DNA from: an uncultured Bacteroidota bacterium
GTDB taxonomy: Bacteria > Bacteroidota > Bacteroidia > Bacteroidales > P3
Direction of reading: 5' to 3'
NCBI GenBank assembly: GCA_902774845.1
Contig: CACYJU010000006.1
Location: 124,001-188,000, forward strand
DNA: 64,000 bases
Part shown: in pieces, positions 1 to 64,000 of the stretch
Layout of the letters: every line of letters starts with the position of its first letter
How positions within the stretch are numbered: position 1 is the stretch's first letter
Position numbers and translations under genes: made by a program
Notes under the pieces: generated by a model
Told to the model about the DNA's origin: nothing
Seen by the model: the letters and a program-made list of their open reading frames with translations, nothing else
Database searches by the model: none

Positions 1-228
1 GCAGCATCAGGCGCAGGTACGAAGGTGACCACACCTCTGCCCGGCACCATCCTTGACGTGTTCGTCAATGTGGGCGACAAAGTCAACGCCGGCCAGCGTG
101 TAGTACTGCTCGAAGCCATGAAGATGGAAAACAACATTGAATGCGACGTTGCAGGAACCGTGACCGAGGTAAAATGCCGCAAAGGCGACAGCGTCCTTGA
201 AGGCGACGTACTCGTAGTGATTGGATAA
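1..228 (+). CDS. biotin carboxyl carrier domain of a sodium-pumping decarboxylase (5' truncated)
   Basis: Reading frame 1 is open from the window edge to TAA at 226-228. It encodes the C-terminal biotinyl domain: a PLPGTI strand, then the biotin-acceptor motif EAMKMEN, in which the lysine between the two methionines carries biotin. The family shuttles a carboxyl group from the carboxyltransferase subunit to the membrane decarboxylase. The next gene is the membrane beta subunit, so this is the carrier (gamma/delta-type) subunit of a methylmalonyl-CoA or oxaloacetate decarboxylase. The start and any Ala/Pro-rich linker lie outside the window. Which acyl-CoA or oxoacid is used cannot be decided here. 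Confidence 0.9.
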   Translation, partial: AASGAGTKVTTPLPGTILDVFVNVGDKVNAGQRVVLLEAMKMENNIECDVAGTVTEVKCRKGDSVLEGDVLVVIG

Positions 229-229
229 A

Positions 230-248
230 GTGCGTGCCCGCACAGGGC
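230..248 (+). repeat. 19-bp interspersed hairpin repeat, copy 1
   Basis: GTGCGTGCCCGCACAGGGC begins one base after the stop of the biotin carrier gene. GTGCG and CGCAC can pair around a TGCC loop. The same word recurs at 29404, 29427, 52776 and 61419 in one or the other orientation, with a variant at 37019 and a partial copy inside a coding region at 42554. Confidence 0.85.
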
Positions 249-335
249 GTTGTAATGATTGTGTGAACGATTGAGCATCAAACGCAGTTTTATCACTAAC
301 AAATTAACAAATAAAACAATAACACAATAACAACT

Positions 336-1505
336 ATGATAACTTTAGCTACAGGTGGTTTCATGGATTTTATGTCAACCCAGTTGATGCAGTTCCTGCA
401 GTACACGGGTTTTGCCAATGTCACATGGGGCCACATCGCAATGATAGTCATAGGACTGGTGTTCATATTCCTCGGCATCAAGAAGGAGTTTGAGCCCCTG
501 CTCCTTGTTCCTATCGGATTCGGTATGCTGATAGGTAATATTCCTTTCTACCCAGGATTGAAAATCGGTATCTATGAGACCGGCTCGGTGCTGAACATCC
601 TGTATCACGGAGTGCAGAACGGCTGGTATCCACCCCTTATCTTCCTCGGTATCGGTGCCATGACCGACTTCTCGGCGCTGCTTTCCAACCCGAAGCTGTT
701 CCTTATCGGAGCGGCAGCCCAGTTCGGTATTTTCGCAGCCTATATGGGAGCACTCGCATTGGGATTCCTGCCCAATGAGGCAGGTGCCATCGGCATCATC
801 GGCGGTGCCGACGGTCCTACCGCCATCTTCCTGAGCTCACAGCTGGCTCCTGACCTGATGGGTGCCATCGCTGTGTCGGCCTACTCCTACATGGCCCTCG
901 TGCCAGTAATACAGCCACCCATCATGAGACTCTGCACCACAAAGAAAGAACGTCTTATCCGCATGAAGCCGCCGCGTCAGGTGTCGAAGTTGGAGAAGAT
1001 CACCTTCCCGATTCTCGGCCTCCTCTTCTGCGCCTTCATCGTGCCGTCAGGCCTTCCGTTGCTCGGTATGCTCTTCTTCGGTAATCTGCTTAAAGAAAGC
1101 GGCGTAACCAAACGACTGAGCGACGTGGCCAGCAACGCCATAGTGAATATGTGCACCCTGCTTATCGGTATCACCGTGGGAGCCTCGACACAGGCAACCA
1201 CCTTCCTCACCGGCAAGTCGGTGCTCATCTTCGGTCTTGGTGCCGGCTCGTTCATCGTAGCCACCTTCACCGGTGTATTGTTTGTGAAGTTCTTCAACCT
1301 CTTCCTGAAAGAAGGCAACAAGATCAACCCGCTTATCGGAAACTCCGGTGTGAGCGCCGTGCCCGATGCAGCACGTGTGTCGAACAACGTGGGATTGGAA
1401 TACGACAAAACCAACTACCTGCTGCAACACGCTATGGGTCCCAATGTGGCCGGCGTGGTGGGATCGGCAGTAGCCGCTGGTATCCTGTTGGCATTCCTGC
1501 ACTAA
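336..1505 (+). CDS. sodium ion-translocating decarboxylase, beta subunit
   Basis: This 389-aa, very hydrophobic protein of about ten membrane segments matches the OadB/MmdB/GcdB family. That subunit decarboxylates carboxybiotin in the inner membrane and couples this to Na+ export. Diagnostic stretches are GGADGPTAIFLSSQLAP in the middle, whose Asp lies in the ion path in characterised homologues, and GNSGVSAVPDAARV near the C-terminus. The N-terminal segment LQYTGFANVTWGHIAMI is typical of the family. The start at 336 gives 9 extra residues before an in-frame ATG at 363, and either is possible. It lies 107 bp after the biotin carrier gene, consistent with one operon, and is followed by a strong terminator. 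Confidence 0.93.
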   Translation: MITLATGGFMDFMSTQLMQFLQYTGFANVTWGHIAMIVIGLVFIFLGIKKEFEPLLLVPIGFGMLIGNIPFYPGLKIGIYETGSVLNILYHGVQNGWYPPLIFLGIGAMTDFSALLSNPKLFLIGAAAQFGIFAAYMGALALGFLPNEAGAIGIIGGADGPTAIFLSSQLAPDLMGAIAVSAYSYMALVPVIQPPIMRLCTTKKERLIRMKPPRQVSKLEKITFPILGLLFCAFIVPSGLPLLGMLFFGNLLKESGVTKRLSDVASNAIVNMCTLLIGITVGASTQATTFLTGKSVLIFGLGAGSFIVATFTGVLFVKFFNLFLKEGNKINPLIGNSGVSAVPDAARVSNNVGLEYDKTNYLLQHAMGPNVAGVVGSAVAAGILLAFLH

Positions 1506-1525
1506 TATAAGTATACAAGAAAAGT

Positions 1526-1560
1526 AAGAGGCGGCCCAATGGGTCGCCTCTTATTCTTTT
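1526..1560 (+). terminator. intrinsic terminator after the decarboxylase operon
   Basis: AAGAGGCGGCCC and GGGTCGCCTCTT form a 12-bp stem (one G-T pair) with an AAT loop, followed by ATTCTTTT. It sits between two convergent genes and its tail overlaps the last codon of the minus-strand M16-like gene, so it may serve both directions. Confidence 0.85.
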
Positions 1561-2827
1561 ATCCTACAACCACCTCTACCAGTTCCTGCTTATCATATAC
1601 CCTTTCTGCAAGAAGTTTCAGTTTTTCGGGCGTTGCAGTCTTAAGGGCATTGAAGAAGTTTGTAGTAAATCGTTCGTCGATCTGGACGTCAAGCATATTG
1701 TAGAAACGTTCGGAACGCTCGAATATACCATCGATAGAACGTAGGAAGTCGCCAGCCATATAGTTGCATACCAGATTCAGTTCATCCAAAGAGATGGGCT
1801 CTTGCCTCAGTATGTCAAGTTCATGATATATCTCCTTCAACGCAGGTTCAGCATACTCCGATGCGACGTCACTTGTTATATAGAACACACTGCTGCCGCG
1901 CACCATGTTGGACATCGAGTAGATGCCATAGGTGTAGCCCTTCTCCTCCCTTATGTTGGTCATCAAGCGAGAACCAAAATAGCCACCCAACACTGTGTTG
2001 AGTATCATGAACATGGGATAGTCGGGATCATCCCAACTCATGGGTAAAATACGCCCTAATCGAAGGGTGGTTTGAACAGAAGATGGGATGGAATGCCTGA
2101 TTGCTTGATTGCCTGAATGCTTGAGTGCTTGAGTGCCTGTGTAACTTGACGACGTATTGATTGCGGTTGAAGAAGAGAAACAGGTGTCAACCAGTTTCAG
2201 TATTTCGTCGTCATAGTTGCCCGCCAGAACCAAGGTAGCGTCGGCAAGCTTAAATCGCTCACTTGCATAGCCACGCACATCGTCCAACGTCAACCTCTGC
2301 ACATCGTCAGGTTTGGCATAAACGCCTTCCGGATGATCCTTTCCATAGACAGCCTCGTAGAAGAGATTGCGAGCGACGACAGCAGTCTTCAGTTCGCCAC
2401 TAAGGAGTGCCTGCCAACGTTTAGACATCAAGACCTCAAACTCATTCTGACCAAAGAAAGGATGAGAAAGCAGGTCACTCAATACCGGATAGACCTCAGC
2501 TGCATATTTTTTCAACACATAGACCGACAGCTTCACAGTCGAAGAAGAGGCCTGACGATCCATAGCCACACCCAGTCGGTCAAAAAGCTCAGCCACCTTT
2601 TGAGCAGGGTTTCGTTCGGACGCCTCAAGCAGCATATCCCTCACAGCACCGACACAGAGCATCTTGGGTTGGTAGGCGCTGCCAGCGTTGAAGATAAAAT
2701 CAAGTTTCAATATGTCAACCGACTTTGACTGAAACAGGTATATCGTGTTTCCGCCCGAAAGAGTGCACCGTTGCGGTACCAAGCCTTTCAAGTCGTCATC
2801 GGAGGGTATCAGTCGCTTATCTATCAT
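1559..2827 (-). CDS. M16-family (insulinase-like) protein lacking the zinc motif
   Basis: This 422-aa protein has the M16 two-lobe plan. The N-terminal lobe includes LDFIFNAGSAYQPK and the C-terminal lobe includes GGYFGSRLMTNIREEKGYTYGIYS, a classic M16 signature. The zinc motif HxxEH should fall at residues 60-70, but that stretch reads GAVRDMLLEAS, so both histidines are missing. I infer a non-catalytic partner or scaffold, as in M16B pairs. No signal peptide is seen. The ATG directly abuts the TAA of the upstream TonB receptor gene (2828-2830), which suggests translational coupling. Residues around 225-250 are a low-complexity insertion encoded by six 8-bp units at 2094-2141. Confidence 0.85.
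   Translation of the reverse strand: MIDKRLIPSDDDLKGLVPQRCTLSGGNTIYLFQSKSVDILKLDFIFNAGSAYQPKMLCVGAVRDMLLEASERNPAQKVAELFDRLGVAMDRQASSSTVKLSVYVLKKYAAEVYPVLSDLLSHPFFGQNEFEVLMSKRWQALLSGELKTAVVARNLFYEAVYGKDHPEGVYAKPDDVQRLTLDDVRGYASERFKLADATLVLAGNYDDEILKLVDTCFSSSTAINTSSSYTGTQALKHSGNQAIRHSIPSSVQTTLRLGRILPMSWDDPDYPMFMILNTVLGGYFGSRLMTNIREEKGYTYGIYSMSNMVRGSSVFYITSDVASEYAEPALKEIYHELDILRQEPISLDELNLVCNYMAGDFLRSIDGIFERSERFYNMLDVQIDERFTTNFFNALKTATPEKLKLLAERVYDKQELVEVVVG
2094..2141. repeat. octamer word array inside the M16-like gene (6 units)
   Basis: There are six contiguous 8-bp units of consensus TGCYTGAN. On the coding (minus) strand they read as a hydrophilic SGNQAIRHS-type peptide. Six units is 48 bp, so the frame is kept. 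Confidence 0.9.
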
Positions 2828-5308
2828 TTAAAAGGTTATCGTCACTTTCACGTTAAACTGTCGAGCTGTAAGGTAGTTGGGCACAGGATAATAGATATTC
2901 TCGTAGTCGGCCACCCACAGGTATGAGACCACATTGTGGTAGTTGAACAAGTTGAAGACATCCACCCCAATCATCACATCGTCGACAACGCGGAAGAACT
3001 TGGTGTTGGCCAGCTTCTTGAAGCGGGAAAGCTGTACTGAGTTGCCCCAGTCGACACGGAAGTAGGTAGGCAAACGGAAGTCAGAACTACGGTCGGTCTG
3101 ATAGGGGAAGGTTACGGGCAATCCCGTACCGACAATAAGACTGAGGCTCATACGCCACCATGGAATCTTGGGTATGTAATCCTGCAAGAAAGTCTTGAAG
3201 GAGAATATCTGGTCGGTGGGGCGAGGTTGCCAGCCGTAGCCGTCGCCTTTGATGTTTTCACGCGTCTGCATCAACGATATGCTGGCCCACGACTCAAGAC
3301 CTTCGACAAACTCACCGTTCAACCTCATGCTCATACCCACCGCATAACCCTCAGCGTTGTTGTCGCCGGTGTAGCGTATGCGAAGGTTGTCGATACTGTA
3401 GGGAATCAGGTTGTCCACATATTTGGCATAGACGTCGGTGGTCAGGCGGAAAGGCTTTTTGAACAACTTGAAGTTCCAATCTATCGACTCCACAATCTGA
3501 TACGAGCGTTGTGCATGTACGTTAGGATTGAGCGTGCCGTCGGTGCGGCGCATCTCACGGTAGAAGGGTGCCTGCTGATAGACGCCGGCGGTGGTACGGA
3601 ACCGCAGGTCGGTCTTGATGTTGGGCTTGAAGGCGAAACTCACCCTGGGAGAAACAAAAGCCTGATTGTTTGAATGCTTGATTGCCTGATTGCTTGAGTT
3701 ATTTAGTGCATCTGATTCGATCCACATGTGATAGTACTGGAAACGGGTGCCGACGACCAACTGAAGGTCGGTGCCCCGGTCGGTTATCCAGTTAAAATCG
3801 CGCTGAAGGAATGCGGTGGTTCTCAGAGTGTAGACGTTGTTGTGTGCCTTGCTGTAGAATTGTAATATCGGATTATACGGCTGATTGAGGCTGTCGCCTG
3901 GGGTCTCGTAGGTGGTTGGCATAGAGAATCCCGCTGAATCCACCCACTTCCACTCGTTGATGCGGTCGTCTGTCGACTCAAACTGTGCTTTCGCGCCCCA
4001 GCGCCAGTTGCCCAGCTTGGCATAGTGTGTTCCACGCACTTCGGTGCTGTAGATGCCCGTACGCAGATAGTTGCGAGCATGTTCGAGGAAGGTGCCCACA
4101 CCGCGGTCGAACTTGTCCACCTGACCCATCTGCGAACCGAGAGCGAGCTCATAGAGCCAGTATTGATCTTGTATATCATACAGTTCAGCCTCATCGTTGC
4201 TCTGCACCGAGGTTATCCATTTCAGGTTAAAGTTGTCGTTAGGATGGTAATCTACCGAGAAGCTTCCGAGAAGCGTTGAGTACTTGTCCGTCTCCTGCCC
4301 GTCGAAGTAGATGTCCAGCTCCATCGAGTGCATGAAGTTGCCGAAGGTGGTGGTCTGGCTTTCCGGAATGAGGCCGTAGCGGTTGCGCGTCCAGATGGCG
4401 AGCAGCGAGAGGTCGACCTTGTCGTTCACTCGGTAGCCCATCAGCGCCTGAATGTCGGTATAGGCGGTGGAGTAGTGACCTTTGGTGTCAAGCGAACTGA
4501 AAAGGTAGCGGTTGCTGTGATAGCGGAACCCTACGTTATACCAGAAGTTTTTTATAGTGCCCTGAGCCCAAGCCGCCCCACCCAAGAGCGAGCCAGAGAG
4601 CTTGGCGTGGAATTCTGAAGGGCGCTTGTATTTTATGTCCAGCACCGACGACATCTTGTCGCCATAGACAGACTCAAAGCCACCAGGCGAGAAGGTCAGG
4701 TGGTCCACCATGTCCGCGTTGATGATGCTCATACCCTCCTGCTGACCGCTGTGCACCAGCTGAGGACGGAACACCTCCACATCGTTGATGTACACCAGAT
4801 TCTCATCAAAAGAGCCACCACGAACCGAGTATTGAGAAGAGAGCTCGTTGTTCGACGCCACATCAGGCAGGGTCTTCAGCACGCTCTCGACCCCCTCGTT
4901 GGGCCCTGCGATATTCTCTATGTCCGCGAGGTTGATATGAGTGTAGTTGCCCGTCGACGAGCGTTCGCCCACCACATCCACCTGGTTCAGCTGGCTCGAC
5001 TGCTCGCGAAGGGTGACATTCACAGAACGCCCCTTCTTCCCTATCGGAGCGAGAGTGAGAGAACTATCCTGATAGCCCATCAGCTGGAAAGTAAGACGGA
5101 TGGAATCTTTTTCTGATACCGAGAGCGACCAGAGTCCCCTTCTGTCCGTACGAGTAGAAGCCGAGCCGTTCTGCCAGCGAGCGACGACCGTCACAAACTC
5201 CAGGTCGGAGCCAGCCGATGTCACACGCCCCTCCAGCCGAGCCTGCCCCCAACCCAGAGAGGCCAGAAGCAGCAAGAACAGGAAGATTATGTATCGTTTA
5301 GTCAGCAA
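2828..5308 (-). CDS. TonB-dependent outer-membrane receptor with carboxypeptidase-regulatory-like domain
   Basis: The protein is 826 aa. A signal peptide (residues 1-21, ending GWGQA) is followed by a CarboxypepD_reg-like beta domain (about 22-105: ARLEGRVTSAGSDLEFVTV). The plug domain follows at about 120-230 (VLKTLPDVASNNELSSQYSVRGG, then NVYINDVEVFRP-type text), and then a long beta-barrel ending in aromatic ITF. This is the usual Bacteroidota TonB receptor plan. No SusD gene is adjacent, so the substrate is unknown. An octamer word array at 3660-3699 inserts a SSNQAIKHSNNQAF-type stretch into the barrel near residue 540, presumably in a surface loop. The stop codon abuts the start of the M16-like gene. 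Confidence 0.9.
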   Translation of the reverse strand: MLTKRYIIFLFLLLLASLGWGQARLEGRVTSAGSDLEFVTVVARWQNGSASTRTDRRGLWSLSVSEKDSIRLTFQLMGYQDSSLTLAPIGKKGRSVNVTLREQSSQLNQVDVVGERSSTGNYTHINLADIENIAGPNEGVESVLKTLPDVASNNELSSQYSVRGGSFDENLVYINDVEVFRPQLVHSGQQEGMSIINADMVDHLTFSPGGFESVYGDKMSSVLDIKYKRPSEFHAKLSGSLLGGAAWAQGTIKNFWYNVGFRYHSNRYLFSSLDTKGHYSTAYTDIQALMGYRVNDKVDLSLLAIWTRNRYGLIPESQTTTFGNFMHSMELDIYFDGQETDKYSTLLGSFSVDYHPNDNFNLKWITSVQSNDEAELYDIQDQYWLYELALGSQMGQVDKFDRGVGTFLEHARNYLRTGIYSTEVRGTHYAKLGNWRWGAKAQFESTDDRINEWKWVDSAGFSMPTTYETPGDSLNQPYNPILQFYSKAHNNVYTLRTTAFLQRDFNWITDRGTDLQLVVGTRFQYYHMWIESDALNNSSNQAIKHSNNQAFVSPRVSFAFKPNIKTDLRFRTTAGVYQQAPFYREMRRTDGTLNPNVHAQRSYQIVESIDWNFKLFKKPFRLTTDVYAKYVDNLIPYSIDNLRIRYTGDNNAEGYAVGMSMRLNGEFVEGLESWASISLMQTRENIKGDGYGWQPRPTDQIFSFKTFLQDYIPKIPWWRMSLSLIVGTGLPVTFPYQTDRSSDFRLPTYFRVDWGNSVQLSRFKKLANTKFFRVVDDVMIGVDVFNLFNYHNVVSYLWVADYENIYYPVPNYLTARQFNVKVTITF
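3660..3699. repeat. octamer word array inside the TonB receptor gene (5 units)
   Basis: There are five 8-bp units (GCCTGATT, GTTTGAAT, GCTTGATT, GCCTGATT, GCTTGAGT). They are translated on the minus strand as Asn/Gln/Ser/His-rich residues between conserved barrel strands. Confidence 0.9.
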
Positions 5309-5459
5309 AGGGAAATTAATAGTTAATGATTAAAGGTTTAGGGTTCTGGGTGGAGATTGACGTTCGGGTTGTGTGGCAATCAATAGTATATTCTAACGGC
5401 ATTATGGCCTTTTTTAGTATGTTTACACTATTGCTAACGCACTTGTGGTGCGGGTGGTG

Positions 5460-8400
5460 TTATCGGGCGATGGTAAGCTTGCCGCCATTACCGTTGGCTC
5501 GGAACTCAGGTGCATAGAGACATTGGATGGTTGTAGCCGGGAGGGTGAAGCTTCCGGTATTGGTGACGAAGATGTCGTATTCGAGGATGTATTTACCCTT
5601 GTCGAGACGGTCGATATAGAAGTTGTTGGAGGCGTTGAGTACGGATGCATAGTACGAAAGGCCACTGTTCCAATGCCAGCCGCTGGCGGAGGATACGGAT
5701 TCGAAGCAGGCGGGTCGGCCGTCTTTGAGTTCCACATACTCGAGGTTGCGGTCGCAGTCGAAAAGTATACGTATGCGTACTCGGTCACCCACTTTCAATT
5801 TTGATTTTACAGGGTTAAGAATAGCTTCGAGGGTGCCGTCGGTCTTGACTTTGTATAAGGTCTTCTGGAGTTTGACGCCCATTTCGTTGCGCTCGATCTT
5901 ATCCATATCATCGAGGAACTGGTAGTAAGCTGCGCCCCAAGCGATGCCGTCGGTGAGTTTGGTGATGGTGATTGCTTGATTGCCTGACTGTCTGATTGCC
6001 TGATTGCTGGATTGCTGGATATCTGGACGCTTGGCTAACAACTGAGTAATCTCATCGCCAAACCACGACTGCGACTGATAGCCCGTGCCTGCTTGTGCGG
6101 GCGAGTTGAGAGGCTGACCTGCAACTGTGACCCGACAAGGGACGGTGTCGAGTTTTATCGAGGTGGCGTTGGAGGAAGAGATGAGAGCGTTGACGGCCTC
6201 GACGGTGGAGATATCGGTATCCCAACGGGTGGTTTGCTTCTGCTTGAGGAGCCATTGCTGCATCTGTCCTATAGATTCCTTGTCGTCGGGGGTTATCTCG
6301 GAGAAGGCCTGGATGATGAGAGCCTGAGTTTCTATCGGGCGTTCGTACCACCACCAGCTGGCGGTGTTGTCGCGCCAATACATACCCATCTCGTCGCTAT
6401 GGAGTGCGCTCTCCTTGATACGTCGGATGATGTCGAGAGCCTCCTTGCGGTTGCCGGCACGATGGAAGATGAGTGCCAGCTGAGCTCTAGTGCGGAGCGA
6501 CTTGTATTCTTTATAGTGCTTGAGTGTGTTGCGGAAGAAATAATCGTAGGACTCTTGAAATTTTGAATTCTGGATTTTGAAATTTGAGTTGTAGAAGCTA
6601 CGCATATAGAGGTAGTCGATATTGAGAGCCTCGAAGTCGGTCTTCTTTAGGTAACGCTGGTAGTAGTCGTAGTTCTCTTTGTCCACGAAAGCGAGAGCTT
6701 TCTTTATTGCTTGAGTGCGTGCTATCGGCTTTGCCACTTGGCTCGACCAAGATTGTGTAAATATGTTAGATCCGAGTCGCTGGAGGATATACTGAGTGGT
6801 GTAGAGGCTGGAGTAGCGACAGCCGGAAATCCAGCTCCATCCGCCGTCGGAGCGCTGGTCGTCAAAGAGCTTCTTCTCGGCACGCTTGAGTTGAGACGAG
6901 AGTTTCGAGTGGTTGAAATACTCTGCGATACGGTGCATCTGCTGGGTCTCGCCGACGCCATCACGGAGCCAGGGGGTCTCGTCGAGTACGGTTTGCTTGA
7001 CATCTTCGTTCTTCTCAAGCTGCGATATCAACGGATTGACGGTATCTTTGACCCATTGGTTGAAGACGGTTTCGATGCTGGGATTGTCTTTGACGATATT
7101 GAAGGCGAGGGTGTTTGTGTAGAGCTGGTTGACGAGGTAGATATTGGAGGGATCTTGCCGCTCTTCGAGGTAAGGGAGCGCCTGGATGGCGTACCATATC
7201 GGGTTGGAGGTAAACTCAACCTTCAAGAGGTGGGGCCGACGTGTGCTGACTGCTGACTGCTGACTGCTGATTGCCGGCAGATCATAACTCTTCTCGCCTT
7301 TGCCGTTGATGTACATCGCCTGGCTGACGGTAACCATCTGCTTGTTTGAGAGGACGGGCAGACAATCCTGCTCGCCGTCGCCATGGTGACGACCTTGGGC
7401 AATGATGCGGTAATTGGCGACATAAATGTTGTCAGGAACGGCAATGCGGAAAGAGACTTGCTCGCTGGCGTGAGCGGGGACGGTGATTTTGAGCTTTGAA
7501 CTTTGAACTTTGAACTTTGAATCAGCGGCATCGGTGAGTTCGAAAGTCACGGTGACCTCCTGCTGCTCGTCGGTGAGGTTCATCACCTTTGCGAGGAAGT
7601 CGAGGGTGTCGCCATGACGGAGGAAACGTGGAGCATTGGGCTGCACCATCAGCTCCTTCTGTGTTATGAGCGACTTGGCTATCGAGCCGGTCTTCATGTC
7701 TTTGGTGTGGGCGAGACCCAGTATGCTCCACTCGGTGAGCAACTCTGGTACGGTGAAGGAATAGGATACGGAGCCGTCGTCACCAGTACGCAGGACGGGA
7801 GCGAAGAAAGCCAGAGTGTTGAGGTTGGTGCGGAGCTGAACTTCGTCATTGCCTGATTGCTCGGTTGCCTGAGTGCTTGATACTTCACTTTCTTCATCAA
7901 CTAAGGCAGTCTCGCTTTCGACGTTCGCCACCATAGCCACATCGTTCACCATTCCGTCCATATCAGCCCCCTTGGCCATAGCCACCTCCTCCACCTCGTA
8001 GACGACACCACCGCGACCTGAGAGTGCACGCGAGTTCTTGCGGTACATGATACGATGCCGAGAGAAGATGCCGTCGAGCAGACGCCAGGTGCTCACAGAG
8101 ACGTCTGTCACATATTTCAACTGCGGGCTTACCTGCCAGTCTTGAAGGTCGAAACGGAAGGTTGACCAATCGAGCATCGACGGATTGTAGTTGGTGCTCC
8201 AAGGAGAGAGAGACGCACTCAACCCACCATAGTTGTTCAAAGCGGCATCGTACATGGTCATCATAAGATTGGCGGCGACACCGCTGGAAATTGTGTTGTT
8301 TTGTGAATGTGTTAATGTGGTAGTGCCTGATTTGTTGGATTGAGTCTTCACTTTTATCGTCCAGGTTTCATTCTCGCCTGGCTGAAGTTTGTCACGGAAG

Positions 8401-11400
8401 GTCTCTATGGTCACATCGAGTTTCTTGTCAGCATAGGGCACCGAAACGGTCATATTTTTCGACCACATCACGTTCTCCTTCACAGCCAGCAGGTCGATAT
8501 GCACGTTGCCCTTGTATGATTCCAGGATTGGGAACTCGATAGATTTCACCTCTTCGTCGAGGTTGATGATCTTCCTTTCAATCGGAGAGCCCTCTTTGGA
8601 GAGGATATAATAGAGTTTGACGTCCTTGAAGCGAGTGCCGATGTTCAACCTCAAGGTCTCCCCCACCCCGTAGCTCGACTTGAGCTCAGAGGTCCAGACG
8701 AGTTCTTGGTTCTGCACCTTCTTGCTGTCGTCAGGCATATAGAAGTATGTTATATGCGACTCCACACGCTGCCCGTCGCCATCGATGGTCCAAGCCTTGA
8801 TGCGATAGACTCCTGGTTCTATCTTATCCAGCGGGATGGATGCTTCGCCGGCCTCTTTGTTCACCTTGACACTTTTGGTCAGCAGACGGCGTTCGACAGC
8901 CCACAACTCTGGGTCGATGTCCGATTGGTCGTAAGCCAGAAGTCCGTAACGCTTCTCAAACTCAGAGCGAGAGAGTGCGTGCAGAGCCGAGGTGTCCATC
9001 ACACTATGATTCAGTTTCGGCTGGGCGGGAAGACGCAGTTTCAACACCTCGAGGGTGACGGTGCCGTCCAACGGAGCTCCGTCGAGATTACGATAGGAGA
9101 GCTCCACCGATGGCTTGTCATTAGCCGACAGACTTATGTAGCTGTTCTCATATCCCACACGCAACGAGTAGCTCTGCGAGTGGGTTTCGCCGTTGATGTC
9201 GGTCACGTCGACCGCTACAGTATAGACGAAACAAGGTTTTCGTGACAGCTCTACCGAAGAGTCAGGCAGAGGAGCAAAGCGTATCTCAAACTTGCCCTCG
9301 CCGTCGGTAGTGGTCTCGCCGCCAGCGACGGTCGTCTCCTTCCGTGTGGGCATAAACCAACAGCGCCAGGGACGATACATCTCTCGACGGGTAACGGTGT
9401 AGCTCACCCTCGCCCCGTCGATGGGCACCTGTGAGTAGGAGGCGGCCAATCCGCCCACCGTAAGCTCCTTGCCGAAGGTGTGCTCCTCGTTGTCGCCGTA
9501 GAGCTTCACAGTGAACTTCGGCTGCTTGTATTCTTCCACAGATACATTCTCATAGTCAGCACCTTTCTTGCCGTCGACCTTGTATTCCGTATAGAGGTTG
9601 AACCTTCCAGGCAACGCGTCTGCGGGTATTTTCAACTCCCCGTGACAGACACCGTATTCGTCGGTGGTGAGCTTGACTGAGTCAACAGCTTTTTCGTTGA
9701 CATCCCTCAATTTCACAAAAAGTTCGGCGCCCTTGCAGACATTGTTTTGGGTATGGCCGTCACCGAAATAGCAGATGTAGGCGAAGCTGACGGTTTCGCC
9801 GAGCTTATATACGGGACGGTCCTTCTGGCAATAGAGATTCACATATCCCGCATGCTTGGTTTCATTGTGTTTTTGCGCACCGTATTCTATCGTGACTCCC
9901 TTGTAGTCGGTCGCCACCCGAAGGCTCGACCTCTGCAGCTTGGCTTCAGACACACGGAACTCATAGTAGCCCTCTTTGTCGGTGGTAGCCGTCAATCCGG
10001 TCGCAACATACTTGTGTTTGTCGTAGCTCCACTGTTCCAGCCGCATCTTCTGTCCGGCTACTGGTTTACCGCTATCACGCAAGATAACATAGCCATGCAG
10101 GGCGTTGTTGTTTCCCAGCGCCGTGATTATCATCGCGTCGCAGCATGTGAACTCGCCGTAGGAGAGGCCGTTCTTCCTGAAATCGACACTCGTCGACACC
10201 AGCACATAATACTCGCCCGTCGCCAACTGCGGCATGTAGACGTATGCTTTCCGACTCTTATAGTCGTCTCCTCGCTTCACCGCCTGCTTCCACCCTTCCA
10301 CCACCGGACGTTTCAAAAGCATATCGGTCAGCTTCTCGCGGTCGTAGACATCCTTATGGTCGAACTTCTTTATTATGCGGAAGTAGAGTGTGTCCACATT
10401 GCGGTAAGAGGCCACAGCCAGGATGGAGCGGTCGGCCATCACACCCCCTTCCATCGAAAGCGAACACTCGGGATGGGTTATCTGCTTGATGAGGTTGGCA
10501 CACTCCACCCCGCCCTTGCTTTCAGGATACATGGCCACCGCCTTCTCGCATATCCCCTTCGCCTCTACCATCTTGTCCTGACTGCGCAGCATCAGAGCCG
10601 CCTCATAGTAGAACAACGTCACCATGTCGCAGTCGGAGCCGTATCTTTCGGCATAGCTCAGATAGGTCTCCGCCGTAGGCTTGACCCCGTTCGGCACCCA
10701 CTTCTCCAGCTCCAGCTTGCGCAGGTCGAGCCATATACGAAGAGCCTTGCTGTCATTATTATGGAAGTCTACAAGTTCCTCCATCAATCGCAGCCGCTCT
10801 CGTGCATCCGGCTCACTCTCGATGGCCATATCCATCACCAGGTCGTAGAGCGTAGGTGTCGTAAGGATTCCGTCGCTGTAGGGTTTCTGGCAGAACATCT
10901 CCACATCGTTGATGTCTGTCGAGCGAAGGGTCACACGTTCCTTCAACGCCGCCTCTATATGTCTCTTTATCTCGCTGTCGAAGCGCTCCTGCGGCCAGAG
11001 CTTGTAATCCAGATCCGCCTCGTCCGTCGCCTTGTTACGGTTTATCGTCCAGTAATTCATGCGGCTGTAATCCCTGTAGAACTTCGCAATGAAAGCGTGG
11101 CAGAAAGCTTTCTCCAGCGGCGCCAGCTTTGGTTCGATGGCAAGATAACGGTTGAGCGCCGAGTCCTCTGCGTTCTCCTGGTATTCGGCCGCAATACGCG
11201 ACAGATGGTAGGCGCCTGCGAGGGTGTTGCGCGAGTCGTGCTGACGCAGAGCCTCCTGATATAACTTAGAGGCCTTGTCGTAGGCCTTGTTGTAGTCTTC
11301 GTTGCGATAAAGCGAGTCCACCCGCTTCCATTCTTTCGAGAAGTCTGTCTGAGCGGCAGCCAGCATGGTTGACAAAAGGAATATTACCGTGAAAAATACC

Positions 11401-11411
11401 TTGCGATTCAT
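5460..11411 (-). CDS. very large alpha-2-macroglobulin family protein without the thioester motif
   Basis: The protein is 1983 aa with a Sec signal peptide (residues 1-20, ending LAAAQ). Residues about 20-300 are helical. Then come a carboxypeptidase-regulatory-like beta fold (about 430-500), MG2-type macroglobulin domains (about 510-640, with the typical RPVYKLGETV) and the A2M signature near 1195 (FFAPVLRTGDDGSVSY then PELLTEWSILG). A C-terminal helical toroid starts near 1400. Bacterial members trap or resist proteases in the periplasm. Where the CxEQ thioester normally sits (residue about 1411) the sequence is ALPYLEERQ with no cysteine, so covalent trapping is unlikely. The gene carries at least six short word-array insertions. 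It follows topB by 76 bp. Confidence 0.88.
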   Translation of the reverse strand: MNRKVFFTVIFLLSTMLAAAQTDFSKEWKRVDSLYRNEDYNKAYDKASKLYQEALRQHDSRNTLAGAYHLSRIAAEYQENAEDSALNRYLAIEPKLAPLEKAFCHAFIAKFYRDYSRMNYWTINRNKATDEADLDYKLWPQERFDSEIKRHIEAALKERVTLRSTDINDVEMFCQKPYSDGILTTPTLYDLVMDMAIESEPDARERLRLMEELVDFHNNDSKALRIWLDLRKLELEKWVPNGVKPTAETYLSYAERYGSDCDMVTLFYYEAALMLRSQDKMVEAKGICEKAVAMYPESKGGVECANLIKQITHPECSLSMEGGVMADRSILAVASYRNVDTLYFRIIKKFDHKDVYDREKLTDMLLKRPVVEGWKQAVKRGDDYKSRKAYVYMPQLATGEYYVLVSTSVDFRKNGLSYGEFTCCDAMIITALGNNNALHGYVILRDSGKPVAGQKMRLEQWSYDKHKYVATGLTATTDKEGYYEFRVSEAKLQRSSLRVATDYKGVTIEYGAQKHNETKHAGYVNLYCQKDRPVYKLGETVSFAYICYFGDGHTQNNVCKGAELFVKLRDVNEKAVDSVKLTTDEYGVCHGELKIPADALPGRFNLYTEYKVDGKKGADYENVSVEEYKQPKFTVKLYGDNEEHTFGKELTVGGLAASYSQVPIDGARVSYTVTRREMYRPWRCWFMPTRKETTVAGGETTTDGEGKFEIRFAPLPDSSVELSRKPCFVYTVAVDVTDINGETHSQSYSLRVGYENSYISLSANDKPSVELSYRNLDGAPLDGTVTLEVLKLRLPAQPKLNHSVMDTSALHALSRSEFEKRYGLLAYDQSDIDPELWAVERRLLTKSVKVNKEAGEASIPLDKIEPGVYRIKAWTIDGDGQRVESHITYFYMPDDSKKVQNQELVWTSELKSSYGVGETLRLNIGTRFKDVKLYYILSKEGSPIERKIINLDEEVKSIEFPILESYKGNVHIDLLAVKENVMWSKNMTVSVPYADKKLDVTIETFRDKLQPGENETWTIKVKTQSNKSGTTTLTHSQNNTISSGVAANLMMTMYDAALNNYGGLSASLSPWSTNYNPSMLDWSTFRFDLQDWQVSPQLKYVTDVSVSTWRLLDGIFSRHRIMYRKNSRALSGRGGVVYEVEEVAMAKGADMDGMVNDVAMVANVESETALVDEESEVSSTQATEQSGNDEVQLRTNLNTLAFFAPVLRTGDDGSVSYSFTVPELLTEWSILGLAHTKDMKTGSIAKSLITQKELMVQPNAPRFLRHGDTLDFLAKVMNLTDEQQEVTVTFELTDAADSKFKVQSSKLKITVPAHASEQVSFRIAVPDNIYVANYRIIAQGRHHGDGEQDCLPVLSNKQMVTVSQAMYINGKGEKSYDLPAISSQQSAVSTRRPHLLKVEFTSNPIWYAIQALPYLEERQDPSNIYLVNQLYTNTLAFNIVKDNPSIETVFNQWVKDTVNPLISQLEKNEDVKQTVLDETPWLRDGVGETQQMHRIAEYFNHSKLSSQLKRAEKKLFDDQRSDGGWSWISGCRYSSLYTTQYILQRLGSNIFTQSWSSQVAKPIARTQAIKKALAFVDKENYDYYQRYLKKTDFEALNIDYLYMRSFYNSNFKIQNSKFQESYDYFFRNTLKHYKEYKSLRTRAQLALIFHRAGNRKEALDIIRRIKESALHSDEMGMYWRDNTASWWWYERPIETQALIIQAFSEITPDDKESIGQMQQWLLKQKQTTRWDTDISTVEAVNALISSSNATSIKLDTVPCRVTVAGQPLNSPAQAGTGYQSQSWFGDEITQLLAKRPDIQQSSNQAIRQSGNQAITITKLTDGIAWGAAYYQFLDDMDKIERNEMGVKLQKTLYKVKTDGTLEAILNPVKSKLKVGDRVRIRILFDCDRNLEYVELKDGRPACFESVSSASGWHWNSGLSYYASVLNASNNFYIDRLDKGKYILEYDIFVTNTGSFTLPATTIQCLYAPEFRANGNGGKLTIAR
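5970..6025. repeat. octamer word array in the A2M-like gene (7 units)
   Basis: Seven 8-bp units of the GATTGCYT/GATTGCTG type encode a QQSSNQAIRQSGNQAI-like linker near residue 1800. Seven units is not a multiple of three, so flanking codons absorb the difference. Confidence 0.88.
7244..7271. repeat. 7-bp word array in the A2M-like gene (TGCTGAC x4)
   Basis: There are four tandem heptamers, the last being TGCTGAT. On the minus strand they encode SSQQSAVS just before the toroid region. Confidence 0.85.
7494..7521. repeat. 7-bp word array in the A2M-like gene (CTTTGAA x4)
   Basis: There are four perfect tandem heptamers, translated on the minus strand as SKFKVQSSKLK. A related degenerate copy at 6559-6593 encodes NSNFKIQNSKFQ in the same protein. 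Confidence 0.88.
7851..7882. repeat. octamer word array in the A2M-like gene (4 units)
   Basis: Four units (GCCTGATT, GCTCGGTT, GCCTGAGT, GCTTGATA) encode STQATEQSGN in an acidic linker upstream of the A2M signature. Confidence 0.82.
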
Positions 11412-11487
11412 GATGTGAGGTAAGGTTATAATGGTTCTAAAGGTGTTTTGGTGTAAAGGTGTATTCGTTATCGTTTTCGTTTTTTCA

Positions 11488-13599
11488 CTAAAACGGCTGC
11501 CTCCAGTCGCAGCCGTTTTTCCACTCGGAGCAGCCGTAGGCAGTCTTGCCCTTTATGACGTGGCCTTTGCCGCACTTCGGACACACGTCGCCCTCCTTGA
11601 CTGACTCTTCCTTCTTCTTTCTGGTGCGTTTCTTCGACGTTTTCTCCTCACTACCAGCTACCTGCTGCCCACTACCCGCTACCCGCTTTTTTTGTGCTCT
11701 TTCCCCCTCGCCTTGAGGAGAGGGGGTCAGGGGGTGAGGCTTGCCCGCTGCCGACACCCTTCGGTTGCTGGTGTCGGTTATGACTTGCTGCACAATCTGA
11801 TAGACCATCGCCTTGAGCTCTTCGAGGAACTGTGAGGCCTCGTATTTATGAGCCTCAATGTCGCGGAGTTTCTTCTCCCACTGGCCCGTGAGCTCGGCGC
11901 TCTTGAGCAGCTCCTCGTGGATGATGCCGATGAGGTCAATGCCGGTAGGTGTGGCAGCGAGCGATTTGCGTTCCTTGCGGATATAGCCTCGCTTGAAGAG
12001 CGTCTCGATGATGGCAGCACGTGTCGAAGGGCGGCCTATGCCGTTCTCCTTGAGTGCATCGCGGAGCTCGTCGTTCTCGACGGTGCGTCCAGCGGTCTCC
12101 ATAGCCCTCAGGAGGGTCGCCTCGGTGTAGGGCTTGGGCGGCGTGGTCCACTTCTCTGCGAGGGTGGGCTCATGAGGGCCCTTCTCCCCTTTCTGGAAGT
12201 CGGGCAGGACCACAGTCTTGTCCGACTCGTCCGACTGTTCTGACGAGTCAGACTTCCCTCCAAAAACCGCTCGCCAGCCCTCCTCCAATATCTGCTTGCC
12301 CGAGGTCTTGAACTTGAGCTTCTCCACCTTGCCCGTGACGGTGGTGGTGGCGAACTTGCAGTCGGGATAGAAGACAGCGATAAAGCGGCGGGCGACGAGG
12401 TCGTAGACCTTCTTCTCATCGTAGGTGAGGTTGCCGTTGGATGGGTTGACGCCTGTCGGGATGATGGCGTGGTGGTCGGTCACCTTCGACGAGTCGAACA
12501 CCTTCTTGCTCTTGGGCAGCTTCTTACCCATGAGTGGCTGTATCTGTGCCGCGTAGGGCACCAGGCCCTGCAGTATCTGAGGACACTTCGGATAAATGTC
12601 GTCGCTCAGGTAGGTGGTGTCGACACGTGGGTAGGTGGTGAGCTTCTTCTCGTAGAGCGACTGGATGTGCTTCAGCGTGTTCTCGGCCGAGAAGGAGTAT
12701 TTCTTGTTGCACTCCACCTGGAGGCTCGTGAGGTCGAAAAGGCGCGGAGGTGCCTCCTTGCCCTCTTTCCTGGTGACGGAGGTCACCTCGAACTCCTTGT
12801 CCTTGATCGAGTCGAGGGCCGCCTGCCCCTCCTCCTGGCTCTTGATGCGGCCCGACTTCTTGTCTGACGTGTCCGACAAGTCCGACCCGTCCGACTCTTC
12901 TGCCGATTGCAGGTTGAAGAGGGTGTTGCGGTATATGGTCGAGAGCACCCAGTACTGCTCTGGTTTGAAGTTGTCGATCTCGAGCTGACGTTTGACTATC
13001 AGCGCCAGCGTGGGCGTCTGCACACGGCCGATGGAGAGCACCTGCCCCCCGATCTGGCGGTATTTGAGGGTGTAGAGTCGGGTGGCATTCATGCCCAGCA
13101 GCCAGTCGCCTATAGCCCTGCACAAGCCTGCCTCGTAGAGCGACTGATAGTCGTCCTGCGGCTTGAGCTTGGAGAAACCCTCCTTGATGGCCTCCTCGGT
13201 GAGGGAGGAGATCCAGAGCCGCTCGACGGGACATTTGACCTGAGCCTTCTGCATCACCCACCGCTGTATGAGCTCACCCTCCTGCCCGGCATCGCCACAG
13301 TTGACGATGCGCTCGGCGTTCTGCATAAGACGCTTGATGGTCTCAAACTGTTTCATGTAGCCGGCGTTCTCTATCAGCTTGATGCCGAACCGCTGAGGTA
13401 TCATCGGCAACACACCAAAAGACCACGGACCCCAGGCGTCGCAGTAGTCCTTAGGCTCCTTGAGGGTGCAGAGGTGGCCGAAGGTCCAGGTCACCTGATA
13501 GCCGTTGCCCTCCATATATCCGTCGTGCGCCGTCGTGGCGCCCAACACCTTCGCGATGTCGCGCCCCACACTCGGCTTCTCTGCTATACAAACAATCAT
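11488..13599 (-). CDS. topB: DNA topoisomerase III (type IA)
   Basis: The 703-aa type IA enzyme decatenates and relaxes DNA through a 5'-phosphotyrosine intermediate. It opens with the Toprim start IVCIAEKPSVGRDIAKVLG. Toprim acidic residues occur in NCGDAGQEGEL, and the active-site tyrosine in LTTYPRVDTTYLS. The tail has a zinc ribbon, CPKCGKGHV ... GCSEWKNGC. Three insertions are foreign to the family: two SDx-type acidic stretches from 9-bp words (12218-12253 and 12860-12904), and a PLTPSPQGEGE plus RVAGSGQQVAGSEE linker (11651-11738) before the zinc ribbon. It lies 78 bp downstream of prmA. Confidence 0.93.
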   Translation of the reverse strand: MIVCIAEKPSVGRDIAKVLGATTAHDGYMEGNGYQVTWTFGHLCTLKEPKDYCDAWGPWSFGVLPMIPQRFGIKLIENAGYMKQFETIKRLMQNAERIVNCGDAGQEGELIQRWVMQKAQVKCPVERLWISSLTEEAIKEGFSKLKPQDDYQSLYEAGLCRAIGDWLLGMNATRLYTLKYRQIGGQVLSIGRVQTPTLALIVKRQLEIDNFKPEQYWVLSTIYRNTLFNLQSAEESDGSDLSDTSDKKSGRIKSQEEGQAALDSIKDKEFEVTSVTRKEGKEAPPRLFDLTSLQVECNKKYSFSAENTLKHIQSLYEKKLTTYPRVDTTYLSDDIYPKCPQILQGLVPYAAQIQPLMGKKLPKSKKVFDSSKVTDHHAIIPTGVNPSNGNLTYDEKKVYDLVARRFIAVFYPDCKFATTTVTGKVEKLKFKTSGKQILEEGWRAVFGGKSDSSEQSDESDKTVVLPDFQKGEKGPHEPTLAEKWTTPPKPYTEATLLRAMETAGRTVENDELRDALKENGIGRPSTRAAIIETLFKRGYIRKERKSLAATPTGIDLIGIIHEELLKSAELTGQWEKKLRDIEAHKYEASQFLEELKAMVYQIVQQVITDTSNRRVSAAGKPHPLTPSPQGEGERAQKKRVAGSGQQVAGSEEKTSKKRTRKKKEESVKEGDVCPKCGKGHVIKGKTAYGCSEWKNGCDWRQPF
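11651..11738. repeat. low-complexity and GC-hairpin insertion in topB
   Basis: Degenerate CTACC(C)GC words (11651-11686) are followed by a GC-rich dyad, CCCCCTCGCC TTGA GGAGAGGGGG (11703-11726). A similar dyad stands alone at 26650-26670. The translated form PLTPSPQGEGE is a familiar signature of REP-like GC hairpins in coding regions. Confidence 0.7.
12218..12253. repeat. 9-bp word array in topB (4 units)
   Basis: TTGTCCGAC, TCGTCCGAC, TGTTCTGAC and GAGTCAGAC encode (SDx)n on the minus strand. Nine-base units never shift the frame. The same word fills the gyrB-pepE spacer. Confidence 0.85.
12860..12904. repeat. 9-bp word array in topB (5 units)
   Basis: Five 9-bp units around GTCCGAC encode EESDGSDLSDTSDKK in the linker before the active-site domain. 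Confidence 0.85.
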
Positions 13600-13677
13600 T
13601 TAGTGAATTGTGAAAATGTGAATTGACAATAGTGAACTGTGACCTGAAACTGGCTGCTTGTTGCTAAAAACTTGAAA

Positions 13678-14514
13678 CTAAAAACTAAAAACCACGCTCG
13701 CCCAATTGTCTTTCGTACGTTGCGATTCAAGGCGTAGGCCCAGCCCTTCGCCTTTGGCTTGCAGCATCGGGATGTCCCCCTCGTAGAAGCCGCTCATCAC
13801 CAGGCAGCCGCCCCGTTTGAGCACCCCGACGTAGGCAGGCATATCGTTCAGCAGTATGTTGCGGTTGATGTTGGCCAGAATCACGTCAAAACGCCTCTCG
13901 TTGCCCAGAGAGGTGGCATCGCCAAGCCGGCACACTATCTCGCCACAGCCGTTCCTCTCAACGTTCTCCCGCGCGTTCCTCCAAGCCCACTCGTCCACAT
14001 CGACCGCCTCCACATATCCCGCCCCCCGTTTCTTCGCCAGTATCGCCAGCACCGCCGTCCCGCATCCCATATCGAGCACACACTTGCCCTTCAGATCCAG
14101 GTCGCGAAGCCAGGTCATCATCATATAGGTCGTCGCGTGGTGGGCTGTGCCGAACGACATCTTCGGTTCTATCTCGATCTCGTATTCCACATCGTCGCGG
14201 TGAGGGTGAAAGGGCGCCCGCACCCAGCAGAAGCCCTCGACGAGGACCGCCTCGTGACCTTTCTCCCACTCGGCGTTCCAGTCTTTGTCCTCCAGCTCCT
14301 CCACAGAATAATCCACCACGCAACCCTCACAGTTCTCCTCGATGGCCGCCTTCAGCGCCGCCTCGTCGTACTTCGCCGTCGGCACGTATGCATCCAAGCC
14401 AGTATCGGTGTTCTGGAAGCTGTCGTAGTCACCCTCGTCGCCCAAGGCGTAAACCAGCAGGTCGCGGTAAGGGTCGACAGGCTTCAAAGAGAATCTCACA
14501 ACGTTGTATTTCAT
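13678..14514 (-). CDS. prmA: ribosomal protein L11 methyltransferase
   Basis: With the ATG at 14512-14514 (MKYNVVRFSL) the protein is 278 aa. An upstream ATG adds ten unlikely residues. PrmA trimethylates ribosomal protein L11 using SAM. The SAM-binding motif is VLDMGCGTAVLAILAKKRG at about 150-168, and the NPF-like post-motif reads DVILANINRNILL. The N-terminal substrate domain contains the usual aromatic WNAEWEKGHEAV. It is first on the minus strand, with topB 78 bp behind it, and probably starts from the promoter at 14721-14754. Confidence 0.92.
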   Translation of the reverse strand: MKYNVVRFSLKPVDPYRDLLVYALGDEGDYDSFQNTDTGLDAYVPTAKYDEAALKAAIEENCEGCVVDYSVEELEDKDWNAEWEKGHEAVLVEGFCWVRAPFHPHRDDVEYEIEIEPKMSFGTAHHATTYMMMTWLRDLDLKGKCVLDMGCGTAVLAILAKKRGAGYVEAVDVDEWAWRNARENVERNGCGEIVCRLGDATSLGNERRFDVILANINRNILLNDMPAYVGVLKRGGCLVMSGFYEGDIPMLQAKGEGLGLRLESQRTKDNWASVVFSF

Positions 14515-14720
14515 AGTATACAATTTATAATAAGACCGTAACAAAAACGCAGAGTCGGGGTTTTTATTGTAAAGTTAGAATGCGGAGCTTGTGCGGAGTT
14601 AGATGGGAGTTAGATGGGAGGGAAGATGTGAATAGTTAATAGTTAATAGATAAAATTTAATAGTTGATAGTGTAGTGGTGCATGGGAGGCAGGAGGAGTG
14701 ATTGGGTTTGATTGACGATG

Positions 14721-14754
14721 CAAAGGTACGTCATTGCTGTTGCGGTCTACGAAT
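14721..14754 (-). promoter_or_regulatory. promoter for prmA with conserved upstream box
   Basis: The minus strand reads ATTCGTAGACCGCAA (14754-14740), 11 nt, then TACCTTTG (14728-14721), a good Bacteroidota -7 box. The upstream box and its spacing are exactly those of the plus-strand promoter at 15127-15160. Confidence 0.75.
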
Positions 14755-14842
14755 GAATGACGAAAAATATTTTCATTTTATTTTGAATGTACTGAGATTT
14801 AAATAGTTGACATAAACAATATGCAGCAGGTTGACAGAAAGC

Positions 14843-15007
14843 GTGTCAAAGTGTCAAAGTGTCAAAGTGTCAAGTGTCATTTTTAATTTTGGATGTGTCA
14901 TTTTGGCCACTATAATATAAAATAAATTTTATATTATAGTGACGTGTTTGACATTGGAAAACGAGTTTGACACTTTGACACTTTGACACTTTGACACCTT
15001 GACACTC
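14843..15007. repeat. inverted GTGTCAAA word arrays flanking a perfect palindrome
   Basis: GTGTCAAA units run from 14843 to 14880. Their reverse complement, TTTGACAC units, runs from 14966 to 15007. Between them, 14908-14941 is a perfect inverted repeat with 16-bp arms (CACTATAATATAAAAT) and an AA centre. The whole could fold as a cruciform or long hairpin. No coding capacity or transposase is seen. Confidence 0.88.
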
Positions 15008-15126
15008 AGGGGTGTCTTTTTCTGACAAAACTTGCGGATGAGTGTGTTTGTTTTTAATGTATAACATATTGTGTTTCAGTGGCTGAAAAACAAAACAGCA
15101 GCTCCTGATGAAAAAAAAGACAAAAA

Positions 15127-15160
15127 ATTCGTAGACCGCAATGGGATGGTTGTACTTTTG
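15127..15160 (+). promoter_or_regulatory. promoter with conserved upstream box, toward the MORN-type gene
   Basis: ATTCGTAGACCGCAA, 11 nt, then TACTTTTG, followed by CAACGTCA. This mirrors the prmA promoter box for box. It is 187 bp from the start codon. A second possible -7 box (TACTTTTG at 15278-15285) lies closer. Confidence 0.65.
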
Positions 15161-15346
15161 CAACGTCATCAGATGGGAGATGGAAGATGTAAGATGTAGG
15201 ATGTAAGATGTGAGTTGTAAGTTGCTCAACGATTGACACAGCTGAAGCCATTTTTTTATTATTTTGAAAATTCTTTGTACTTTTGCAGTCAAGTCACAGG
15301 ACAAAAAACGTTAACGTTAACCATAACCACAACCATTCGGAAATAA

Positions 15347-16384
15347 ATGAAAGCACAATCTTTTCTTCTGTTATTCATCGGATTAAGCCTTGTGTGCGCC
15401 GCACAGAACACCATAGACAAACAGGGACGCAAGCAGGGACACTGGATAAAGACCGACAAGCAAGGACACAAAATCTTTGAAGGCAACTTCAAGGACGGAC
15501 GCGAGACGGGAGTGTTCGAATACTTCTATAGCGACGGGACGGTGAGGCTGCGCAACACCTTCATCGGCAACGACGGGAAACGCTGCAAGCATGAAGCCTA
15601 CGACGAGAAAGGGCGTCTGGTGGCGAAAGGCGAATACTGCCTGAAGAACCGCGACGGACAGTGGGAGTTCTATGCCGAAGACGGCAAGCTGATAAAGAAA
15701 GCCGGCTACAAGATGGGCGTACAGGAGGGAGAGCAGGTGATCTTCACCCACAGCGGCGACACCGCCGAAGTGCTGAACTGGAAGGACGGCAAGAAAGAGG
15801 GACGCTGGTGGAAAAGGACAGGCACGAAAGCCTACCTGCAAGCGAACTACAAAGGAGGCGCGCTGGAAGGCCGCCTGGAGGAATACAACGAGGGCGGGAA
15901 GCTGTCGCACGAATGCACCTACACCCATGGTGCGAAAGACGGACACAGCATCTACTACGAGAACGGGCTGAAGACGATTGACGAGACGTGGCAGAAGGGT
16001 TACTTCATCGACCGGACGGTGCTCATACTCGAAGAGAAGAAAGCGCATTACCTGTCGATATACAAGATAGCCTACCTGGTGCCCGTGGGACAGAACCAGA
16101 ACAAGCTGATAGTGTACCTCACCGACGGCACGAAGTTCACCGCCACCGAAGACCCCGAAGCGGTGCGCAACAGAATGGGCGACGAGCTCTTCTCGATGGT
16201 GAACAAGAAGAACCGCATAGTGGCCGCCACATCGTGCATCAAAGGACTGAAGAAAGACGCTGAAGGACGCGACATACTGGATCTGGATCCTGTGCCATCG
16301 TTCGTCATCTTCCCCGATGAGGACTGCATCAAGCTGGTGAAGGCTATGATGAACGAAAAGAACGGCGTCGTTCCCGGAGAGTGA
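15347..16384 (+). CDS. secreted MORN/YwqK-type repeat protein
   Basis: The protein is 345 aa with a signal peptide (residues 1-19, ending CAAQ). Residues about 25-225 are a chain of roughly 22-residue MORN-variant repeats, with G-x-W, F-E-G-N-F-K-D-G, Y-x-D-G and E-Y-N-E-G-G-K cores, as in YwqK-family proteins. The last 110 residues (LVPVGQNQNKLIVYLTDG onward) form a separate mixed alpha/beta region I do not recognise. YwqK proteins are often annotated as antitoxins, but no toxin gene is adjacent and this copy is exported, so I do not infer a toxin-antitoxin role. The following mtaB gene is separated by a nine-unit octamer array. Confidence 0.75.
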   Translation: MKAQSFLLLFIGLSLVCAAQNTIDKQGRKQGHWIKTDKQGHKIFEGNFKDGRETGVFEYFYSDGTVRLRNTFIGNDGKRCKHEAYDEKGRLVAKGEYCLKNRDGQWEFYAEDGKLIKKAGYKMGVQEGEQVIFTHSGDTAEVLNWKDGKKEGRWWKRTGTKAYLQANYKGGALEGRLEEYNEGGKLSHECTYTHGAKDGHSIYYENGLKTIDETWQKGYFIDRTVLILEEKKAHYLSIYKIAYLVPVGQNQNKLIVYLTDGTKFTATEDPEAVRNRMGDELFSMVNKKNRIVAATSCIKGLKKDAEGRDILDLDPVPSFVIFPDEDCIKLVKAMMNEKNGVVPGE

Positions 16385-16390
16385 GTGATT

Positions 16391-16462
16391 GCTTGAATGC
16401 TTGATTGCTTGATTGCATGATTGCTTTATTGCTTGATTGCATGATTGCTTGAATGCTTGATT
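16391..16462 (+). repeat. octamer word array in the spacer before mtaB (9 units)
   Basis: Nine contiguous 8-bp units of consensus GCTTGATT (variants GCATGATT, GCTTTATT, GCTTGAAT) fill the 102-bp spacer between the MORN-type gene and mtaB. Confidence 0.92.
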
Positions 16463-16486
16463 GATTGAATACATTAATTTGACAGT

Positions 16487-17824
16487 GTGAAAATTGCGGC
16501 ACACACGTTAGGTTGCAAGCTGAACTACGCCGAAACGAGTCACCTGCTGCGCCAACTGGCCGAAAGTGGACACACGATTGTCGACTTCCACTCAGAAGCG
16601 GACCTCTACATCATAAACACCTGCACCGTGACGGCCATAGCCGAGCGGAAATGCCGTAATGCCATCAGGCAGGCGGTAAGACAGAACCCACAAGCACAGG
16701 TGGCCGTGATAGGATGCTTTGCACAGAACGAGCACGACAAGGTGGCGAGCATACCGGGAGTGACCATCGTACTCGGGAACGACCAGAAGCATCAGCTCGA
16801 GAGGTACATTAACGATAACGAACTTCTGCGATTAAGGAGAGCGAAGAACAAGCTCGTTTGTTCTTCCGAACCGAAGCAGAATGACTCCAGAAGGGAGGCA
16901 AACCTTAACCTTAACGGAAGGTGGGATTTTGCTGGAGCTTGGTCGTCGGCAGGACGGACGCGAGCCTTCGTGAAGATACAAGACGGATGCGACTACTTCT
17001 GCAGCTATTGCGCAATACCGATAGCACGAGGACGGTCGCGCAGCGCCACGACTGAAGAGGTGGTGAAGATGGTGAACGAATGTGCACGCAGCGGAGCGAA
17101 AGAGGTGGTGCTGACGGGAGTGAACACAGGCACCTTCGGACTTCACACAGGCGAGCGTTTCATAGACCTGCTGAAACGGCTGGATGACATAGAGCCGATA
17201 GCCCGATACCGCATATCAAGCATCGAGCCGAACCTCATCACCGACGAAATCATCGACTTCACCGCCAGCTCACGGGCTTTCCTCCCCCACTTCCACATAC
17301 CGCTTCAAGCCGGCAGCGACAACGTCCTGAAGCTGATGCGTCGCCACTACGACACCGCCCTCTACCGAGAGAAGACCGAATATATCAAGAGCGTGATGCC
17401 CGACGCCTGCATCGCAGCCGACATCATAGCCGGATGCAACGGCGAAAGCGACGAGGACTTCGAAGCGACCAAAGAGTTTGTCGAAAGCCTGCCTATCTCC
17501 TACCTCCACGTCTTCACCTACTCAGAACGCCCCCACACGGCGGCGCTGAAGATTGAACCACATACCGACATGCACCTGAGACGGCTCCGCAGTCAAGAGC
17601 TGCACGCCATCTCAGAACGCAAACTCGCCGCCTTCAACGAAAGCCAGATGGGGAAAGCGCGACCCGTGCTGTGGGAGAGCGACGACCACGACGGCATGAT
17701 GCACGGCCTCACCGACAACTACATCCGCCTCGAACGGCCCTTCGACCCCACATACACCAACAGCATAACGACCGAGACGATAACAGCCGAAAACATCGTG
17801 AGGAACGTCATGTCGGACGACTAA
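16487..17824 (+). CDS. mtaB: tRNA t6A37 methylthiotransferase MtaB
   Basis: This 445-aa radical-SAM enzyme with a GTG start inserts a methylthio group on t6A37 of tRNA. The N-terminal UPF0004 domain has its cluster cysteines in HTLGCKLNYAET, NTCTVTAIAERKC and GCFAQNE. The radical-SAM domain has CDYFCSYC, and a TRAM-like tail follows. GCKLN and the length favour MtaB over MiaB or RimO. Residues about 118-155 (RRAKNKLVCSSEPKQND...) look like an insertion between the two domains. The DNA of that stretch (16837-16893) resembles a non-coding repeat upstream of topA. Confidence 0.9.
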   Translation: MKIAAHTLGCKLNYAETSHLLRQLAESGHTIVDFHSEADLYIINTCTVTAIAERKCRNAIRQAVRQNPQAQVAVIGCFAQNEHDKVASIPGVTIVLGNDQKHQLERYINDNELLRLRRAKNKLVCSSEPKQNDSRREANLNLNGRWDFAGAWSSAGRTRAFVKIQDGCDYFCSYCAIPIARGRSRSATTEEVVKMVNECARSGAKEVVLTGVNTGTFGLHTGERFIDLLKRLDDIEPIARYRISSIEPNLITDEIIDFTASSRAFLPHFHIPLQAGSDNVLKLMRRHYDTALYREKTEYIKSVMPDACIAADIIAGCNGESDEDFEATKEFVESLPISYLHVFTYSERPHTAALKIEPHTDMHLRRLRSQELHAISERKLAAFNESQMGKARPVLWESDDHDGMMHGLTDNYIRLERPFDPTYTNSITTETITAENIVRNVMSDD

Positions 17825-17861
17825 GCACACATTTATGCACAATTTGTTGATAAGTTATCTG

Positions 17862-17891
17862 TTGAAAGTTGAGAGTTGAGATTTACCTTTG
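17862..17891 (+). promoter_or_regulatory. promoter of the PurF-like gene
   Basis: TTG (17862-17864), a 19-nt spacer and TACCTTTG (17884-17891) match the Bacteroidota consensus. It lies 41 bp before the ATG at 17933 and supports that start over the in-frame ATG at 17876. Confidence 0.75.
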
Positions 17892-17932
17892 TTTTTTTAA
17901 AATCATATATAAACCTTTTAATCTTATTCAAA

Positions 17933-19339
17933 ATGAGCGGACTTTTCGGTATTGTTTCTAAAGAGCCTTGCATCACGGACCTCTTTTACGGAACAGATTA
18001 TCATTCTCATCTGGGTACCAAGCGCGCTGGTCTCAGCACTGTGGACAACGGTACCTTTCATCGCAACATCCACAACATCCAGAACTCTTACTTCAGGACA
18101 AAATTCACCGGCGACCTGCACGAGATGACCGGCAACTACGGCATCGGAGTCATAAGCGACACCGACGCCCAGCCGATAGTGGTGAACTCGCACCTGGGTC
18201 GGTTTGCCATCGTCACGGTGTCGAAAATCAACAACATACCCGAGCTGGAGGCCAAATGCCTGGGTATGAACCAGCAGTTCACCGAACTGAGCATGGGCAG
18301 CACCAACCCCACCGAGCTGGTGGCTCTGCTCATAACCCAAGGAAAGACCTTCGTGGAAGGCATCCAGAACGTCTACAAGAACGTGAAAGGCAGCTGCACG
18401 ATGCTCATCCTCACCCCCGACGGAGTGATTGCCGCCCGCGACTATCTGGGACGTACGCCGCTTGTGATAGGCCGCAAGGGAACCAGCTATGCCATCGCCT
18501 CGGAAAGCCACAGTTACATCAACCTCGACTACAACACAACACGCTTCGTAGGTCCAGGCGAGATAATAAAGGTCACCACCAACGGATTGGAGCAACTGCT
18601 GGCACCCAACGACAAGATGCAGATATGCTCGTTCCTGTGGATATACTACGGCTACCCCTGCGTCGAATACGAGGGAATCAACGCCGAAGAGGTGCGCTAT
18701 CAGCTGGGATATGCTATGGGTCAGCAGGACGACATCCAGGCCGACTACGTCTCGGCAATACCCGACTCGGGCATCGGAATGGCCCTCGGCTATGCCGAAG
18801 GAAAGGGCATACCGTATAAACGCGGAGTGCTGAAATACACCCCCACCTGGGCACGCAGCTTCATGCCGGTGAACCAGGAAGCCCGCAACCTGGTGGCAAA
18901 GATGAAACTCATACCCAGCCGCAAAATGCTGGAAGGCAAAGAGGTGGTATTCTGCGACGACTCGATCGTGCGTGGAACCCAGCTGAGAGACAACGTGAAG
19001 ATGCTGTACGACTGCGGCGTGAAGAAAGTGCATGTCCGCATCAGCTGCCCGCCGCTGGTGCACGGCTGCCAGTATCTCAACTTCTCGGCCTCGAAGAACG
19101 ACATGGAGCTCATCACCCGCCGCTGCATCGAAGAGCTGGAGAACGGCGAGATACGCAACATCGAAGCCTACCGCGACGAGACATCCACTCAATATGCCAA
19201 CATGGTTGAGATGATACGTCAGCGTGTCGGCGTCGACACCCTTAAGTTCAACAGCCTGAAGACCGTATGCGACGCCATAGGGCTGCCTAAAGAGAAGGTT
19301 TGCACCCACTGCTTCGACGGATCGTCATTCGGCGAATAA
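17933..19339 (+). CDS. PurF-like amidophosphoribosyltransferase homologue with serine in place of the N-terminal cysteine
   Basis: The protein is 468 aa from MSGLFGIVSKEPC. PurF enzymes make phosphoribosylamine from PRPP and glutamine. They have an Ntn glutaminase domain, whose processed Cys1 is the nucleophile, and a type I PRT domain. The fold markers are present: GTKRAGLST, DYLGRTPL, and the PRPP loop VVFCDDSIVRGTQ near residues 340-352. Position 2, however, is Ser rather than Cys. I infer loss of normal glutaminase chemistry, leaving an ammonia-dependent or regulatory paralogue. A true purF may exist elsewhere. The next gene starts 4 bp after the stop. Confidence 0.82.
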   Translation: MSGLFGIVSKEPCITDLFYGTDYHSHLGTKRAGLSTVDNGTFHRNIHNIQNSYFRTKFTGDLHEMTGNYGIGVISDTDAQPIVVNSHLGRFAIVTVSKINNIPELEAKCLGMNQQFTELSMGSTNPTELVALLITQGKTFVEGIQNVYKNVKGSCTMLILTPDGVIAARDYLGRTPLVIGRKGTSYAIASESHSYINLDYNTTRFVGPGEIIKVTTNGLEQLLAPNDKMQICSFLWIYYGYPCVEYEGINAEEVRYQLGYAMGQQDDIQADYVSAIPDSGIGMALGYAEGKGIPYKRGVLKYTPTWARSFMPVNQEARNLVAKMKLIPSRKMLEGKEVVFCDDSIVRGTQLRDNVKMLYDCGVKKVHVRISCPPLVHGCQYLNFSASKNDMELITRRCIEELENGEIRNIEAYRDETSTQYANMVEMIRQRVGVDTLKFNSLKTVCDAIGLPKEKVCTHCFDGSSFGE

Positions 19340-19343
19340 GCCT

Positions 19344-20813
19344 GTGAAAGTCTTTCAGTTCATACTACTGATACTACTCGCACTCCCGTTCTGCGCTTCA
19401 GCTCAGGACACCCTTCAGTCAGTTCCCCTGCCTGAAACCAAGCCTGTGGTCGACGAGGCCGCCGAACGGGAGATGCTTATAAGAGAGCAGAAGCTGGTGG
19501 TGCTGAAAGACCGTATCAAACTGCAACATTCACGTCTGACTGCCCTATGCAGCGACGAGGGAGTCATAGACAAGAACAGAGCCCGATTCCTGAAGAACAT
19601 CTACTACGCCTACCTCTCCGTCTACAACCACTACAATATCGGAAGCAACGAGAACTCGGCAGATTATTACGCACAGATGGCGCAGCTCGACAGCTTGCAG
19701 CAGCACCTGCGAGACAGCATCATAGGCGCCGACTCCTACCCCACCCGCATCGAAAACTTCAAGAACACCCTGAAACTGAAAGCCGGCAAAGACAACCTGG
19801 AGGTATACAAGTCGTACAGCCGCACCTATCAGCCTCCCACCATCGCCATCAACTTCACCACCGCCGAAGAATACCGTCACTTTGTGAGTCAGTACCTCGA
19901 AGTGATACGCATCCAAAACCTCTACCTCGACTGCCTCGGATGGCTTGACCGCATCAACGCCAACACGGGAAGCATCGTCTCGATGCTGGGCAACACCGGC
20001 CACGCCACTCCTTACAAGAACATCGTGGCGAGCACCAACTTCATTCCGGTATTCACCACCTTGGACGGCGGCGCCCAGTTCATCAACAAGCTGAAAGAGT
20101 TCGAGTCGATACAACAGGAGTACCTGAAAACCGACGCCAAGATAAAGCAGCTTGAGCAGCTGGCCGACTCCATCTACACGGTGGGACGCAAATACAGCGA
20201 CCTCACCGCCGCCTTCCGACTTGTGCAACAGGGCACCGACGTCTATCCCGCCTTCCGCAACCGCGAGGAGCTGGAATCGTACAACCGCAAGTTGGCCGAC
20301 TACGGCACCGTCGCCTCCCAATACCTGCACCTTGTGTACCTGCGCGACACCATCGCCGCCAACGAGAACATCATCGACCACTCCACCAAGACCCTGCGCG
20401 ACGGTCAGCGCACACTAAAGAAATTCTACAAGTGGACGCCCAACTTCAGCACCCCATCTGAAGGCGAGAACTTCTTCAAAGACCTGCAGGGACTCCTCGA
20501 CATGCAGCACCAGTGCATCGCCATCAACGACGATATCGTCACACAAGGTCTCAACGAGAAAGAGATTCTGGCTCTGACGAAAGACTACAGCTACATTCGC
20601 CGAGCTTACAACTCCATGATGAAAACCTACGACTACAAAGGCTCTATCGCGACCAAAGAGAACCTGCGCATCTATGGCGACATGCAGCGTATGACCGTCA
20701 ACATGCAGCTCGCTCTTATAAACCACATCAAGCGCAACCCCATGGAGTTGGAAAGGATGATGCGTTCCGAACGCGAAGTGAGAGGCTACAAGGCTGTGAT
20801 TGGAGTCAAGTAG
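19344..20813 (+). CDS. secreted coiled-coil protein of unknown function
   Basis: This 489-aa protein has a GTG start four bases after the PurF-like stop, so the two are probably co-translated. A signal peptide (about 1-20, ending CASAQ) is followed by an almost wholly helical, charged protein with coiled-coil stretches (RLTALCSDEGVIDKNR, KTDAKIKQLEQLADSIY, DTIAANENIIDHSTKTLRDGQ). No catalytic motif is seen and I do not recognise the family. It is probably periplasmic. It converges with the thioesterase gene, the two stops being 3 bp apart. Confidence 0.75.
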   Translation: MKVFQFILLILLALPFCASAQDTLQSVPLPETKPVVDEAAEREMLIREQKLVVLKDRIKLQHSRLTALCSDEGVIDKNRARFLKNIYYAYLSVYNHYNIGSNENSADYYAQMAQLDSLQQHLRDSIIGADSYPTRIENFKNTLKLKAGKDNLEVYKSYSRTYQPPTIAINFTTAEEYRHFVSQYLEVIRIQNLYLDCLGWLDRINANTGSIVSMLGNTGHATPYKNIVASTNFIPVFTTLDGGAQFINKLKEFESIQQEYLKTDAKIKQLEQLADSIYTVGRKYSDLTAAFRLVQQGTDVYPAFRNREELESYNRKLADYGTVASQYLHLVYLRDTIAANENIIDHSTKTLRDGQRTLKKFYKWTPNFSTPSEGENFFKDLQGLLDMQHQCIAINDDIVTQGLNEKEILALTKDYSYIRRAYNSMMKTYDYKGSIATKENLRIYGDMQRMTVNMQLALINHIKRNPMELERMMRSEREVRGYKAVIGVK

Positions 20814-20816
20814 CGG

Positions 20817-21548
20817 TTACCTTAAACTTACTATTGCAGAAAAGCTCGACCCGCGGGTGTTGAAAATCTGATAATGCGCTGTGTCGGCATCGGGTTGGCA
20901 ACGGCGTATTTCGACCTTTTCTCCCGGGCGTGTTTCTGCCACATAGGCGACCTCGATGGTCTTTATCTGTTTGCCCTCGGGCAGGTTGTCGTCGACCCAG
21001 CGTATATATTCGCAGTTGTTCACATGTCCGGTATGGTCGAGCATCGACGGCTTGACGTTGAACCGCTCGACACAGAAGGTCTCGTCCATCGGAAGCATCC
21101 GCAACTTCGTCAGCCGTTCTTTGTCGGTGGCGCAAATCGAATTATGGATATAGCCGTCCATGATGTCGTTCAATCGCGACACATGGCGTGTGTTCACATC
21201 TATGACCACCCAAAAGGCGGTGGCTGCCGCCAGCTTCTCGCCTTCAAGGCTGGTGACGAGAAAATCTCTCACATCAAAAAGCCCGTCGACGCCACGCGAC
21301 CAGGTGGCGATCTTCACCTTGGTGCCGTAGTGCGGCATATCGAACACCTGATAGTACATCCTGCTCAGCACCCACGCTTTCTGGTTCTTTATCAGGTCGT
21401 AGTAGCAGATGTGAGTGAGGGTCGTATGCTCCTCCGCCACCGTCTGCAGCAGTCGCGAAAGTCCCCACATGGAGAGATGGTCGGTCCAGTCGCAGAAATA
21501 CGACTCGATAAAAAATTCGTTGCTGTAGATGTTGTTCTCGTCAAGCAT
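20817..21548 (-). CDS. acyl-ACP thioesterase
   Basis: This 243-aa member of the FatA/FatB family hydrolyses acyl-ACP to free fatty acid. It is a double hotdog fold. The first hotdog contains NEFFIESYFCDWTDHLSM and WVLSRMYYQVFDMPHYG. The second contains the conserved N-H of LDHTGHVNNCEYIRWV, a catalytic signature of the family. Its start lies 67 bp after the argS stop. The spacer is filled with ATTCA-type words (21549-21615). Confidence 0.88.
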   Translation of the reverse strand: MLDENNIYSNEFFIESYFCDWTDHLSMWGLSRLLQTVAEEHTTLTHICYYDLIKNQKAWVLSRMYYQVFDMPHYGTKVKIATWSRGVDGLFDVRDFLVTSLEGEKLAAATAFWVVIDVNTRHVSRLNDIMDGYIHNSICATDKERLTKLRMLPMDETFCVERFNVKPSMLDHTGHVNNCEYIRWVDDNLPEGKQIKTIEVAYVAETRPGEKVEIRRCQPDADTAHYQIFNTRGSSFSAIVSLR

Positions 21549-21615
21549 GGGGTAAGAGAATTGTGAATTATGAATTATGAATTTTGAATGGTGAATGCTG
21601 AATGGTGACTGCTGG
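21549..21615 (-). repeat. word array filling the argS-thioesterase spacer
   Basis: Read on the minus strand, the spacer is a chain of degenerate 7-10-bp words (CAGTCACC, ATTCAGC, ATTCACC, ATTCAAA, ATTCATA, ATTCATA, ATTCACA). It runs from just after the argS stop to just before the ATG. Confidence 0.75.
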
Positions 21616-23406
21616 CTACATCCTCTCAGGCACCTCGATTCCGAGTATAGTCATAGTGTTGCGCAATGCCGTCGCCACCGTATCGCAGAGCACCACACGG
21701 AAGTTGCGCACCTCCTCGTTCTCCTCTCTCAGTATGGGTGTGTCCTGATAGAAGCTGTTGAACGCCTTAGCCAAATCGTAGGCGTAGTTCGCCACCATCG
21801 CCGGGCTCAGGCTCTGCGCCGCCTGTCCCACCGTCGACGGAAGAGTGTGCAGCAGCTTGATTATCTCGCGCTCCTTTGTTGATATGTTGATATGTTGATT
21901 GATTGATTGGTTGGTTGGTTCGCTTGTTTGTGCTTTGCGCACTATGCTGCGTATGCGGGCGTAGGTGTATTGAATGAACGGGCCTGTGTTGCCGTTGAAG
22001 TCGATACTCTCGGCGGGGTTGAAAAGCATATTCTTCGTCGGGTCAACCTTGAGAATGAAATACTTCAACGCACCGAGAGCCAAGATATGATACAAACGTT
22101 TGCGCTCGTCGTCGCTCAGCTCGTCGTTCTTGCCGTGTTCGAGGCTCATCTGCTCGGCGGTATTCTCCATATCGGCGATGAGGTCGTCGGCATCGACCAC
22201 CGTCCCTTCGCGCGATTTCATCTTGCCGTTGGGCAGTTCCACCATGCCGTACGAGAGGTGATACACCTTCTCCGCCCAGGGGAAGCCCAGCTTGCCCAAT
22301 ATCAGTTTCAAGACTTTGAAGTGATAGTCCTGCTCGTTGCCCACCACATAGACGAGACGGTCGGCATCGAAGTCGTTGTGGCGCAGAAGAGCAGTCCCGA
22401 GGTCTTGGGTCATGTAAACCGACGTTCCGTCCTTGCGCAGCAGCAGTTTCTCGTCGAGGCCGTCGCCCGTCAGGTCGCACCACACCGAGCCGTCGTCTCT
22501 CCTGTACAGAACCCCCATATCAAGGCCTTTCTGCACCAGCTCCTTCCCGAGCAGGTAGGTGTTCGACTCATAGTATATCTTGTCGAACCCTACTCCGAGC
22601 GAGCGGTAGGTCTCGTCAAATCCAGCATACACCCAGCCGTTCATCTTCTCCCACAGGTCGCGCACCTCTTTGTCGCCCTCTTCCCAGCGTTTCAGCATCG
22701 ACTGCGCCTCTTTCATCAGCGGAGCCTCTTTCTTGGCTTCTTCCTCATCCATGCCTTTCGCCACGAGGTCGGCTATCTCGGCTTTGTAATGCTTGTCAAA
22801 TTCCACATAGTATTTTCCCACCAGGTGGTCGCCCTTCATGCCAGACGATTCGGGTGTCTCGCCGCCACCGAAGCGCATCCATGCCAGCATCGACTTGCAG
22901 ATGTGGATGCCACGGTCGTTCACCAGGTTCACACGCTTCACGTTTTGCCCGTCGGCTTTCAGCAACTCGCTTACCGACCAACCCAGGAGGTTGTTGCGTA
23001 TATGTCCTAGATGGAGCGGCTTGTTGGTGTTGGGCGACGAATACTCTATCACCACAGGCTTGGCGTCGGCAGGCACAGCCTTCAATCCGAACCCATCGTT
23101 ACCCGATATGTCATTCACGAAATTCACCCAGTAGTTGTCGGCTATCGAGATGTTGAGGAATCCCTTGACCACGTTGAAATCGGCAACCTCAGGCAGATTA
23201 GCCTTCAGTTGCACGCCAATCTCGTTAGCTACAGCCTCCGGCGCTTTGCGGGCCTGCTTCACGAATGGGAATACGACCAGCGTAAAATCGCCTGCGAACT
23301 CTTTTTTAGTTCCCTGCAGTTGAACTTGCGACGGTTCGACGGAGATAGAATACAAATTGTCAAGAGCCTGACTTATACCCTGTTGTAACAATGTCTCGAT
23401 ATTCAT
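21616..23406 (-). CDS. argS: arginyl-tRNA synthetase
   Basis: From ATG 23404-23406 (MNIETLLQQGISQALDNLY) the enzyme is 596 aa. A longer reading frame upstream has no family residues and crosses the promoter. It is a class I synthetase with the HIGH-type motif SSPNTNKPLHLGHIRNN and the KMSKS-equivalent KMKSREG. The N-terminal additional domain and C-terminal DALR anticodon domain are both present. A TSEPTNQSINQHINIS insertion before the anticodon domain comes from a word array at 21886-21930. It is divergent from the pyrophosphatase gene. Confidence 0.95.
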   Translation of the reverse strand: MNIETLLQQGISQALDNLYSISVEPSQVQLQGTKKEFAGDFTLVVFPFVKQARKAPEAVANEIGVQLKANLPEVADFNVVKGFLNISIADNYWVNFVNDISGNDGFGLKAVPADAKPVVIEYSSPNTNKPLHLGHIRNNLLGWSVSELLKADGQNVKRVNLVNDRGIHICKSMLAWMRFGGGETPESSGMKGDHLVGKYYVEFDKHYKAEIADLVAKGMDEEEAKKEAPLMKEAQSMLKRWEEGDKEVRDLWEKMNGWVYAGFDETYRSLGVGFDKIYYESNTYLLGKELVQKGLDMGVLYRRDDGSVWCDLTGDGLDEKLLLRKDGTSVYMTQDLGTALLRHNDFDADRLVYVVGNEQDYHFKVLKLILGKLGFPWAEKVYHLSYGMVELPNGKMKSREGTVVDADDLIADMENTAEQMSLEHGKNDELSDDERKRLYHILALGALKYFILKVDPTKNMLFNPAESIDFNGNTGPFIQYTYARIRSIVRKAQTSEPTNQSINQHINISTKEREIIKLLHTLPSTVGQAAQSLSPAMVANYAYDLAKAFNSFYQDTPILREENEEVRNFRVVLCDTVATALRNTMTILGIEVPERM

Positions 23407-23424
23407 ATTTTTATATTTAGAGTG

Positions 23425-23432
23425 CAAAGATA
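23425..23432 (-). promoter_or_regulatory. -7 box for argS
   Basis: TATCTTTG on the minus strand, 18 bp before the argS ATG. No clear -33 box is seen at the usual spacing. Confidence 0.55.
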
Positions 23433-23439
23433 CGTTTTT

Positions 23440-23470
23440 TTTGTGCATTAAATATAAATAAGTACCTTTG
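23440..23470 (+). promoter_or_regulatory. promoter of the membrane pyrophosphatase gene
   Basis: TTTG (23440-23443), a 19-nt spacer and TACCTTTG (23463-23470) give a textbook Bacteroidota promoter 43 bp before the ATG. Confidence 0.8.
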
Positions 23471-23513
23471 CAATCGCTTGAATAAATATAACAATTAAAC
23501 AAAACTCTTTATA

Positions 23514-25943
23514 ATGAAGAAATTAGCAACTACACTACTCTCACTGGCAGCGCCCGTTTTCGCTTTTGCCAGCGAGGCAGACCTCGAAATGCCCGCCGGA
23601 TTCGCTCAGAGTGGCGAGGCGTCGATCCTCTACTGGGGCTTTGCCGTTGTGATTATCGGATTGCTGTTCGGATTCTGGCAGTTCGGCAAAGTGCGCAAAC
23701 TGAAAGCCCACAAGTCAATGCTTGAAATCGGCAACGTGATTTTTAAGACCTGCTCCACCTACCTCAAACAGCAGGGTAAGTTCCTGCTCCTGTTGTTCGT
23801 TTTCATCGGAGCCGCCATGGCGCTCTATTTTGGAGTGCTGAGCCACATGCCGTTCGGCAGCGTGCTGCTCGTCCTGGCTTGGACGGTGGTAGGCATTCTC
23901 GGCAGCTACGGCGTGGCCTGGTTCGGTGTCCGCATGAACACCTACGCCAACGCACGCATGGCTTTCGCCTCGCTGAGAAGAAAACCCCTCGACCTGCTCA
24001 ACATCCCGCTGCGTGCCGGCATGAGCATCGGCATCGTCCTGATATGCGTCGAGTTGGTGCTTATGCTCGTCATCCTTCTGCTCATGCCCGAGAATCTGGC
24101 TGGCAGCTGCTTCATAGGATTCGCCATCGGCGAGAGCCTCGGTGCTTCCGCCCTCCGCATCGCTGGCGGCATCTTCACTAAGATTGCCGACATCGGAAGC
24201 GACCTTATGAAAGTGGTCTTCAAGATTGGTGAGGACGACCCGCGCAACCCAGGCGTCATAGCCGACTGCACGGGCGACAACGCTGGCGACTCCATTGGAC
24301 CTACCGCCGACGGTTTCGAGACCTACGGTGTCACCGGCGTGGCCCTTGTCTCCTTCATCCTCCTCGCTGTCCCCGACCCCTCCATGCAGGTTAAACTGCT
24401 GGTGTGGATATTCGTCATGCGTATCCTCGGCATCATCGCCTCCGTACTGGCTTACTACATCAACGGCGCCATCGCCAAAGCCAAATACAAAAACGCCGAC
24501 GACATCAACTTCGAGCAGCCCCTCACCTCTCTCGTGTGGATCACCTCTATCCTCTCCATCTGCGGCACCTTCCTCGCCTCCTATTTCATCCTCAACAACG
24601 AAGCAGTCAACGCTCTCGTCCCCAACCTCTGGCTGGCACTCTCCATCATCATCTCCTGCGGCACCCTCGGCGCTGCTCTCATCCCTGAGTTCACCAAGCT
24701 CTTCACCTCGCCCACTTCCAAGCATGTGAAAGAGGTGGTCAAAGCCTCCGAACAGGGCGGTGCTTCGCTCAATATCCTTTCTGGCCTCGTGGCTGGCAAC
24801 ATGGGCGGCTTCTGGACAGGCATGGTATTCTTCGTGCTTATGGTCATCGCCTACTTCGCCTCCACTGCCTTCATCATCGAGCCCGTGTTCGGTGTTTACT
24901 ATAGCATCTTCGCCTTCGGCCTCGTCGCCTTCGGCATGCTGGGCATGGGCCCAGTCACCATCGCCGTCGATAGCTACGGTCCCGTGACCGACAACGCCCA
25001 GAGCGTCTATGAGCTCTCCCTCATCGAGGACGACATCGAGAAGACCACCCGTGAGGTGGAAAGCGAGTTCGGTTTCAAACCCGACTTTGAGAAAGCCAAA
25101 TACTACCTCGAAGCCAACGACGGTGCCGGCAACACCTTCAAGGCTACCGCCAAGCCCGTCCTCATCGGAACCGCCGTCGTAGGTGCCACCACGATGATTT
25201 TCTCCCTCATCCTCATGATTCAGAAGACCCTCGGCATCGAGCCCGAGTCCATCCTCAATATGCTCAACCCCTACTCCATCCTCGGATTCATCCTCGGCGG
25301 CTGCGTGATCTACTGGTTCACCGGCGCCTCCATGCAGGCTGTCACCACTGGTGCCAACCGTGCTGTTGAGTTCATCAAGGACAACATCAAGCTCGACCCC
25401 AACGCTCCCAAGAAAGCCGACACTCAGAAGAGCCAGGAAGTGGTGAAGATCTGCACCAACTACGCTCAGCGTGGCATGATCAACATCTTCATCGCCATCT
25501 TCTGCTTCGCTCTCGCCTTCGCTTGCCTCTCCTCGCCCGAGAGCATCGGTGGCCAGAACGCCGTCTGCCTCTTCATCGCCTACCTCATCTCCATCGCCGT
25601 CTTCGGCCTCTTCCAAGCCGTCTTCATGGCTAACGCCGGCGGTGCTTGGGACAACGCCAAGAAGGTTGTCGAAGTCGACATGAAAGCCAAAGGCACTCCG
25701 CTGCACGACGCCAGCGTCGTGGGCGACACCGTAGGCGACCCCTTCAAGGACACCTCCTCTGTAGCACTCAACCCCATCATCAAGTTTACCACCCTCTTCG
25801 GAGTGCTGGCTATGGAGATAGCCATCAGCGAAGGCTTCCGCGGCATGGCTCCCTGGTTCGGCGTGGTATTCCTGGTGATTGCACTTGTCTTCGTCTACCG
25901 CTCCTTCTACAAGATGCGCGTTGATCAGAAGAAAAAGAAATAA
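23514..25943 (+). CDS. hppA: membrane-bound ion-translocating pyrophosphatase
   Basis: The 809-aa, roughly 16-helix membrane protein hydrolyses pyrophosphate and pumps Na+ and/or H+. The PPi-binding signatures are clear: DDPRNPGVIADCTGDNAGD, then GPTADGFETYG, and near the end GGAWDNAKK with DTVGDPFKDT. The site that separates K+-dependent (GNTTAA) from K+-independent (GNTTKAT) enzymes reads GNTFKATAK, which points to the K+-independent class. Na+ versus H+ specificity cannot be settled by eye. The length exceeds the common 670-730 aa. A Na+-exporting decarboxylase lies upstream in this window. It has its own promoter and terminator. Confidence 0.93.
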   Translation: MKKLATTLLSLAAPVFAFASEADLEMPAGFAQSGEASILYWGFAVVIIGLLFGFWQFGKVRKLKAHKSMLEIGNVIFKTCSTYLKQQGKFLLLLFVFIGAAMALYFGVLSHMPFGSVLLVLAWTVVGILGSYGVAWFGVRMNTYANARMAFASLRRKPLDLLNIPLRAGMSIGIVLICVELVLMLVILLLMPENLAGSCFIGFAIGESLGASALRIAGGIFTKIADIGSDLMKVVFKIGEDDPRNPGVIADCTGDNAGDSIGPTADGFETYGVTGVALVSFILLAVPDPSMQVKLLVWIFVMRILGIIASVLAYYINGAIAKAKYKNADDINFEQPLTSLVWITSILSICGTFLASYFILNNEAVNALVPNLWLALSIIISCGTLGAALIPEFTKLFTSPTSKHVKEVVKASEQGGASLNILSGLVAGNMGGFWTGMVFFVLMVIAYFASTAFIIEPVFGVYYSIFAFGLVAFGMLGMGPVTIAVDSYGPVTDNAQSVYELSLIEDDIEKTTREVESEFGFKPDFEKAKYYLEANDGAGNTFKATAKPVLIGTAVVGATTMIFSLILMIQKTLGIEPESILNMLNPYSILGFILGGCVIYWFTGASMQAVTTGANRAVEFIKDNIKLDPNAPKKADTQKSQEVVKICTNYAQRGMINIFIAIFCFALAFACLSSPESIGGQNAVCLFIAYLISIAVFGLFQAVFMANAGGAWDNAKKVVEVDMKAKGTPLHDASVVGDTVGDPFKDTSSVALNPIIKFTTLFGVLAMEIAISEGFRGMAPWFGVVFLVIALVFVYRSFYKMRVDQKKKK

Positions 25944-25960
25944 AAGGCTGACTACCACTA

Positions 25961-26002
25961 CAACAGGGCGGCATACATAAGTGTGTCGCCCTTGTTTTTT
26001 TC
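25961..26002 (+). terminator. intrinsic terminator after hppA
   Basis: AACAGGGCG and CGCCCTTGTT pair across a loop of about 15 nt with extra TACA/TGTG pairing, then seven T residues. Confidence 0.8.
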
Positions 26003-26334
26003 TGTTGTCTGTGGTACGTGTCATAGTTGTCGATGTTTTTTAAGTTGCTGTTTTGCTTTGTCTTCTCTGTCTTGCTTTTGTCTTCAATCCACGAGCAAAA
26101 ATACAGCGATGTTATTTATCACTCCTAAAAAGATATTTATGATAAACAACTTACTCCCAAAAAACATCCAACCATCACCATTCAACACACAGCATACCCC
26201 ATCTCAACCGCGCCCGCCCACTAACGCATTAACACATTCACAAATTCACACATCAACACATTCCCTCCCACTTAACTCCCATATAACTCCCATCTAACTC
26301 CGCATTTAAAATTACCAACTCGTGATGAAAAAAT
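26003..26334. other. left part of the hppA-DUF3667 spacer: ATTCACA and 11-bp words
   Basis: I see no gene here. Around 26227-26263 there are ATTAACACATTCACA-type words. At 26265-26303 three 11-bp units (CTCCCACTTAA, CTCCCATATAA, CTCCCATCTAA) follow. These are the reverse complement of the words at 14592-14620. Confidence 0.75.
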
Positions 26335-26795
26335 CTTGGTCAACTGGTCAACCCGCTTGCTTTTGCAGATTTTTTGTTGTTCAAATCTGTAAATGATATA
26401 GTTATGGTTCTTGGTCAACGGTCAACTGGTCAATTCACTTGTTTTTGCAAAAAAGGGTGTTCGATCAAACCTATAATTAATTAAAATAAAAAAAATACAT
26501 TATATATAATAATATATTAAATTATTAATTATTAATCACTTACATGACAATTCTCCGTAACCTGCTGATTTTGGAAAACGAAAAACATTGCAGTTGACCA
26601 GTTGACCGTTGACCAACCCCCTAATATGCTCTGCCTGAACAATAGTCTCCCCCTCTCTACGGGAGAGGGGACTGGAAAATAAAAAAACTTTTTTCTTGGT
26701 CAACGGTCAACTGGTCAATTCACTTGTTTTGCAGAAAATCATTTTGTTCAACCTGTAAATGACATAGTTATAAGCCTTGATCAACGGTAAACTAG
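26335..26795. repeat. GGTCAAC word repeats, direct and inverted
   Basis: Units of about 75-81 bp start with CTTGGTCAAC words and run through GTAAATGATATAGTTAT (26335-26409; 26695-26775). A degenerate unit starts at 26410 and a last partial one at 26776. A 23-bp GGTCAAC block at 26411-26433 recurs directly at 26696-26718 and in reverse complement at 26594-26616. A GC hairpin (CCCCTCTC TACGG GAGAGGGG) lies at 26650-26670. The last unit runs into the stop codon of the DUF3667 gene. Confidence 0.88.
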
Positions 26796-27755
26796 TCAGT
26801 TTACCCATCCCACGTATGCGGTGGCGGCTATGGCGATGAGGACTACTATGACCCCAAAAACAAGGAGCATCGCCACCAACGAGAGCATCGAATAGGCAAT
26901 GACTCGCCACCAGCCGTAGCCCGACAGCTGCTTCAGCGGGATGAATATCAAAAAGAACGACAAGACGGTCAGTATCGGGACACAGAAGAAAGAGAAGACT
27001 ATGGAGATGATGGAATACATGTTGGCGATATATACCAGCGACACAAAAAACTCCGAATAGCGAAGGTCGGGAACGCTTGGGCTGTGTCGAAAGAAAAGGT
27101 ACAGACAACCCGAGATGTACATCAGCACAAGCAAAGCGAAGATATTGGGGAATCGCTCCTGGAAACGTCCCGCCCTGACAGCAATACCTCTAAAAAGTTC
27201 CTGCACCTGCACCTCCTCGTTGCTTGAATGTCCAACTGTTTTGTTTCCATTTGACGACTGCTGGATGGCGACCTCTATCACCCGACTGTCGGACGACAGC
27301 CGCTCCCCTTTGATATTCACTCCGTGTGTCACAACGATGGAGAGTGCAGCAAGGAGGAAGAACATCTTGAACGGAGGGAAGTAGGCCATCTGCATGCCAC
27401 CGATATAGTCGCGAATCATATAACCCGGACGCAGCAGCAGATCGCGTATTGTACGAAACATGCCGCGGTTGCCCAATCCCCATACGTCCAGAAAATTCAG
27501 GAAGGCCGTTTTGAACGAGTAGCGGACAATGAGCCGCGACTGGCCACAGCGAGGGCAGAAGTTGCCGGTATAGACAGTGTGACAGGTAGCGCACACATGC
27601 TCCTCCTGCGACATCTCCTTGACACAATAGGGTTTCTTTTGCCACTCTTGGAATTGACGGCGTTTCTCCCTCAAAATACTCCACTTCGCCCTAAGCCAAC
27701 CGACAGTCTTTTTCATACCCGTCATCAACCGACGGCATCCCGGCTTATATCCCAT
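26796..27755 (-). CDS. DUF3667 membrane protein
   Basis: The protein is 319 aa. An N-terminal zinc ribbon (CATCHTVYTGNFCPRCGQ, about residues 55-72) is followed by YSFKTAFLNFLDV and five or so membrane helices in the C-terminal half. This is the layout of the Bacteroidota-specific DUF3667 family, whose function is unknown. Its last codons lie inside the GGTCAAC repeat, so its C-terminus (GWVN) may be repeat-derived. It is 61 bp after luxS, and probably ends the Met/homocysteine gene group. Confidence 0.82.
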   Translation of the reverse strand: MGYKPGCRRLMTGMKKTVGWLRAKWSILREKRRQFQEWQKKPYCVKEMSQEEHVCATCHTVYTGNFCPRCGQSRLIVRYSFKTAFLNFLDVWGLGNRGMFRTIRDLLLRPGYMIRDYIGGMQMAYFPPFKMFFLLAALSIVVTHGVNIKGERLSSDSRVIEVAIQQSSNGNKTVGHSSNEEVQVQELFRGIAVRAGRFQERFPNIFALLVLMYISGCLYLFFRHSPSVPDLRYSEFFVSLVYIANMYSIISIVFSFFCVPILTVLSFFLIFIPLKQLSGYGWWRVIAYSMLSLVAMLLVFGVIVVLIAIAATAYVGWVN

Positions 27756-27816
27756 TCTGGTTCCCGTTTCGACAGATTGACCTCAATATACTTGATTCAC
27801 TATTTTCCGGCATCAA

Positions 27817-28311
27817 TCACGCGTCGGCGAAGACTTTGCCGTCGTTCAGCGTCACCTGCAGCTTGGTGTACTCGCTGTGGAAGTCGTTTTTCAGGCGGTC
27901 GAGATAGCGACGCGACTCCCAGTGGCACATCGGCAGGTCGTGCAGCAGACAGTTGCCGCAGGTCTCTGGCGTGGTGGCTGGCACTTCGCTCTGTGTCAGT
28001 ATCCACTCGAGACATTGGATGGTGAGCTGACGCATATCCTCCACCGTATAGTTTCCCGTCATGATGACGTACATGCCCGTGAGGCAGCCCATCGGACCCA
28101 CATACACCACATCCTCTTTGGCCGACGAATTGCGGAACCAGGTGGCCATCAGATGCTCCATGCTGTGCATCGCCGACGGCGCCACAGCGGGTTCGCGGTT
28201 CGGCTCGGTGATGCGGAGGTCGAAAGTAGTGAACCCCTTATCGATACGCGACACATAGATGCCGGGCTTAAGATGAGTATGGTCGATGGTGAAACTTTGT
28301 ATTACTTCCAT
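27817..28311 (-). CDS. luxS: S-ribosylhomocysteine lyase
   Basis: This 164-aa enzyme cleaves S-ribosylhomocysteine to homocysteine and the AI-2 precursor DPD. It has the metal-binding HSMEHLMATW, the conserved catalytic cysteine in GPMGCLTGMYVI, and the start FTIDHTHLKPGIYVSR. Its length is normal for the family. It lies in a minus-strand group with a Met gamma-lyase-like gene about 2 kb upstream, so homocysteine production and sulfur amino-acid breakdown are neighbours. Confidence 0.95.
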   Translation of the reverse strand: MEVIQSFTIDHTHLKPGIYVSRIDKGFTTFDLRITEPNREPAVAPSAMHSMEHLMATWFRNSSAKEDVVYVGPMGCLTGMYVIMTGNYTVEDMRQLTIQCLEWILTQSEVPATTPETCGNCLLHDLPMCHWESRRYLDRLKNDFHSEYTKLQVTLNDGKVFADA

Positions 28312-28321
28312 ATAAATGATA

Positions 28322-28370
28322 ATTAACTATTAACTAAACTATTATCTATTATCTATCAACTATTATCTAT
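28322..28370. repeat. CTATTA-type word array between luxS and the FGE-like gene
   Basis: TTAACTA, TTATCTA and ATCTATCAACTA words fill the 55-bp spacer. The TAG stop of the FGE-like gene (28367-28369) lies within the array. Confidence 0.7.
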
Positions 28371-29176
28371 TCACACACTACCCGGAAGCCCAGGTTGTAG
28401 GCTTTGTATTCGGGGTCGAGGCCGTAGCGGAACGAGAGACGGCAATGTGATGCCACTTTGTTCCAGCTGCCGCCGCGGTCAACATGTTTCGTGCCCTCCG
28501 AAGGCCCTTCGGGGTCGGTGACGGGGTCGCTGCCGAAGTCGTCGTTCCACCAGTCACGGCACCACTCCCACACGTTGCCGGTCATATCATACAATCCGAG
28601 TGCGTTAGGCTTCAATGTCGCCACCTCGTGGGTTGTCTCTTCTGCGTTGCCCATATACCAGCCCACCTCGTCGAGGTTGGCGCTGCCCGCAAAGACGGTC
28701 GGCTCGGCAGGAGCCTTGTGTCCGCCACGTGCCGCATATTCCCATTGCGCTTCGGTGGGCAGGGTGAAGGTGCGACCAGTCATCTCCGAAAGCCTACGGC
28801 AGAACTCCATGGCGTCGTTGTAGGAGACGGTCTCTACAGGATAGCTGCCGCCGTTGGCGAAGCCGCTGGGGCTCTCCCCCATCACAGCCTCATAGAGAGC
28901 CTGCGTCACCTCCGTCTCGCCTATAAAAAAGTCTTGCGAGATAGTCACCTCATGCACACGCTCGAAGGCGGCGCGGTCATACTTGCCCTCTATCTCCCAG
29001 TCGCCCTGGGGGAAGGCCGCCTGCTCGGGGGTGCAACCCATAGTGAAGGTGCCGGCTTTCACGCGCACCATATCAAACGAGACGTCGCCGACGGTGACGG
29101 TAAACTTTTCCTTTGCCCCACCGCAGGAGACCAGAAGGAGCGACGCCAGTATTGGATAAAAGAATCGTTTTAGCAT
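28367..29176 (-). CDS. formylglycine-generating-enzyme-like (SUMF1) lipoprotein
   Basis: From ATG 29174-29176 the protein is 269 aa, starting with a lipoprotein signal (ASLLLVSCGG, lipidated Cys near 18). The body is a FGE-sulfatase domain: GTFTMGCTPEQ, EVTQALYEAVMG, TLPTEAQWEYAARGG, GNVWEWCRDWW and DRGGSWNKVASHCRLSFR. In true FGE two cysteines near the end bind copper. Only one is evident here, so I infer a non-modifying family member. A longer start (29236) would overlap the small lipoprotein gene upstream and remove the signal from the N-terminus. Confidence 0.85.
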   Translation of the reverse strand: MLKRFFYPILASLLLVSCGGAKEKFTVTVGDVSFDMVRVKAGTFTMGCTPEQAAFPQGDWEIEGKYDRAAFERVHEVTISQDFFIGETEVTQALYEAVMGESPSGFANGGSYPVETVSYNDAMEFCRRLSEMTGRTFTLPTEAQWEYAARGGHKAPAEPTVFAGSANLDEVGWYMGNAEETTHEVATLKPNALGLYDMTGNVWEWCRDWWNDDFGSDPVTDPEGPSEGTKHVDRGGSWNKVASHCRLSFRYGLDPEYKAYNLGFRVVCE

Positions 29177-29207
29177 ATCATCAGAACCGTTCAGTTTTGC
29201 CGGCCGC

Positions 29208-29363
29208 TTATCTCCCACCAGACGTGGTGTCGACATGCTGTTCGGGGCAGCCGTACATGACCATCATCTCCTCCTCGCTCTTGTCTTTCTTGCAGCTTGC
29301 GAACAAAGCCAGAACAGCAACAATAAGGATAGCCGCAACTTTGTATAACGAAAACCTCTTCAT
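29208..29363 (-). CDS. small predicted lipoprotein, 51 aa
   Basis: ATG at 29361-29363 opens a 51-codon frame ending TAA (29208-29210). MKRFSLYKVAAILIVAVLAL is followed by FASCKKDKSEEE, a textbook lipobox with an acidic exit, then MMVMYGCPEQHVDTTSGGR. The MYGCP tail recalls the MYGxP start of mature radical-SAM-associated lipoproteins of Bacteroidales, but the protein ends too early for that family, so it may be a remnant or a short peptide. It is 31 bp upstream of the FGE-like gene and probably co-transcribed. Confidence 0.6.
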   Translation of the reverse strand: MKRFSLYKVAAILIVAVLALFASCKKDKSEEEMMVMYGCPEQHVDTTSGGR

Positions 29364-29403
29364 ATTCTAAACACTTAATTCTCTCAATTTAATGCCCTTT
29401 AAT

Positions 29404-29422
29404 GCCCTGTGCGGGCACGCAC
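29404..29422 (-). repeat. 19-bp interspersed hairpin repeat, copy 2
   Basis: GCCCTGTGCGGGCACGCAC, the reverse complement of the copy at 230, in the elbB-lipoprotein spacer. Confidence 0.85.
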
Positions 29423-29426
29423 TAAT

Positions 29427-29445
29427 GCCCTGTGCGGGCACGCAC
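29427..29445 (-). repeat. 19-bp interspersed hairpin repeat, copy 3
   Basis: An identical, tandem copy 4 bp after copy 2, ending 3 bp before the elbB stop codon. Confidence 0.85.
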
Positions 29446-29448
29446 CAT

Positions 29449-30141
29449 TCACGCAATCTCAAGCATCTCCTCCAGTCGGGCGACCATGTTTTCGGCGCCA
29501 GCGAAGATCTCGCTTATGCGGCTGGCTGCCATGTAGGCGGGAGTGGTGATGACCTTGTGCTCGGTATCGACACAGACGTCCGTCGGGCCGCACTCCTGGG
29601 GTTTGGCCCCAAGCTGCTGTGCTGCGAGAGCCGCCTGATTGTCAGATGCGCCGAGGGTGAGCTCGACACCATAGCGACCCAGCACCTTAGCCAGCACCAT
29701 CGGAGCTATGCACATAGCCACCACTGGCTTCTTGGCGCGGTAGGTCTCGAGTATGGCGTCGGCCACGCTGTCGATGACCTCCATGCGAGGTCCGTCGAAG
29801 GCGAAGGTGGAGAGGTTGCGAGCCGCACCCATGCCACCCGGGAGGGCGAGACAGTCGTAGTCGGCAGGCGTGTATTCGTCGATTGGCTTGATGTCGCCAC
29901 GGGCGATGCGGGCCGACTCGACGAAGATATCCCTCTGTTCGGTATCGACCAGAGCACCCTCTTCAGCGTCGTCGGGGTCTTCGACATCGACATGAGGAAC
30001 CACCTCAAACATGCCTTCTGGGGCAAAACACTGATACTGCCAGCCACGACGGTCGATGGCGAGCATGAGTGAAAGGGACTCCTGCAGTTCGCTGCCGTCG
30101 CGGTTGCCGCAGCCACTCAATATAATTGCTATTTTTTTCAT
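29449..30141 (-). CDS. elbB: ElbB-type glyoxalase / DJ-1-PfpI superfamily protein
   Basis: The protein is 230 aa, starting KKIAIILSGCGNRDGSELQE. This start and DYDCLALPGGMGAARNLSTFAFDG are the signature of ElbB (isoprenoid biosynthesis glyoxalase, formerly enhancing lycopene protein 2). The nucleophile-elbow cysteine is in VAMCIAPMVLAKVLG. Glyoxalase activity is reported for the E. coli protein. The physiological role here is unknown. It sits 159 bp after the Met gamma-lyase-like gene, with an inverted-repeat array between. Confidence 0.9.
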   Translation of the reverse strand: MKKIAIILSGCGNRDGSELQESLSLMLAIDRRGWQYQCFAPEGMFEVVPHVDVEDPDDAEEGALVDTEQRDIFVESARIARGDIKPIDEYTPADYDCLALPGGMGAARNLSTFAFDGPRMEVIDSVADAILETYRAKKPVVAMCIAPMVLAKVLGRYGVELTLGASDNQAALAAQQLGAKPQECGPTDVCVDTEHKVITTPAYMAASRISEIFAGAENMVARLEEMLEIA

Positions 30142-30162
30142 ATCAAGACAAGGTTTTTCGCA

Positions 30163-30269
30163 TTAAAGACAAGAAAAACAAAAAAGGACAAAACACATTG
30201 GTTAAAAAACAGAAAGGACAAGATACTGACGCTTAGATTATTGTCTTTCTTGTCCTTTCTTGTCTTTAA
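30163..30269. repeat. inverted AAGGACAAG/AAAGACAAG word arrays
   Basis: TTAAAGACAAG (30163-30173) pairs with CTTGTCTTTAA (30259-30269), and AGAAAGGACAAGA (30211-30223) pairs perfectly with TCTTGTCCTTTCT (30248-30260). This is a nested hairpin made from a repeated word, between the Met gamma-lyase-like gene and elbB. Confidence 0.82.
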
Positions 30270-30300
30270 AAGAGAACTTAATTGCCCCTACGGCCAGTAG

Positions 30301-31503
30301 TTATTTGCAGGCGTCCACGCTCTCTTTGATGAGCTGGAAGGTAGCCTCGATGTCGTTGTCGAGACCCATCGAGAAGCGGATGAGGCCTTCGCTCATACCC
30401 ATCTCCTTCTGGATGTCCTCAGGAACCTCGGAGCTGGTGCTCTTGCCGCTGTTGCTGAAGAGGGTCTTGAAGTAACCCAGCGAGACGGCGAGGTAGCCCA
30501 CACCTTTCTGCTGCATGATTTCCATGATCTTGCTGGCCTTGTCGGCGGTGCCCATGTCGATGGATATCATGCCACCGAAGCCGAAGCCTTCGTTCATCAT
30601 GCTGCAGAACAGCTCGTAATCGGGATGCTCAGGAAGGCCGGGATAATTGTATTTGAATCCCACCTCTTTGAAACGCTTGGCGAGGTACATGGCGTTCTCA
30701 CCGTGTTTCTTCATGCGGATATGGAGGGTGTGGAGGTTCTTGTTGATCGAGGCGCTGCGCATAGGATCCAGCACGGGGCCGAGAAGCATGCAAGTGCCGT
30801 TGTTCACGTCGATGAGGCTGTTGATATATTCGGCCGAGCCGCAGATGGCGCCGGCGACGCAGTCGTTGGTACCGTTGATGTACTTGGTCATCGAATAGAC
30901 GGTGATATCGGCACCCAGACGGCAGGGGCTGAAAATCATCGGGGTGAAGGTGTTGTCAACAATCAGCTTGGCACCGATAGAGTGAGCAATCTTCGACAGT
31001 TCGGGCACGTTGGCGATGCGGAGCAGGGGGTTGTTCATGGTCTCGGTGTAGAGGACCTTGGTGTTGGGGTGCTCGGCGACGACTTTCTTCACGGCGTCGA
31101 GGTTCTGCATGTTGACGAAGGTGGTGTTGACGTTGAATTTCTTGAGGTAGTTGGCCATGAAGGCGAAGGTGCCGCCGTAGGTGGTCATGGAGGCGATGAT
31201 GTGGTCGCCGGCGTTGACTTCGTGGAGCAGGGCGCTGGTGATGGCTGCGAGGCCTGAACCGGTGACCCAAGCCATCTCTGTGCCTTCCATAGCGGCGAGG
31301 TTCTGGCAGAGGGCGAGGTTCGAGGGGTTCCAGTGGCGGCTGTAGAGGAAGTAGCCCTCGGTTTCGCCGTGGAAGGTCTCGGTCATAAGGTGAGCCTCAG
31401 GGAAGGTGAAGGTGGCGCTGTCGCAGATTGCGGGGTTCACACCACGGTTGGCGTCGCGTCCGTCGTGACGCTGAATAGCTGTTGCGGGATCAAATTTGTT
31501 CAT
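30301..31503 (-). CDS. Met gamma-lyase-like PLP enzyme (Cys/Met metabolism family)
   Basis: The 400-aa gamma-family PLP enzyme has AWVTGSGLAAITSALLH, the N/D of LIVDNTFTP, and the PLP lysine in SMTKYINGTND. The family includes methionine gamma-lyase, cystathionine synthases and lyases, and O-acetylhomoserine sulfhydrylase. The sequence ETMNNPLLRIANV suits a lyase, but specificity cannot be fixed by eye. It heads the minus-strand group ending in luxS and DUF3667. A TATCTTTG box (31556-31563) lies 53 bp upstream. Confidence 0.88.
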   Translation of the reverse strand: MNKFDPATAIQRHDGRDANRGVNPAICDSATFTFPEAHLMTETFHGETEGYFLYSRHWNPSNLALCQNLAAMEGTEMAWVTGSGLAAITSALLHEVNAGDHIIASMTTYGGTFAFMANYLKKFNVNTTFVNMQNLDAVKKVVAEHPNTKVLYTETMNNPLLRIANVPELSKIAHSIGAKLIVDNTFTPMIFSPCRLGADITVYSMTKYINGTNDCVAGAICGSAEYINSLIDVNNGTCMLLGPVLDPMRSASINKNLHTLHIRMKKHGENAMYLAKRFKEVGFKYNYPGLPEHPDYELFCSMMNEGFGFGGMISIDMGTADKASKIMEIMQQKGVGYLAVSLGYFKTLFSNSGKSTSSEVPEDIQKEMGMSEGLIRFSMGLDNDIEATFQLIKESVDACK

Positions 31504-31555
31504 AGTTGTGTTATTGTGTTACTTTTTAAAATTTGTCATCTGTTATAAGTGATTG

Positions 31556-31563
31556 CAAAGATA
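31556..31563 (-). promoter_or_regulatory. -7 box for the Met gamma-lyase-like gene
   Basis: TATCTTTG on the minus strand, followed by GCAATCAC. No convincing -33 box. No SAM riboswitch-like structure is visible in the short leader. Confidence 0.55.
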
Positions 31564-31764
31564 CAATTTTTTTTCGTACTATGTAAGTAAAGTGATTTTT
31601 ACATGAATTAAGGTTGAAAAGGTGCGCTTCGCTTGAAAGGTTGAAAGGTAATCGAGTGGGTTCTGCAAATCGTAACATATTCGAAACCAATGGGAAAGAA
31701 ACTTTAGAAAATATAGAATCTTATACCATGTAAAATACTTGTTTCCAGCAACATATAGTTATGC

Positions 31765-31808
31765 CATTAGGGAGTCATTAGGGTGTCATTAGGGAGGTAT
31801 TAGGGAGG
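31765..31808 (+). repeat. 11-bp word array CATTAGGGAGT (4 units)
   Basis: CATTAGGGAGT, CATTAGGGTGT, CATTAGGGAGG and TATTAGGGAGG are contiguous. Confidence 0.92.
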
Positions 31809-31875
31809 TTCATGCTTTTAAGGATAACAGAAGGAGCTTTTCGGATGGGTCTTGATGGCTTGCTGGATGCAATAT

Positions 31876-31941
31876 AGATGGAAGGCAGATGGGAGGCAGG
31901 TGGAAGTCAGATGAGAGTCAGATGGGAGTCAGATGGGAGTC
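31876..31941 (+). repeat. 11-bp word array AGATGGGAGTC (6 units)
   Basis: Six contiguous 11-bp units from AGATGGAAGGC to AGATGGGAGTC. The same word family occurs at 14592-14620 and, inverted, at 26265-26303. Confidence 0.92.
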
Positions 31942-32027
31942 AGATCGAACAGCTGTGGGTTGACAGTTGAGGTTATATGATTTGAGCCATGAGGATTGAT
32001 TGCAAATAAAATCTTTTTTCAGTTGAG

Positions 32028-32058
32028 TTGCAGACAATTAAAAAAGTTTGTAACTTTG
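32028..32058 (+). promoter_or_regulatory. promoter upstream of the broken OMP gene
   Basis: TTG (32028-32030), 20 nt, TAACTTTG (32051-32058) followed by CAG. It is 181 bp from the ATG, giving a long leader. Confidence 0.65.
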
Positions 32059-32239
32059 CAGTCGTCATTGTTTTGATGATTTTTTTCAAAAAAAAACACA
32101 CCCCGTTGTTAAGATTTTGGCTTATGGATGGTTATATATATAGTAGGAGTATCTGGATTCTGCGGTTCGGATTGCAAATCTAAAATGACGAAGCATCACT
32201 CCTATTCATGCAAAATCATACGTAACAAAATAAGGTGAC

Positions 32240-33358
32240 ATGAACAACAAACTAATACATGCATTTGTAATAACAACCTGTTTCTTCTCCTTGTGCGCTC
32301 AGTCTCAGGAGGTTCTCAAACCTGGCGAATCTGTACAATCGCGTTTTCAGGGTGAGGTGAGTATTGGCTTTCATGCTACGCCAGGCTACCCGATACTTTC
32401 TCCGTATGCCTCGATATCTTTCGGTGAGAGGATAAAGGAACGAGCGTACATCGGTGCGGGATTGGGTGTATTTCTACCGATAGGTCCTTGGTATAAAAAC
32501 GATGGGGATGTATCATAGCGAGACGAATTGACGCTTGAAATGGCACTCCCTGCGTTGTATATGCAAGGCGATGTCTATTGGGGTGGATGGGGCGACTGGA
32601 AGCCGTACGCAACTGCCACCTTGGGATATGCCACCTTGGCGGGTTTTGCTAAACTGGGCATAGGGACCGACTATAAAGACTTCACCATGCAGGTGGGCTA
32701 TTCTCCAATGTTTTTCATATATAAAGATGGATCTGAGTACAATCATGGTCTTTATGTCGACTTTGGCTATCGGTTCAACTCGGTGAAATACAATAGAGAA
32801 CGATACGAACGGCAGCATGCGGATGAAACAGATACGGCGTACAGGTCGGTATGGTTTCAGGGTCTTGTAGGGGGCGGTGTGCATGCAAGCATACCAAACA
32901 CCATGATCAACCCATACATAGACCTAATGCTTGGTGTCAAAATAAAAGAGAAGTACTTTGTGGGTGTTGGTGTTGAAATAGTGACGCCCATAGTACATAT
33001 CAATAGTTATGACCACGGCAACTGGAGCTGGCTCGGATTTGTCCCCGCTTATTCGGCGCGTGGCGACTTCTATCTACGTGATTTGCGAAAAGTACGGCAA
33101 TATCTTTCGGCACAAATCACATACACCACATACGAGCCATGGGGCAGGATTCATGTTCTTTGCGGCAAATTTGGCTACGGTATTGACTATCGTAGGTTTA
33201 CTGTTCAAGCAGGATACCTGCCAGCAGTCAACTTTTTGGTAAGAGATGGTTTTAGTCATAGTTTAAGCTGGGTGGGCAATGTATACCATAGTTTATACAT
33301 AGAGATGGGCTATCGGTTCAATACAAGAAAACACAACCGACAAAAGGCGCTGCAATGA
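32240..33358 (+). pseudogene. tandem two-domain outer-membrane barrel protein interrupted by an in-frame amber codon
   Basis: The frame is open from ATG 32240 to 33358 except for one TAG at 32516-32518 (codon 93). Translation before it has a signal peptide (ending CAQSQE) and barrel strands. After it the same frame continues as RDELTLEMALPALYMQGDVYW. Read through, the protein is about 372 aa and consists of two related barrel domains: LYVDFGYRFNSVKYNRER ends the first and LYIEMGYRFNTRKHNRQK ends the second. GIGTDYKDFTMQVGY and GYGIDYRRFTVQAGY are equivalent strands. TAG terminates other genes here, so this is best read as a nonsense mutation. Stop readthrough or a sequencing error cannot be excluded. 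Confidence 0.82.
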
Positions 33359-33532
33359 TTCGGACATTGGGGAGATAGATAACGAAACTCATTGTTAAAA
33401 TGTTAAATTTTTATGTCAGCGACGGTTTTTGAACTTTTTTGCGACTAATTATATAAAGGGAGGAGTATTTTTTTAAATGTTAGAAGTCTTGTACATCTTT
33501 GAGAATTATTAACCCTTAAATACCTGTCAATC

Positions 33533-34603
33533 ATGAAAAAGATTATTTTTATCCTGATGTTCTGGGTCTCAGCGACCCTGGTGATGTCACAAGAAGTGAC
33601 AATCTCTTTCACGGCACAAGGCAGTAATGGCGAGTACCACCCGTTTGACAAGGTGAAGATTGAAAACATCACGCGCGGGTGGAGTCACGAGCTGGTGTAT
33701 CCCGACACCTCTGTTGTTTTAAGTATTCCCACGACAGAAGGGATCAATGTGGCCACAAGGGAAGGCATGTCTGGAATGAAAGTCTACCCCAATCCTTTTG
33801 TGGGGAAATCCGAAGCCGAACTGCAGCTGACGGAAGGCGGCGATGTGAGCATCCGGATAGTCAATATCGACGGAAGCGTAGTATCGAAATACGATGGAGT
33901 GCTGGCGGCCGGAGGGTATAGAATCGATGTCAGCATGTCGAAACCACAGGTGGCGTTCCTTTGTGTCGACGCGAATGGACGCAGGCTTGTCTCCAAGCTT
34001 GTGAATTGCGGCGAAGGCGGAGCGGATCATATCAGTGTCAGCAGCAATGGTAGAGTGTGCCAAAGAGAGGCGAAGGACGCAGAGCTGGATTACGAGATCG
34101 GTGACAGCATGCGCTATGTGGCATTGTCTTCGGAGGGAGGAGTCTTGAATGAAAGCCTCACAGTTGCGAATAACATCACCGGAGAGGAAGGCACAGTAAC
34201 ATTCACCTTCATGGAAGGAAGTGACTGCGAGACGATGATCGCCATGCAGGAAGCGTTGTGGACCGGAAGCCCCTCGAACGACATGACAGACGTTGTGTGG
34301 TCGTATAGGGATACGTTGCTTTTGATAAACTCGCAAGAGCAGTACGATCTCATTTTTGGACGGTTCATGCCGTTGGACGACTTCAATTTTGGAGAGTATA
34401 CCATCATCGCAGCTTTTGGAATGACACCAAGCGGAATAGTAACACACGAGATGTCGACAGAATGTGACAATTCTATATTCAGCATCTATCTGGACGTACA
34501 TTTAAACCTGGCCGATGTGATAAATACTTGGGGCTTCATTATAAAAACCCCCAAGATAACCGATCCAGAGAAAGTGGCATATAACCTGTATATGCATGAG
34601 TAG
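33533..34603 (+). CDS. secreted protein with an internal T9SS-sorting-like domain
   Basis: The protein is 356 aa, with a signal peptide (ending VMSQE) and a short beta region (TISFTAQGSNGEYHPFDKVKIENITRGW). Residues about 83-160 look like a type IX secretion C-terminal sorting domain: KVYPNPFVG, then VSIRIVNIDGSVVSK, GGYRIDVSM and RRLVSKLVN. Sorting domains are normally the last 70-100 residues, yet here nearly 200 residues follow. The C-terminal part (DTLLLINSQEQYDLIFGRF ... YTIIAAFG) loosely resembles the lipoprotein at 35291. Function unknown. It lies in a run of exported proteins. Confidence 0.75.
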   Translation: MKKIIFILMFWVSATLVMSQEVTISFTAQGSNGEYHPFDKVKIENITRGWSHELVYPDTSVVLSIPTTEGINVATREGMSGMKVYPNPFVGKSEAELQLTEGGDVSIRIVNIDGSVVSKYDGVLAAGGYRIDVSMSKPQVAFLCVDANGRRLVSKLVNCGEGGADHISVSSNGRVCQREAKDAELDYEIGDSMRYVALSSEGGVLNESLTVANNITGEEGTVTFTFMEGSDCETMIAMQEALWTGSPSNDMTDVVWSYRDTLLLINSQEQYDLIFGRFMPLDDFNFGEYTIIAAFGMTPSGIVTHEMSTECDNSIFSIYLDVHLNLADVINTWGFIIKTPKITDPEKVAYNLYMHE

Positions 34604-34689
34604 GAATAAAGGTGTAGAAAAATAAAAGAGAAATAATAATGAAAAATATGAAAGCACTAAGATTTATCATTTATACAATTAATTATATT

Positions 34690-35034
34690 ATGAAAAACTC
34701 AATTTTGTCATTTCTGCCTTTGTTCTTTTTGCTTGTCTCCTGTAAGGCTGATTACGACTATGAAATCAATGTGGACGAGCAGATAACAATCGGCTTGGAG
34801 TCGTCAGGCCACGATGGTGGTTATTCATGGTGCTGGGTTAGGCAGGACCACGTGTTGGATAGCGTGAGTCATGTGTTCACCCCATTTAATGAGGATGTGA
34901 ACGGTTCCGCAGGAACTGAGCATTGGATTTTTGCTGGGGCAGAAAAGGGGTCCACAACCATTCGGCTGGAGTACAGGAAGCCGTGGAACGATACCGTTAA
35001 GGATGCTAGGGAATACACGGTGAGTGTGAAGTAG
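34690..35034 (+). CDS. chagasin-like (I42) protease-inhibitor lipoprotein
   Basis: From ATG 34690 the protein is 114 aa, with a lipobox (FLLVSCKADYDYE). Three loops typical of chagasin-type cysteine-protease inhibitors are recognisable: GHDGGYSWCW (for NPTTGYxW), GTEHWIFAGAEKG (for the GxxxW/F loop), and TIRLEYRKPWNDT (for the RPW loop). The end EYTVSVK is also typical. Such lipoproteins are thought to protect the cell from its own or host papain-like proteases. No protease gene is adjacent. An upstream in-frame ATG (34639) would bury the signal. Confidence 0.72.
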   Translation: MKNSILSFLPLFFLLVSCKADYDYEINVDEQITIGLESSGHDGGYSWCWVRQDHVLDSVSHVFTPFNEDVNGSAGTEHWIFAGAEKGSTTIRLEYRKPWNDTVKDAREYTVSVK

Positions 35035-35181
35035 AAAAGAATGTGCTTCCATAGGAGGCATCATCGAGTGACGGAGTAGGATTAACAGAAAGAAGGGTGA
35101 GCGGCAGGAATGCACAGAAAAAGGATTGAAAAACTAATGCGCATTTCTCTGCCAACAACACCCGAGGCACTTGAAAGAACA

Positions 35182-35201
35182 AAATACCTACAATAGGTAG
35201 C
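35182..35201. other. small hairpin in the spacer 35035-35290
   Basis: TACCTA CAA TAGGTA (35185-35199) is a perfect 6-bp stem. The rest of this 256-bp spacer shows no gene. Confidence 0.4.
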
Positions 35202-35290
35202 GTGATTGAAACTTATTTGTTGTGGGAAGGTGTAGTTAATAACAGCAAAAATAAATATGTCAGACATGTTTAATGCAAAAAACAAATATC

Positions 35291-35818
35291 ATGAAATCGA
35301 GAATCATTTTTATAGCAATTGCATTGTTTGGAGCTCTTTTTGTAGGATGTGAGGATGACCCTCTCGTAATAGACACTCCGCAGGATACGATTATACCGCG
35401 GGATACTATTTCGGAGCCGTCATGGGATACTATCTCACCCATATCTGTATCGGATTCATTAGAGGCAAAGCTGAATGGAATATTTAATAGAAACATTCTC
35501 TGGGAAGAGCCAGACTCATTATGGGTTATAAGAGACCAGCGTAGTTTGGACAGCTTTGCGGCTGTATATACGAGCGATAGCACCATCGTTGAATTCGACT
35601 TCACTAATGCATCGATAATCCTTTGTCGTGTAACATATCCCAGTACCGCTTACGAACTCACAAACTATTATCTACTCTCGAACGGTACAAACTGCAAGTT
35701 TCATACATTTGTTTCCGAAGTGCAGCCATCTGGCTACCAAGCTATCAGGTCTCAACTATTTTGGGTCTCCTATCCGAATATTTGTAATGAAATAAGATTG
35801 GAAGTTAACCCAAATTAA
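35291..35818 (+). CDS. predicted lipoprotein of unknown function
   Basis: From ATG 35291 the protein is 175 aa with a lipobox (ALFGALFVGCEDD). An Asp/Thr/Pro-rich tether follows (about 22-60, DTPQDTIIPRDTISEPSWDTI). The globular part is WVIRDQRSLDSFAAVYTSDS then VEFDFTNASIILCRV. This order (inserted query-like helix, DF strand, hydrophobic strand) resembles the C-terminal half of the protein at 33533. I do not recognise a named family. The base composition is AT-richer than that of the housekeeping genes. Confidence 0.7.
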   Translation: MKSRIIFIAIALFGALFVGCEDDPLVIDTPQDTIIPRDTISEPSWDTISPISVSDSLEAKLNGIFNRNILWEEPDSLWVIRDQRSLDSFAAVYTSDSTIVEFDFTNASIILCRVTYPSTAYELTNYYLLSNGTNCKFHTFVSEVQPSGYQAIRSQLFWVSYPNICNEIRLEVNPN

Positions 35819-35975
35819 AGATAGCCGACGGTCAAATGTATTTGCTTTTCACCTCCACGAAAGGTGCCATTCACCGTGGATGGTAATCTCGGAGTCCTCG
35901 TTGATGGGGAAAAAACTTATCGCCCACAATAAAAACAGAATATTTCGTTATTGTACTTAAATATCGGTATAAATA

Positions 35976-36076
35976 AATCGAGTCTATAGAAGCAATTATT
36001 ACTAGGTTATTCATCAATCAGGAAGGCAACTGTTATAGATTGCCTAGTAATTATTAACAAAAAAAACGACTCGATT
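35976..36076 (+). promoter_or_regulatory. structured 5' leader of the OMP gene
   Basis: Nested inverted repeats end exactly at the start codon. The outer stem is AATCGAGTC (35976-35984) with GACTCGATT (36068-36076). The middle stem is ATTACTAGG (35998-36006) with CCTAGTAAT (36043-36051), extended by three pairs past a T-T mismatch. The inner stem is CAATC (36015-36019) with GATTG (36038-36042). The ATG at 36077 follows the outer stem directly. An RNA switch or thermosensor is possible but unproven. Confidence 0.6.
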
Positions 36077-36652
36077 ATGAGAAAGAATGTTCTCAAGACA
36101 ATGGCACTTTGTGCCGTGCTGACCATGCTGGGAAGCGGTCAGGTGATGGCTCAGAAGGTAGAACTCTCGCACAGTGTGGACAACTCGCTGGGCTACTTGC
36201 GCAAGCTGTCAAAAGACGGCGTGAAGATGGATGTGCAGTACAACCTGGGCATCGGCAAACATCTGGATGTGCTGTTTGATGTGGCTGTCGGCACGCTGTA
36301 CAGCAACGACTACAGACGTTCGATATTCTACACGGCTCCGATGGGGCATTCGGTGGGGCTGTATGCCGGAGTGCGCGGGAAGCTCCTGCCGACAGAGCGG
36401 CTGACACTCGGATTGTCGCTGTTGACCGGCGTGGGATTCAATATCGACCAGACGTTTTACGACAACAAACTTCTGTATGTTGGTTTACTAAACCCGGAGG
36501 TGGCTGGCAGAATTGACGTGATGTATGGTGTCACAGACATGGTCTCGCTGGGAGTCTATGGCGAAATGGGATACGTGTTTTCTGGTACGCTGGCGGGTGA
36601 AAGTCCACTTACTGCCAGCGCAGGCCTGAAAGCCTCGTTCAAGCTCAAGTGA
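36077..36652 (+). CDS. small outer-membrane beta-barrel protein
   Basis: The protein is 191 aa with a signal peptide (about 1-25, ending QVMAQ). Alternating amphipathic strands follow (KMDVQYNLGIGKHLDVLFDVAVG, VGLYAGVRGKLLP, RLTLGLSLLTGVGF, SLGVYGEMGYVFSG) and it ends LKASFKLK. This fits an eight-strand OmpX/porin-like barrel. Function unknown. Its leader is strongly structured (35976-36076). Confidence 0.75.
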   Translation: MRKNVLKTMALCAVLTMLGSGQVMAQKVELSHSVDNSLGYLRKLSKDGVKMDVQYNLGIGKHLDVLFDVAVGTLYSNDYRRSIFYTAPMGHSVGLYAGVRGKLLPTERLTLGLSLLTGVGFNIDQTFYDNKLLYVGLLNPEVAGRIDVMYGVTDMVSLGVYGEMGYVFSGTLAGESPLTASAGLKASFKLK

Positions 36653-37078
36653 CAGAATCACCCACTTCGGCTCAGCATTTTCACGAATCTTTTTTTATGG
36701 TCGCTTCGCTCAAAAACAATAAAAAATCAATTAGAAAATTAAAGGGAACAATATAGGAGTTGACCTATTTTAAAACGTTAATTATCGTGTAATTATCCGT
36801 ATAATTAATCATTAATTTGAGGAACATTAGATCGTTATGCCATTTTTCGGTCAATATCTATATCACCGCTTATAAAAAAAGGGGGGGTGAAAAATTTTGA
36901 ATAAGATTTTGAAGCTATTAGGCCGACCAGATGATAATTTTGAAAGTTGGAAATTGAATGTTGAAAACCATAAAAGAGCCCTGCCCCTTTTGGGAACGGG
37001 GCTCTTTAGTTTGGATTGGTGCGTGCCAGCACAGGGAAGATGCGTAAAATAAAAGTGGGGTTTTGGCGTTAGATATAT
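36653..37078. other. 426-bp spacer between the OMP gene and the lytic transglycosylase
   Basis: I see no gene here. The left half is AT-rich. TTGAA-type words lie at 36940-36970, a terminator-like hairpin at 36973-37007, and a variant of the 19-bp hairpin repeat at 37019-37037 (GTGCGTGCCAGCACAGGGA). Confidence 0.65.
36973..37007 (+). terminator. terminator-like hairpin
   Basis: AAAGAGCCC (36973-36981) pairs perfectly with GGGCTCTTT (36999-37007). The T-tract is short (TTTAG), and the nearest upstream gene ends 320 bp away, so function is uncertain. Confidence 0.4.
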
Positions 37079-38332
37079 ATGATGAAAAGAAAAATCATAT
37101 TGTCGTTTGCCTTTATGTGCATACTCTCTTGGGGTGTTTTTGCACAGAACGCGGACGAAGCTGAGACTGCCGTGATGACCGCTCGCTTCAACGCGAGCTA
37201 CGACAGCCTGATGCACTCGTTCTACCTGAAGAACCACTCGATACGCACCGGGAACCACGATGCGACAGTTTCGGTGGCAGACTTCGACCAGATACCTGAC
37301 TCGGTGATAGAAGGGCGACTGAAAAAACTGCACACGGTGATTCGGATGTCCTACAACGAGGCTGTGCGCTCTTATATCAAGACATACCTTAAGATCATGT
37401 CGAACCGACTGGACGTGATGACGAGCCTCTGCGAGATGTACCACCCGATGTTCGAGGAGACGCTGACTGCCTACGGAGTGCCCGAAGAGCTAAAATACCT
37501 CGCGATAGTGGAGTCGGCGATGAACCCGCAGGCGACCTCGCGTGTGGGAGCAGCCGGCCTTTGGCAGTTCATGTACCATACGGGCAAAGTGTACGACCTG
37601 GAGGTGAACTCGCTCGTCGACGAACGTAGAGACCCCTACGCCTCGACGGTGGCGGCAGCACGCTATCTGAGAGACCTGCACAGGATATTCGGCGACTGGA
37701 TTCTGGCTATCGCAGCCTACAACTGCGGACCTGGCAACATAAACAAAGCCATTGCGCGATCAGGCGGCAAGACGGGCTACTGGGAGATATATCCTTACCT
37801 GCCCCGCGAGACACGTGGTTACATACCGGCCTTCATCGCCGCAACCTACGTGATGAACTACTACCCCGAACACGGCATCAAGCCCCACCGCATCGAGCTT
37901 CCATCCCGCAACGACACGGTGATGCTGAGTAGCGACGCGATGTACTGCTTCGTGGAGCAGTATGCGGGCGTGAGCGCCGAGGAACTGAGGACACTCAACC
38001 CTCAATACAAGACCGACTTCGTGCCGGGTTCGACAGGCAAGTACCATCTTACGCTGCCCGCCGACAAAGTGCACGGGTTTATCACGGCAGAGGATTCAAT
38101 ATATGTACACACGCAAGACTCGCTGCAGAAGAAGCCTGTGGCTGCGATAGAGAAAGAGGTGAAGCCGAGTGCTGGAAAAGGTGGAGGATCGACAGTATAC
38201 CACAAGGTGAAGCAAGGCGAGACACTGACGAAGATAGCGGCAAAATACGGCACCACCGTAGCACAGATAAAGAAGCGCAACGGACTTAAAGGCGACCGTA
38301 TACGTGCAGGACAGAGGATAAGGGTGAGGTGA
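37079..38332 (+). CDS. MltD-like lytic transglycosylase with LysM
   Basis: The 417-aa periplasmic protein has a signal peptide (ending GVFAQ). Its SLT domain (about 130-260) contains the catalytic glutamate in AIVESAMNPQATS, then GAAGLWQFM, ERRDPYASTVAAARYL and IAAYNCGPGN. A C-terminal LysM (VYHKVKQGETLTKIAAKYG) binds peptidoglycan. It cleaves glycan strands to 1,6-anhydro-MurNAc. The FtsB-like gene follows after a word-array spacer (38337-38399), so this may be a cell-wall/division pair. Confidence 0.92.
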   Translation: MMKRKIILSFAFMCILSWGVFAQNADEAETAVMTARFNASYDSLMHSFYLKNHSIRTGNHDATVSVADFDQIPDSVIEGRLKKLHTVIRMSYNEAVRSYIKTYLKIMSNRLDVMTSLCEMYHPMFEETLTAYGVPEELKYLAIVESAMNPQATSRVGAAGLWQFMYHTGKVYDLEVNSLVDERRDPYASTVAAARYLRDLHRIFGDWILAIAAYNCGPGNINKAIARSGGKTGYWEIYPYLPRETRGYIPAFIAATYVMNYYPEHGIKPHRIELPSRNDTVMLSSDAMYCFVEQYAGVSAEELRTLNPQYKTDFVPGSTGKYHLTLPADKVHGFITAEDSIYVHTQDSLQKKPVAAIEKEVKPSAGKGGGSTVYHKVKQGETLTKIAAKYGTTVAQIKKRNGLKGDRIRAGQRIRVR

Positions 38333-38336
38333 TTGT

Positions 38337-38399
38337 GTGAATGCGTTAATGTGTTAATGTGTAAATGTGGGATTGATTGATTGCATGAATGCTTGAATT
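38337..38399 (+). repeat. mixed word array between the transglycosylase and FtsB-like genes
   Basis: GTTAATGT-type words (GCGTTAAT, GTGTTAAT, GTGTAAAT) grade into the octamer family (GATTGATT, GCATGAAT, GCTTGAAT) and end at the ATG. Confidence 0.8.
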
Positions 38400-38702
38400 A
38401 TGAAAAAGGTGGCTTTAAAGATATGGAAGGTGTTGAGCAACAGATATGTTGCCACTCTGGTTATCTTCGCTGTGGTGTTCCTGTTTTTAGACGAGAACAA
38501 TCTGCTGGTGACCTTGAAACAAGAGAAAGAGGTGAAAGAGCTGCACGCAGTGGAGGCAAGCTACCGCGAGGCGATCAAGAACGACAGCATACAGGCGTTG
38601 TCGCTGAAGAACAAGAAAGAGAACCTTCCGGCCATAGAGAAATACGGCCGTGAGACCTATTACCTCAAAACCAAAGACGAGGACGTATTTGTGTGCAAGT
38701 AA
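38400..38702 (+). CDS. FtsB/DivIC-family septum-formation protein
   Basis: This 100-aa bitopic protein has one membrane helix (VATLVIFAVVFLFLDENN) followed by a coiled coil (LVTLKQEKEVKELHAVEASY) and a short tail (NLPAIEKYGRETYYLKTKDEDVFV). The REKYYM-like motif before the end is typical of the family in Bacteroidota. Such proteins bridge the division complex FtsQLB. The size is normal. It converges with the TPR gene. Confidence 0.82.
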   Translation: MKKVALKIWKVLSNRYVATLVIFAVVFLFLDENNLLVTLKQEKEVKELHAVEASYREAIKNDSIQALSLKNKKENLPAIEKYGRETYYLKTKDEDVFVCK

Positions 38703-38720
38703 GAGGGCTTAAGTAATACT

Positions 38721-39566
38721 TTACTGTATCACAGAAAGCAGCAGCTGGGCTTGCTCAAGGTCGGGCTTGATGTCGAGGGCACGACCGAGAGAGACTTTAG
38801 CCTTGTCGGGCTGGCTGTTCTGATATTGGCATTTACCCAAGAGGTAGTATGACCAAGCATCATCGGGAGTGAGCCGGACGGCCTTCGAGAGGCAGTCGAT
38901 AGCACCTTTGAGATTGGCGAGAGCCATATAGCTCTCCGCCATAGACTTTAGCGCTTCAGGATAGAGAGGAAAGCAACGCAGAGCCTGCCCATAATACTCC
39001 ACCGCCTGAGGGTGTTGTGAGCGCGAGCGGGCAATCTCACCCAGGAAAAACCAAGCACGCTGGAAGGAGGGGTCGTTGGCTATGACCGACTGGAAGCAAT
39101 GTTCCGCCTGAGCGGTATCGGACAGACGAAGGTAGCTCTCACCAAGACGACACCAGGCACCCACGAATCCCGGTCCGCCGAACTCGGTGGCACGACGCAG
39201 GTACTCTTCAGCACTCTTGTAGCTACCCTGATCGAAGAAAATGGTTCCTAGGATGAAATAGACATCCTTGCACTTACGGTCCTTCTCGATGACCGTCTGA
39301 CACAGGTCTATAGCCTGCCGGACACTATCCTGCTTATAGAGAGCGGCAGCAAGACGCCAGCCGGCTTCGACATTTTGAGGGTCAATACTGAGCGCCTGCC
39401 TGTAGCATACGGAAGAGCTGTCGTAGCGGTTGGAACTGTCGTACCCCATACCACGGGCGACCCAATCGTCGGCAGAGGACTGAGCAAAAGAGGAAACACA
39501 GAAGAAAAGTGCGAATATGAATGCGGTGGCTCTTGATTGCCTGAATGCTTGAATGCTTGAATGCAT
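38721..39566 (-). CDS. exported TPR protein whose start lies in an octamer array
   Basis: This 281-aa protein has six to seven TPR units (YRQALSIDPQNVEAGWRLAAALY, EEYLRRATEFGGPGFVGAW, VEYYGQALRCFPLYPEAL). The hydrophobic signal core FIFALFFCVSSFAQ is preceded by MHSSIQAFRQSRAT. Those first residues, including the ATG (39564-39566), are encoded by the octamer word array at 39531-39570, and no other start precedes the signal core. Role unknown. TPR proteins scaffold envelope complexes. Confidence 0.82.
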   Translation of the reverse strand: MHSSIQAFRQSRATAFIFALFFCVSSFAQSSADDWVARGMGYDSSNRYDSSSVCYRQALSIDPQNVEAGWRLAAALYKQDSVRQAIDLCQTVIEKDRKCKDVYFILGTIFFDQGSYKSAEEYLRRATEFGGPGFVGAWCRLGESYLRLSDTAQAEHCFQSVIANDPSFQRAWFFLGEIARSRSQHPQAVEYYGQALRCFPLYPEALKSMAESYMALANLKGAIDCLSKAVRLTPDDAWSYYLLGKCQYQNSQPDKAKVSLGRALDIKPDLEQAQLLLSVIQ

Positions 39567-39570
39567 GAGC
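39531..39570. repeat. octamer word array containing a start codon
   Basis: Units TCTTGATT, GCCTGAAT, GCTTGAAT, GCTTGAAT and GCATGAGC. The minus-strand ATG of the TPR gene is the CAT of the last unit. Confidence 0.88.
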
Positions 39571-39907
39571 GTTTGAGTTTATAATTATATTAGTGAGTTT
39601 TTGTTATATAACTTAATAAATGTAAAATTGTTGTGCGAGAGCGAACGTAATGTCAAGCTCGCTTGAGGATTGCTGAGCCGAAGCCAACAATGACTCCAAA
39701 GAAGTCAATTGTTGTGCGAGAGCTGAGCCGAAGCCAACAATGACTCCGAAGGAGACAACTGTTATGCGAAAAAAAAGATGAGTTTTTGGAGGTTATATTT
39801 ATTTTTTGTTACTTTGCAAGGTGCGTCTGGTTTTGTGTTTTAATGGTTAGACTTTGAATTATAAGTTTTTAAATAAGATTGATACAATAAATAATATATA
39901 TATACAC
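39571..39907. other. spacer upstream of topA with 50-bp tandem repeat
   Basis: I see no gene here. A 26-bp block beginning GCTGAGCCGAAGCC occurs identically at 39672-39697 and 39722-39747 (period 50). Both copies are followed by similar AAGTCAATTGTTGTGCG text, and a partial unit precedes them from 39627. The topA promoter follows. Confidence 0.8.
39785..39816 (+). promoter_or_regulatory. promoter of the topA operon
   Basis: TTTG (39785-39788), 20 nt, TTACTTTG (39809-39816) followed by CAAGG. It is 91 bp before the ATG. Confidence 0.65.
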
Positions 39908-42298
39908 ATGAAAAATCTCGTTATAGTAGAGTCGCCAGCCAAGGCGAAAACGATTGAGAAATTTCTCGGTGCGGACTACACCGTGAAGTCGAGTTACGGA
40001 CACATCAGAGACCTTTCGAAGAAAGAGATGTCGATAGATGTGGACAAAGACTATGAACCCGAATATCAGATTGCCGACGACAAGCACAAGCTGGTGTCGG
40101 AACTGCAGAAAGCGGTGAACGAAGCCGACCAGGTGTGGCTGGCATCCGATGAGGACCGCGAAGGAGAGGCTATAGCCTGGCATCTGCAGGAAACGCTAAA
40201 ATTAGACAAAGAGAAGACCAAACGAATTGTCTTCAATGAGATTACGAAAAACGCGATAGTGCATGCCATCGAGAACCCAAGAAAGATTGATATGAACCTG
40301 GTTGACGCACAGCAGGCACGTCGAGTGCTGGATCGTCTGGTGGGTTATGAGATAAGCCCTATACTGTGGAGCAAGATCAAGCCAGCCCTCTCGGCAGGCA
40401 GAGTGCAGAGCGTGGCGGTTAGACTGATAGTGGAACGCGAACGCGAGATAAAGGATTTCAAGAGTGAAGGTTATTTCAAGGTTGTAGCTGAATTCAAGGC
40501 TGGAGAGAACGGCACGATAATGGCAGAGATAGGACGTCGTATTACAAGCGAGAAAGAAGTGACGAAACTCCTGAAAGAGATAGGAGCCGCCAGCTGGGAG
40601 GTGACAGAGGTAGAGAAGAAACCGGCACACCGCTCACCGGCACCGCCGTTCACAACCTCAACCCTACAGCAGGAAGCAAGCCGCAAGCTGGGCTACTCGG
40701 TAGCAAGGACAATGCAGATAGCACAGCAGCTCTACGAGTCGGGATATATCACCTATATGCGTACCGACTCAGTGAACCTCTCCGAACTGGCGCTGAAGAT
40801 GGCCTCGGAAGAGATCACGAACCTCTACGGTGAGAGATATCTAAAGACACGCAGATACCACACAAAGACCAAAGGAGCACAGGAGGCACACGAGGCTATC
40901 CGTCCGACCTACCTGGCTAACCAGACCATCAACGCTGACGTAGCACAAAGGAAACTCTACGAGCTGATATGGAAACGTACGATAGCATCGCAGATGTCTG
41001 ACGCCGAGATAGAGAAGACGACCATTGAGATAGGCAGCACGCAGGTGGAAGACCGATTTGTGTGGACAGGCGAGCAGGTGCTATTCGACGGATTCTTCAA
41101 AGTCTACCTGGAATCGACCGACGAGGAGGAAGATCCAGACCTCACCAACGTGACCCCGCAACTGGCGGTGAACAAAGGCCAAAGACTGCAACTAAACAAC
41201 GCAGAGGCATCGCAACACTACACCATGCATCCTCCCAGATATACAGAAGCAAGCCTGGTGAAGAAACTGGAAGAGCTGGGCATAGGACGTCCTTCGACAT
41301 ATGCTCCGACCATCTCTACCATTCTGAAACGAGAATACGTTAGCAAAGAAGACCGCAATCCCGACCTGAGAAACGCGATAGTCATACAGCTTCACAACAA
41401 CATGCTGAAGAAGAGCGAACGGGTGGAGAAAGTGGGAGCGGAGAAGGGTAAGCTGGTACCGACCGACATCGGAACGGTGGTGAACGACTTCCTCATGGAA
41501 CATTTCACGAACATCCTCGACTATAACTTCACAGCCACGGTTGAGAAAGACTTCGACGAGATTGCCGCCGGCACAAAAGCGTGGAGGAAGGTGATAGACG
41601 GTTTTTACCGTCCATTCCACAAGAACATCGAGCAGACGCAGAAGACCTCGCACCGCAGCAGCGGCGAGCGTCTTATCGGAGTAGACCCGAAGAGCGGAAA
41701 GAACGTTTATGCCAAAATCGGCCGTTACGGAACGCTGGTACAGATAGGCGACACCAACAACGAGGAGAAACCCAAATTCGCCTCGATGAAGAAAGGCCAA
41801 AGCATTGAAACCATCACCCTGAACGAAGCCCTGAGCCTCTTCTGCCTACCTCGAAACGTAGGTAAATACGACGGCAGCGATGTCATCGTCTCGATCGGCA
41901 AATTCGGACCATACGTGCGTCTTGGAAACAAATTCTACTCGCTCTCGAAAAGCGACGATCCTTATGAGGTAGATCTGGAACGCTGCATCAAGATTATCGA
42001 GGAGAAGCGCAAAGAAGAGGCGAAGAAAGAGAAGAACAAAGACCTCTATCCCTACACGATAGGCACCTATGAGGACAACCCCGTGCAGGCCAACGACGGC
42101 AAATACGGTCCCTACCTCACCTATCGCGGCGAGAACTTCAGGCTGCCCAAAGACTGCGAGCCGATAAAGATAACCTTGGAGGAAGCCCTCGAGATCATCA
42201 AGAACGGAGGCAAAAACAAGAGCAAAAAAAGCTCTGCCACCGCAAAGAAGAGTGTAACAAAGAGTTCGACTACAAAGACCGCAGCCAAGAAGAAATAG
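39908..42298 (+). CDS. topA: DNA topoisomerase I
   Basis: From ATG 39908 (MKNLVIVESPAKAKTIEKFLG) the enzyme is 796 aa. It is a type IA topoisomerase that removes negative supercoils. Toprim acids are in WLASDEDREGEAIAWHL and the active-site tyrosine is in GYITYMRTDSVNLS. C-terminal Toprim_C repeats (VYAKIGRYGTLVQIGD, VSIGKFGPYVRLGN, DGKYGPYLTYRGE) replace zinc fingers, and a Lys/Ser-rich tail ends the protein. It leads a tightly packed operon, and the next gene starts one base after its stop. Confidence 0.96.
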   Translation: MKNLVIVESPAKAKTIEKFLGADYTVKSSYGHIRDLSKKEMSIDVDKDYEPEYQIADDKHKLVSELQKAVNEADQVWLASDEDREGEAIAWHLQETLKLDKEKTKRIVFNEITKNAIVHAIENPRKIDMNLVDAQQARRVLDRLVGYEISPILWSKIKPALSAGRVQSVAVRLIVEREREIKDFKSEGYFKVVAEFKAGENGTIMAEIGRRITSEKEVTKLLKEIGAASWEVTEVEKKPAHRSPAPPFTTSTLQQEASRKLGYSVARTMQIAQQLYESGYITYMRTDSVNLSELALKMASEEITNLYGERYLKTRRYHTKTKGAQEAHEAIRPTYLANQTINADVAQRKLYELIWKRTIASQMSDAEIEKTTIEIGSTQVEDRFVWTGEQVLFDGFFKVYLESTDEEEDPDLTNVTPQLAVNKGQRLQLNNAEASQHYTMHPPRYTEASLVKKLEELGIGRPSTYAPTISTILKREYVSKEDRNPDLRNAIVIQLHNNMLKKSERVEKVGAEKGKLVPTDIGTVVNDFLMEHFTNILDYNFTATVEKDFDEIAAGTKAWRKVIDGFYRPFHKNIEQTQKTSHRSSGERLIGVDPKSGKNVYAKIGRYGTLVQIGDTNNEEKPKFASMKKGQSIETITLNEALSLFCLPRNVGKYDGSDVIVSIGKFGPYVRLGNKFYSLSKSDDPYEVDLERCIKIIEEKRKEEAKKEKNKDLYPYTIGTYEDNPVQANDGKYGPYLTYRGENFRLPKDCEPIKITLEEALEIIKNGGKNKSKKSSATAKKSVTKSSTTKTAAKKK

Positions 42299-42299
42299 C

Positions 42300-44228
42300 T
42301 TGAAACTCTCTATAGTCATCGTCAACTACAACGTCCGGTTCTTTCTGGAGCAATGCCTGGAATCGGTCTACAGTTCGCAGCTGAAGTGCGACGCTGGCGA
42401 GCTGGAGTTGGAAGTCTATGTCGTAGACAACGACTCGGTGGACGACTCGGTGGCGATGGTGCGTGAGAGGTTCCCTCAGGTGAAGATTATCGAAAACAAA
42501 GAGAATGTAGGCTTTGCCCGAGCGAACAACCAAGCGTTGAGGGAGATTATAGATGCGTGCCCGCACATGGGAGATGGTAGTGGCCAGTATGTGCTGCTGC
42601 TCAACCCCGACACACTGGTAGAACACGACACCTTCGCGCGCTGTGTCGACTTCATCACCACCCACCCCGACTGTGGGGCGCTGGGAGTGAAGATGGTGGA
42701 CGGCAAAGGACGCTACCTAAAAGAGAGCAAACGCGGCTTTCCCACCCCCGCCGCTTCGTTCTACAAACTTTCGGGCCTAATAAAGCTGTTTCCCCATTCG
42801 AAAAAGGTTGCTGCCTACTACATGGGGCACCTGCCAGACAACCAGACGGCTGAAATCGAGATACTTCCTGGTGCATTTATCATGACCACCGTCGAAGCGC
42901 TGGAAAAGGTGGGATTGCTCGACGAAAGCTACTTCATGTACGGCGAAGACATCGACTTCTCGTGGCGGTTCATCCTGGCCGGCTATAAAAACTACTACCT
43001 TCCAGAGACACGCATCATCCACTACAAAGGCGAGAGCACAAAGAAGGCCAGCATGAACTATGTCTACACCTTCTACAACGCTATGTCGATATTCTCGAAA
43101 CGCTATTTCAAAGGCAGCCACGCAGCGATATACAGCATGCTGATCCATATCGCCATCTGGCTGAGGGCAGGACTCTCGTTCTTGAAACGTATTGTAAGCC
43201 GCATACTGCTGCCTTTGGCCGACTTCTGTGTGGCCTATCTCGGATTCCTTGTCATAAAAAACCTGTGGTCACGACATCTGGGCGACGAGGTGAACTACTA
43301 CCCTGCCGAATACACCTACGCAGTATTGCCTATCTACATAATAGTGCTGATGATTTCCACCTGGCTCAACGGCGGTTACGACAAGCCACTGAAACACACC
43401 CGTATAGTAAAAGGTATGGTGATAGGTGCGACGGCTCTGCTGGTTTTTTATTCGCTCCTCGACGAGACCCAACGCTACTCGCGTGCGATTCTGCTGCTGG
43501 GGGCGTTGTGGACGACGCTCACCACTATAGGGATAAGAGCCCTGCTTACCGCCATCGGGGTTGAAGGATTCCAAAGCCGGAAGAAAAGGACAGCCATCGT
43601 GGTGGGCAGTGAGGCTGAATGCCAACGGGCAGAGAGACTCTACAACCAATCGGGGATGCAGGGCAAGAAGATAGTACAGCTCAATCCCGCCGACAGCAGA
43701 CACCTCAATGAACTAATACACATCCACCGCGCAGACGAGGTGGTTTTCTGCGGACGTGACCTTACGACAGCCGACATCATAAACCTGATGAGCCAGAAAG
43801 CACCGCGTAATGTCGACTACAAGATCGTGCCCTCCGAGAGCGACTTCGTAATAGGAAGCAACAGCATAAGCAGTCCTGAAGACCTTTACAGCGAAGAGCT
43901 CAACACCGTCAACTCCCCAATGAACCGACGCAACAAACGTCTGTTCGACTTCTCGTCGGCAATACTGATCCTCCTCGCCTCCCCCATACTGTTCTGGTTC
44001 CAGAAGAACAAGAGCCGCTTTTACAAAGACCTCTTCACCGTGCTGATTGGCCGCAAGAGCTGGGTAGGCGACAACGGTATCTTTTCTCCCGCCGACTTAA
44101 TCAAGCAGTCAGCCGAAAGCGGACAGCAGGCAGCAGGGAGCAATCAGGCAATCAACCTCCGCTATTCTCGCAACTACCATCTCTCAACCGACATGATTAT
44201 CCTTTGGAAAAACCTTTTAAAGATATGA
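42300..44228 (+). CDS. GT2 glycosyltransferase fused to a polyprenyl-glycosylphosphotransferase-like domain
   Basis: The 642-aa protein has a TTG start one base after topA. Residues 1-260 are a GT2 domain (KLSIVIVNYNVRFFLEQCL, VDNDSVDDS, YVLLLNPDT, YGEDIDFSWRF). About 270-400 are membrane helices. About 420-530 resemble the nucleotide-binding-like region of WbaP/WcaJ relatives. RLFDFSSAILILLASPILFWF and VLIGRKSWVG then match the start and middle of a bacterial sugar-transferase domain, but the catalytic stretch looks shortened. A KQSAESGQQAAGSNQAIN stretch and IDACPHMGDGSG (near residue 90) are word-derived insertions. It probably acts in surface polysaccharide assembly. Confidence 0.82.
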   Translation: MKLSIVIVNYNVRFFLEQCLESVYSSQLKCDAGELELEVYVVDNDSVDDSVAMVRERFPQVKIIENKENVGFARANNQALREIIDACPHMGDGSGQYVLLLNPDTLVEHDTFARCVDFITTHPDCGALGVKMVDGKGRYLKESKRGFPTPAASFYKLSGLIKLFPHSKKVAAYYMGHLPDNQTAEIEILPGAFIMTTVEALEKVGLLDESYFMYGEDIDFSWRFILAGYKNYYLPETRIIHYKGESTKKASMNYVYTFYNAMSIFSKRYFKGSHAAIYSMLIHIAIWLRAGLSFLKRIVSRILLPLADFCVAYLGFLVIKNLWSRHLGDEVNYYPAEYTYAVLPIYIIVLMISTWLNGGYDKPLKHTRIVKGMVIGATALLVFYSLLDETQRYSRAILLLGALWTTLTTIGIRALLTAIGVEGFQSRKKRTAIVVGSEAECQRAERLYNQSGMQGKKIVQLNPADSRHLNELIHIHRADEVVFCGRDLTTADIINLMSQKAPRNVDYKIVPSESDFVIGSNSISSPEDLYSEELNTVNSPMNRRNKRLFDFSSAILILLASPILFWFQKNKSRFYKDLFTVLIGRKSWVGDNGIFSPADLIKQSAESGQQAAGSNQAINLRYSRNYHLSTDMIILWKNLLKI

Positions 44229-44920
44229 AACGAACCATTATTTTAACGTTCCTGCTATTCCTCGTCACCGCAGCACAAGCCCAGCGAATACACGCCTATG
44301 TCGCCGCTGGCGCCACCCTCTCTCAAGTGGAAGGTGACGAACTCAAAGGTTTCAAGAAATGGGGAGCCACCGCCGGCGTCGGCGCCATGGTTAACCTCAC
44401 AGAAAACAACCGCTGGCGTATGGGCATTGAAGCCGACTTCGCTCAACGCGGCTTTCGCAACAACATCAAACGCAAAGATACTTACGTTACCTCCCTCACT
44501 CTCAACTATGTCGACATACCCATCACCTTCCACTTCCACGATACAAAAGGCGGACTGACTGTGGGTGCCGGTTTCCTATACGGCCGTCTCGTTCAGCAAC
44601 CTCATGGGACTCTTGAATATCCAAGCACTTTTATTCCCGACACCATCAATATGGAGTTCAGAAAGAACGACCTCGCCGTACTGCTTGACCTCCGGTTTAC
44701 AGTTTGGCGCGGTCTGCAACTAAACCTTCGTTGGCAATATTCCGTGATCCCAATAAAAGATCCATGGAAATTCACTCAATACAACGACGGAACAACTCAG
44801 CCCGATGTATGGGAAAACAAAAAAATCCACAACAACTCCATCTCCGCTCGTCTGATATATGAATTTGGAACCAATGACGACGGTGTTGTAGGTCGCAAAG
44901 CAAAAAAACGCAAACGGTGA
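44225..44920 (+). CDS. outer-membrane beta-barrel (PorT-like fold) protein
   Basis: The ATG at 44225 overlaps the stop of the glycosyltransferase (ATGA). The protein is 231 aa with a signal peptide ending TAAQAQ. Repeated amphipathic strands follow (IHAYVAAGATLSQVEGDELKGFKKWGATAGVGAMV, MGIEADFAQRGFRNN, TLNYVDIPITFHF, LTVGAGFLYGRLV), which is the Bacteroidota OMP_b-brl_2 pattern. A basic tail (GRKAKKRKR) ends it. The role is not evident. The tight coupling to glycosyltransferase and coaD genes may be only operonic. Confidence 0.8.
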   Translation: MKRTIILTFLLFLVTAAQAQRIHAYVAAGATLSQVEGDELKGFKKWGATAGVGAMVNLTENNRWRMGIEADFAQRGFRNNIKRKDTYVTSLTLNYVDIPITFHFHDTKGGLTVGAGFLYGRLVQQPHGTLEYPSTFIPDTINMEFRKNDLAVLLDLRFTVWRGLQLNLRWQYSVIPIKDPWKFTQYNDGTTQPDVWENKKIHNNSISARLIYEFGTNDDGVVGRKAKKRKR

Positions 44921-45396
44921 GACGCATAGCACTTTTTCCTGGTTCGTTCGACCCCTTCACCGATGGCCATGAGGCTCTTGTGAGGAGAGCGTTGGCAATC
45001 TTTGACCAAATAATCATCGCCGTAGGCGTCAACAGCGACAAACAGTACATGTTCTCTGTCGACGAACGCGTAGACATGATTGAGAAACGGTTCGCCGATG
45101 ACTCTCAAATAAAGGTGGTGAGCTACAGTGACATGACCGTCGACTGCTGCCGACGTGAGGGTGCCGGCTTTATACTGCGCGGAGTTCGCGACACCAAAGA
45201 TTTCGAATATGAGCAGACCGTCGCCGCCGTCAACCGCAACCTCGCTCCCGAAATAGACACCGTCCTTCTCCTCTCCGACCTTGAATACAAAGATATAAGC
45301 AGCACAGTTGAACGGGAAAGGCTGAGGCATTCCACTCACACATTAACGCACTCAAGCATTCATCTTGGACCTCTCAACCGACATATCATATCTTAA
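44917..45396 (+). CDS. coaD: phosphopantetheine adenylyltransferase
   Basis: The 159-aa enzyme has a GTG start overlapping the previous stop (GTGA). It converts 4'-phosphopantetheine and ATP to dephospho-CoA. RRIALFPGSFDPFTDGHEALV carries the T/HxGH nucleotidyltransferase motif, and LRGVRDTKDFEYEQTVAAVNR is the substrate region. After DISST the expected ending (VRELxxFxxDVSxFVP) is missing. Instead it reads ERLRHSTHTLTHSSIHLGP, encoded by an ATTAACGCACTCAAGC-type word array, and overlaps recG by 32 bp. The enzyme may still fold, since only the last helix is affected. Confidence 0.88.
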   Translation: MRRIALFPGSFDPFTDGHEALVRRALAIFDQIIIAVGVNSDKQYMFSVDERVDMIEKRFADDSQIKVVSYSDMTVDCCRREGAGFILRGVRDTKDFEYEQTVAAVNRNLAPEIDTVLLLSDLEYKDISSTVERERLRHSTHTLTHSSIHLGPLNRHIIS

Positions 45397-47455
45397 AGGC
45401 GTCGGGCCACAGAAAGCACAAACGCTCGGTCGTGAGTTGAGCATCTTCACCTACGAAGACCTACTCAACTACTTCCCGTTCAGATATGTCGACCGCTCCG
45501 TCGTGAGCCGTGTAAGCGAGATAGACCCCGAAAAAGACTATGTCGTCCTTCGTGGTACCATCTCCAACATGCAGACCGTCACCAACGGTCGTAACGTGCG
45601 ACTCACAGCTCAGTTCCGCGATATGAGCGGCACACTTGACCTCGTGTGGTTCCAGGGAGTCAACTGGATTCGCGACAGCCTCAAACCCAACACACTCTAT
45701 CTTGTCATGGGCAAGGTGACCGCCTATGGCAGTGCCCTCCAGATAGCTCATCCAGATATCGAGCTCGCATCGCAGGAAGAGCGAGCCCTCTCCCACCCTT
45801 TCATCCCCATCTACTCAACCACCGAGAAGTGCAAAGCCAAAGGTCTCAACCCTAAAGGCATAGGCCGCCTCGTCGAGACACTCCTCTCTCAGATAAAAGG
45901 AACCCTGTCGGAGACCTTGCCTGCCGACATCCGCCAACGTTACCGCCTTATGGGTCGAGAAGCAGCCCTTTCCAACATCCACTTCCCGAAGAACAGCAGC
46001 CTCCTCGCTGAAGCAACTCGACGTCTCAAGTTTGAAGAACTATTTTCCATGCAACTCGACTACCAGTACTCTCGCTCTCTGCGGCTCAACCAGTCTCAGG
46101 GTCGCGTCTTCTCTACCATCGGCGAGTACTTCAACCGCTTCTACAATGAAAAACTACCCTTCGAACTGACACGCGCACAGAAACGTGTGATAAAAGAGAT
46201 ACGCTCCGACCTCAAGAGCGGTCGCCAGATGAACCGACTGCTGCAAGGCGATGTAGGCAGCGGAAAGACCATCGTCGCACTCTTCTCCATGCTCATCGCC
46301 CTCGACAACCAATGTCAGGCTTGCTTGATGGCACCCACCGAGATCCTCGCCAACCAGCACTACAACTCCATCAGCCGTCTCACCGAAGGGCTCGGCTTAC
46401 GGGTCGAACTGCTTACCGGCAGCATGAAACCATCTCAGAAGAAGAAAATAAAAGCGCTCCTCGCCATCGGCGACATCGACATCCTCATTGGCACCCACGC
46501 ACTTATTGAGGACGATGTCGTCTTCAGCCAGCTCGGCCTTGTGGTCATCGACGAGCAACACCGTTTCGGAGTCAAGCAACGTGCCAAGCTGTGGGCGAAA
46601 AACGCCATCCCTCCCCATATACTCGTCATGACTGCCACCCCCATACCTCGTACACTTGCCATGACCCTCTATGCCGACCTCGAATGTTCCGTCATCGACG
46701 AGCTACCTCCTGGACGGCACCCCATTCAGACTCTCCACTCCACAGATGCCCACCGGCTGCGGCTTTTCGGATTCATGAGAGAGCAGATAGCCCTCGGCCG
46801 GCAGGTCTACGTCGTCTACCCTCTCATTAACGAATCTGAAAAAAGCGACCTCAAAGACCTCATGGACGGCTATGAGAGCATACGACGTGCCTTCCCTCTG
46901 CCTCAGTATGGCGTCAGCATCCTGCACGGACAGATGCCACCAGAGGCTAAAGACTTTGAGATGCAACACTTCAAGAGCGGCGAAAACCAAATAATGGTCT
47001 CCACCACCGTCATCGAAGTCGGCGTCGACGTACCCAACGCCACAGTAATGGTTATCGAGAACGCCGAACGTTTCGGACTCTCCCAGCTGCACCAGCTACG
47101 AGGTCGTGTCGGTCGCGGCGCCGAGCAGTCTTACTGCATCCTTATGACCAAAGACAACCTCTCCTCCTCTGCCCGCGAGAGGATCCAAACCATGTGTTCC
47201 ACTAACGATGGATTCCGTATCGCCGAGGCCGACCTTCGGTTACGCGGCCCAGGAGACATTCAAGGTCTCCAGCAGAGCGGCATGCTCGAGTTCAAACTTG
47301 CCGACATCGTAGACGACGAACCTATGGTGAAAGCCACCCGAGACGAAGTGCGCCGTATCCTAGAATATGACCCACGGCTCGAAACACCAGACAACCACAT
47401 GCTCAAAAAAAGAGTACAGAAGACCGTACATATCGAATGGAATAAAATATCGTAA
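45365..47455 (+). CDS. recG: ATP-dependent DNA helicase RecG
   Basis: The 696-aa enzyme has a TTG start (MDLSTDISYLKGVGPQKAQTLG) inside the coaD end. RecG reverses stalled replication forks. It has an N-terminal wedge/OB domain (about 50-200), Walker A LLQGDVGSGKTIVAL, motif II VVIDEQHRFGVKQR, motif III MTATPIPRTLAMT, and motif VI LHQLRGRVGRG. The TRG motif region is intact and its length is normal. Confidence 0.95.
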   Translation: MDLSTDISYLKGVGPQKAQTLGRELSIFTYEDLLNYFPFRYVDRSVVSRVSEIDPEKDYVVLRGTISNMQTVTNGRNVRLTAQFRDMSGTLDLVWFQGVNWIRDSLKPNTLYLVMGKVTAYGSALQIAHPDIELASQEERALSHPFIPIYSTTEKCKAKGLNPKGIGRLVETLLSQIKGTLSETLPADIRQRYRLMGREAALSNIHFPKNSSLLAEATRRLKFEELFSMQLDYQYSRSLRLNQSQGRVFSTIGEYFNRFYNEKLPFELTRAQKRVIKEIRSDLKSGRQMNRLLQGDVGSGKTIVALFSMLIALDNQCQACLMAPTEILANQHYNSISRLTEGLGLRVELLTGSMKPSQKKKIKALLAIGDIDILIGTHALIEDDVVFSQLGLVVIDEQHRFGVKQRAKLWAKNAIPPHILVMTATPIPRTLAMTLYADLECSVIDELPPGRHPIQTLHSTDAHRLRLFGFMREQIALGRQVYVVYPLINESEKSDLKDLMDGYESIRRAFPLPQYGVSILHGQMPPEAKDFEMQHFKSGENQIMVSTTVIEVGVDVPNATVMVIENAERFGLSQLHQLRGRVGRGAEQSYCILMTKDNLSSSARERIQTMCSTNDGFRIAEADLRLRGPGDIQGLQQSGMLEFKLADIVDDEPMVKATRDEVRRILEYDPRLETPDNHMLKKRVQKTVHIEWNKIS

Positions 47456-47520
47456 AACAAAATATTTTTATATATTTGTCGTTACTACTCAAAAAAGAAA
47501 ACTCTCATAAATCATTTATT

Positions 47521-47985
47521 ATGAAAAAGATATTTGCACTTTTAGCTGTACTTCTGGCTTTTCAGGCCGGAGTTTATGCTCAAAAACCAAAGACCGTTGC
47601 TGAACAGGATGTTCCCGAACGTTATGTGAAAGACTTCCAGCGTCAGGCTCCGGATGTGAAAAACGTGGTGTGGACCACCGAGGGATCAGACATCTACAAG
47701 GTGTCGTTCGACAACGGTGACCTGAAGCAGTCGTTCCGCTTCACCCCAAAAGGTATGGAAACCCGCTGGGCCGTTGACGCCAAATACACCCCACAGGCCA
47801 TAAAAGACACCATGGCTCACAAATACAAAAAATACAAAGTACGTGAGCTCAACGTGCTGAACGTGAAGAACCACTCCAGCTACGAGGTGCGCATAAGCCT
47901 CTCAAAGAAGAAAGACAAATCACCCAAGGTACTCACCTTCGAGACCGACGGCAAGTTCATTGACGAGATGGAACCGCTGCTGTAA
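47521..47985 (+). CDS. periplasmic PepSY-like (DUF2874-type) protein
   Basis: From ATG 47521 the protein is 154 aa with a signal peptide ending GVYAQ. VPERYVKDFQRQAPDVKNVVW and YKVSFDNGDLKQSFRFTPKGMETRW show the two repeated beta-alpha units of BLIP-like PepSY relatives common in Bacteroidota (putative protease-inhibitor fold). The function is unknown. It lies 65 bp after recG and before a strong terminator, so it may be the last operon gene. Confidence 0.78.
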   Translation: MKKIFALLAVLLAFQAGVYAQKPKTVAEQDVPERYVKDFQRQAPDVKNVVWTTEGSDIYKVSFDNGDLKQSFRFTPKGMETRWAVDAKYTPQAIKDTMAHKYKKYKVRELNVLNVKNHSSYEVRISLSKKKDKSPKVLTFETDGKFIDEMEPLL

Positions 47986-48006
47986 GTTCGTTGAGAATTA
48001 AAAGTC

Positions 48007-48043
48007 AGAGGGGGCGCACGGATGTGCGCCCCCTCTCTTTTTG
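48007..48043. terminator. strong intrinsic terminator between convergent operons
   Basis: AGAGGGGGCGCAC and GTGCGCCCCCTCT form a perfect 13-bp stem with a GGAT loop, followed by CTTTTTG. It serves the topA operon and probably secA from the other side. Confidence 0.92.
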
Positions 48044-48059
48044 TCCCTACTCTTGCAGG

Positions 48060-51000
48060 TTATGCATCGGCGACATTGCGGCCGTGACAGTTCTTATATT
48101 TCTTTCCGCTACCGCAGGGGCACGGGTCGTTACGACCAACCTTCTTCTCAACATGCACCGGCTGAGGCTTCTCCTTGGGCGAGGTGCGCTGGTTGAGAAC
48201 CTGATCCTCACGTGAGGTCTTGAGATTGCGGTCATCGCTACGCTGCTGACGAGCCTCATGCATATCGCTGTCCTCCTTGATTGGCAGACTTGCACGAATG
48301 AGGAACGACGAGATGTCGCGGTTGATGTTAAGCAACATCGACTCGAAGAGGTTGAAAGACTCCTGCTTGTAGATAACCAGCGGGTCTTTCTGCTCGTAAG
48401 CGGCATTCTGTACCGACGTCTTCAGGTCGTCGAGCTCGCGCAGGTGCTCTTTCCAGTAGTCATCGATGATAGCGAGGGTGATGTTCTTCTCAATCGAGAG
48501 CTGTATCTCTCGGCCTTTGTTCTCATACGACTTCTTAACCGGCGTGACAACCTGCATGGTCTTCTTGCCGTCAGTGATGGGGAACACGACATTTATATAA
48601 CGGGTGTTCTCGTAGATATTTTTGATGAACGGGAAGGCGAGGTCGCCTATGCGCTGCATACGCTCCTTATAGGTTGAATAGACGTTGTTGTAGAGCATCG
48701 TCACAACCTCGTCGTAGCGCATATTGTAGAACTCTTTCTCGCTGATGGGCACATCCATTGCGAAGATCTTCATCATCTCCATCTTGAAGCCCTCGTAGTC
48801 GTGAGCCTCGTATGCGTCGGAGAAGATGAGGTCGCAGGTGTCGTAGAACATGTTCGATATGTCTATCGACAGACGGTCGCCATAGAGGGCGTTACGACGT
48901 TTGTTGTAGATGACGGTACGCTGGTTATTCATCACGTCGTCATACTCAAGCAGGCGCTTACGCATGCCGAAGTTGTTCTCCTCGACCTTCTTCTGGGCGC
49001 GCTCCACAGCTTTGGTGATCATGCTGTGCTGAATCACTTCGCCCTCCTGAAGTCCCATACGGTCCATCACTTTGGCGATACGCTCGGCACCGAAGAGACG
49101 CATGAGGTCATCCTCGAGCGAGACGAAGAAGAGCGAACTACCGGGGTCACCTTGACGACCGGCACGACCACGCAGCTGACGGTCAACACGACGGCTCTCG
49201 TGACGCTCGGTGCCGATGATGGCAAGACCACCAGCCTCCTTGACTCCGCCCTTGAGCTTGATATCGGTACCACGACCAGCCATGTTGGTGGCGATGGTTA
49301 CACGACCGGCTTCACCGGCTTCCGCCACGATGTCAGCCTCTTTCTTATGCAGCTTGGCGTTCAACACATTGTGCGGGATGTGTCGCATCTTGAGCATCTT
49401 ACTCAAAAGCTCAGATGTCTCTACCGAAGTGGTACCCACAAGCACAGGTCTCCCCTGCCCTATCAAACGCTCCACTTCTGCAATGACGGCAGTGAACTTC
49501 TCTCGCTTGGTGCGATAGATGAGGTCGTCCATATCGATACGAGCGATAGGACGGTTGGTCGGGATGACCACCACATCGAGCTTGTAGATATTCCAGAACT
49601 CGCCAGCTTCCGTTTCAGCGGTACCGGTCATACCGGCGAGCTTCTTGTACATACGGAAATAGTTCTGCAAGGTGATGGTGGCGTAGGTCTGAGTGGCAGC
49701 CTCCACCTTGGCGTTCTCTTTCGCCTCGACAGCCTGGTGCAAGCCGTCGCTCCAACGGCGGCCTTCCATCACACGACCCGTCTGCTCGTCAACAATCTTC
49801 ACCTGATTGTCCTCGGTGACAATATAGTCAACATCGCGCTCAAAAAGCGTGTAGGCCTTCAGCAACTGGTCAACCGTGTGCACACGGTCGCTCTGGATAG
49901 CGAAGTTGTTGTATATTTCCTCTTTCCTGGCAGCCAGCTCTTCCGGCGAGAGGCCAGAGTGTTCAGCTTCGGCGATCTCGCTTCCGATGTCAGGCAGCTG
50001 GTAGAACTTGGGGTTCTCGCCCATCTTCGCCAGCTCGTCCATACCCTTGTCGGTAAGCTCGCAGGTGCGCTGCTTCTCGTCGATGACGAAGTAGAGCTCG
50101 TCGTCGATGATGTGCATATACTTGTTCTGTTCCTGCATGTAGAAGTTCTCCGTATGTTGGAGCAAAGCTTTCACACCCGTTTCCGACAGGAACTTGATGA
50201 GGGCCTTGTTTTTCGGCAAACCGCGGTAGGCACGGAGCAAGAGTTTAGCTCCCTCCTCCTCCGGTTTCGGGTTGGGGTTCTCGGCAATGAGTTTCTTCGC
50301 CTCGGCGAGAATCTGCGTCACTAGAGTGCGCTGCTTGCCATAGAGGGTCTCGATGACAGGTTTGAAGCGGTTGTACTCCTGCTCGTCGTCGCCCTTGCCC
50401 GTGGGGCCGCTGATGATAAGAGGCGTACGAGCATCGTCGATGAGCACCGAGTCAACCTCGTCAACTATAGCATAGTTGTGCGAGCGCTGCACCAGCTCGT
50501 CGGGGTTGCGGCTCATGTTGTCACGCAGGTAGTCGAAACCAAACTCGTTGTTGGTGCCGTAGGTGATGTCGCAGTTGTATGCACGCTTACGCTCGTCGCT
50601 GTGAGGTTCATATTTGTCGATGCAGTCAACGGTGAGGCCGTGGAACTCGAACAGCATGCCCATCCACTCGGAGTCACGCTTGGCAAGGTAGTCGTTGACG
50701 GTGACCACGTGGACACCTTTGCCCGGCAGAGCATTAAGATAGACAGGCAGCGTAGCGACGAGAGTCTTACCCTCACCCGTTGCCATCTCAGCGATTTTTC
50801 CGCTGTGGAGCACCGTACCGCCTATGAGCTGCACGTCGTAGTGGACCATATCCCACTTTATCTCGTTACCGCCAGCCATCCAGTGGTTCTTGTAGTAGGC
50901 CTTGTCGCCCTCGATGTTGACGCTGTCGCGGGTGGCGCTGAGGTCGCGGTCGTGGTCGGTGGCAGTCACCTCCACCACCTCGTTCTCGGCAAAGCGGCGT

Positions 51001-51356
51001 GCGGTCTCCTTCACCACAGAGAAAGCCTCCGGCAGGATGGCGTCAAGCACCTTCTGCGTCTTTTCGTAGGAGGTCTTTTCGAGATGTTCTATGCGTTTAT
51101 ACAACTCCTGTTTTTCTTCGACAGGCATGTCGTATTCGTTCTCAATACGCTCTTTCAGCTGTGCCAGCTCTGTCTCCTCCGCCTCTATCTCCTTGCGGAT
51201 ACGCTCTTTGAATTCGAGGGTCTTGGCGCGCAGTTGGTCGTTGGTTAGTTCGTGGATTTGCGGATACGCCTTGAGGCAGGCATCCAGGTAGGGTTTCACC
51301 TCTTTGAGGTCGCGATCGGCCTTCGTGCCGAATAATTTTGAAAGAAAACTTGCCAT
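48060..51356 (-). CDS. secA: preprotein translocase ATPase SecA
   Basis: The 1098-aa motor drives Sec export at SecYEG. Walker A is [14 protein letters not shown] and the DEAD-like box is [16 protein letters not shown]. The helicase C domain has [11 protein letters not shown] and [12 protein letters not shown]. The C-terminal SEC-C zinc motif is [20 protein letters not shown]. It is longer than E. coli SecA (901 aa), as is usual in Bacteroidota, which carry insertions in the NBD and PPXD. It is 21 bp downstream of the aminotransferase gene. Confidence 0.97.
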
Positions 51357-51377
51357 TATAGTGTTTGGTATTACATG

Positions 51378-52691
51378 CTATTTCACAGGGTGGTCGGCGT
51401 GGAATTTCTCCAGACGCTCTTTCAGGTCGGGGAACTGGTCGCGCTGCACCAAGGCCACACAGGCGCGGATGCCCTGCTTGTGCGAACCCGTGATGTCGAG
51501 TGCGATGGCGCTCACGCCGTAGCGGATAAGTTCGTTGAGCAGGTCAACGCCTTCCATACCGGGATAGCAGAAGGTGAAGTAGAATCCGTCGCCGATGTCC
51601 TCGCCCATATCCTTGTCATATACGATATAGAAGCCGTTGTCGGTGAAGAGCTTCTTCATGATGCCAGCCTTCTCGCCGTATTCCTTGATGTCCTGCACGA
51701 AGTTGAAGGTGCCGTCGTTGGCGCCTTTGAGCATTGCCGCCATAGCGTACTGCACCGAATGGGCAGTACCGCTCGAGAGACAGTAGAGGGTGCCGAAGAT
51801 AAGGGCGCGCCCAAGCTGCGTCTGGCTGTAGTAACGTGCCAGATCGGGGCACTCCATATTGTAGAGCATAGGGCTGCATATCATCATGGCGATACGCTCG
51901 CCAGCATAGCTGAAACTCTTAGAGCCCGAAATCATAAGCACATAGCGGTCGGTGTATTTAGCGACAGTGGGTTGGAACGGAGCCTTACCGGGAACGCTGT
52001 AATCCTTGCGGAAGTCCATTAGGAAGTAGGCGTCGTCCTCGAGCACCACCACTCCGTATTTATTCGCCATCTCGCCGATAATCTTCAGCTCGTGGTCGGT
52101 GAAGCAGAACCAGGCGGGGTTGTTGGGCGAGCTGTAGATAAGGCAAGCCACATCGCCGTCCTTCAACTCCTCTTCGAGTTTGTCGCGCAGCTTGTCACCA
52201 CGATATTCATAGACGTCGAAGGTCTTCATCGGTATGCCCAGCACGCGGCATTGCTGTTTCTGTACGGGGAAACCCGGGTCGATGAACAACACCTTGGTCT
52301 TCTTGGCGTCGTAGCGGGTCAGCGTGAGGAACGAGGCGAAGCCGGCCTGCATCGAGCCCACCGTAGGCACGCAGCAGTCGGGAGTCACGTCGATGTCGAG
52401 GAAGTTCTTCACAAAGCGGGCTGCCTCTTTCTTGAAATCGGCGGTGCCGTAGATTTCGGGATAGATGGAAGCCACACCGTTGCGGAGCGCCTCAATCTGA
52501 GCGTCCACGCCTATCTTGGGTGCGGGCAATCCGGGGATTCCCATCTCCATCTTCACGAAACGGACGCCCGTCTCGCCTTCTATGTCCTGTATCATCTTGC
52601 GCATCTCGCGGATTGACGCTTTGCCAGGATTCTTGATTTTGTTGTCGGCGGCTATGCGGTCGACAAGTTCTTTCTGTATTGGAATGTTCAT
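51378..52691 (-). CDS. PLP-dependent aminotransferase (class I/II)
   Basis: From ATG 52689-52691 (MNIPIQKELVDRIAADNK) the protein is 437 aa. It is a fold-type I enzyme with SIYPEIYGTADFKKEAARF, the N of YSSPNNPAWFCF, the D of VVLEDDAYF, and the PLP lysine in SGSKSFSYAGERIAMM. The substrate cannot be assigned. The leader (52717-52794) is a 78-bp repeat shared with the first DUF805 gene. It lies between the PorD-like gene and secA in an apparent operon. Confidence 0.9.
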   Translation of the reverse strand: MNIPIQKELVDRIAADNKIKNPGKASIREMRKMIQDIEGETGVRFVKMEMGIPGLPAPKIGVDAQIEALRNGVASIYPEIYGTADFKKEAARFVKNFLDIDVTPDCCVPTVGSMQAGFASFLTLTRYDAKKTKVLFIDPGFPVQKQQCRVLGIPMKTFDVYEYRGDKLRDKLEEELKDGDVACLIYSSPNNPAWFCFTDHELKIIGEMANKYGVVVLEDDAYFLMDFRKDYSVPGKAPFQPTVAKYTDRYVLMISGSKSFSYAGERIAMMICSPMLYNMECPDLARYYSQTQLGRALIFGTLYCLSSGTAHSVQYAMAAMLKGANDGTFNFVQDIKEYGEKAGIMKKLFTDNGFYIVYDKDMGEDIGDGFYFTFCYPGMEGVDLLNELIRYGVSAIALDITGSHKQGIRACVALVQRDQFPDLKERLEKFHADHPVK

Positions 52692-52716
52692 GATATGATA
52701 TGTTTTGTTATTTTTC

Positions 52717-52794
52717 GTGATTAGTGAATTGACAAATGTTTTTTGTGATCTGTGACCTGAAACAATCTGATTATTGCCCTGTGCGGGCACGCAC
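52717..52794 (-). repeat. 78-bp repeated leader, copy A (includes hairpin repeat at 52776-52794)
   Basis: Read on the minus strand, it begins with the 19-bp hairpin repeat directly after the PorD-like stop. It continues AATAATCAGATTGTTTCA and ends TCACTAATCAC before the aminotransferase ATG. The sequence at 61419-61497 is a near-identical copy in the same position relative to its own flanking genes. Confidence 0.9.
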
Positions 52795-52795
52795 C

Positions 52796-53716
52796 TTACT
52801 TCGTGTTAAATCCTTGCAGTTTCACTACATTCGCGGGGCTCACCTCTTTTATCACCAGATAGACCTCTTTCTGCTCCTCGGGGGGTGCTGGTGTGAATAT
52901 GGAAACGATCTCGGATATCTTCGCGTCGAAGAAGGCCTGCACCGAAAGCAGATTGGTGCGCACCTTGTGCACCTGCTGTATGTACTTCAGTGCCTGGATG
53001 ATATTCTGACGCGCCTGCTGCTGGTCTTTGGTCATCATATCGAGGCCCAGGCGGTTGTAGTAGTAATAGGCGAGCCTCAGGTTTGCGTAAGCCGAGTTGG
53101 TGTGGTTCTCCATAAACCAGTAGCGTGCTTTCTGGCTCTCCGACGAGCGCCACCCTTTGTAGCCAGAGTTGGAGGCCGTCTGGCATATCGTCTGCGCCAC
53201 CTCGTAGAAGGGCGTCCCTCCCATCTCGCCAAACGAGTCGAAATAGAGCCCCAGCATGATGTACATATAGTAGCCGAGAGCCGACGAGAGGTTGGAATAG
53301 AAGGTGTTGATGTCGAAGTCAAGCGGCTGCCCCTCGGTGTAGGAGAACATGAAGTCGTTGTTCTCGATGTAGTTGAACAATCCGGTGGTGTAGTTCGAGT
53401 TATACACCGGGCGTTTCAGCTGAATCGAAAGCTGTCCTTTGAAGTCGGTGGCGGATGTGCGCTCCGAGAGGATGATGCTTATGCCGCACTCGATCATCTC
53501 GTTGCTCTGCACCTCGAGGTTGGTCAGCTTGCGAGAGTTGACGAAGTCCTCGATGGCCTGCTTCATGTTGTCAAACACCTTCTTGTCGTCCGAGGCATAG
53601 CCCTGCGTTGTGGTGAGCAGCTTCTGGTAGTTCACCGACACCGCACAGCGGAACTCCTGTGCCGTCGCCGACCCCAGAAGCATCAACAACCCGATTATGA
53701 CTATAGCCCGTTTCAC
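52796..53716 (-). CDS. DUF4835 / PorD-like type IX secretion accessory protein
   Basis: The 306-aa exported protein has a signal peptide ending GSATAQ. EFRCAVSVNYQKL is followed by FDNMKQAIEDFVNSRKLTN, a central PLDFDINTFYSNLSSALGYYMYIMLGLYFDSFGEMGG-type block (conserved in the family) and a helical end. These are the hallmarks of DUF4835, which is annotated as PorD in type IX secretion organisms. I use the name by recollection and with caution. It lies 38 bp after the TPR gene. Together with the T9SS-like domain at 33533 it suggests a type IX system in this organism. Confidence 0.85.
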   Translation of the reverse strand: MKRAIVIIGLLMLLGSATAQEFRCAVSVNYQKLLTTTQGYASDDKKVFDNMKQAIEDFVNSRKLTNLEVQSNEMIECGISIILSERTSATDFKGQLSIQLKRPVYNSNYTTGLFNYIENNDFMFSYTEGQPLDFDINTFYSNLSSALGYYMYIMLGLYFDSFGEMGGTPFYEVAQTICQTASNSGYKGWRSSESQKARYWFMENHTNSAYANLRLAYYYYNRLGLDMMTKDQQQARQNIIQALKYIQQVHKVRTNLLSVQAFFDAKISEIVSIFTPAPPEEQKEVYLVIKEVSPANVVKLQGFNTK

Positions 53717-53754
53717 TTATGGTTTATGTTGATATGTTTTCCGACTGCTGACCG

Positions 53755-55614
53755 CTATCTTGCAATATTCTTTGCTCTGTATTCTGCGGCGTCCTGCATC
53801 TTGCCCTGAGCCTCGAAGGAGAGGGCAATCTTCTCGTGCAGGTCGGTGCGAGAGGGGTCGTATTTCATAACCTCCTCGTAGCATTTGCGCTCCTCTTTGT
53901 AGTCGCCCTTGGCGCGGCAAGCCTCACCCATAGCCTCATAGGCCTTGATGATGGTCGCCTTGATGTTTGCGTCGTCGCTGTCCACCTTGAATGCCTTCTC
54001 GCAGGTCTTGATAGCGTCTTTATGTTTGCCGAGGGCTATCTGGTCAATGGCCTGTTTGTTGTAAAGCGTGATGAGGCCGCTGCGGGCGTCGGCGTTGTCC
54101 GGGTCGTATTTGCGTATTTTCTCGTAGCTGTCAACGGCCTTGTCGTATTTCAACTCGGCGATGCTTGCCTCGGCTTTCTTGAGATAGCAGTCGGTGGTAC
54201 CCTTGCGCGCTTCCGCGTTGTTCACATCAAGCTTCAGAACCTCGTCGTAGGCCTTGATGGCGTCGTCGTATTTCAGCATGGTGAAGTGACCCATTGCAAT
54301 CTTGAGGTAGCTGTTGATGATACCCTTGCGTGCCGTCTGGTTGTTCTGGTCGGTCTTGAGGGCAGTCTTGTAGGCATCGATGGCCTTGTTGTACTCGGTA
54401 GAGGCAAACATCGCCTCGCCCTTGGAGTTGTAGGCCTTCACGATGCCGTCGAAGGCGTGGCGGTTGGCGGGGTCAACCTTGGTGGCTTTCTCGTATGACT
54501 TTGCGGCATCGTCGAACTTGCCTTCCGCAAGGCGAGCCTCGGCGTCAGCAATATAGACGCGGGTGATGCCACCGATGGCGTGAGCGTTCTTGGGGTCGTA
54601 CTTCAGCACGTTCTCGTAGGCGCTGACGGCACCTTTCACGTCGCCCGTTGCAGCCTTGCTGTCGCCCATCTGCATGTAGGCGTCGCCAATGCCGCGCTGG
54701 GCCTCGGTGTTGTTGGCGTCGCGCTTCAGGGCTTTCTCGTAAGCGTTGACAGCGCCTTTGAAGTCGTTCTGGCTGACGAGCGACTTACCCCAGCGGTTAT
54801 AGGTGTCGGTTATGGCACGCGGAGCCGCGCTGTTGCCGCCGTCAACCGAGAGAGCTTTCTCGTATGAGGAGATGGCATCCTTGTATTTTCCCTGGCTGGC
54901 GAGGTCGTCGCCCATCCTCACGTGGCACTCCGAAATAGCCGGAGTGGCGGTGGTGTTTGACGGATCGACCTTCAACAGCTGCTCGTATGCCGAGATGGCG
55001 TCCTTGTAGCTGCCTGCGGCGGCGTAACCCTCGGCCATCAGCTTGTAGGCGTTGCACACCGACGGACGCGCGTTGGCGTTGGCGGGGTCCATCTTCATCA
55101 CTTCGTTGTAGGAGCTGATGGCGTCCTTGAATTTCTTCTGCGACACCTGGTCGTCGCCTATAGCCATCGTGAGGGCTATGACCTTCTGCTTTGCCTCGGG
55201 GTGCATCGGGTTAATCTTCAATATCTTGTTGTAGCAGTCCTTGGCGTCCTGTTTCTTGGTTTGAGCCTCATACAGCTCGCCCATGGCGGTCAGCGCGTCA
55301 ATCGACTTGCCGTCGATGCCCACAGCCTTCTTGGCAGCCTTCTCGGCCTCCTTGAAGTTGCCCAGCTCCTTGTAAGAGCGGCAAAGGCCTATCTGTGCCG
55401 CGATGTCTTTCTTGTCCATAGCGGCGGCACGCTCAAAATGTTTCTGAGCCACAGCCGCGTTGCCGGCCGAAAGGAACTCGTTGCCCTTGTCGTTATACTC
55501 CTTCGGGGTGGCATAGGACCCGATTTCCTGCGCCATCGAGAGTGCCGGAAGGGTCATAACTGCACAAAAAGCAACCGCAGTTGCCAAGCGTTTGAATGTG
55601 TGTCGTATTGTCAT
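53755..55614 (-). CDS. exported protein of about 15 TPR units
   Basis: The protein is 619 aa with a signal peptide ending ALSMAQ. The rest is a nearly continuous tandem of 34-35-residue TPR units (AISSYEKALSVDGGNSAAPRAI, AVNAYEKALKRDANNTEAQRGI, AIKAYDEVLKLDVNNAEARKG). Consecutive units are very similar, which implies recent internal duplication. It is probably a periplasmic scaffold. It is first in the minus-strand group with the PorD-like, aminotransferase and secA genes. Confidence 0.85.
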   Translation of the reverse strand: MTIRHTFKRLATAVAFCAVMTLPALSMAQEIGSYATPKEYNDKGNEFLSAGNAAVAQKHFERAAAMDKKDIAAQIGLCRSYKELGNFKEAEKAAKKAVGIDGKSIDALTAMGELYEAQTKKQDAKDCYNKILKINPMHPEAKQKVIALTMAIGDDQVSQKKFKDAISSYNEVMKMDPANANARPSVCNAYKLMAEGYAAAGSYKDAISAYEQLLKVDPSNTTATPAISECHVRMGDDLASQGKYKDAISSYEKALSVDGGNSAAPRAITDTYNRWGKSLVSQNDFKGAVNAYEKALKRDANNTEAQRGIGDAYMQMGDSKAATGDVKGAVSAYENVLKYDPKNAHAIGGITRVYIADAEARLAEGKFDDAAKSYEKATKVDPANRHAFDGIVKAYNSKGEAMFASTEYNKAIDAYKTALKTDQNNQTARKGIINSYLKIAMGHFTMLKYDDAIKAYDEVLKLDVNNAEARKGTTDCYLKKAEASIAELKYDKAVDSYEKIRKYDPDNADARSGLITLYNKQAIDQIALGKHKDAIKTCEKAFKVDSDDANIKATIIKAYEAMGEACRAKGDYKEERKCYEEVMKYDPSRTDLHEKIALSFEAQGKMQDAAEYRAKNIAR

Positions 55615-56105
55615 AGTGATAGTTTTATTGTTTTTGCATTATTAAAAAAGTATGCAAATATACGAATTATTTTTAGTTTTGTTATCCTATTTTAAAAATA
55701 TAAGTAACTTTTTTTTCTCATCCCATACAATAATTCTCCTTTTCTGCGTACTTAATAGCACAACCCATCCAACATGAATACTACTGTTCATACCTCCCAA
55801 GTTTATACTATTTATAAACACCTCTCATTCAGTAGTAAATAATCTTTCACCTTCGTTTCTTCTCCGTATCAACTACGTATTTCATACGTATCACTTATGT
55901 TTTACCTACCACTTACATAGCCGATTCCTCCCACTTTTCTTCCCCTCATCTTTCTTCTTACCTCTTCCATCTTACTTCTCACCTCAAACCATCCCAAACC
56001 CCTCTCCCACTCGCCTTTATGCAGGGTATTGATAAGGTGTTGATAAAACTCTTGACCATTTCCGTTTTTTTTTTCGTATTTTTGCATCGATAAATCAACA
56101 CCATC
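55615..56105. other. 491-bp divergent spacer
   Basis: I see no gene here. A -7-type box TATATTTG for the TPR gene lies on the minus strand at 55655-55662. CTT/CCA-rich degenerate words occupy 55915-56010. The right end (56034-56087) is a promoter block duplicated upstream of gyrB. Confidence 0.7.
56034..56087 (+). promoter_or_regulatory. promoter block copy 1 (FISUMP gene), T10 spacer
   Basis: AAGGTGTTGATAAAAC, then CTTG (TTG at 56052-56054), TTCCG, ten T residues, CG, TATTTTTG (56077-56084). The spacer between the boxes is 22 nt because of the T10 run. Copy 2 before gyrB has T8 and a 20-nt spacer. Confidence 0.8.
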
Positions 56106-58445
56106 ATGAAACATATCCTTTCCCTCTCCGTTGCCCTTCTGATCGCGTGCGTAGCCTTCGCACAAAACATAACCGACTTCTACCGTCCAGGCGGATTCGA
56201 CTATAACGGAGCCTCCATAAAGACCTTCTCGGTGTCGGACAACGATGCGGTGCAGTTCTCGCGCGGCAACCTGCAGTATAACCCTGCGCTGGACAAGTGG
56301 CGTTTCGCGTTGAGACAGTATGACTACGCATGCGGCGACAACGCCAATATAGCTGAGGGCTACGACGGCTGGATTGACCTCTTCGGTTGGGGAACTTCCG
56401 GATGGAACAGCGGTGCGAACGCCTATCAGCCGTGGGCGACGAGCACGACCGTTGGGGACTATTATCCAGGCGGCAGCGAGAACCACAACCTAACGGGTGA
56501 ATACGCCAATGCCGACTGGGGAATATACAACAAGATTGAGAACGGCGGAAAAAGCAAGGGTATGTGGCGGACACTGACCAATGGAGAATGGATATACCTC
56601 AAAGGCGACAACGCAAAACGCAGCGGCAAGTGGGCGTTGGCGACTATCGCCGGCATACACAAGGGTTTACTACTATTGCCCGATGAGTGGACATTGCCGT
56701 CGGGATGCAGCTATACTGCTGGTGCCGCAAATAGATGGGAAACCAACAGATACAGCTACGCCGAATGGGAGAAGATGCAGGCAGCAGGAGCTGTTTTTAT
56801 GCCAGCAGCAGGCCAGCGTTACGAGCAATCAATAACTGGAACAAACGAGTGGGGCGCATATTGGATAAACACAACCAATGCGAGTACACCTACCGCTTAT
56901 GTCTTGAATATAGAAGAATCAGGCGTAGGAAATACAACCCGACCAGTGGTTGGAGGTTTGTCCGTCCGTCTCGTACGTCGAGTTCAGCCGCCTTTGGTGC
57001 AGAAGGGATGGGTCGATATGGGGTTGCCGAGTGGGACGATGTGGTATTCGTGTAATATAGGAACCACGAAGCCTCAGGGTTATGGTGCTTATTTTGCTTG
57101 GGGCGAGACGAAACCGAAAGCGGATTACAGTTGGGACACCTATGCCTACGGAACGTCACAAAATGGGTTTACAAAATACTGCCCAGTTGCCGGCTATGGG
57201 CTTGACGGATTCACAGACAACCTTACCATACTTGAGCCCAGTGACGATGTGGCTCGATCGGCGATAGGTGGTGATGCCCGAATTCCAACCAAAACAGAAT
57301 GGCAGGAGCTGATAGACAATTGCTATGGCGAATGGACTACTTATAAAGGTGTGAAAGGTTATATGTTTACCAGTAACTCTAATGGCAATAGGTTGTTCTT
57401 GCCGGGTACGGGCTACATGGATGGTACGAGTAACTACAACGAATCGGATGAAGGCGACGGATACTATTGGTCGAGTTCACTTGATGCCAATAATCCATAC
57501 GGTGCTTGGTTAGCTAATGTGTATCCAGGCAGAGCAGCGGTTCCTGGAACCTATAATCGCTCTGGGGGACTCTCTATCCGCCCGGTGAGAGGTGGTGTGG
57601 ATCCATATCAGGAGACGACTTTGGCTAATGCCTTTGACGAGAACGGCGCTTCGATAAAAACCTTCACGGTGGCGGAAGGACGTACGGTACACTTCTCGAA
57701 GGGCAACCTGTGGTATAACGCCGCCGCAAACTTGTGGCGTTTTGCGCCTGAACAGTATGAATATATCGGTGAGGCCAACAGCAATATCTCAGAAACATAC
57801 GGCGATTATATAGACCTCTTCGGCTGGGGCACCAGCGGCTGGAACAGCGGAGCAAATGAGTATCAACCTTGGGCAACGAGCACAACGGCAACTGATTATT
57901 ATCCTGGTGGCAGCTATGAGAACAACTTGACGGGTGAGTATGCCAACGCTGACTGGGGTGTGTATAATGCCATAAGCAACGGTGGTAACGCTGCGGGGAT
58001 GTGGCGTACGCTGACTAAGGACGAGTGGGAATATTTGATAAATACGAGAAGTGCCTCGACCGTTGGTGTTTATGACAATGCAAGGTATGCGATGGCGACT
58101 GTAAACAATGTAACTGGCGTAATAATACTTCCTGACAGCTTTACTATGCCTGCTGGAGTGACTGCGTTGGATAAGGTTAATGTGTCGGAAACCGTTTTTT
58201 CAGCCAATGTATATAATACAGTTGATTGGGCAAAGTTAGAGTCGGCTGGTGCGATATTCCTCCCTGCTGCGGGATACCGCCACGCTACAGCGGTGGCGAG
58301 CGTAGGTATTAACGGAACCTATTGGTCAAGTACATACAACAGTACGACCGACACGTACGGTTTTAGCTTCTATGAAGGGGGCATCGCTGTGTACAACGAC
58401 CTCACCCGTGGCTACGGGTTCTCCGTCCGTCTCGTTAAGGATTAA
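56106..58445 (+). CDS. secreted FISUMP-domain protein with duplicated flanking domains
   Basis: The protein is 779 aa with a signal peptide ending VAFAQ. The domain order is A-B-A'. A (about 25-295) and A' (about 510-779) share NGASIKTF, FSRGNLQYN / FSKGNLWYN, DLFGWGTSGWNSGAN, YQPWATSTT, YYPGG, NLTGEYANADWG and MWRTLT. B (about 300-500) is a FISUMP domain (WVDMGLPSGTMWYSCNIG, GAYFAWGETKPK, DDVARSAIGGDARIPTKTEWQEL). These lectin-like folds decorate surface or secreted proteins of gut Bacteroidota. The gene is bracketed by two copies of one promoter block. Confidence 0.85.
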   Translation: MKHILSLSVALLIACVAFAQNITDFYRPGGFDYNGASIKTFSVSDNDAVQFSRGNLQYNPALDKWRFALRQYDYACGDNANIAEGYDGWIDLFGWGTSGWNSGANAYQPWATSTTVGDYYPGGSENHNLTGEYANADWGIYNKIENGGKSKGMWRTLTNGEWIYLKGDNAKRSGKWALATIAGIHKGLLLLPDEWTLPSGCSYTAGAANRWETNRYSYAEWEKMQAAGAVFMPAAGQRYEQSITGTNEWGAYWINTTNASTPTAYVLNIEESGVGNTTRPVVGGLSVRLVRRVQPPLVQKGWVDMGLPSGTMWYSCNIGTTKPQGYGAYFAWGETKPKADYSWDTYAYGTSQNGFTKYCPVAGYGLDGFTDNLTILEPSDDVARSAIGGDARIPTKTEWQELIDNCYGEWTTYKGVKGYMFTSNSNGNRLFLPGTGYMDGTSNYNESDEGDGYYWSSSLDANNPYGAWLANVYPGRAAVPGTYNRSGGLSIRPVRGGVDPYQETTLANAFDENGASIKTFTVAEGRTVHFSKGNLWYNAAANLWRFAPEQYEYIGEANSNISETYGDYIDLFGWGTSGWNSGANEYQPWATSTTATDYYPGGSYENNLTGEYANADWGVYNAISNGGNAAGMWRTLTKDEWEYLINTRSASTVGVYDNARYAMATVNNVTGVIILPDSFTMPAGVTALDKVNVSETVFSANVYNTVDWAKLESAGAIFLPAAGYRHATAVASVGINGTYWSSTYNSTTDTYGFSFYEGGIAVYNDLTRGYGFSVRLVKD

Positions 58446-58539
58446 ACCATCCTCCCTCAGCGCCCTCAGTACAAACCACTTACACAACCACATTCCCGAA
58501 CAACAACCCTCTTCCACAAGGGCGCGTTCGGCAGTTAAC

Positions 58540-58591
58540 AAGGTGTTGATAAAACTCTTGAACACTTCCGTTTTTTTTCGTATCTTTGCAT
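58540..58591 (+). promoter_or_regulatory. promoter block copy 2 (gyrB), T8 spacer
   Basis: Nearly identical to 56034-56087: TTG (58558-58560), a 20-nt spacer including T8, TATCTTTG (58581-58588). It is 40 bp before the gyrB ATG. Confidence 0.85.
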
Positions 58592-58631
58592 TCTATTTCT
58601 AAAGAATTTAATATAAAAAGACATACTGAAA

Positions 58632-60587
58632 ATGAGCGAAGAAATCAAAAAACAAGAAGACTACAGCGCAAGTAACATTACCGTTCTTGAGGGATTGGAG
58701 GCCGTACGCGTACGCCCGGCCATGTACATCGGCGACGTCAACTTCCGTGGCATGCACCATCTCGTCTATGAGGTGGTTGACAACTCCATCGACGAGGCCC
58801 TCGCCGGCTTCTGCACCAAAATCAACGTCACCATCGAGGAGGACAACTCCATAACCGTCGAGGACAACGGTCGCGGCATCCCCGTCGATATGCACGAGAA
58901 AGAGCACCGCTCGGCGCTCGAGGTCGTCATGACCGTGCTGCACGCCGGCGGCAAGTTCGACAAGGGCAGCTACAAGGTCTCCGGCGGCTTGCACGGCGTC
59001 GGCGTGAGCTGCGTAAACGCGCTCTCCGACCACATGACCGTACAGGTGTTCCGCGACGGCAAGGTCTATCAGCAGGAGTACTCGAAAGGTCTCCCGCTCT
59101 ATGCCGTCAAGGAAATCGGCACCACCGACAAGCGCGGCACCAAGGTCCACTTCCACCCCGACCCATCGATATTCACCGTATCAGAATACGACTACTCGAC
59201 CCTCTCCAACCGTCTGCGCGAACTCGCCTACCTCAACAAGGGCATCGAGCTGAACATCGAGGACAAGCGTCCGCTCGACGACGGCACCTTCCAGAAAGAC
59301 CGCTTCTTCTCGGAGAACGGCCTCAAGGACTTCCTCCACTACCTCGACGCCAACCGCCAGAGCATCATGCCTGAACCCATCTACATCGAAGGCGAGAAGC
59401 AGGGCATACCCATCGAGATAGCCCTCCAGTACAACACCTCGTTCGCCGAGAACCTCCACTCCTACGTCAACAACATCAACACCCACGAGGGCGGCACCCA
59501 CCTCACCGGATTCCGCAGCGGCCTCACCCGCACCCTCAAGACCTACGCCGAGAACAACAAACTACTCATAAGCAGCCGCAAGAAGAACGAAGTCATCGAG
59601 GTCTCGCCCGAAGACTTCCGTCAGGGCCTCACCGCCGTCATCTCGGTCAAGGTGGCCGAACCCCAGTTCGAAGGCCAGACAAAGACCAAGCTCGGCAACA
59701 CCGAGGTGCGCGGAGCCGTAGATAAGGCCGTCAGCGAGATGCTCGAAGCCTACCTCGAAGAACATCCCGAAGAGGCGAAGAACATCGTGCGCAAGATAGT
59801 CGTCGCCGCCGAAGCCCGCATAGCCGCCTTCAAGGCCAGCGAGAGCGTGAAACGCAGCACCGCCTTCAGCACTCAGGGACTTCCCGGCAAGCTGGCCGAC
59901 TGCCAGAGCAACGACCCGTCGGAGTGCGAGATATACTTCGTCGAGGGTGACTCCGCAGGCGGATCGGCACAAACCGGACGCGACCGCAGGTTCCAAGCCA
60001 TCCTGCCGCTCAAAGGTAAGATTCTCAACGTCGAGAAAGCCAGCGTCGACCGCGCTTTCGACAGCGAGGAGATACGCAACATCTACACCGCCCTCGGCGT
60101 CCACAAAGGAACAGCCGAAGACCCCAAGGCGCTCAACACCGAGAAGCTCCGCTACCACAAGATAATCATCATGACCGATGCCGATGTCGATGGAGCACAC
60201 ATCGACACCCTCATGCTCACCTTCTTCTTCCGCTATATGCCCGAGCTTATCGAGAACGGCTACGTCTATCTCGCCACCCCGCCCCTCTACCTCGTCAAGA
60301 AAGGCAACCGCAACATCTACTGCTGGACAGAGGAAGACCGCATCAAGGCACTCGAGGAAGTGGGCGACAAGGGCATCCACGTGCAGCGCTACAAAGGTCT
60401 CGGTGAGATGAACCCCGACCAACTTTGGGAGACCACCATGAACCCCGCCAACCGTCAGCTGCGCCAGGTGACCATCGACAACGCCGCCTCGGCCGACTAC
60501 ATCTTCTCGATGCTCATGGGCGACGACGTTCCCCCAAGAAGAGAATTCATCGAAAAGAACGCCACCTACGCCAACATCGACGCATAA
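58632..60587 (+). CDS. gyrB: DNA gyrase subunit B
   Basis: The 651-aa ATPase subunit of gyrase introduces negative supercoils with GyrA. The GHKL fold has VRPAMYIGD, EVVDNSIDEALAG, VEDNGRGIPVD and KVSGGLHGVGVSCVNALS. Toprim has EIYFVEGDSAGGSAQTGRDRR and MTDADVDGAHI. The C-terminal QRYKGLGEMNPDQLW is the gyrase tail. Its length is normal for Gram-negative GyrB without the E. coli insertion. GyrA is not in the window. Confidence 0.96.
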   Translation: MSEEIKKQEDYSASNITVLEGLEAVRVRPAMYIGDVNFRGMHHLVYEVVDNSIDEALAGFCTKINVTIEEDNSITVEDNGRGIPVDMHEKEHRSALEVVMTVLHAGGKFDKGSYKVSGGLHGVGVSCVNALSDHMTVQVFRDGKVYQQEYSKGLPLYAVKEIGTTDKRGTKVHFHPDPSIFTVSEYDYSTLSNRLRELAYLNKGIELNIEDKRPLDDGTFQKDRFFSENGLKDFLHYLDANRQSIMPEPIYIEGEKQGIPIEIALQYNTSFAENLHSYVNNINTHEGGTHLTGFRSGLTRTLKTYAENNKLLISSRKKNEVIEVSPEDFRQGLTAVISVKVAEPQFEGQTKTKLGNTEVRGAVDKAVSEMLEAYLEEHPEEAKNIVRKIVVAAEARIAAFKASESVKRSTAFSTQGLPGKLADCQSNDPSECEIYFVEGDSAGGSAQTGRDRRFQAILPLKGKILNVEKASVDRAFDSEEIRNIYTALGVHKGTAEDPKALNTEKLRYHKIIIMTDADVDGAHIDTLMLTFFFRYMPELIENGYVYLATPPLYLVKKGNRNIYCWTEEDRIKALEEVGDKGIHVQRYKGLGEMNPDQLWETTMNPANRQLRQVTIDNAASADYIFSMLMGDDVPPRREFIEKNATYANIDA

Positions 60588-60601
60588 CAATCAACCCCAA
60601 C

Positions 60602-60646
60602 GTCCGACAAGTCCGACAAGTCCGACAAGTCCGACCCGTCCGACAA
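60602..60646 (+). repeat. 9-bp word array in the gyrB-pepE spacer (5 units)
   Basis: GTCCGACAA x3, GTCCGACCC and GTCCGACAA are contiguous. The same word is translated inside topB (12218-12253 and 12860-12904). Confidence 0.92.
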
Positions 60647-60668
60647 ACCCGAAAAAAACACAACCATA

Positions 60669-61418
60669 ATGGATAAACGCAACCTTCTTCTTATCAGCAA
60701 CTCCACCATGCGGGGTGAGGCTTACCTCGGTTGGTGCAAAGACATGATCGCCGACTTCTGTCGCCGTCATAATGTGAAACGCGTACTCTTCGTCCCCTAC
60801 GCCGGCGTGTCGCTGGCTGAGGGCGGATTGACCAAATCATACGACGCCTACGAGCGCAAAGTCGCCGCCGTATATAAAGAGTTCGGCGTGAAGCTGACTT
60901 CAGTACACCACAAGGCGTTGCCCGTCAACGCCGTTTACGATACCGACTGCGTGGCCGTGGGTGGCGGCAACACCTTCCACCTCGTGAAGGAGCTGCAGCG
61001 CACAGGCCTCATGCAGGCCATACGCCAGCGCGCCTTCGACGGCATGCCCTATATGGGTTGGAGCGCCGGAAGCAACGTGGCCGGCCCCACCCTCTGCACC
61101 ACCAACGACATGCCGATAGTCATGCCGGCATCGTTCGACTGCATGGGCATCGTACCCTTCCAGATCAACCCCCACTACACCGATTTCTTCGACCCGAAGC
61201 ACGGCGGCGAAACCCGCGACGACCGCCTGAAGGAGTACATCATGGTGAACCCCAAAGCCACCGTCGCCGCCATCCGCGAGGCAACGGCCCTGCTCCTCGA
61301 AGAGGGTAACCTCTCTCTTATCGGCAAGCCCAACAAGATGAAGGTGTTCAAAACCAAGATGGAGAACACCAAGGAATATGGCCTCAAAGACAACCTCAAC
61401 TTCCTGCTGAAAGCGTGA
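60669..61418 (+). CDS. pepE: alpha-aspartyl dipeptidase (peptidase E, S51)
   Basis: The 249-aa cytoplasmic serine peptidase cleaves Asp-Xaa dipeptides. LLLISNSTMRGEAYL is the usual start, VAVGGGNTFHLVKELQ the conserved glycine loop, and GWSAGSNVAGPT the nucleophile elbow with the catalytic serine. QINPHYTDF is followed by the region of the catalytic His/Glu. It follows gyrB by 81 bp and ends directly at a repeated leader. Confidence 0.93.
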   Translation: MDKRNLLLISNSTMRGEAYLGWCKDMIADFCRRHNVKRVLFVPYAGVSLAEGGLTKSYDAYERKVAAVYKEFGVKLTSVHHKALPVNAVYDTDCVAVGGGNTFHLVKELQRTGLMQAIRQRAFDGMPYMGWSAGSNVAGPTLCTTNDMPIVMPASFDCMGIVPFQINPHYTDFFDPKHGGETRDDRLKEYIMVNPKATVAAIREATALLLEEGNLSLIGKPNKMKVFKTKMENTKEYGLKDNLNFLLKA

Positions 61419-61497
61419 GTGCGTGCCCGCACAGGGCAATAATCAGATTGTTTCATATCACAATCAGAAAAAAACATTTGTCTAATCACTAATCACC
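61419..61497 (+). repeat. 78-bp repeated leader, copy B (includes hairpin repeat at 61419-61437)
   Basis: Starts one base after the pepE stop with the 19-bp hairpin repeat, then AATAATCAGATTGTTTCA, an A-rich CATTTGTC stretch and TCACTAATCACC just before the DUF805 ATG. It is near-identical to copy A (52794 down to 52717). Confidence 0.9.
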
Positions 61498-61503
61498 AAA
61501 GTC

Positions 61504-62367
61504 ATGAAGTGGTTCATCAAATGTTTCAAGCAGTACGTTGACTTCAAAGGACGCGCACGTCGCCGCGAGTTCTGGTTCTTCGTGCTTTTCTGCAGCATCA
61601 TCTCGCTGGTGCTTATGATAGCTTTGGCGGTGCCCACCGTCAAGCAGGTGTCCGACCTCACCGTCATGCACGACGAGGAGTCGGTGACAAGCAAAGTCCA
61701 CACCGAGAACATCAACGAAGACAACGCACAGGAGTTGCTCGACATGCTGCAAGAGAGCGGTATCATCGACCTGCCCGCTGAGGTGACCGACAACGAGGAT
61801 GCGAAGATAGCAAAGGCGCAGGTGGTGACCATCAACGCCAACAACCTAAACGACGAGACGGTGAAGGACCTCCTCGACATACTGGAGAAGAACGGCATCG
61901 TTGACGAAGATTTGGCCGACCAGATTCACGGTTCGATGGAAGAATACGAAGGCGACGAAGGGGCGTCAAAGATTGACTACGACAAACGGCTGGAGAAGCA
62001 GATTGCCGCAACGATGATGAAGAACCCCATATACTGGATATATCTGGTATTTTGCCTGGTGATACTGCTGCCCTCGATAGCGGTGGCGGTACGCCGCCTC
62101 CACGACATCGGACGCAGCGGCTGGTGGTACCTCTTCTTCGTGGTGATAACATCGCTGCCGCAGTTGGCCATCATACTGAATCGCAGCAAGGTAGCCGTCA
62201 TCATACTGAGTTGCATCGCCCTTGTGGCACTGGTATGCTATATAATATGGCTCTGCAAAGACTCTCAGGCGGGCGAGAACAAATGGGGGCCCAACCCGAA
62301 GGAGCTCAACGTGAATGACCAACCCGAAGCCCAACCATCTTCACCCCCACACCTTTTTAACTATTAA
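61504..62367 (+). CDS. DUF805 membrane protein with an acidic insertion
   Basis: The protein is 287 aa. MKWFIKCFKQYVDFKGRARRREFW is the DUF805 start, followed by TM1. Residues about 55-160 form an acidic soluble insert absent from its neighbour. The insert holds two related helices: ELLDMLQESGIIDLPAEV and DLLDILEKNGIVDEDLAD. The remaining TM helices contain VAVRRLHDIGRSGWWYL, the family signature, and the tail is SQAGENKWGPNPKE. Function unknown. The neighbouring DUF805 gene is a tandem paralogue. Confidence 0.85.
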   Translation: MKWFIKCFKQYVDFKGRARRREFWFFVLFCSIISLVLMIALAVPTVKQVSDLTVMHDEESVTSKVHTENINEDNAQELLDMLQESGIIDLPAEVTDNEDAKIAKAQVVTINANNLNDETVKDLLDILEKNGIVDEDLADQIHGSMEEYEGDEGASKIDYDKRLEKQIAATMMKNPIYWIYLVFCLVILLPSIAVAVRRLHDIGRSGWWYLFFVVITSLPQLAIILNRSKVAVIILSCIALVALVCYIIWLCKDSQAGENKWGPNPKELNVNDQPEAQPSSPPHLFNY

Positions 62368-62395
62368 ACCTTTTAAACCCTTAAAAATAATTACC

Positions 62396-62986
62396 ATGAA
62401 GTGGTTCATTAAATGTTTCAAGCAGTATGCCGACTTCAAAGGTCGCGCCCGCAGACGTGAATTCTGGTGGTTCACGCTTATCAACTTCATCATCATGTTT
62501 GTAATGATGATATTCATGATGGTGCCTATGGTTAAAGGTATGATAAACGACCCCGAGATGATGGAGGCTATAAACGACGCCGGCGTCTATGGTTCAACTG
62601 CCCTCGACGATGATTACACAAAGCAGATGTACTCGCTGATGATGCACAGTACGGCATTCTACGTCTATTGCATCTTTTGCCTGCTGATACTCCTGCCCAG
62701 CTTGGCTGTCACGGTGCGCCGCCTGCACGACACGGGACGTTCCGGTTGGTGGTTCGTGCCGATGTATGTCGGTATGCTTTTGAACAACATACCCACGCTG
62801 TTCAGCTGCAGCATAGGCGTCAAGATGTTGCTGATGCTCATCTCGCTCGCTGCTTTGATAGTATATCTGGTGTTCATGTTCCTCGACTCGCAGGAGGGCG
62901 AGAACAAATGGGGGCCCAACCCGAAGGAACCCCGATGGGAAGACGAACCCCAAGCGCACGAAGAGATGCCGATGGCAGAGAACTAA
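62396..62986 (+). CDS. DUF805 membrane protein, tandem paralogue
   Basis: From ATG 62396 the protein is 196 aa. Its first 24 residues are almost identical to those of the preceding gene (A for V at position 12), and the C-terminal block (TVRRLHDTGRSGWWFVPM, SQEGENKWGPNPKE) matches too. It lacks the 100-residue acidic insert. The spacing of 28 bp suggests co-transcription. An upstream in-frame ATG (62315) lies inside the first gene. Confidence 0.87.
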   Translation: MKWFIKCFKQYADFKGRARRREFWWFTLINFIIMFVMMIFMMVPMVKGMINDPEMMEAINDAGVYGSTALDDDYTKQMYSLMMHSTAFYVYCIFCLLILLPSLAVTVRRLHDTGRSGWWFVPMYVGMLLNNIPTLFSCSIGVKMLLMLISLAALIVYLVFMFLDSQEGENKWGPNPKEPRWEDEPQAHEEMPMAEN

Positions 62987-63044
62987 AGTATGACGAAGGG
63001 GAGCACAAGTGTTCCCCTTGTTTTTAATCACAAATCACTAACCC

Positions 63045-63884
63045 ATGACCAAATACATAGGAGCACATGTGAGCGCGTCGGGTGGTATCTGCAACGCCAT
63101 CCTCAACGCCGAAGCCATCGGAGCCAACGCCTTTGCCCTCTTCACGAGAAACCAGCGCAGCTGGGTGAGCAAGCCGCTCGCGACAGAGGAGATACACGCC
63201 TTCCGCGACCTGCTGGCCGAACGTGGATTCAACCCTGAACATGTGCTGCCTCACGACAGCTACCTCATCAACCTCGGGTCGCCCGACGAAGAGACTTTCC
63301 AGAAAAGCCGAGCCGCCTTCCTCGATGAGATGCAGCGTGCCCAGCAGCTAGGCCTGAAGCTGATGAACTTCCATCCGGGAAGCCACCTCAACAAGATAAG
63401 CGAGGAGGAATGTCTCGACCAGATAGCACGTGAGATAAACCGCGCCCTCGACCAGACAGAAGGGGTGACGGCAGTGATAGAGAACACCGCTGGACAAGGC
63501 ACCAACCTCGGATGGAAGTTCGAGCATATTGCCCGTATAATAGAAGGTGTGGAGGACAAAAGCCGCGTGGGCGTATGTATAGACACCTGCCACACCATCG
63601 CCGCCGGATATGACCTCTCGACCGAGATGGGCTACCAGTTCGCTATGGATGAGTTCGAACGTGTAATAGGATTCAAATACCTCCGCGCCGTACACCTCAA
63701 CGACAGCAAGAAAGGCGCAGGCAGCCACGTTGACCGCCACGAAGTGCTGGGCGAAGGATTTTTAGGCAAAGCCTTCTTCGAACGCTTCATGCACGACCCC
63801 CGCTTCGACGAGATGCCCATAATACTCGAGACGCCCGACCCGATGCGCTGGGCAGACGAGATAAGATGGCTGAGAAGCCTATAA
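63045..63884 (+). CDS. nfo: endonuclease IV (AP endonuclease)
   Basis: The 279-aa TIM-barrel enzyme nicks 5' of abasic sites during base-excision repair. [59 protein letters not shown] and [22 protein letters not shown] supply the three-metal ligands. ILETPD is near the end. The length is standard. The leader AATCACAAATCACTAACCC resembles the ends of the repeated leaders at 52717 and 61419. Confidence 0.96.
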
Positions 63885-63888
63885 CAAC

Positions 63889-63918
63889 AAAAGCCGCTAC
63901 AATCATAGCGGCTTTTTT
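63889..63918. terminator. intrinsic terminator after nfo
   Basis: AAAAGCCGCTA and TAGCGGCTTTT form an 11-bp stem with a CAATCA loop and a T-tract. It is probably bidirectional. Confidence 0.9.
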
Positions 63919-63974
63919 ATTACGTTAACTTGTTATTGTGCTAAATTGTTAGTGGGTTTGTGTGTTGGGGTATA

Positions 63975-64000
63975 TTATTCTGCAGCTTGTCCGGCGGCGA
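63975..64000 (-). CDS. possible C-terminus of a minus-strand gene (truncated at window edge)
   Basis: One minus-strand frame reads AAGQAAE then TAA (63975-63977) from the window edge. Eight codons are too few to identify. The only supports are the Ala/Gly-rich composition and the terminator just beyond. Confidence 0.25.

Follow-up and report, generated by a model that had tools for sequence, protein, structure and literature searches.

How does one short DNA word come to stand in degenerate tandem arrays at many unrelated places in a bacterial genome? A preliminary description of a 64,000-nt stretch of an uncultured Bacteroidota bacterium (the whole stretch is called the window here) had reported such arrays in spacers and inside conserved genes, and had attributed them to an unknown process that copies or grows short words. 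We analyzed the window and its own genome (G000) and compared them with congeners and the close relative G064.

Short-word arrays are genuine and enriched genome-wide

Tandem Repeats Finder returned 88 rows for the window and recovered the words described previously. After merging, 36 arrays scored at least 40, compared with a mean of 1.83 and a maximum of 5 in 30 local dinucleotide shuffles; for periods of 7–11 bases, the corresponding values were 24, 0.43, and 2. The enrichment, whose absence would have refuted the earlier claim, extended to the genome as a whole: two tandem copies of GTCCGACAA with up to three mismatches were found at 117 sites (reversed control, 6), and three copies of TGANTGCN with up to one mismatch at 389 overlapping sites (reversed control, 2). 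The arrays are genuine and far above chance. Those said to lie within reading frames for M16, TonB-receptor, A2M, TopB, and ArgS proteins were each located inside the frame. An artefact of assembling short-read metagenome bins is highly improbable: the genome is a draft of 32 contigs and assemblers fail at repeats, but the arrays are mostly shorter than 100 bases, preserve the reading frame where they lie in genes, and are found again, with clean flanks, at the orthologous places of other genomes. The arrays in the window are as follows.

2094..2136, gene on the reverse strand: 8-mer array, TGCTTGAG-type (GCYTGAWT-type), in M16 peptidase frame (Tandem Repeats Finder)
3663..3697, gene on the reverse strand: 8-mer array TGATTGCT (GCYTGAWT-type) in TonB-receptor frame
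5969..6027, gene on the reverse strand: 8-mer array TGATTGCC (GCYTGAWT-type) in A2M frame
7244..7274: 7-mer array TGCTGAC in A2M frame
7488..7521: 7-mer array TTTGAAC in A2M frame
12220..12253: GTCNGACNN array in TopB frame, four units, one core mismatch
12862..12895: GTCNGACNN array in TopB frame, four units; GTCCGACAA word listed at 12871
14595..14671: 11-mer array GGAGTTAGATG, then 7-mer array AATAGTT, spacer
14843..15006: inverted pair of 8-mer arrays, GTGTCAAA (14843) and TTTGACAC (14966), flanking an AT-rich palindrome
15171..15221: 7-mer array, AGATGTA-type, spacer, immediately preceded by a TAnnTTTG-like promoter motif
16386..16468: 8-mer array TGATTGCT (GCYTGAWT-type), 10 units, spacer
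21558..21614: 7-mer array, GAATTGT-type, spacer
21877..21920, gene on the reverse strand: 8-mer array TGTTGATA in ArgS frame
26222..26309: 8-mer array TAACACAT, then 11-mer array CTCCCATATAA, spacer
26337..26718: GGTCAAC-type arrays in both orientations, spacer (starts 26337, 26412, 26591, 26697)
28322..28371: 7-mer array ATTAACT/TATCTAT (CTATTA-type), spacer
30163..30269: hairpin spacer with arms of AAGGACAAG-type words
31765..31945: 11-mer arrays CATTAGGGAGT (31765) and AGATGGGAGTC (31876), spacer
38334..38398: 8-mer arrays TGTGTTAA and TTGAATGC, spacer
39532..39576, gene on the reverse strand: 8-mer array CTTGAATG (GCYTGAWT-type) across the start of a TPR-protein frame
60602..60646: 9-mer array GTCCGACAA, five units, spacer after gyrB

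A palindrome comparable to that at 14843 lies between 7-mer ATTAGTC and TGACTAA arrays at locus L046.

Unit lengths are 7, 8, 9, and 11 bases

Spacers in a 445-kb sample of the own genome gave 101.7 matches per 10,000 positions at period 7, 70.0 at period 8, 48.8 at period 9, and 104.4 at period 11, with 5.0, 10.0, 12.5, 15.7, and 7.1 at periods 5, 6, 10, 12, and 13, respectively. Multiples of 7, 8, 9, and 11 were likewise well above background, period 10 was not, and units of 4–6 bases were near background. No exact 10-base array of at least 2.4 copies occurred in 2.38 Mb of fetched sequence. In congeners, periods 7 and 8 were high, 11 was high in two of three sets, 9 was weaker or absent, and 10 was near background. 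The 445-kb sample held 31 period-7 arrays, which a rough ORF call (90% of the sample called coding) divided into 19 in spacers, 6 at edges, and 6 in frames.

The same words recur at unlinked loci

Pairs of loci more than 2 kb apart with the same exact word numbered 9 at period 7 (null mean 0.49), 39 at period 8 (0.23), 28 at period 9 (0.02), 1 at period 11 (0), and 6 at period 12 (0), which for periods 7 to 9 is ~18 to more than 1,000 times the local-background null. What is shared between loci is mostly the word itself and seldom a larger surrounding element: among 326 spacer-to-spacer matches, 267 were shorter than 70 bases, and these consisted on average of 81% array. Some dispersed elements of 100–150 bases are also present. 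Among congeners, the word families are patchy.

Adjacent units in the two main families were scarcely more alike than random draws from the unit pool, which plain local slippage would not predict. Identical neighbours numbered 11 in the GTC family (mean 6.5, maximum 13 in 300 shuffles) and 13 in the TGA family (mean 9.2, maximum 18), a slight excess at most. Ordinary slippage during replication, acting on locally arisen words in a prone lineage and with shared words due to coincidence or ancestry, is an unlikely and already strained explanation. It would account for gains of whole units that sometimes copy a neighbour (L270/L280, L219), for the slight excess of identical neighbours, and for near-perfect arrays that resemble recent slippage, such as TTGAACT x 11.9 in L047; tandem 7-mers are moreover common in bacteria (PMC6344855). 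However, words are not independent between loci, 4–6-base units stay near background in spacers, and orthologous sites carry different words. The preliminary interpretation was supported in part. Recurrence of one word at many loci, in both orientations, stood far above chance, but a single unknown process behind all arrays did not follow, as selection on binding sites could also conserve cores and some 7-mer arrays look like recent slippage.

Blocks of units were not shared in order beyond expectation. Among 25 unlinked GTC arrays, 13 ordered two-unit blocks (13.0 expected) and no three-unit blocks (0.4 expected) were common; among 29 TGA arrays, the values were 38 (31.9 expected) and 1 (1.4 expected). 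No donor array for copied blocks was found in the sample, which covers ~1/5 of the genome.

Words are replaced at orthologous sites

For 12 arrays at sites not selected for carrying arrays, G064 had the same word in three cases, another word in three, and no array in six. Orthologous spacers and, in frame, orthologous stretches within genes had one word replaced by another; such swaps at one site between the two species involved argS and A2M as well as several spacers. In the codons of the 21877 array, argS of G064 carries a short degenerate 7-mer array (TGAATTC/TGAATTT), and the words of both species are in frame. In A2M, the 8-mer TGATTGCC stands in G064 in place of TGCTGAC at 7244, the 7488 array is absent, and the 5969 array keeps its word, 6 of its 11 free and 4 of its 36 core letters being different. 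The TonB-receptor site at 3663 is 24 bases shorter and without an array in G064, and in G036 it holds a 7-mer CAATTCT array (peptide level; L168, 12098). Repeat peptides of similar look to the M16 linker of the 2094 array were seen in G036 and G035, again at the peptide level. The TopB array at 12220 has identical free letters and one different core letter in G064; that at 12862 keeps its cores with five free letters changed, and no array was seen at this site in the aligned peptides of nine other relatives.

In spacers, G064 is ~70 bases shorter at the 16386 site and has AGGTCAC x 2 instead. It has AGTTTAA/AAAGG-type words at 21558, GTTGATAT-type and TTTAAAAGG-type words slightly below the array threshold at 28322, a GTGAATA/TTCACTA hairpin in place of the AAGGACAAG-type hairpin at 30163, and no array above threshold at 38334. 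The 60602 array is shorter in G064 by one unit (exactly 9 bases).

Fixed cores and free letters

Two families combine a fixed core with free intervening letters: GTC-N-GAC-NN, whose core GTCNGAC is a palindrome, and TGA-N-TGC-N. Core positions are 96–98% conserved in GTCNGACNN (one position 88%) and 91–99% in TGANTGCN (one position 86%), compared with ~50% and 50–74%, respectively, at free positions. In six orthologous GTC arrays, at least four of which lie within reading frames, 22 of 60 free letters and 3 of 143 core letters had changed, with 7.4% change in the flanks. A second set gave 26 of 90, 5 of 216, and 8.3%; its pairs were picked by the core pattern in both species, and the core conservation there is therefore partly ascertained. 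Free letters thus changed about four times as much as the flanks while the core was kept. Both linker letters were unchanged in 26 cases, one was changed in 8, and both in 8 (21.4, 17.1, and 3.4 if independent); the two letters change jointly, and turnover is by whole units. Each within-array gap in the eight displayed GTC alignments was exactly 9 bases. In L281/L286, as in the TopB array at 12220, the free letters are identical in both species.

These patterns raise the possibility, which we hold with some doubt, that the arrays are tandem binding sites, with one DNA-binding protein per word family and selection that keeps the core and leaves the intervening letters free. The contrast between core and free letters, the palindromic GTCNGAC, and core change of 3 in 143 where fourfold sites between the two species differ by 21% are all consistent with such sites, as are neighbouring units scarcely more alike than random ones and a patchy distribution in congeners, like that of accessory regulators. 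In Geobacter metallireducens, similar tandem 7- and 8-mers that are paired on opposite strands carry an annotation as predicted global regulator sites (PMC2700814). However, isolated GTCNGAC sites in spacers numbered 6, without enrichment (1–13 for the other palindromes with this letter composition); placement in co-directional spacers was flat by thirds (20/21/17); and TGANTGC arrays between same-strand genes showed no preferred orientation (7 versus 6, or 6 versus 6 without 16386). Arrays also lie in topB, argS, and A2M loops, some swapped for other words, and the reading-frame location of the first set and the ascertainment of the second weaken the evidence from core conservation.

A proposed copying process

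Our best explanation, which we put forward tentatively, is that word families of 7, 8, 9, and 11 bases are gained, lost, and replaced by replication-linked copying. Template switching at short matches during replication would copy words and carry them between dispersed arrays, with copying at the fork as the presumed cause; spacers and protein loops would thereby gain, lose, and replace words, as whole units in the best-studied family. The core would be the stretch that pairs during copying, and units with a broken core would leave the exchange, so that the core is conserved. The arrays may have no role for the host beyond being tolerated. In favour of this reading stand the period set, the recurrence of exact words at unlinked loci, the short matches between spacers that consist mostly of array, the joint and whole-unit changes in orthologous GTC arrays, the word swaps at single sites, and the lack of a preferred orientation of TGANTGC arrays. 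It is more doubtful that one previously undescribed, genome-wide process moves 7-, 8-, 9-, and 11-base (not 10-base) words between unlinked sites, with the core as recognition or pairing element and the free letters rewritten, fast enough for close species to differ in words at one spacer or argS loop.

Several observations stand against such copying. The sampled ~1/5 of the genome yielded no donor array, and stable arrays exist (TopB 12220, L281/L286, and the 3 of 12 unselected arrays that keep their word). Core letters are as constant as selection would make them, and binding sites account for that no less simply; none of the repair or mobile-element genes tested explains the restriction to lineages; and template switching makes no prediction of the absent period 10.

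An enzyme from a mobile element that writes the words (RAYT-like transposase, reverse transcriptase, telomerase-like, or DGR-like) is improbable. The patchy word families, the element-like inverted array pairs around an AT palindrome, and the dispersed 100–150-base elements agree with it. However, Y1_Tnp (PF01797) was unmatched in G000 and in the word-rich genomes G006, G016, G018, and G036, although other word-rich genomes have matches. RVT_1 (PF00078) had zero matches in word-rich G002, G006, G016, G021, G026, and G036, several of these genomes being 72–85% complete and G002, G021, and G026 94–98%; it is present in G000 (one match), G020, and G035. None of reverse transcriptases, Y1 transposases, and SbcD tracked the arrays across the genomes examined. 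DGR change targets adenines, and the GTCNGACNN core holds a conserved A, which argues against a DGR-like writer.

Relation to known repeats

The short tandemly repeated repetitive (STRR) heptamers of cyanobacteria are known tandem 7-mers. As in STRR, tandem 7-base units here occupy many spacer-enriched loci (31 arrays; 9 same-word pairs versus 0.49); restriction to unit length 7 does not hold, since period 11 matches 7 in strength and periods 8 and 9 reach ~70% and ~50% of it. Small dispersed repeats with inverted pairs also make up the REP/REPIN elements, which go with RAYT transposases; the arrays resemble them in this, but their architecture differs and Y1_Tnp is unmatched in this genome. 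Rickettsia palindromic elements are single palindromes of 100–150 bases in frame inside genes; they likewise exemplify in-frame repeat DNA tolerated in genes, but are not word arrays. A look-alike of these elements also lies in the window.

According to PMC4679880, TAACTGA repeats occur in Beggiatoaceae, cyanobacteria, and five Bacteroidetes. With these and STRR, our arrays share tandem 7-mers that are mainly intergenic, one word at many loci, patchiness by species, and relatives with and without an array in a spacer; they differ in having 8-, 9-, and 11-mers beside 7-mers, the core and free-letter grammar of two families, and in-frame arrays. TAACTGA, GGGAATC, GGGGATT, and GGGGACT had no exact tandem site of at least 2.4 copies in the own, G064, congener, and 80-locus outgroup sets. 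The quadruplex-forming GGGNATC heptamers of Xanthomonas and Nostoc, as described in PMC4692102, prefer four units and keep their gene context in 83% of cases when two species are compared; they too are genome-wide, spacer-enriched tandem 7-mers with some inverted pairs, but word turnover is frequent here. The Geobacter metallireducens families GTTGCTYN, MTYCTGA, GGACCGG, and TWGTTGAY, which PMC2700814 interprets as predicted regulator sites or as RNA elements, resemble ours as tandem 7- and 8-mers with free letters, opposite-strand pairs, and one family also in genes. PMC6344855 ranks tandem heptamers first in abundance among the short tandem repeats in spacers of a broad range of prokaryotes and gives no clear clue to what they do. 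As genome-wide tandem 7-mers are already recorded in several bacterial groups (PMC6344855, PMC4679880, PMC4692102, PMC2700814), the kind has precedents; what appears to be new is the set of periods, the swapping of words, and the turnover of units.

The genus offers a natural experiment, with many species, close pairs, hundreds of word sites, and no fewer than two families whose core and free letters can be told apart. Words that differ at one site between close species, even in frame in housekeeping genes, make the heptamer question testable. If words are indeed copied between sites, the process would supply new protein loops and new spacers in a way that standard slippage models leave out.

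Abundance and recurrence of the word arrays

The genome that carries the window (G000; 2.38 Mb in 32 contigs) has, judged by one protein, uncultured Bacteroidales as its closest named relatives, many of them from the ruminant gut. Tandem Repeats Finder returned 88 rows for the window, which merged into 36 word arrays at a score of ≥40. In 30 local dinucleotide shuffles, such arrays averaged 1.83 and never exceeded 5. Restricted to periods 7–11, the window had 24 arrays, and the shuffles averaged 0.43 with at most 2. The abundance of short tandem words noted in the preliminary description was thus confirmed. We then used a 445-kb sample made up of the window and 20 further stretches (~19% of the genome), which is biased to the 9-mer family because several stretches were picked at GTCCGACAA sites found beforehand. 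It held 225 arrays, including 31, 35, 23, 3, 23, and 22 with periods of 7, 8, 9, 10, 11, and 12. Based on open reading frames called by a rough, scripted, greedy longest-first procedure, 48 of the 106 spacers of ≥100 bases contained an array. One spacer of about 1 kb (L036, 11602–12651) held seven arrays of different words, with ~375 bases in arrays. Separately, a 50-base unit occurs twice in tandem (89% matches) at window 39672–39769, ahead of the next gene.

The claim that one word is found at many unlinked loci also held. Counting identical words in any rotation or strand at loci >2 kb apart, we found 9 pairs at period 7, 39 at period 8, 28 at period 9, 1 at period 11, and 6 at period 12; words drawn from the local surroundings gave, in that order, means of 0.49, 0.23, 0.02, 0.00, and 0.00. 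Three GTCNGAC words at 9-base spacing with ≤1 mismatch matched 90 overlapping sites in the genome, against 0 for the reversed control. Of 36 congeners, 17 carried this pattern, as did none of 24 genomes from other families. The exact triple was found only in G000 and one other among 395 genomes of the phylum, in which G000 was the sole member of its genus drawn. For three copies of TGANTGCN, the genome had 389 overlapping sites and the control pattern 2; this triple occurred in 17 of 36 congeners and 2 of 24 others. The families spread differently: congener G016 has 24 GTC sites and 0 TGA sites, and G035 has 100 TGA sites and 0 GTC sites. GTGATTA, a Helicobacter pylori word cited in PMC4692102, had 2 tandem sites in our sample, 9 in the close relative G064, and 1 in the congener set, one match among dozens of words.

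Array periods form a discrete set

Spectra of spacer sequence showed that the periods form a discrete set and no continuum.

Period spectra of spacers (6-base matches at distance p per 10,000 positions)
Own sample (43,885 positions): p=4, 9.3; 5, 5.0; 6, 10.0; 7, 101.7; 8, 70.0; 9, 48.8; 10, 12.5; 11, 104.4; 12, 15.7; 13, 7.1
G064: p=7, 247; 8, 47.2; 9, 23.2; 10, 9.9; 11, 17.4
G036, G035, and G020 pooled: p=7, 123.8; 8, 142.9; 9, 28.6; 10, 15.2; 11, 49.5
Pool of other congeners: p=7, 48.8; 8, 20.6; 9, 4.0; 10, 11.2; 11, 68.5
Outgroup (18 named loci): nearly flat, peak p=7 at 16.9

Exact period-10 arrays (≥2.4 copies) numbered 0 in four sets of 445, 134, 413, and 1385 kb (loci partly overlapping), in which exact period-7 arrays numbered 43, 29, 48, and 27; the last is the outgroup set of 80 loci (L051–L130), which includes at least two congeners (L064 and L066). 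The three period-10 arrays that Tandem Repeats Finder reported in our sample are imperfect. Period 6 was dismissed as a speciality of the genus, as its exact sites numbered 16 in our sample, 4 in G064, 14 in the congener set, and 34 in the outgroup.

Tandem heptamers are already known. They are described from Xanthomonas and Nostoc (PMC4692102), and Beggiatoaceae and cyanobacteria share them with a few Bacteroidetes (PMC4679880). In the spacers of many prokaryotes, no other tandem repeat is reported to be as abundant, with no clear hint of what the heptamers do (PMC6344855). In Geobacter, 7- and 8-mers in opposite-strand pairs are reported as predicted regulator sites (PMC2700814), and the genomes of a few archaea are reported to have a marked excess of 6–11-base repeats (PMC4060949). 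For the 7/8/9/11 set, the in-frame swapping of words, and the core-locked turnover of units described below, we found no report in the literature searched, seen in part and mostly outside subscription journals, which is weak evidence of absence.

Units of two families combine a fixed core with free letters

Loose thresholds for word families were discarded: scrambled words gave 104 to 412 arrays against 279 for the GTC family (GTC-N-GAC-NN), 41 to 61 against 51 for the 11-mer family, and, with little separation, 23 to 54 against 72 for the TGA family (TGA-N-TGC-N). At a tight threshold, TGA gave 31 arrays (29 distinct) against 0 to 7 for scrambled words, and the 11-mer gave 13 against 1 to 8. 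GTC gave 40, the palindromic word being read on both strands; 25 are distinct, and two of these 25 are chance-like. This count is not clean, because six scrambled words gave 3 to 30, and the 90-site pattern search with its control of 0 is cleaner.

Across the 190 units of the 40 GTC arrays, the letters of G-T-C and G-A-C were kept in 96, 98, 97, 88, 97, and 96%, and the middle letter and two linker letters in 46, 49, and 53%. In the 139 units of the 31 TGA arrays, the core was kept in 93, 91, 97, 97, 99, and 86% and the free letters in 50 and 74%. The 11-mer family lacks a crisp core, and we make no core claim for it. Identical adjacent units numbered 11 for GTC (6.5 expected) and 13 for TGA (9.2 expected). 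Local duplication followed by even decay does not match this unit grammar and near-random identity of neighbors. Selection on arrays of protein-binding sites would account for the core as well as copying does, but isolated GTCNGAC sites are not enriched, and we regard such selection as rather unlikely.

Arrays turn over between close relatives

At fourfold sites, 985 of 4,700 positions (21%) differ between G000 and G064, in a table that takes in a few miscalled frames and over loci with varying rates. Between conserved anchors in the fetched G064 sequence, 16 of the 137 sample arrays with period ≤12 could be placed: G064 had the same word at 5, another array at 4, and no array at 7. Leaving out four at loci fetched for their G064 array, the counts were 3, 3, and 6. 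Words differed in G064 at the spacers 16386, 21558, 28322, and 30163, where the counterpart of 28322 fell just below the array threshold and was scored as no array. Coding sequences showed in-frame swapping. In the argS loop, an 8-mer array in G000 (protein RKAQTSEPTNQSINQHINISTKEREI) corresponds to a short degenerate 7-mer array in G064 (protein RKSGQDVGFNIQNSEFKISDKEREI), each in frame; in the A2M gene, the 7-mer TGCTGAC stands at the position of the 8-mer TGATTGCC of G064; and in the TonB receptor, an 8-mer occupies the site of a 7-mer repeat of the congener G036. Elsewhere, ~5.5 kb at window 31566–37067 lies between two conserved flanks that in G064 enclose only ~245 bases.

Within the GTC family, comparison of G000 with G064 (five loci, six arrays, leaving out the L225 row, by which the TopB locus would be counted twice) showed differences at 3/143 core letters, 22/60 free letters, and 490/6,636 flanking positions. 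Nine comparisons among the congeners G016, G020, and G026, in which locus L275 was used twice and the pair L282/L287 was not totaled, gave 5/216, 26/90, and 1,692/20,489; here the core conservation is partly built in, because the core pattern was found on both sides, which does not apply to the free-letter excess. In the pair L277/L285, the flanks differ by 4%, the free letters at 5/10, and the core at 0/24; in L270/L280, L274/L284, and L281/L286, all aligned free letters are the same. Alignment shift may account for part of the whole-unit turnover: at L227, a shifted alignment gave fewer letter changes at the cost of two inserted units. Free letters thus changed moderately more often than fourfold sites (48/150 against ~21%), and their excess over the flanks is larger. 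The two linker letters of a unit in 14 paired arrays were both kept in 26 cases, changed singly in 8, and both changed in 8, against 21.4, 17.1, and 3.4 expected if independent. Gaps inside arrays in eight displayed alignments measured exactly 9 bases. Gain and loss proceeded by whole units, and the gained unit copies its neighbor in L270/L280, not in L274/L284.

Placement and a possible copying mechanism

Arrays cover 13.4% of co-directional, 7.3% of convergent, and 12.3% of divergent spacer, and are even along co-directional spacers (20, 21, and 17 in successive thirds). TGANTGC arrays between same-strand genes ran 6 and 6 in the two directions (7 and 6 after one correction), and a role at the RNA level was set aside for this lack of orientation bias in spacers. 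All 15 in-frame TGANTGC arrays lie in the direction without TGA, although one of them (16386) is in truth in a spacer that was miscalled as a frame; this was discounted, as it follows from how an open frame is defined. Array placement as a whole fits arrays that would be laid down regardless of function and retained where harmless.

Such arrays may arise by replication-linked copying, in which templates would be switched at short matches and the core would be the pairing stretch. We favor this reading tentatively, as somewhat short of probable. Within the sample (~19% of the genome), unlinked GTC and TGA arrays share no excess of unit blocks; no donor block was identified, and block copying between arrays was rejected. 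Template switching also leaves the missing period 10 unexplained. Among the genomes searched, none of Y1_Tnp, RVT_1, SbcD, and the Pol I 5' nuclease tracks the words. Loss of the hairpin nuclease SbcD showed no association: its profile had no match in G000, G002, G018, G021, and G035 and exceeded the cut-off in the word-rich G006, G016, G020, G024, G026, and G036. G000 has the 5' nuclease domain of Pol I, and its loss was rejected as an explanation.

Dispersed elements and inverted pairs

The unit shared between spacers is mostly a word rather than a larger element. Of 326 spacer-to-spacer matches, 267 are <70 bases and average 81% array cover, and carriage of words by a larger mobile element was mostly rejected on these grounds. 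The other 59 (≥70 bases) include real dispersed elements of 100–150 bases with arrays. Two features are located as follows.

Window 36729–36877 (around 36730–36880 in the spacer matches); L031 16976, L032 4547, L045 13653, L048 9889 (fetched loci): dispersed element of ~100–150 bases
Window 14843–15006: inverted pair of GTGTCAAA arrays with an AT-rich centre

Copies of the dispersed element are 78–85% identical, with a short 12-mer array (TAATTATCCGTA) inside. The AT-rich centre of the inverted pair has a similar counterpart in L046, flanked there by another word, ATTAGTC. Inverted pairs numbered three among 112 sample arrays. Relatives have further inverted pairs (L165, L175, and L180), and long hairpins with the same 11-mer array in both arms occur in three congeners (L180 19836–19916, L175 10507–10560, and L165 17990–18085).

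The MtaB-like radical SAM gene (window 16482–17576) is 74–78% identical to that of G064, and the next gene (17933–19326) 92%, as if the MtaB-like gene or its neighbor had been replaced. At 16824–16901, the MtaB-like gene contains an in-frame palindrome-like repeat of ~80 bases; G064 has a copy in a spacer, and its MtaB gene is apparently without the insert. Further copies, at 88–94%, lie on six other contigs of G000, and we take the repeat to resemble the Rickettsia palindromic elements.
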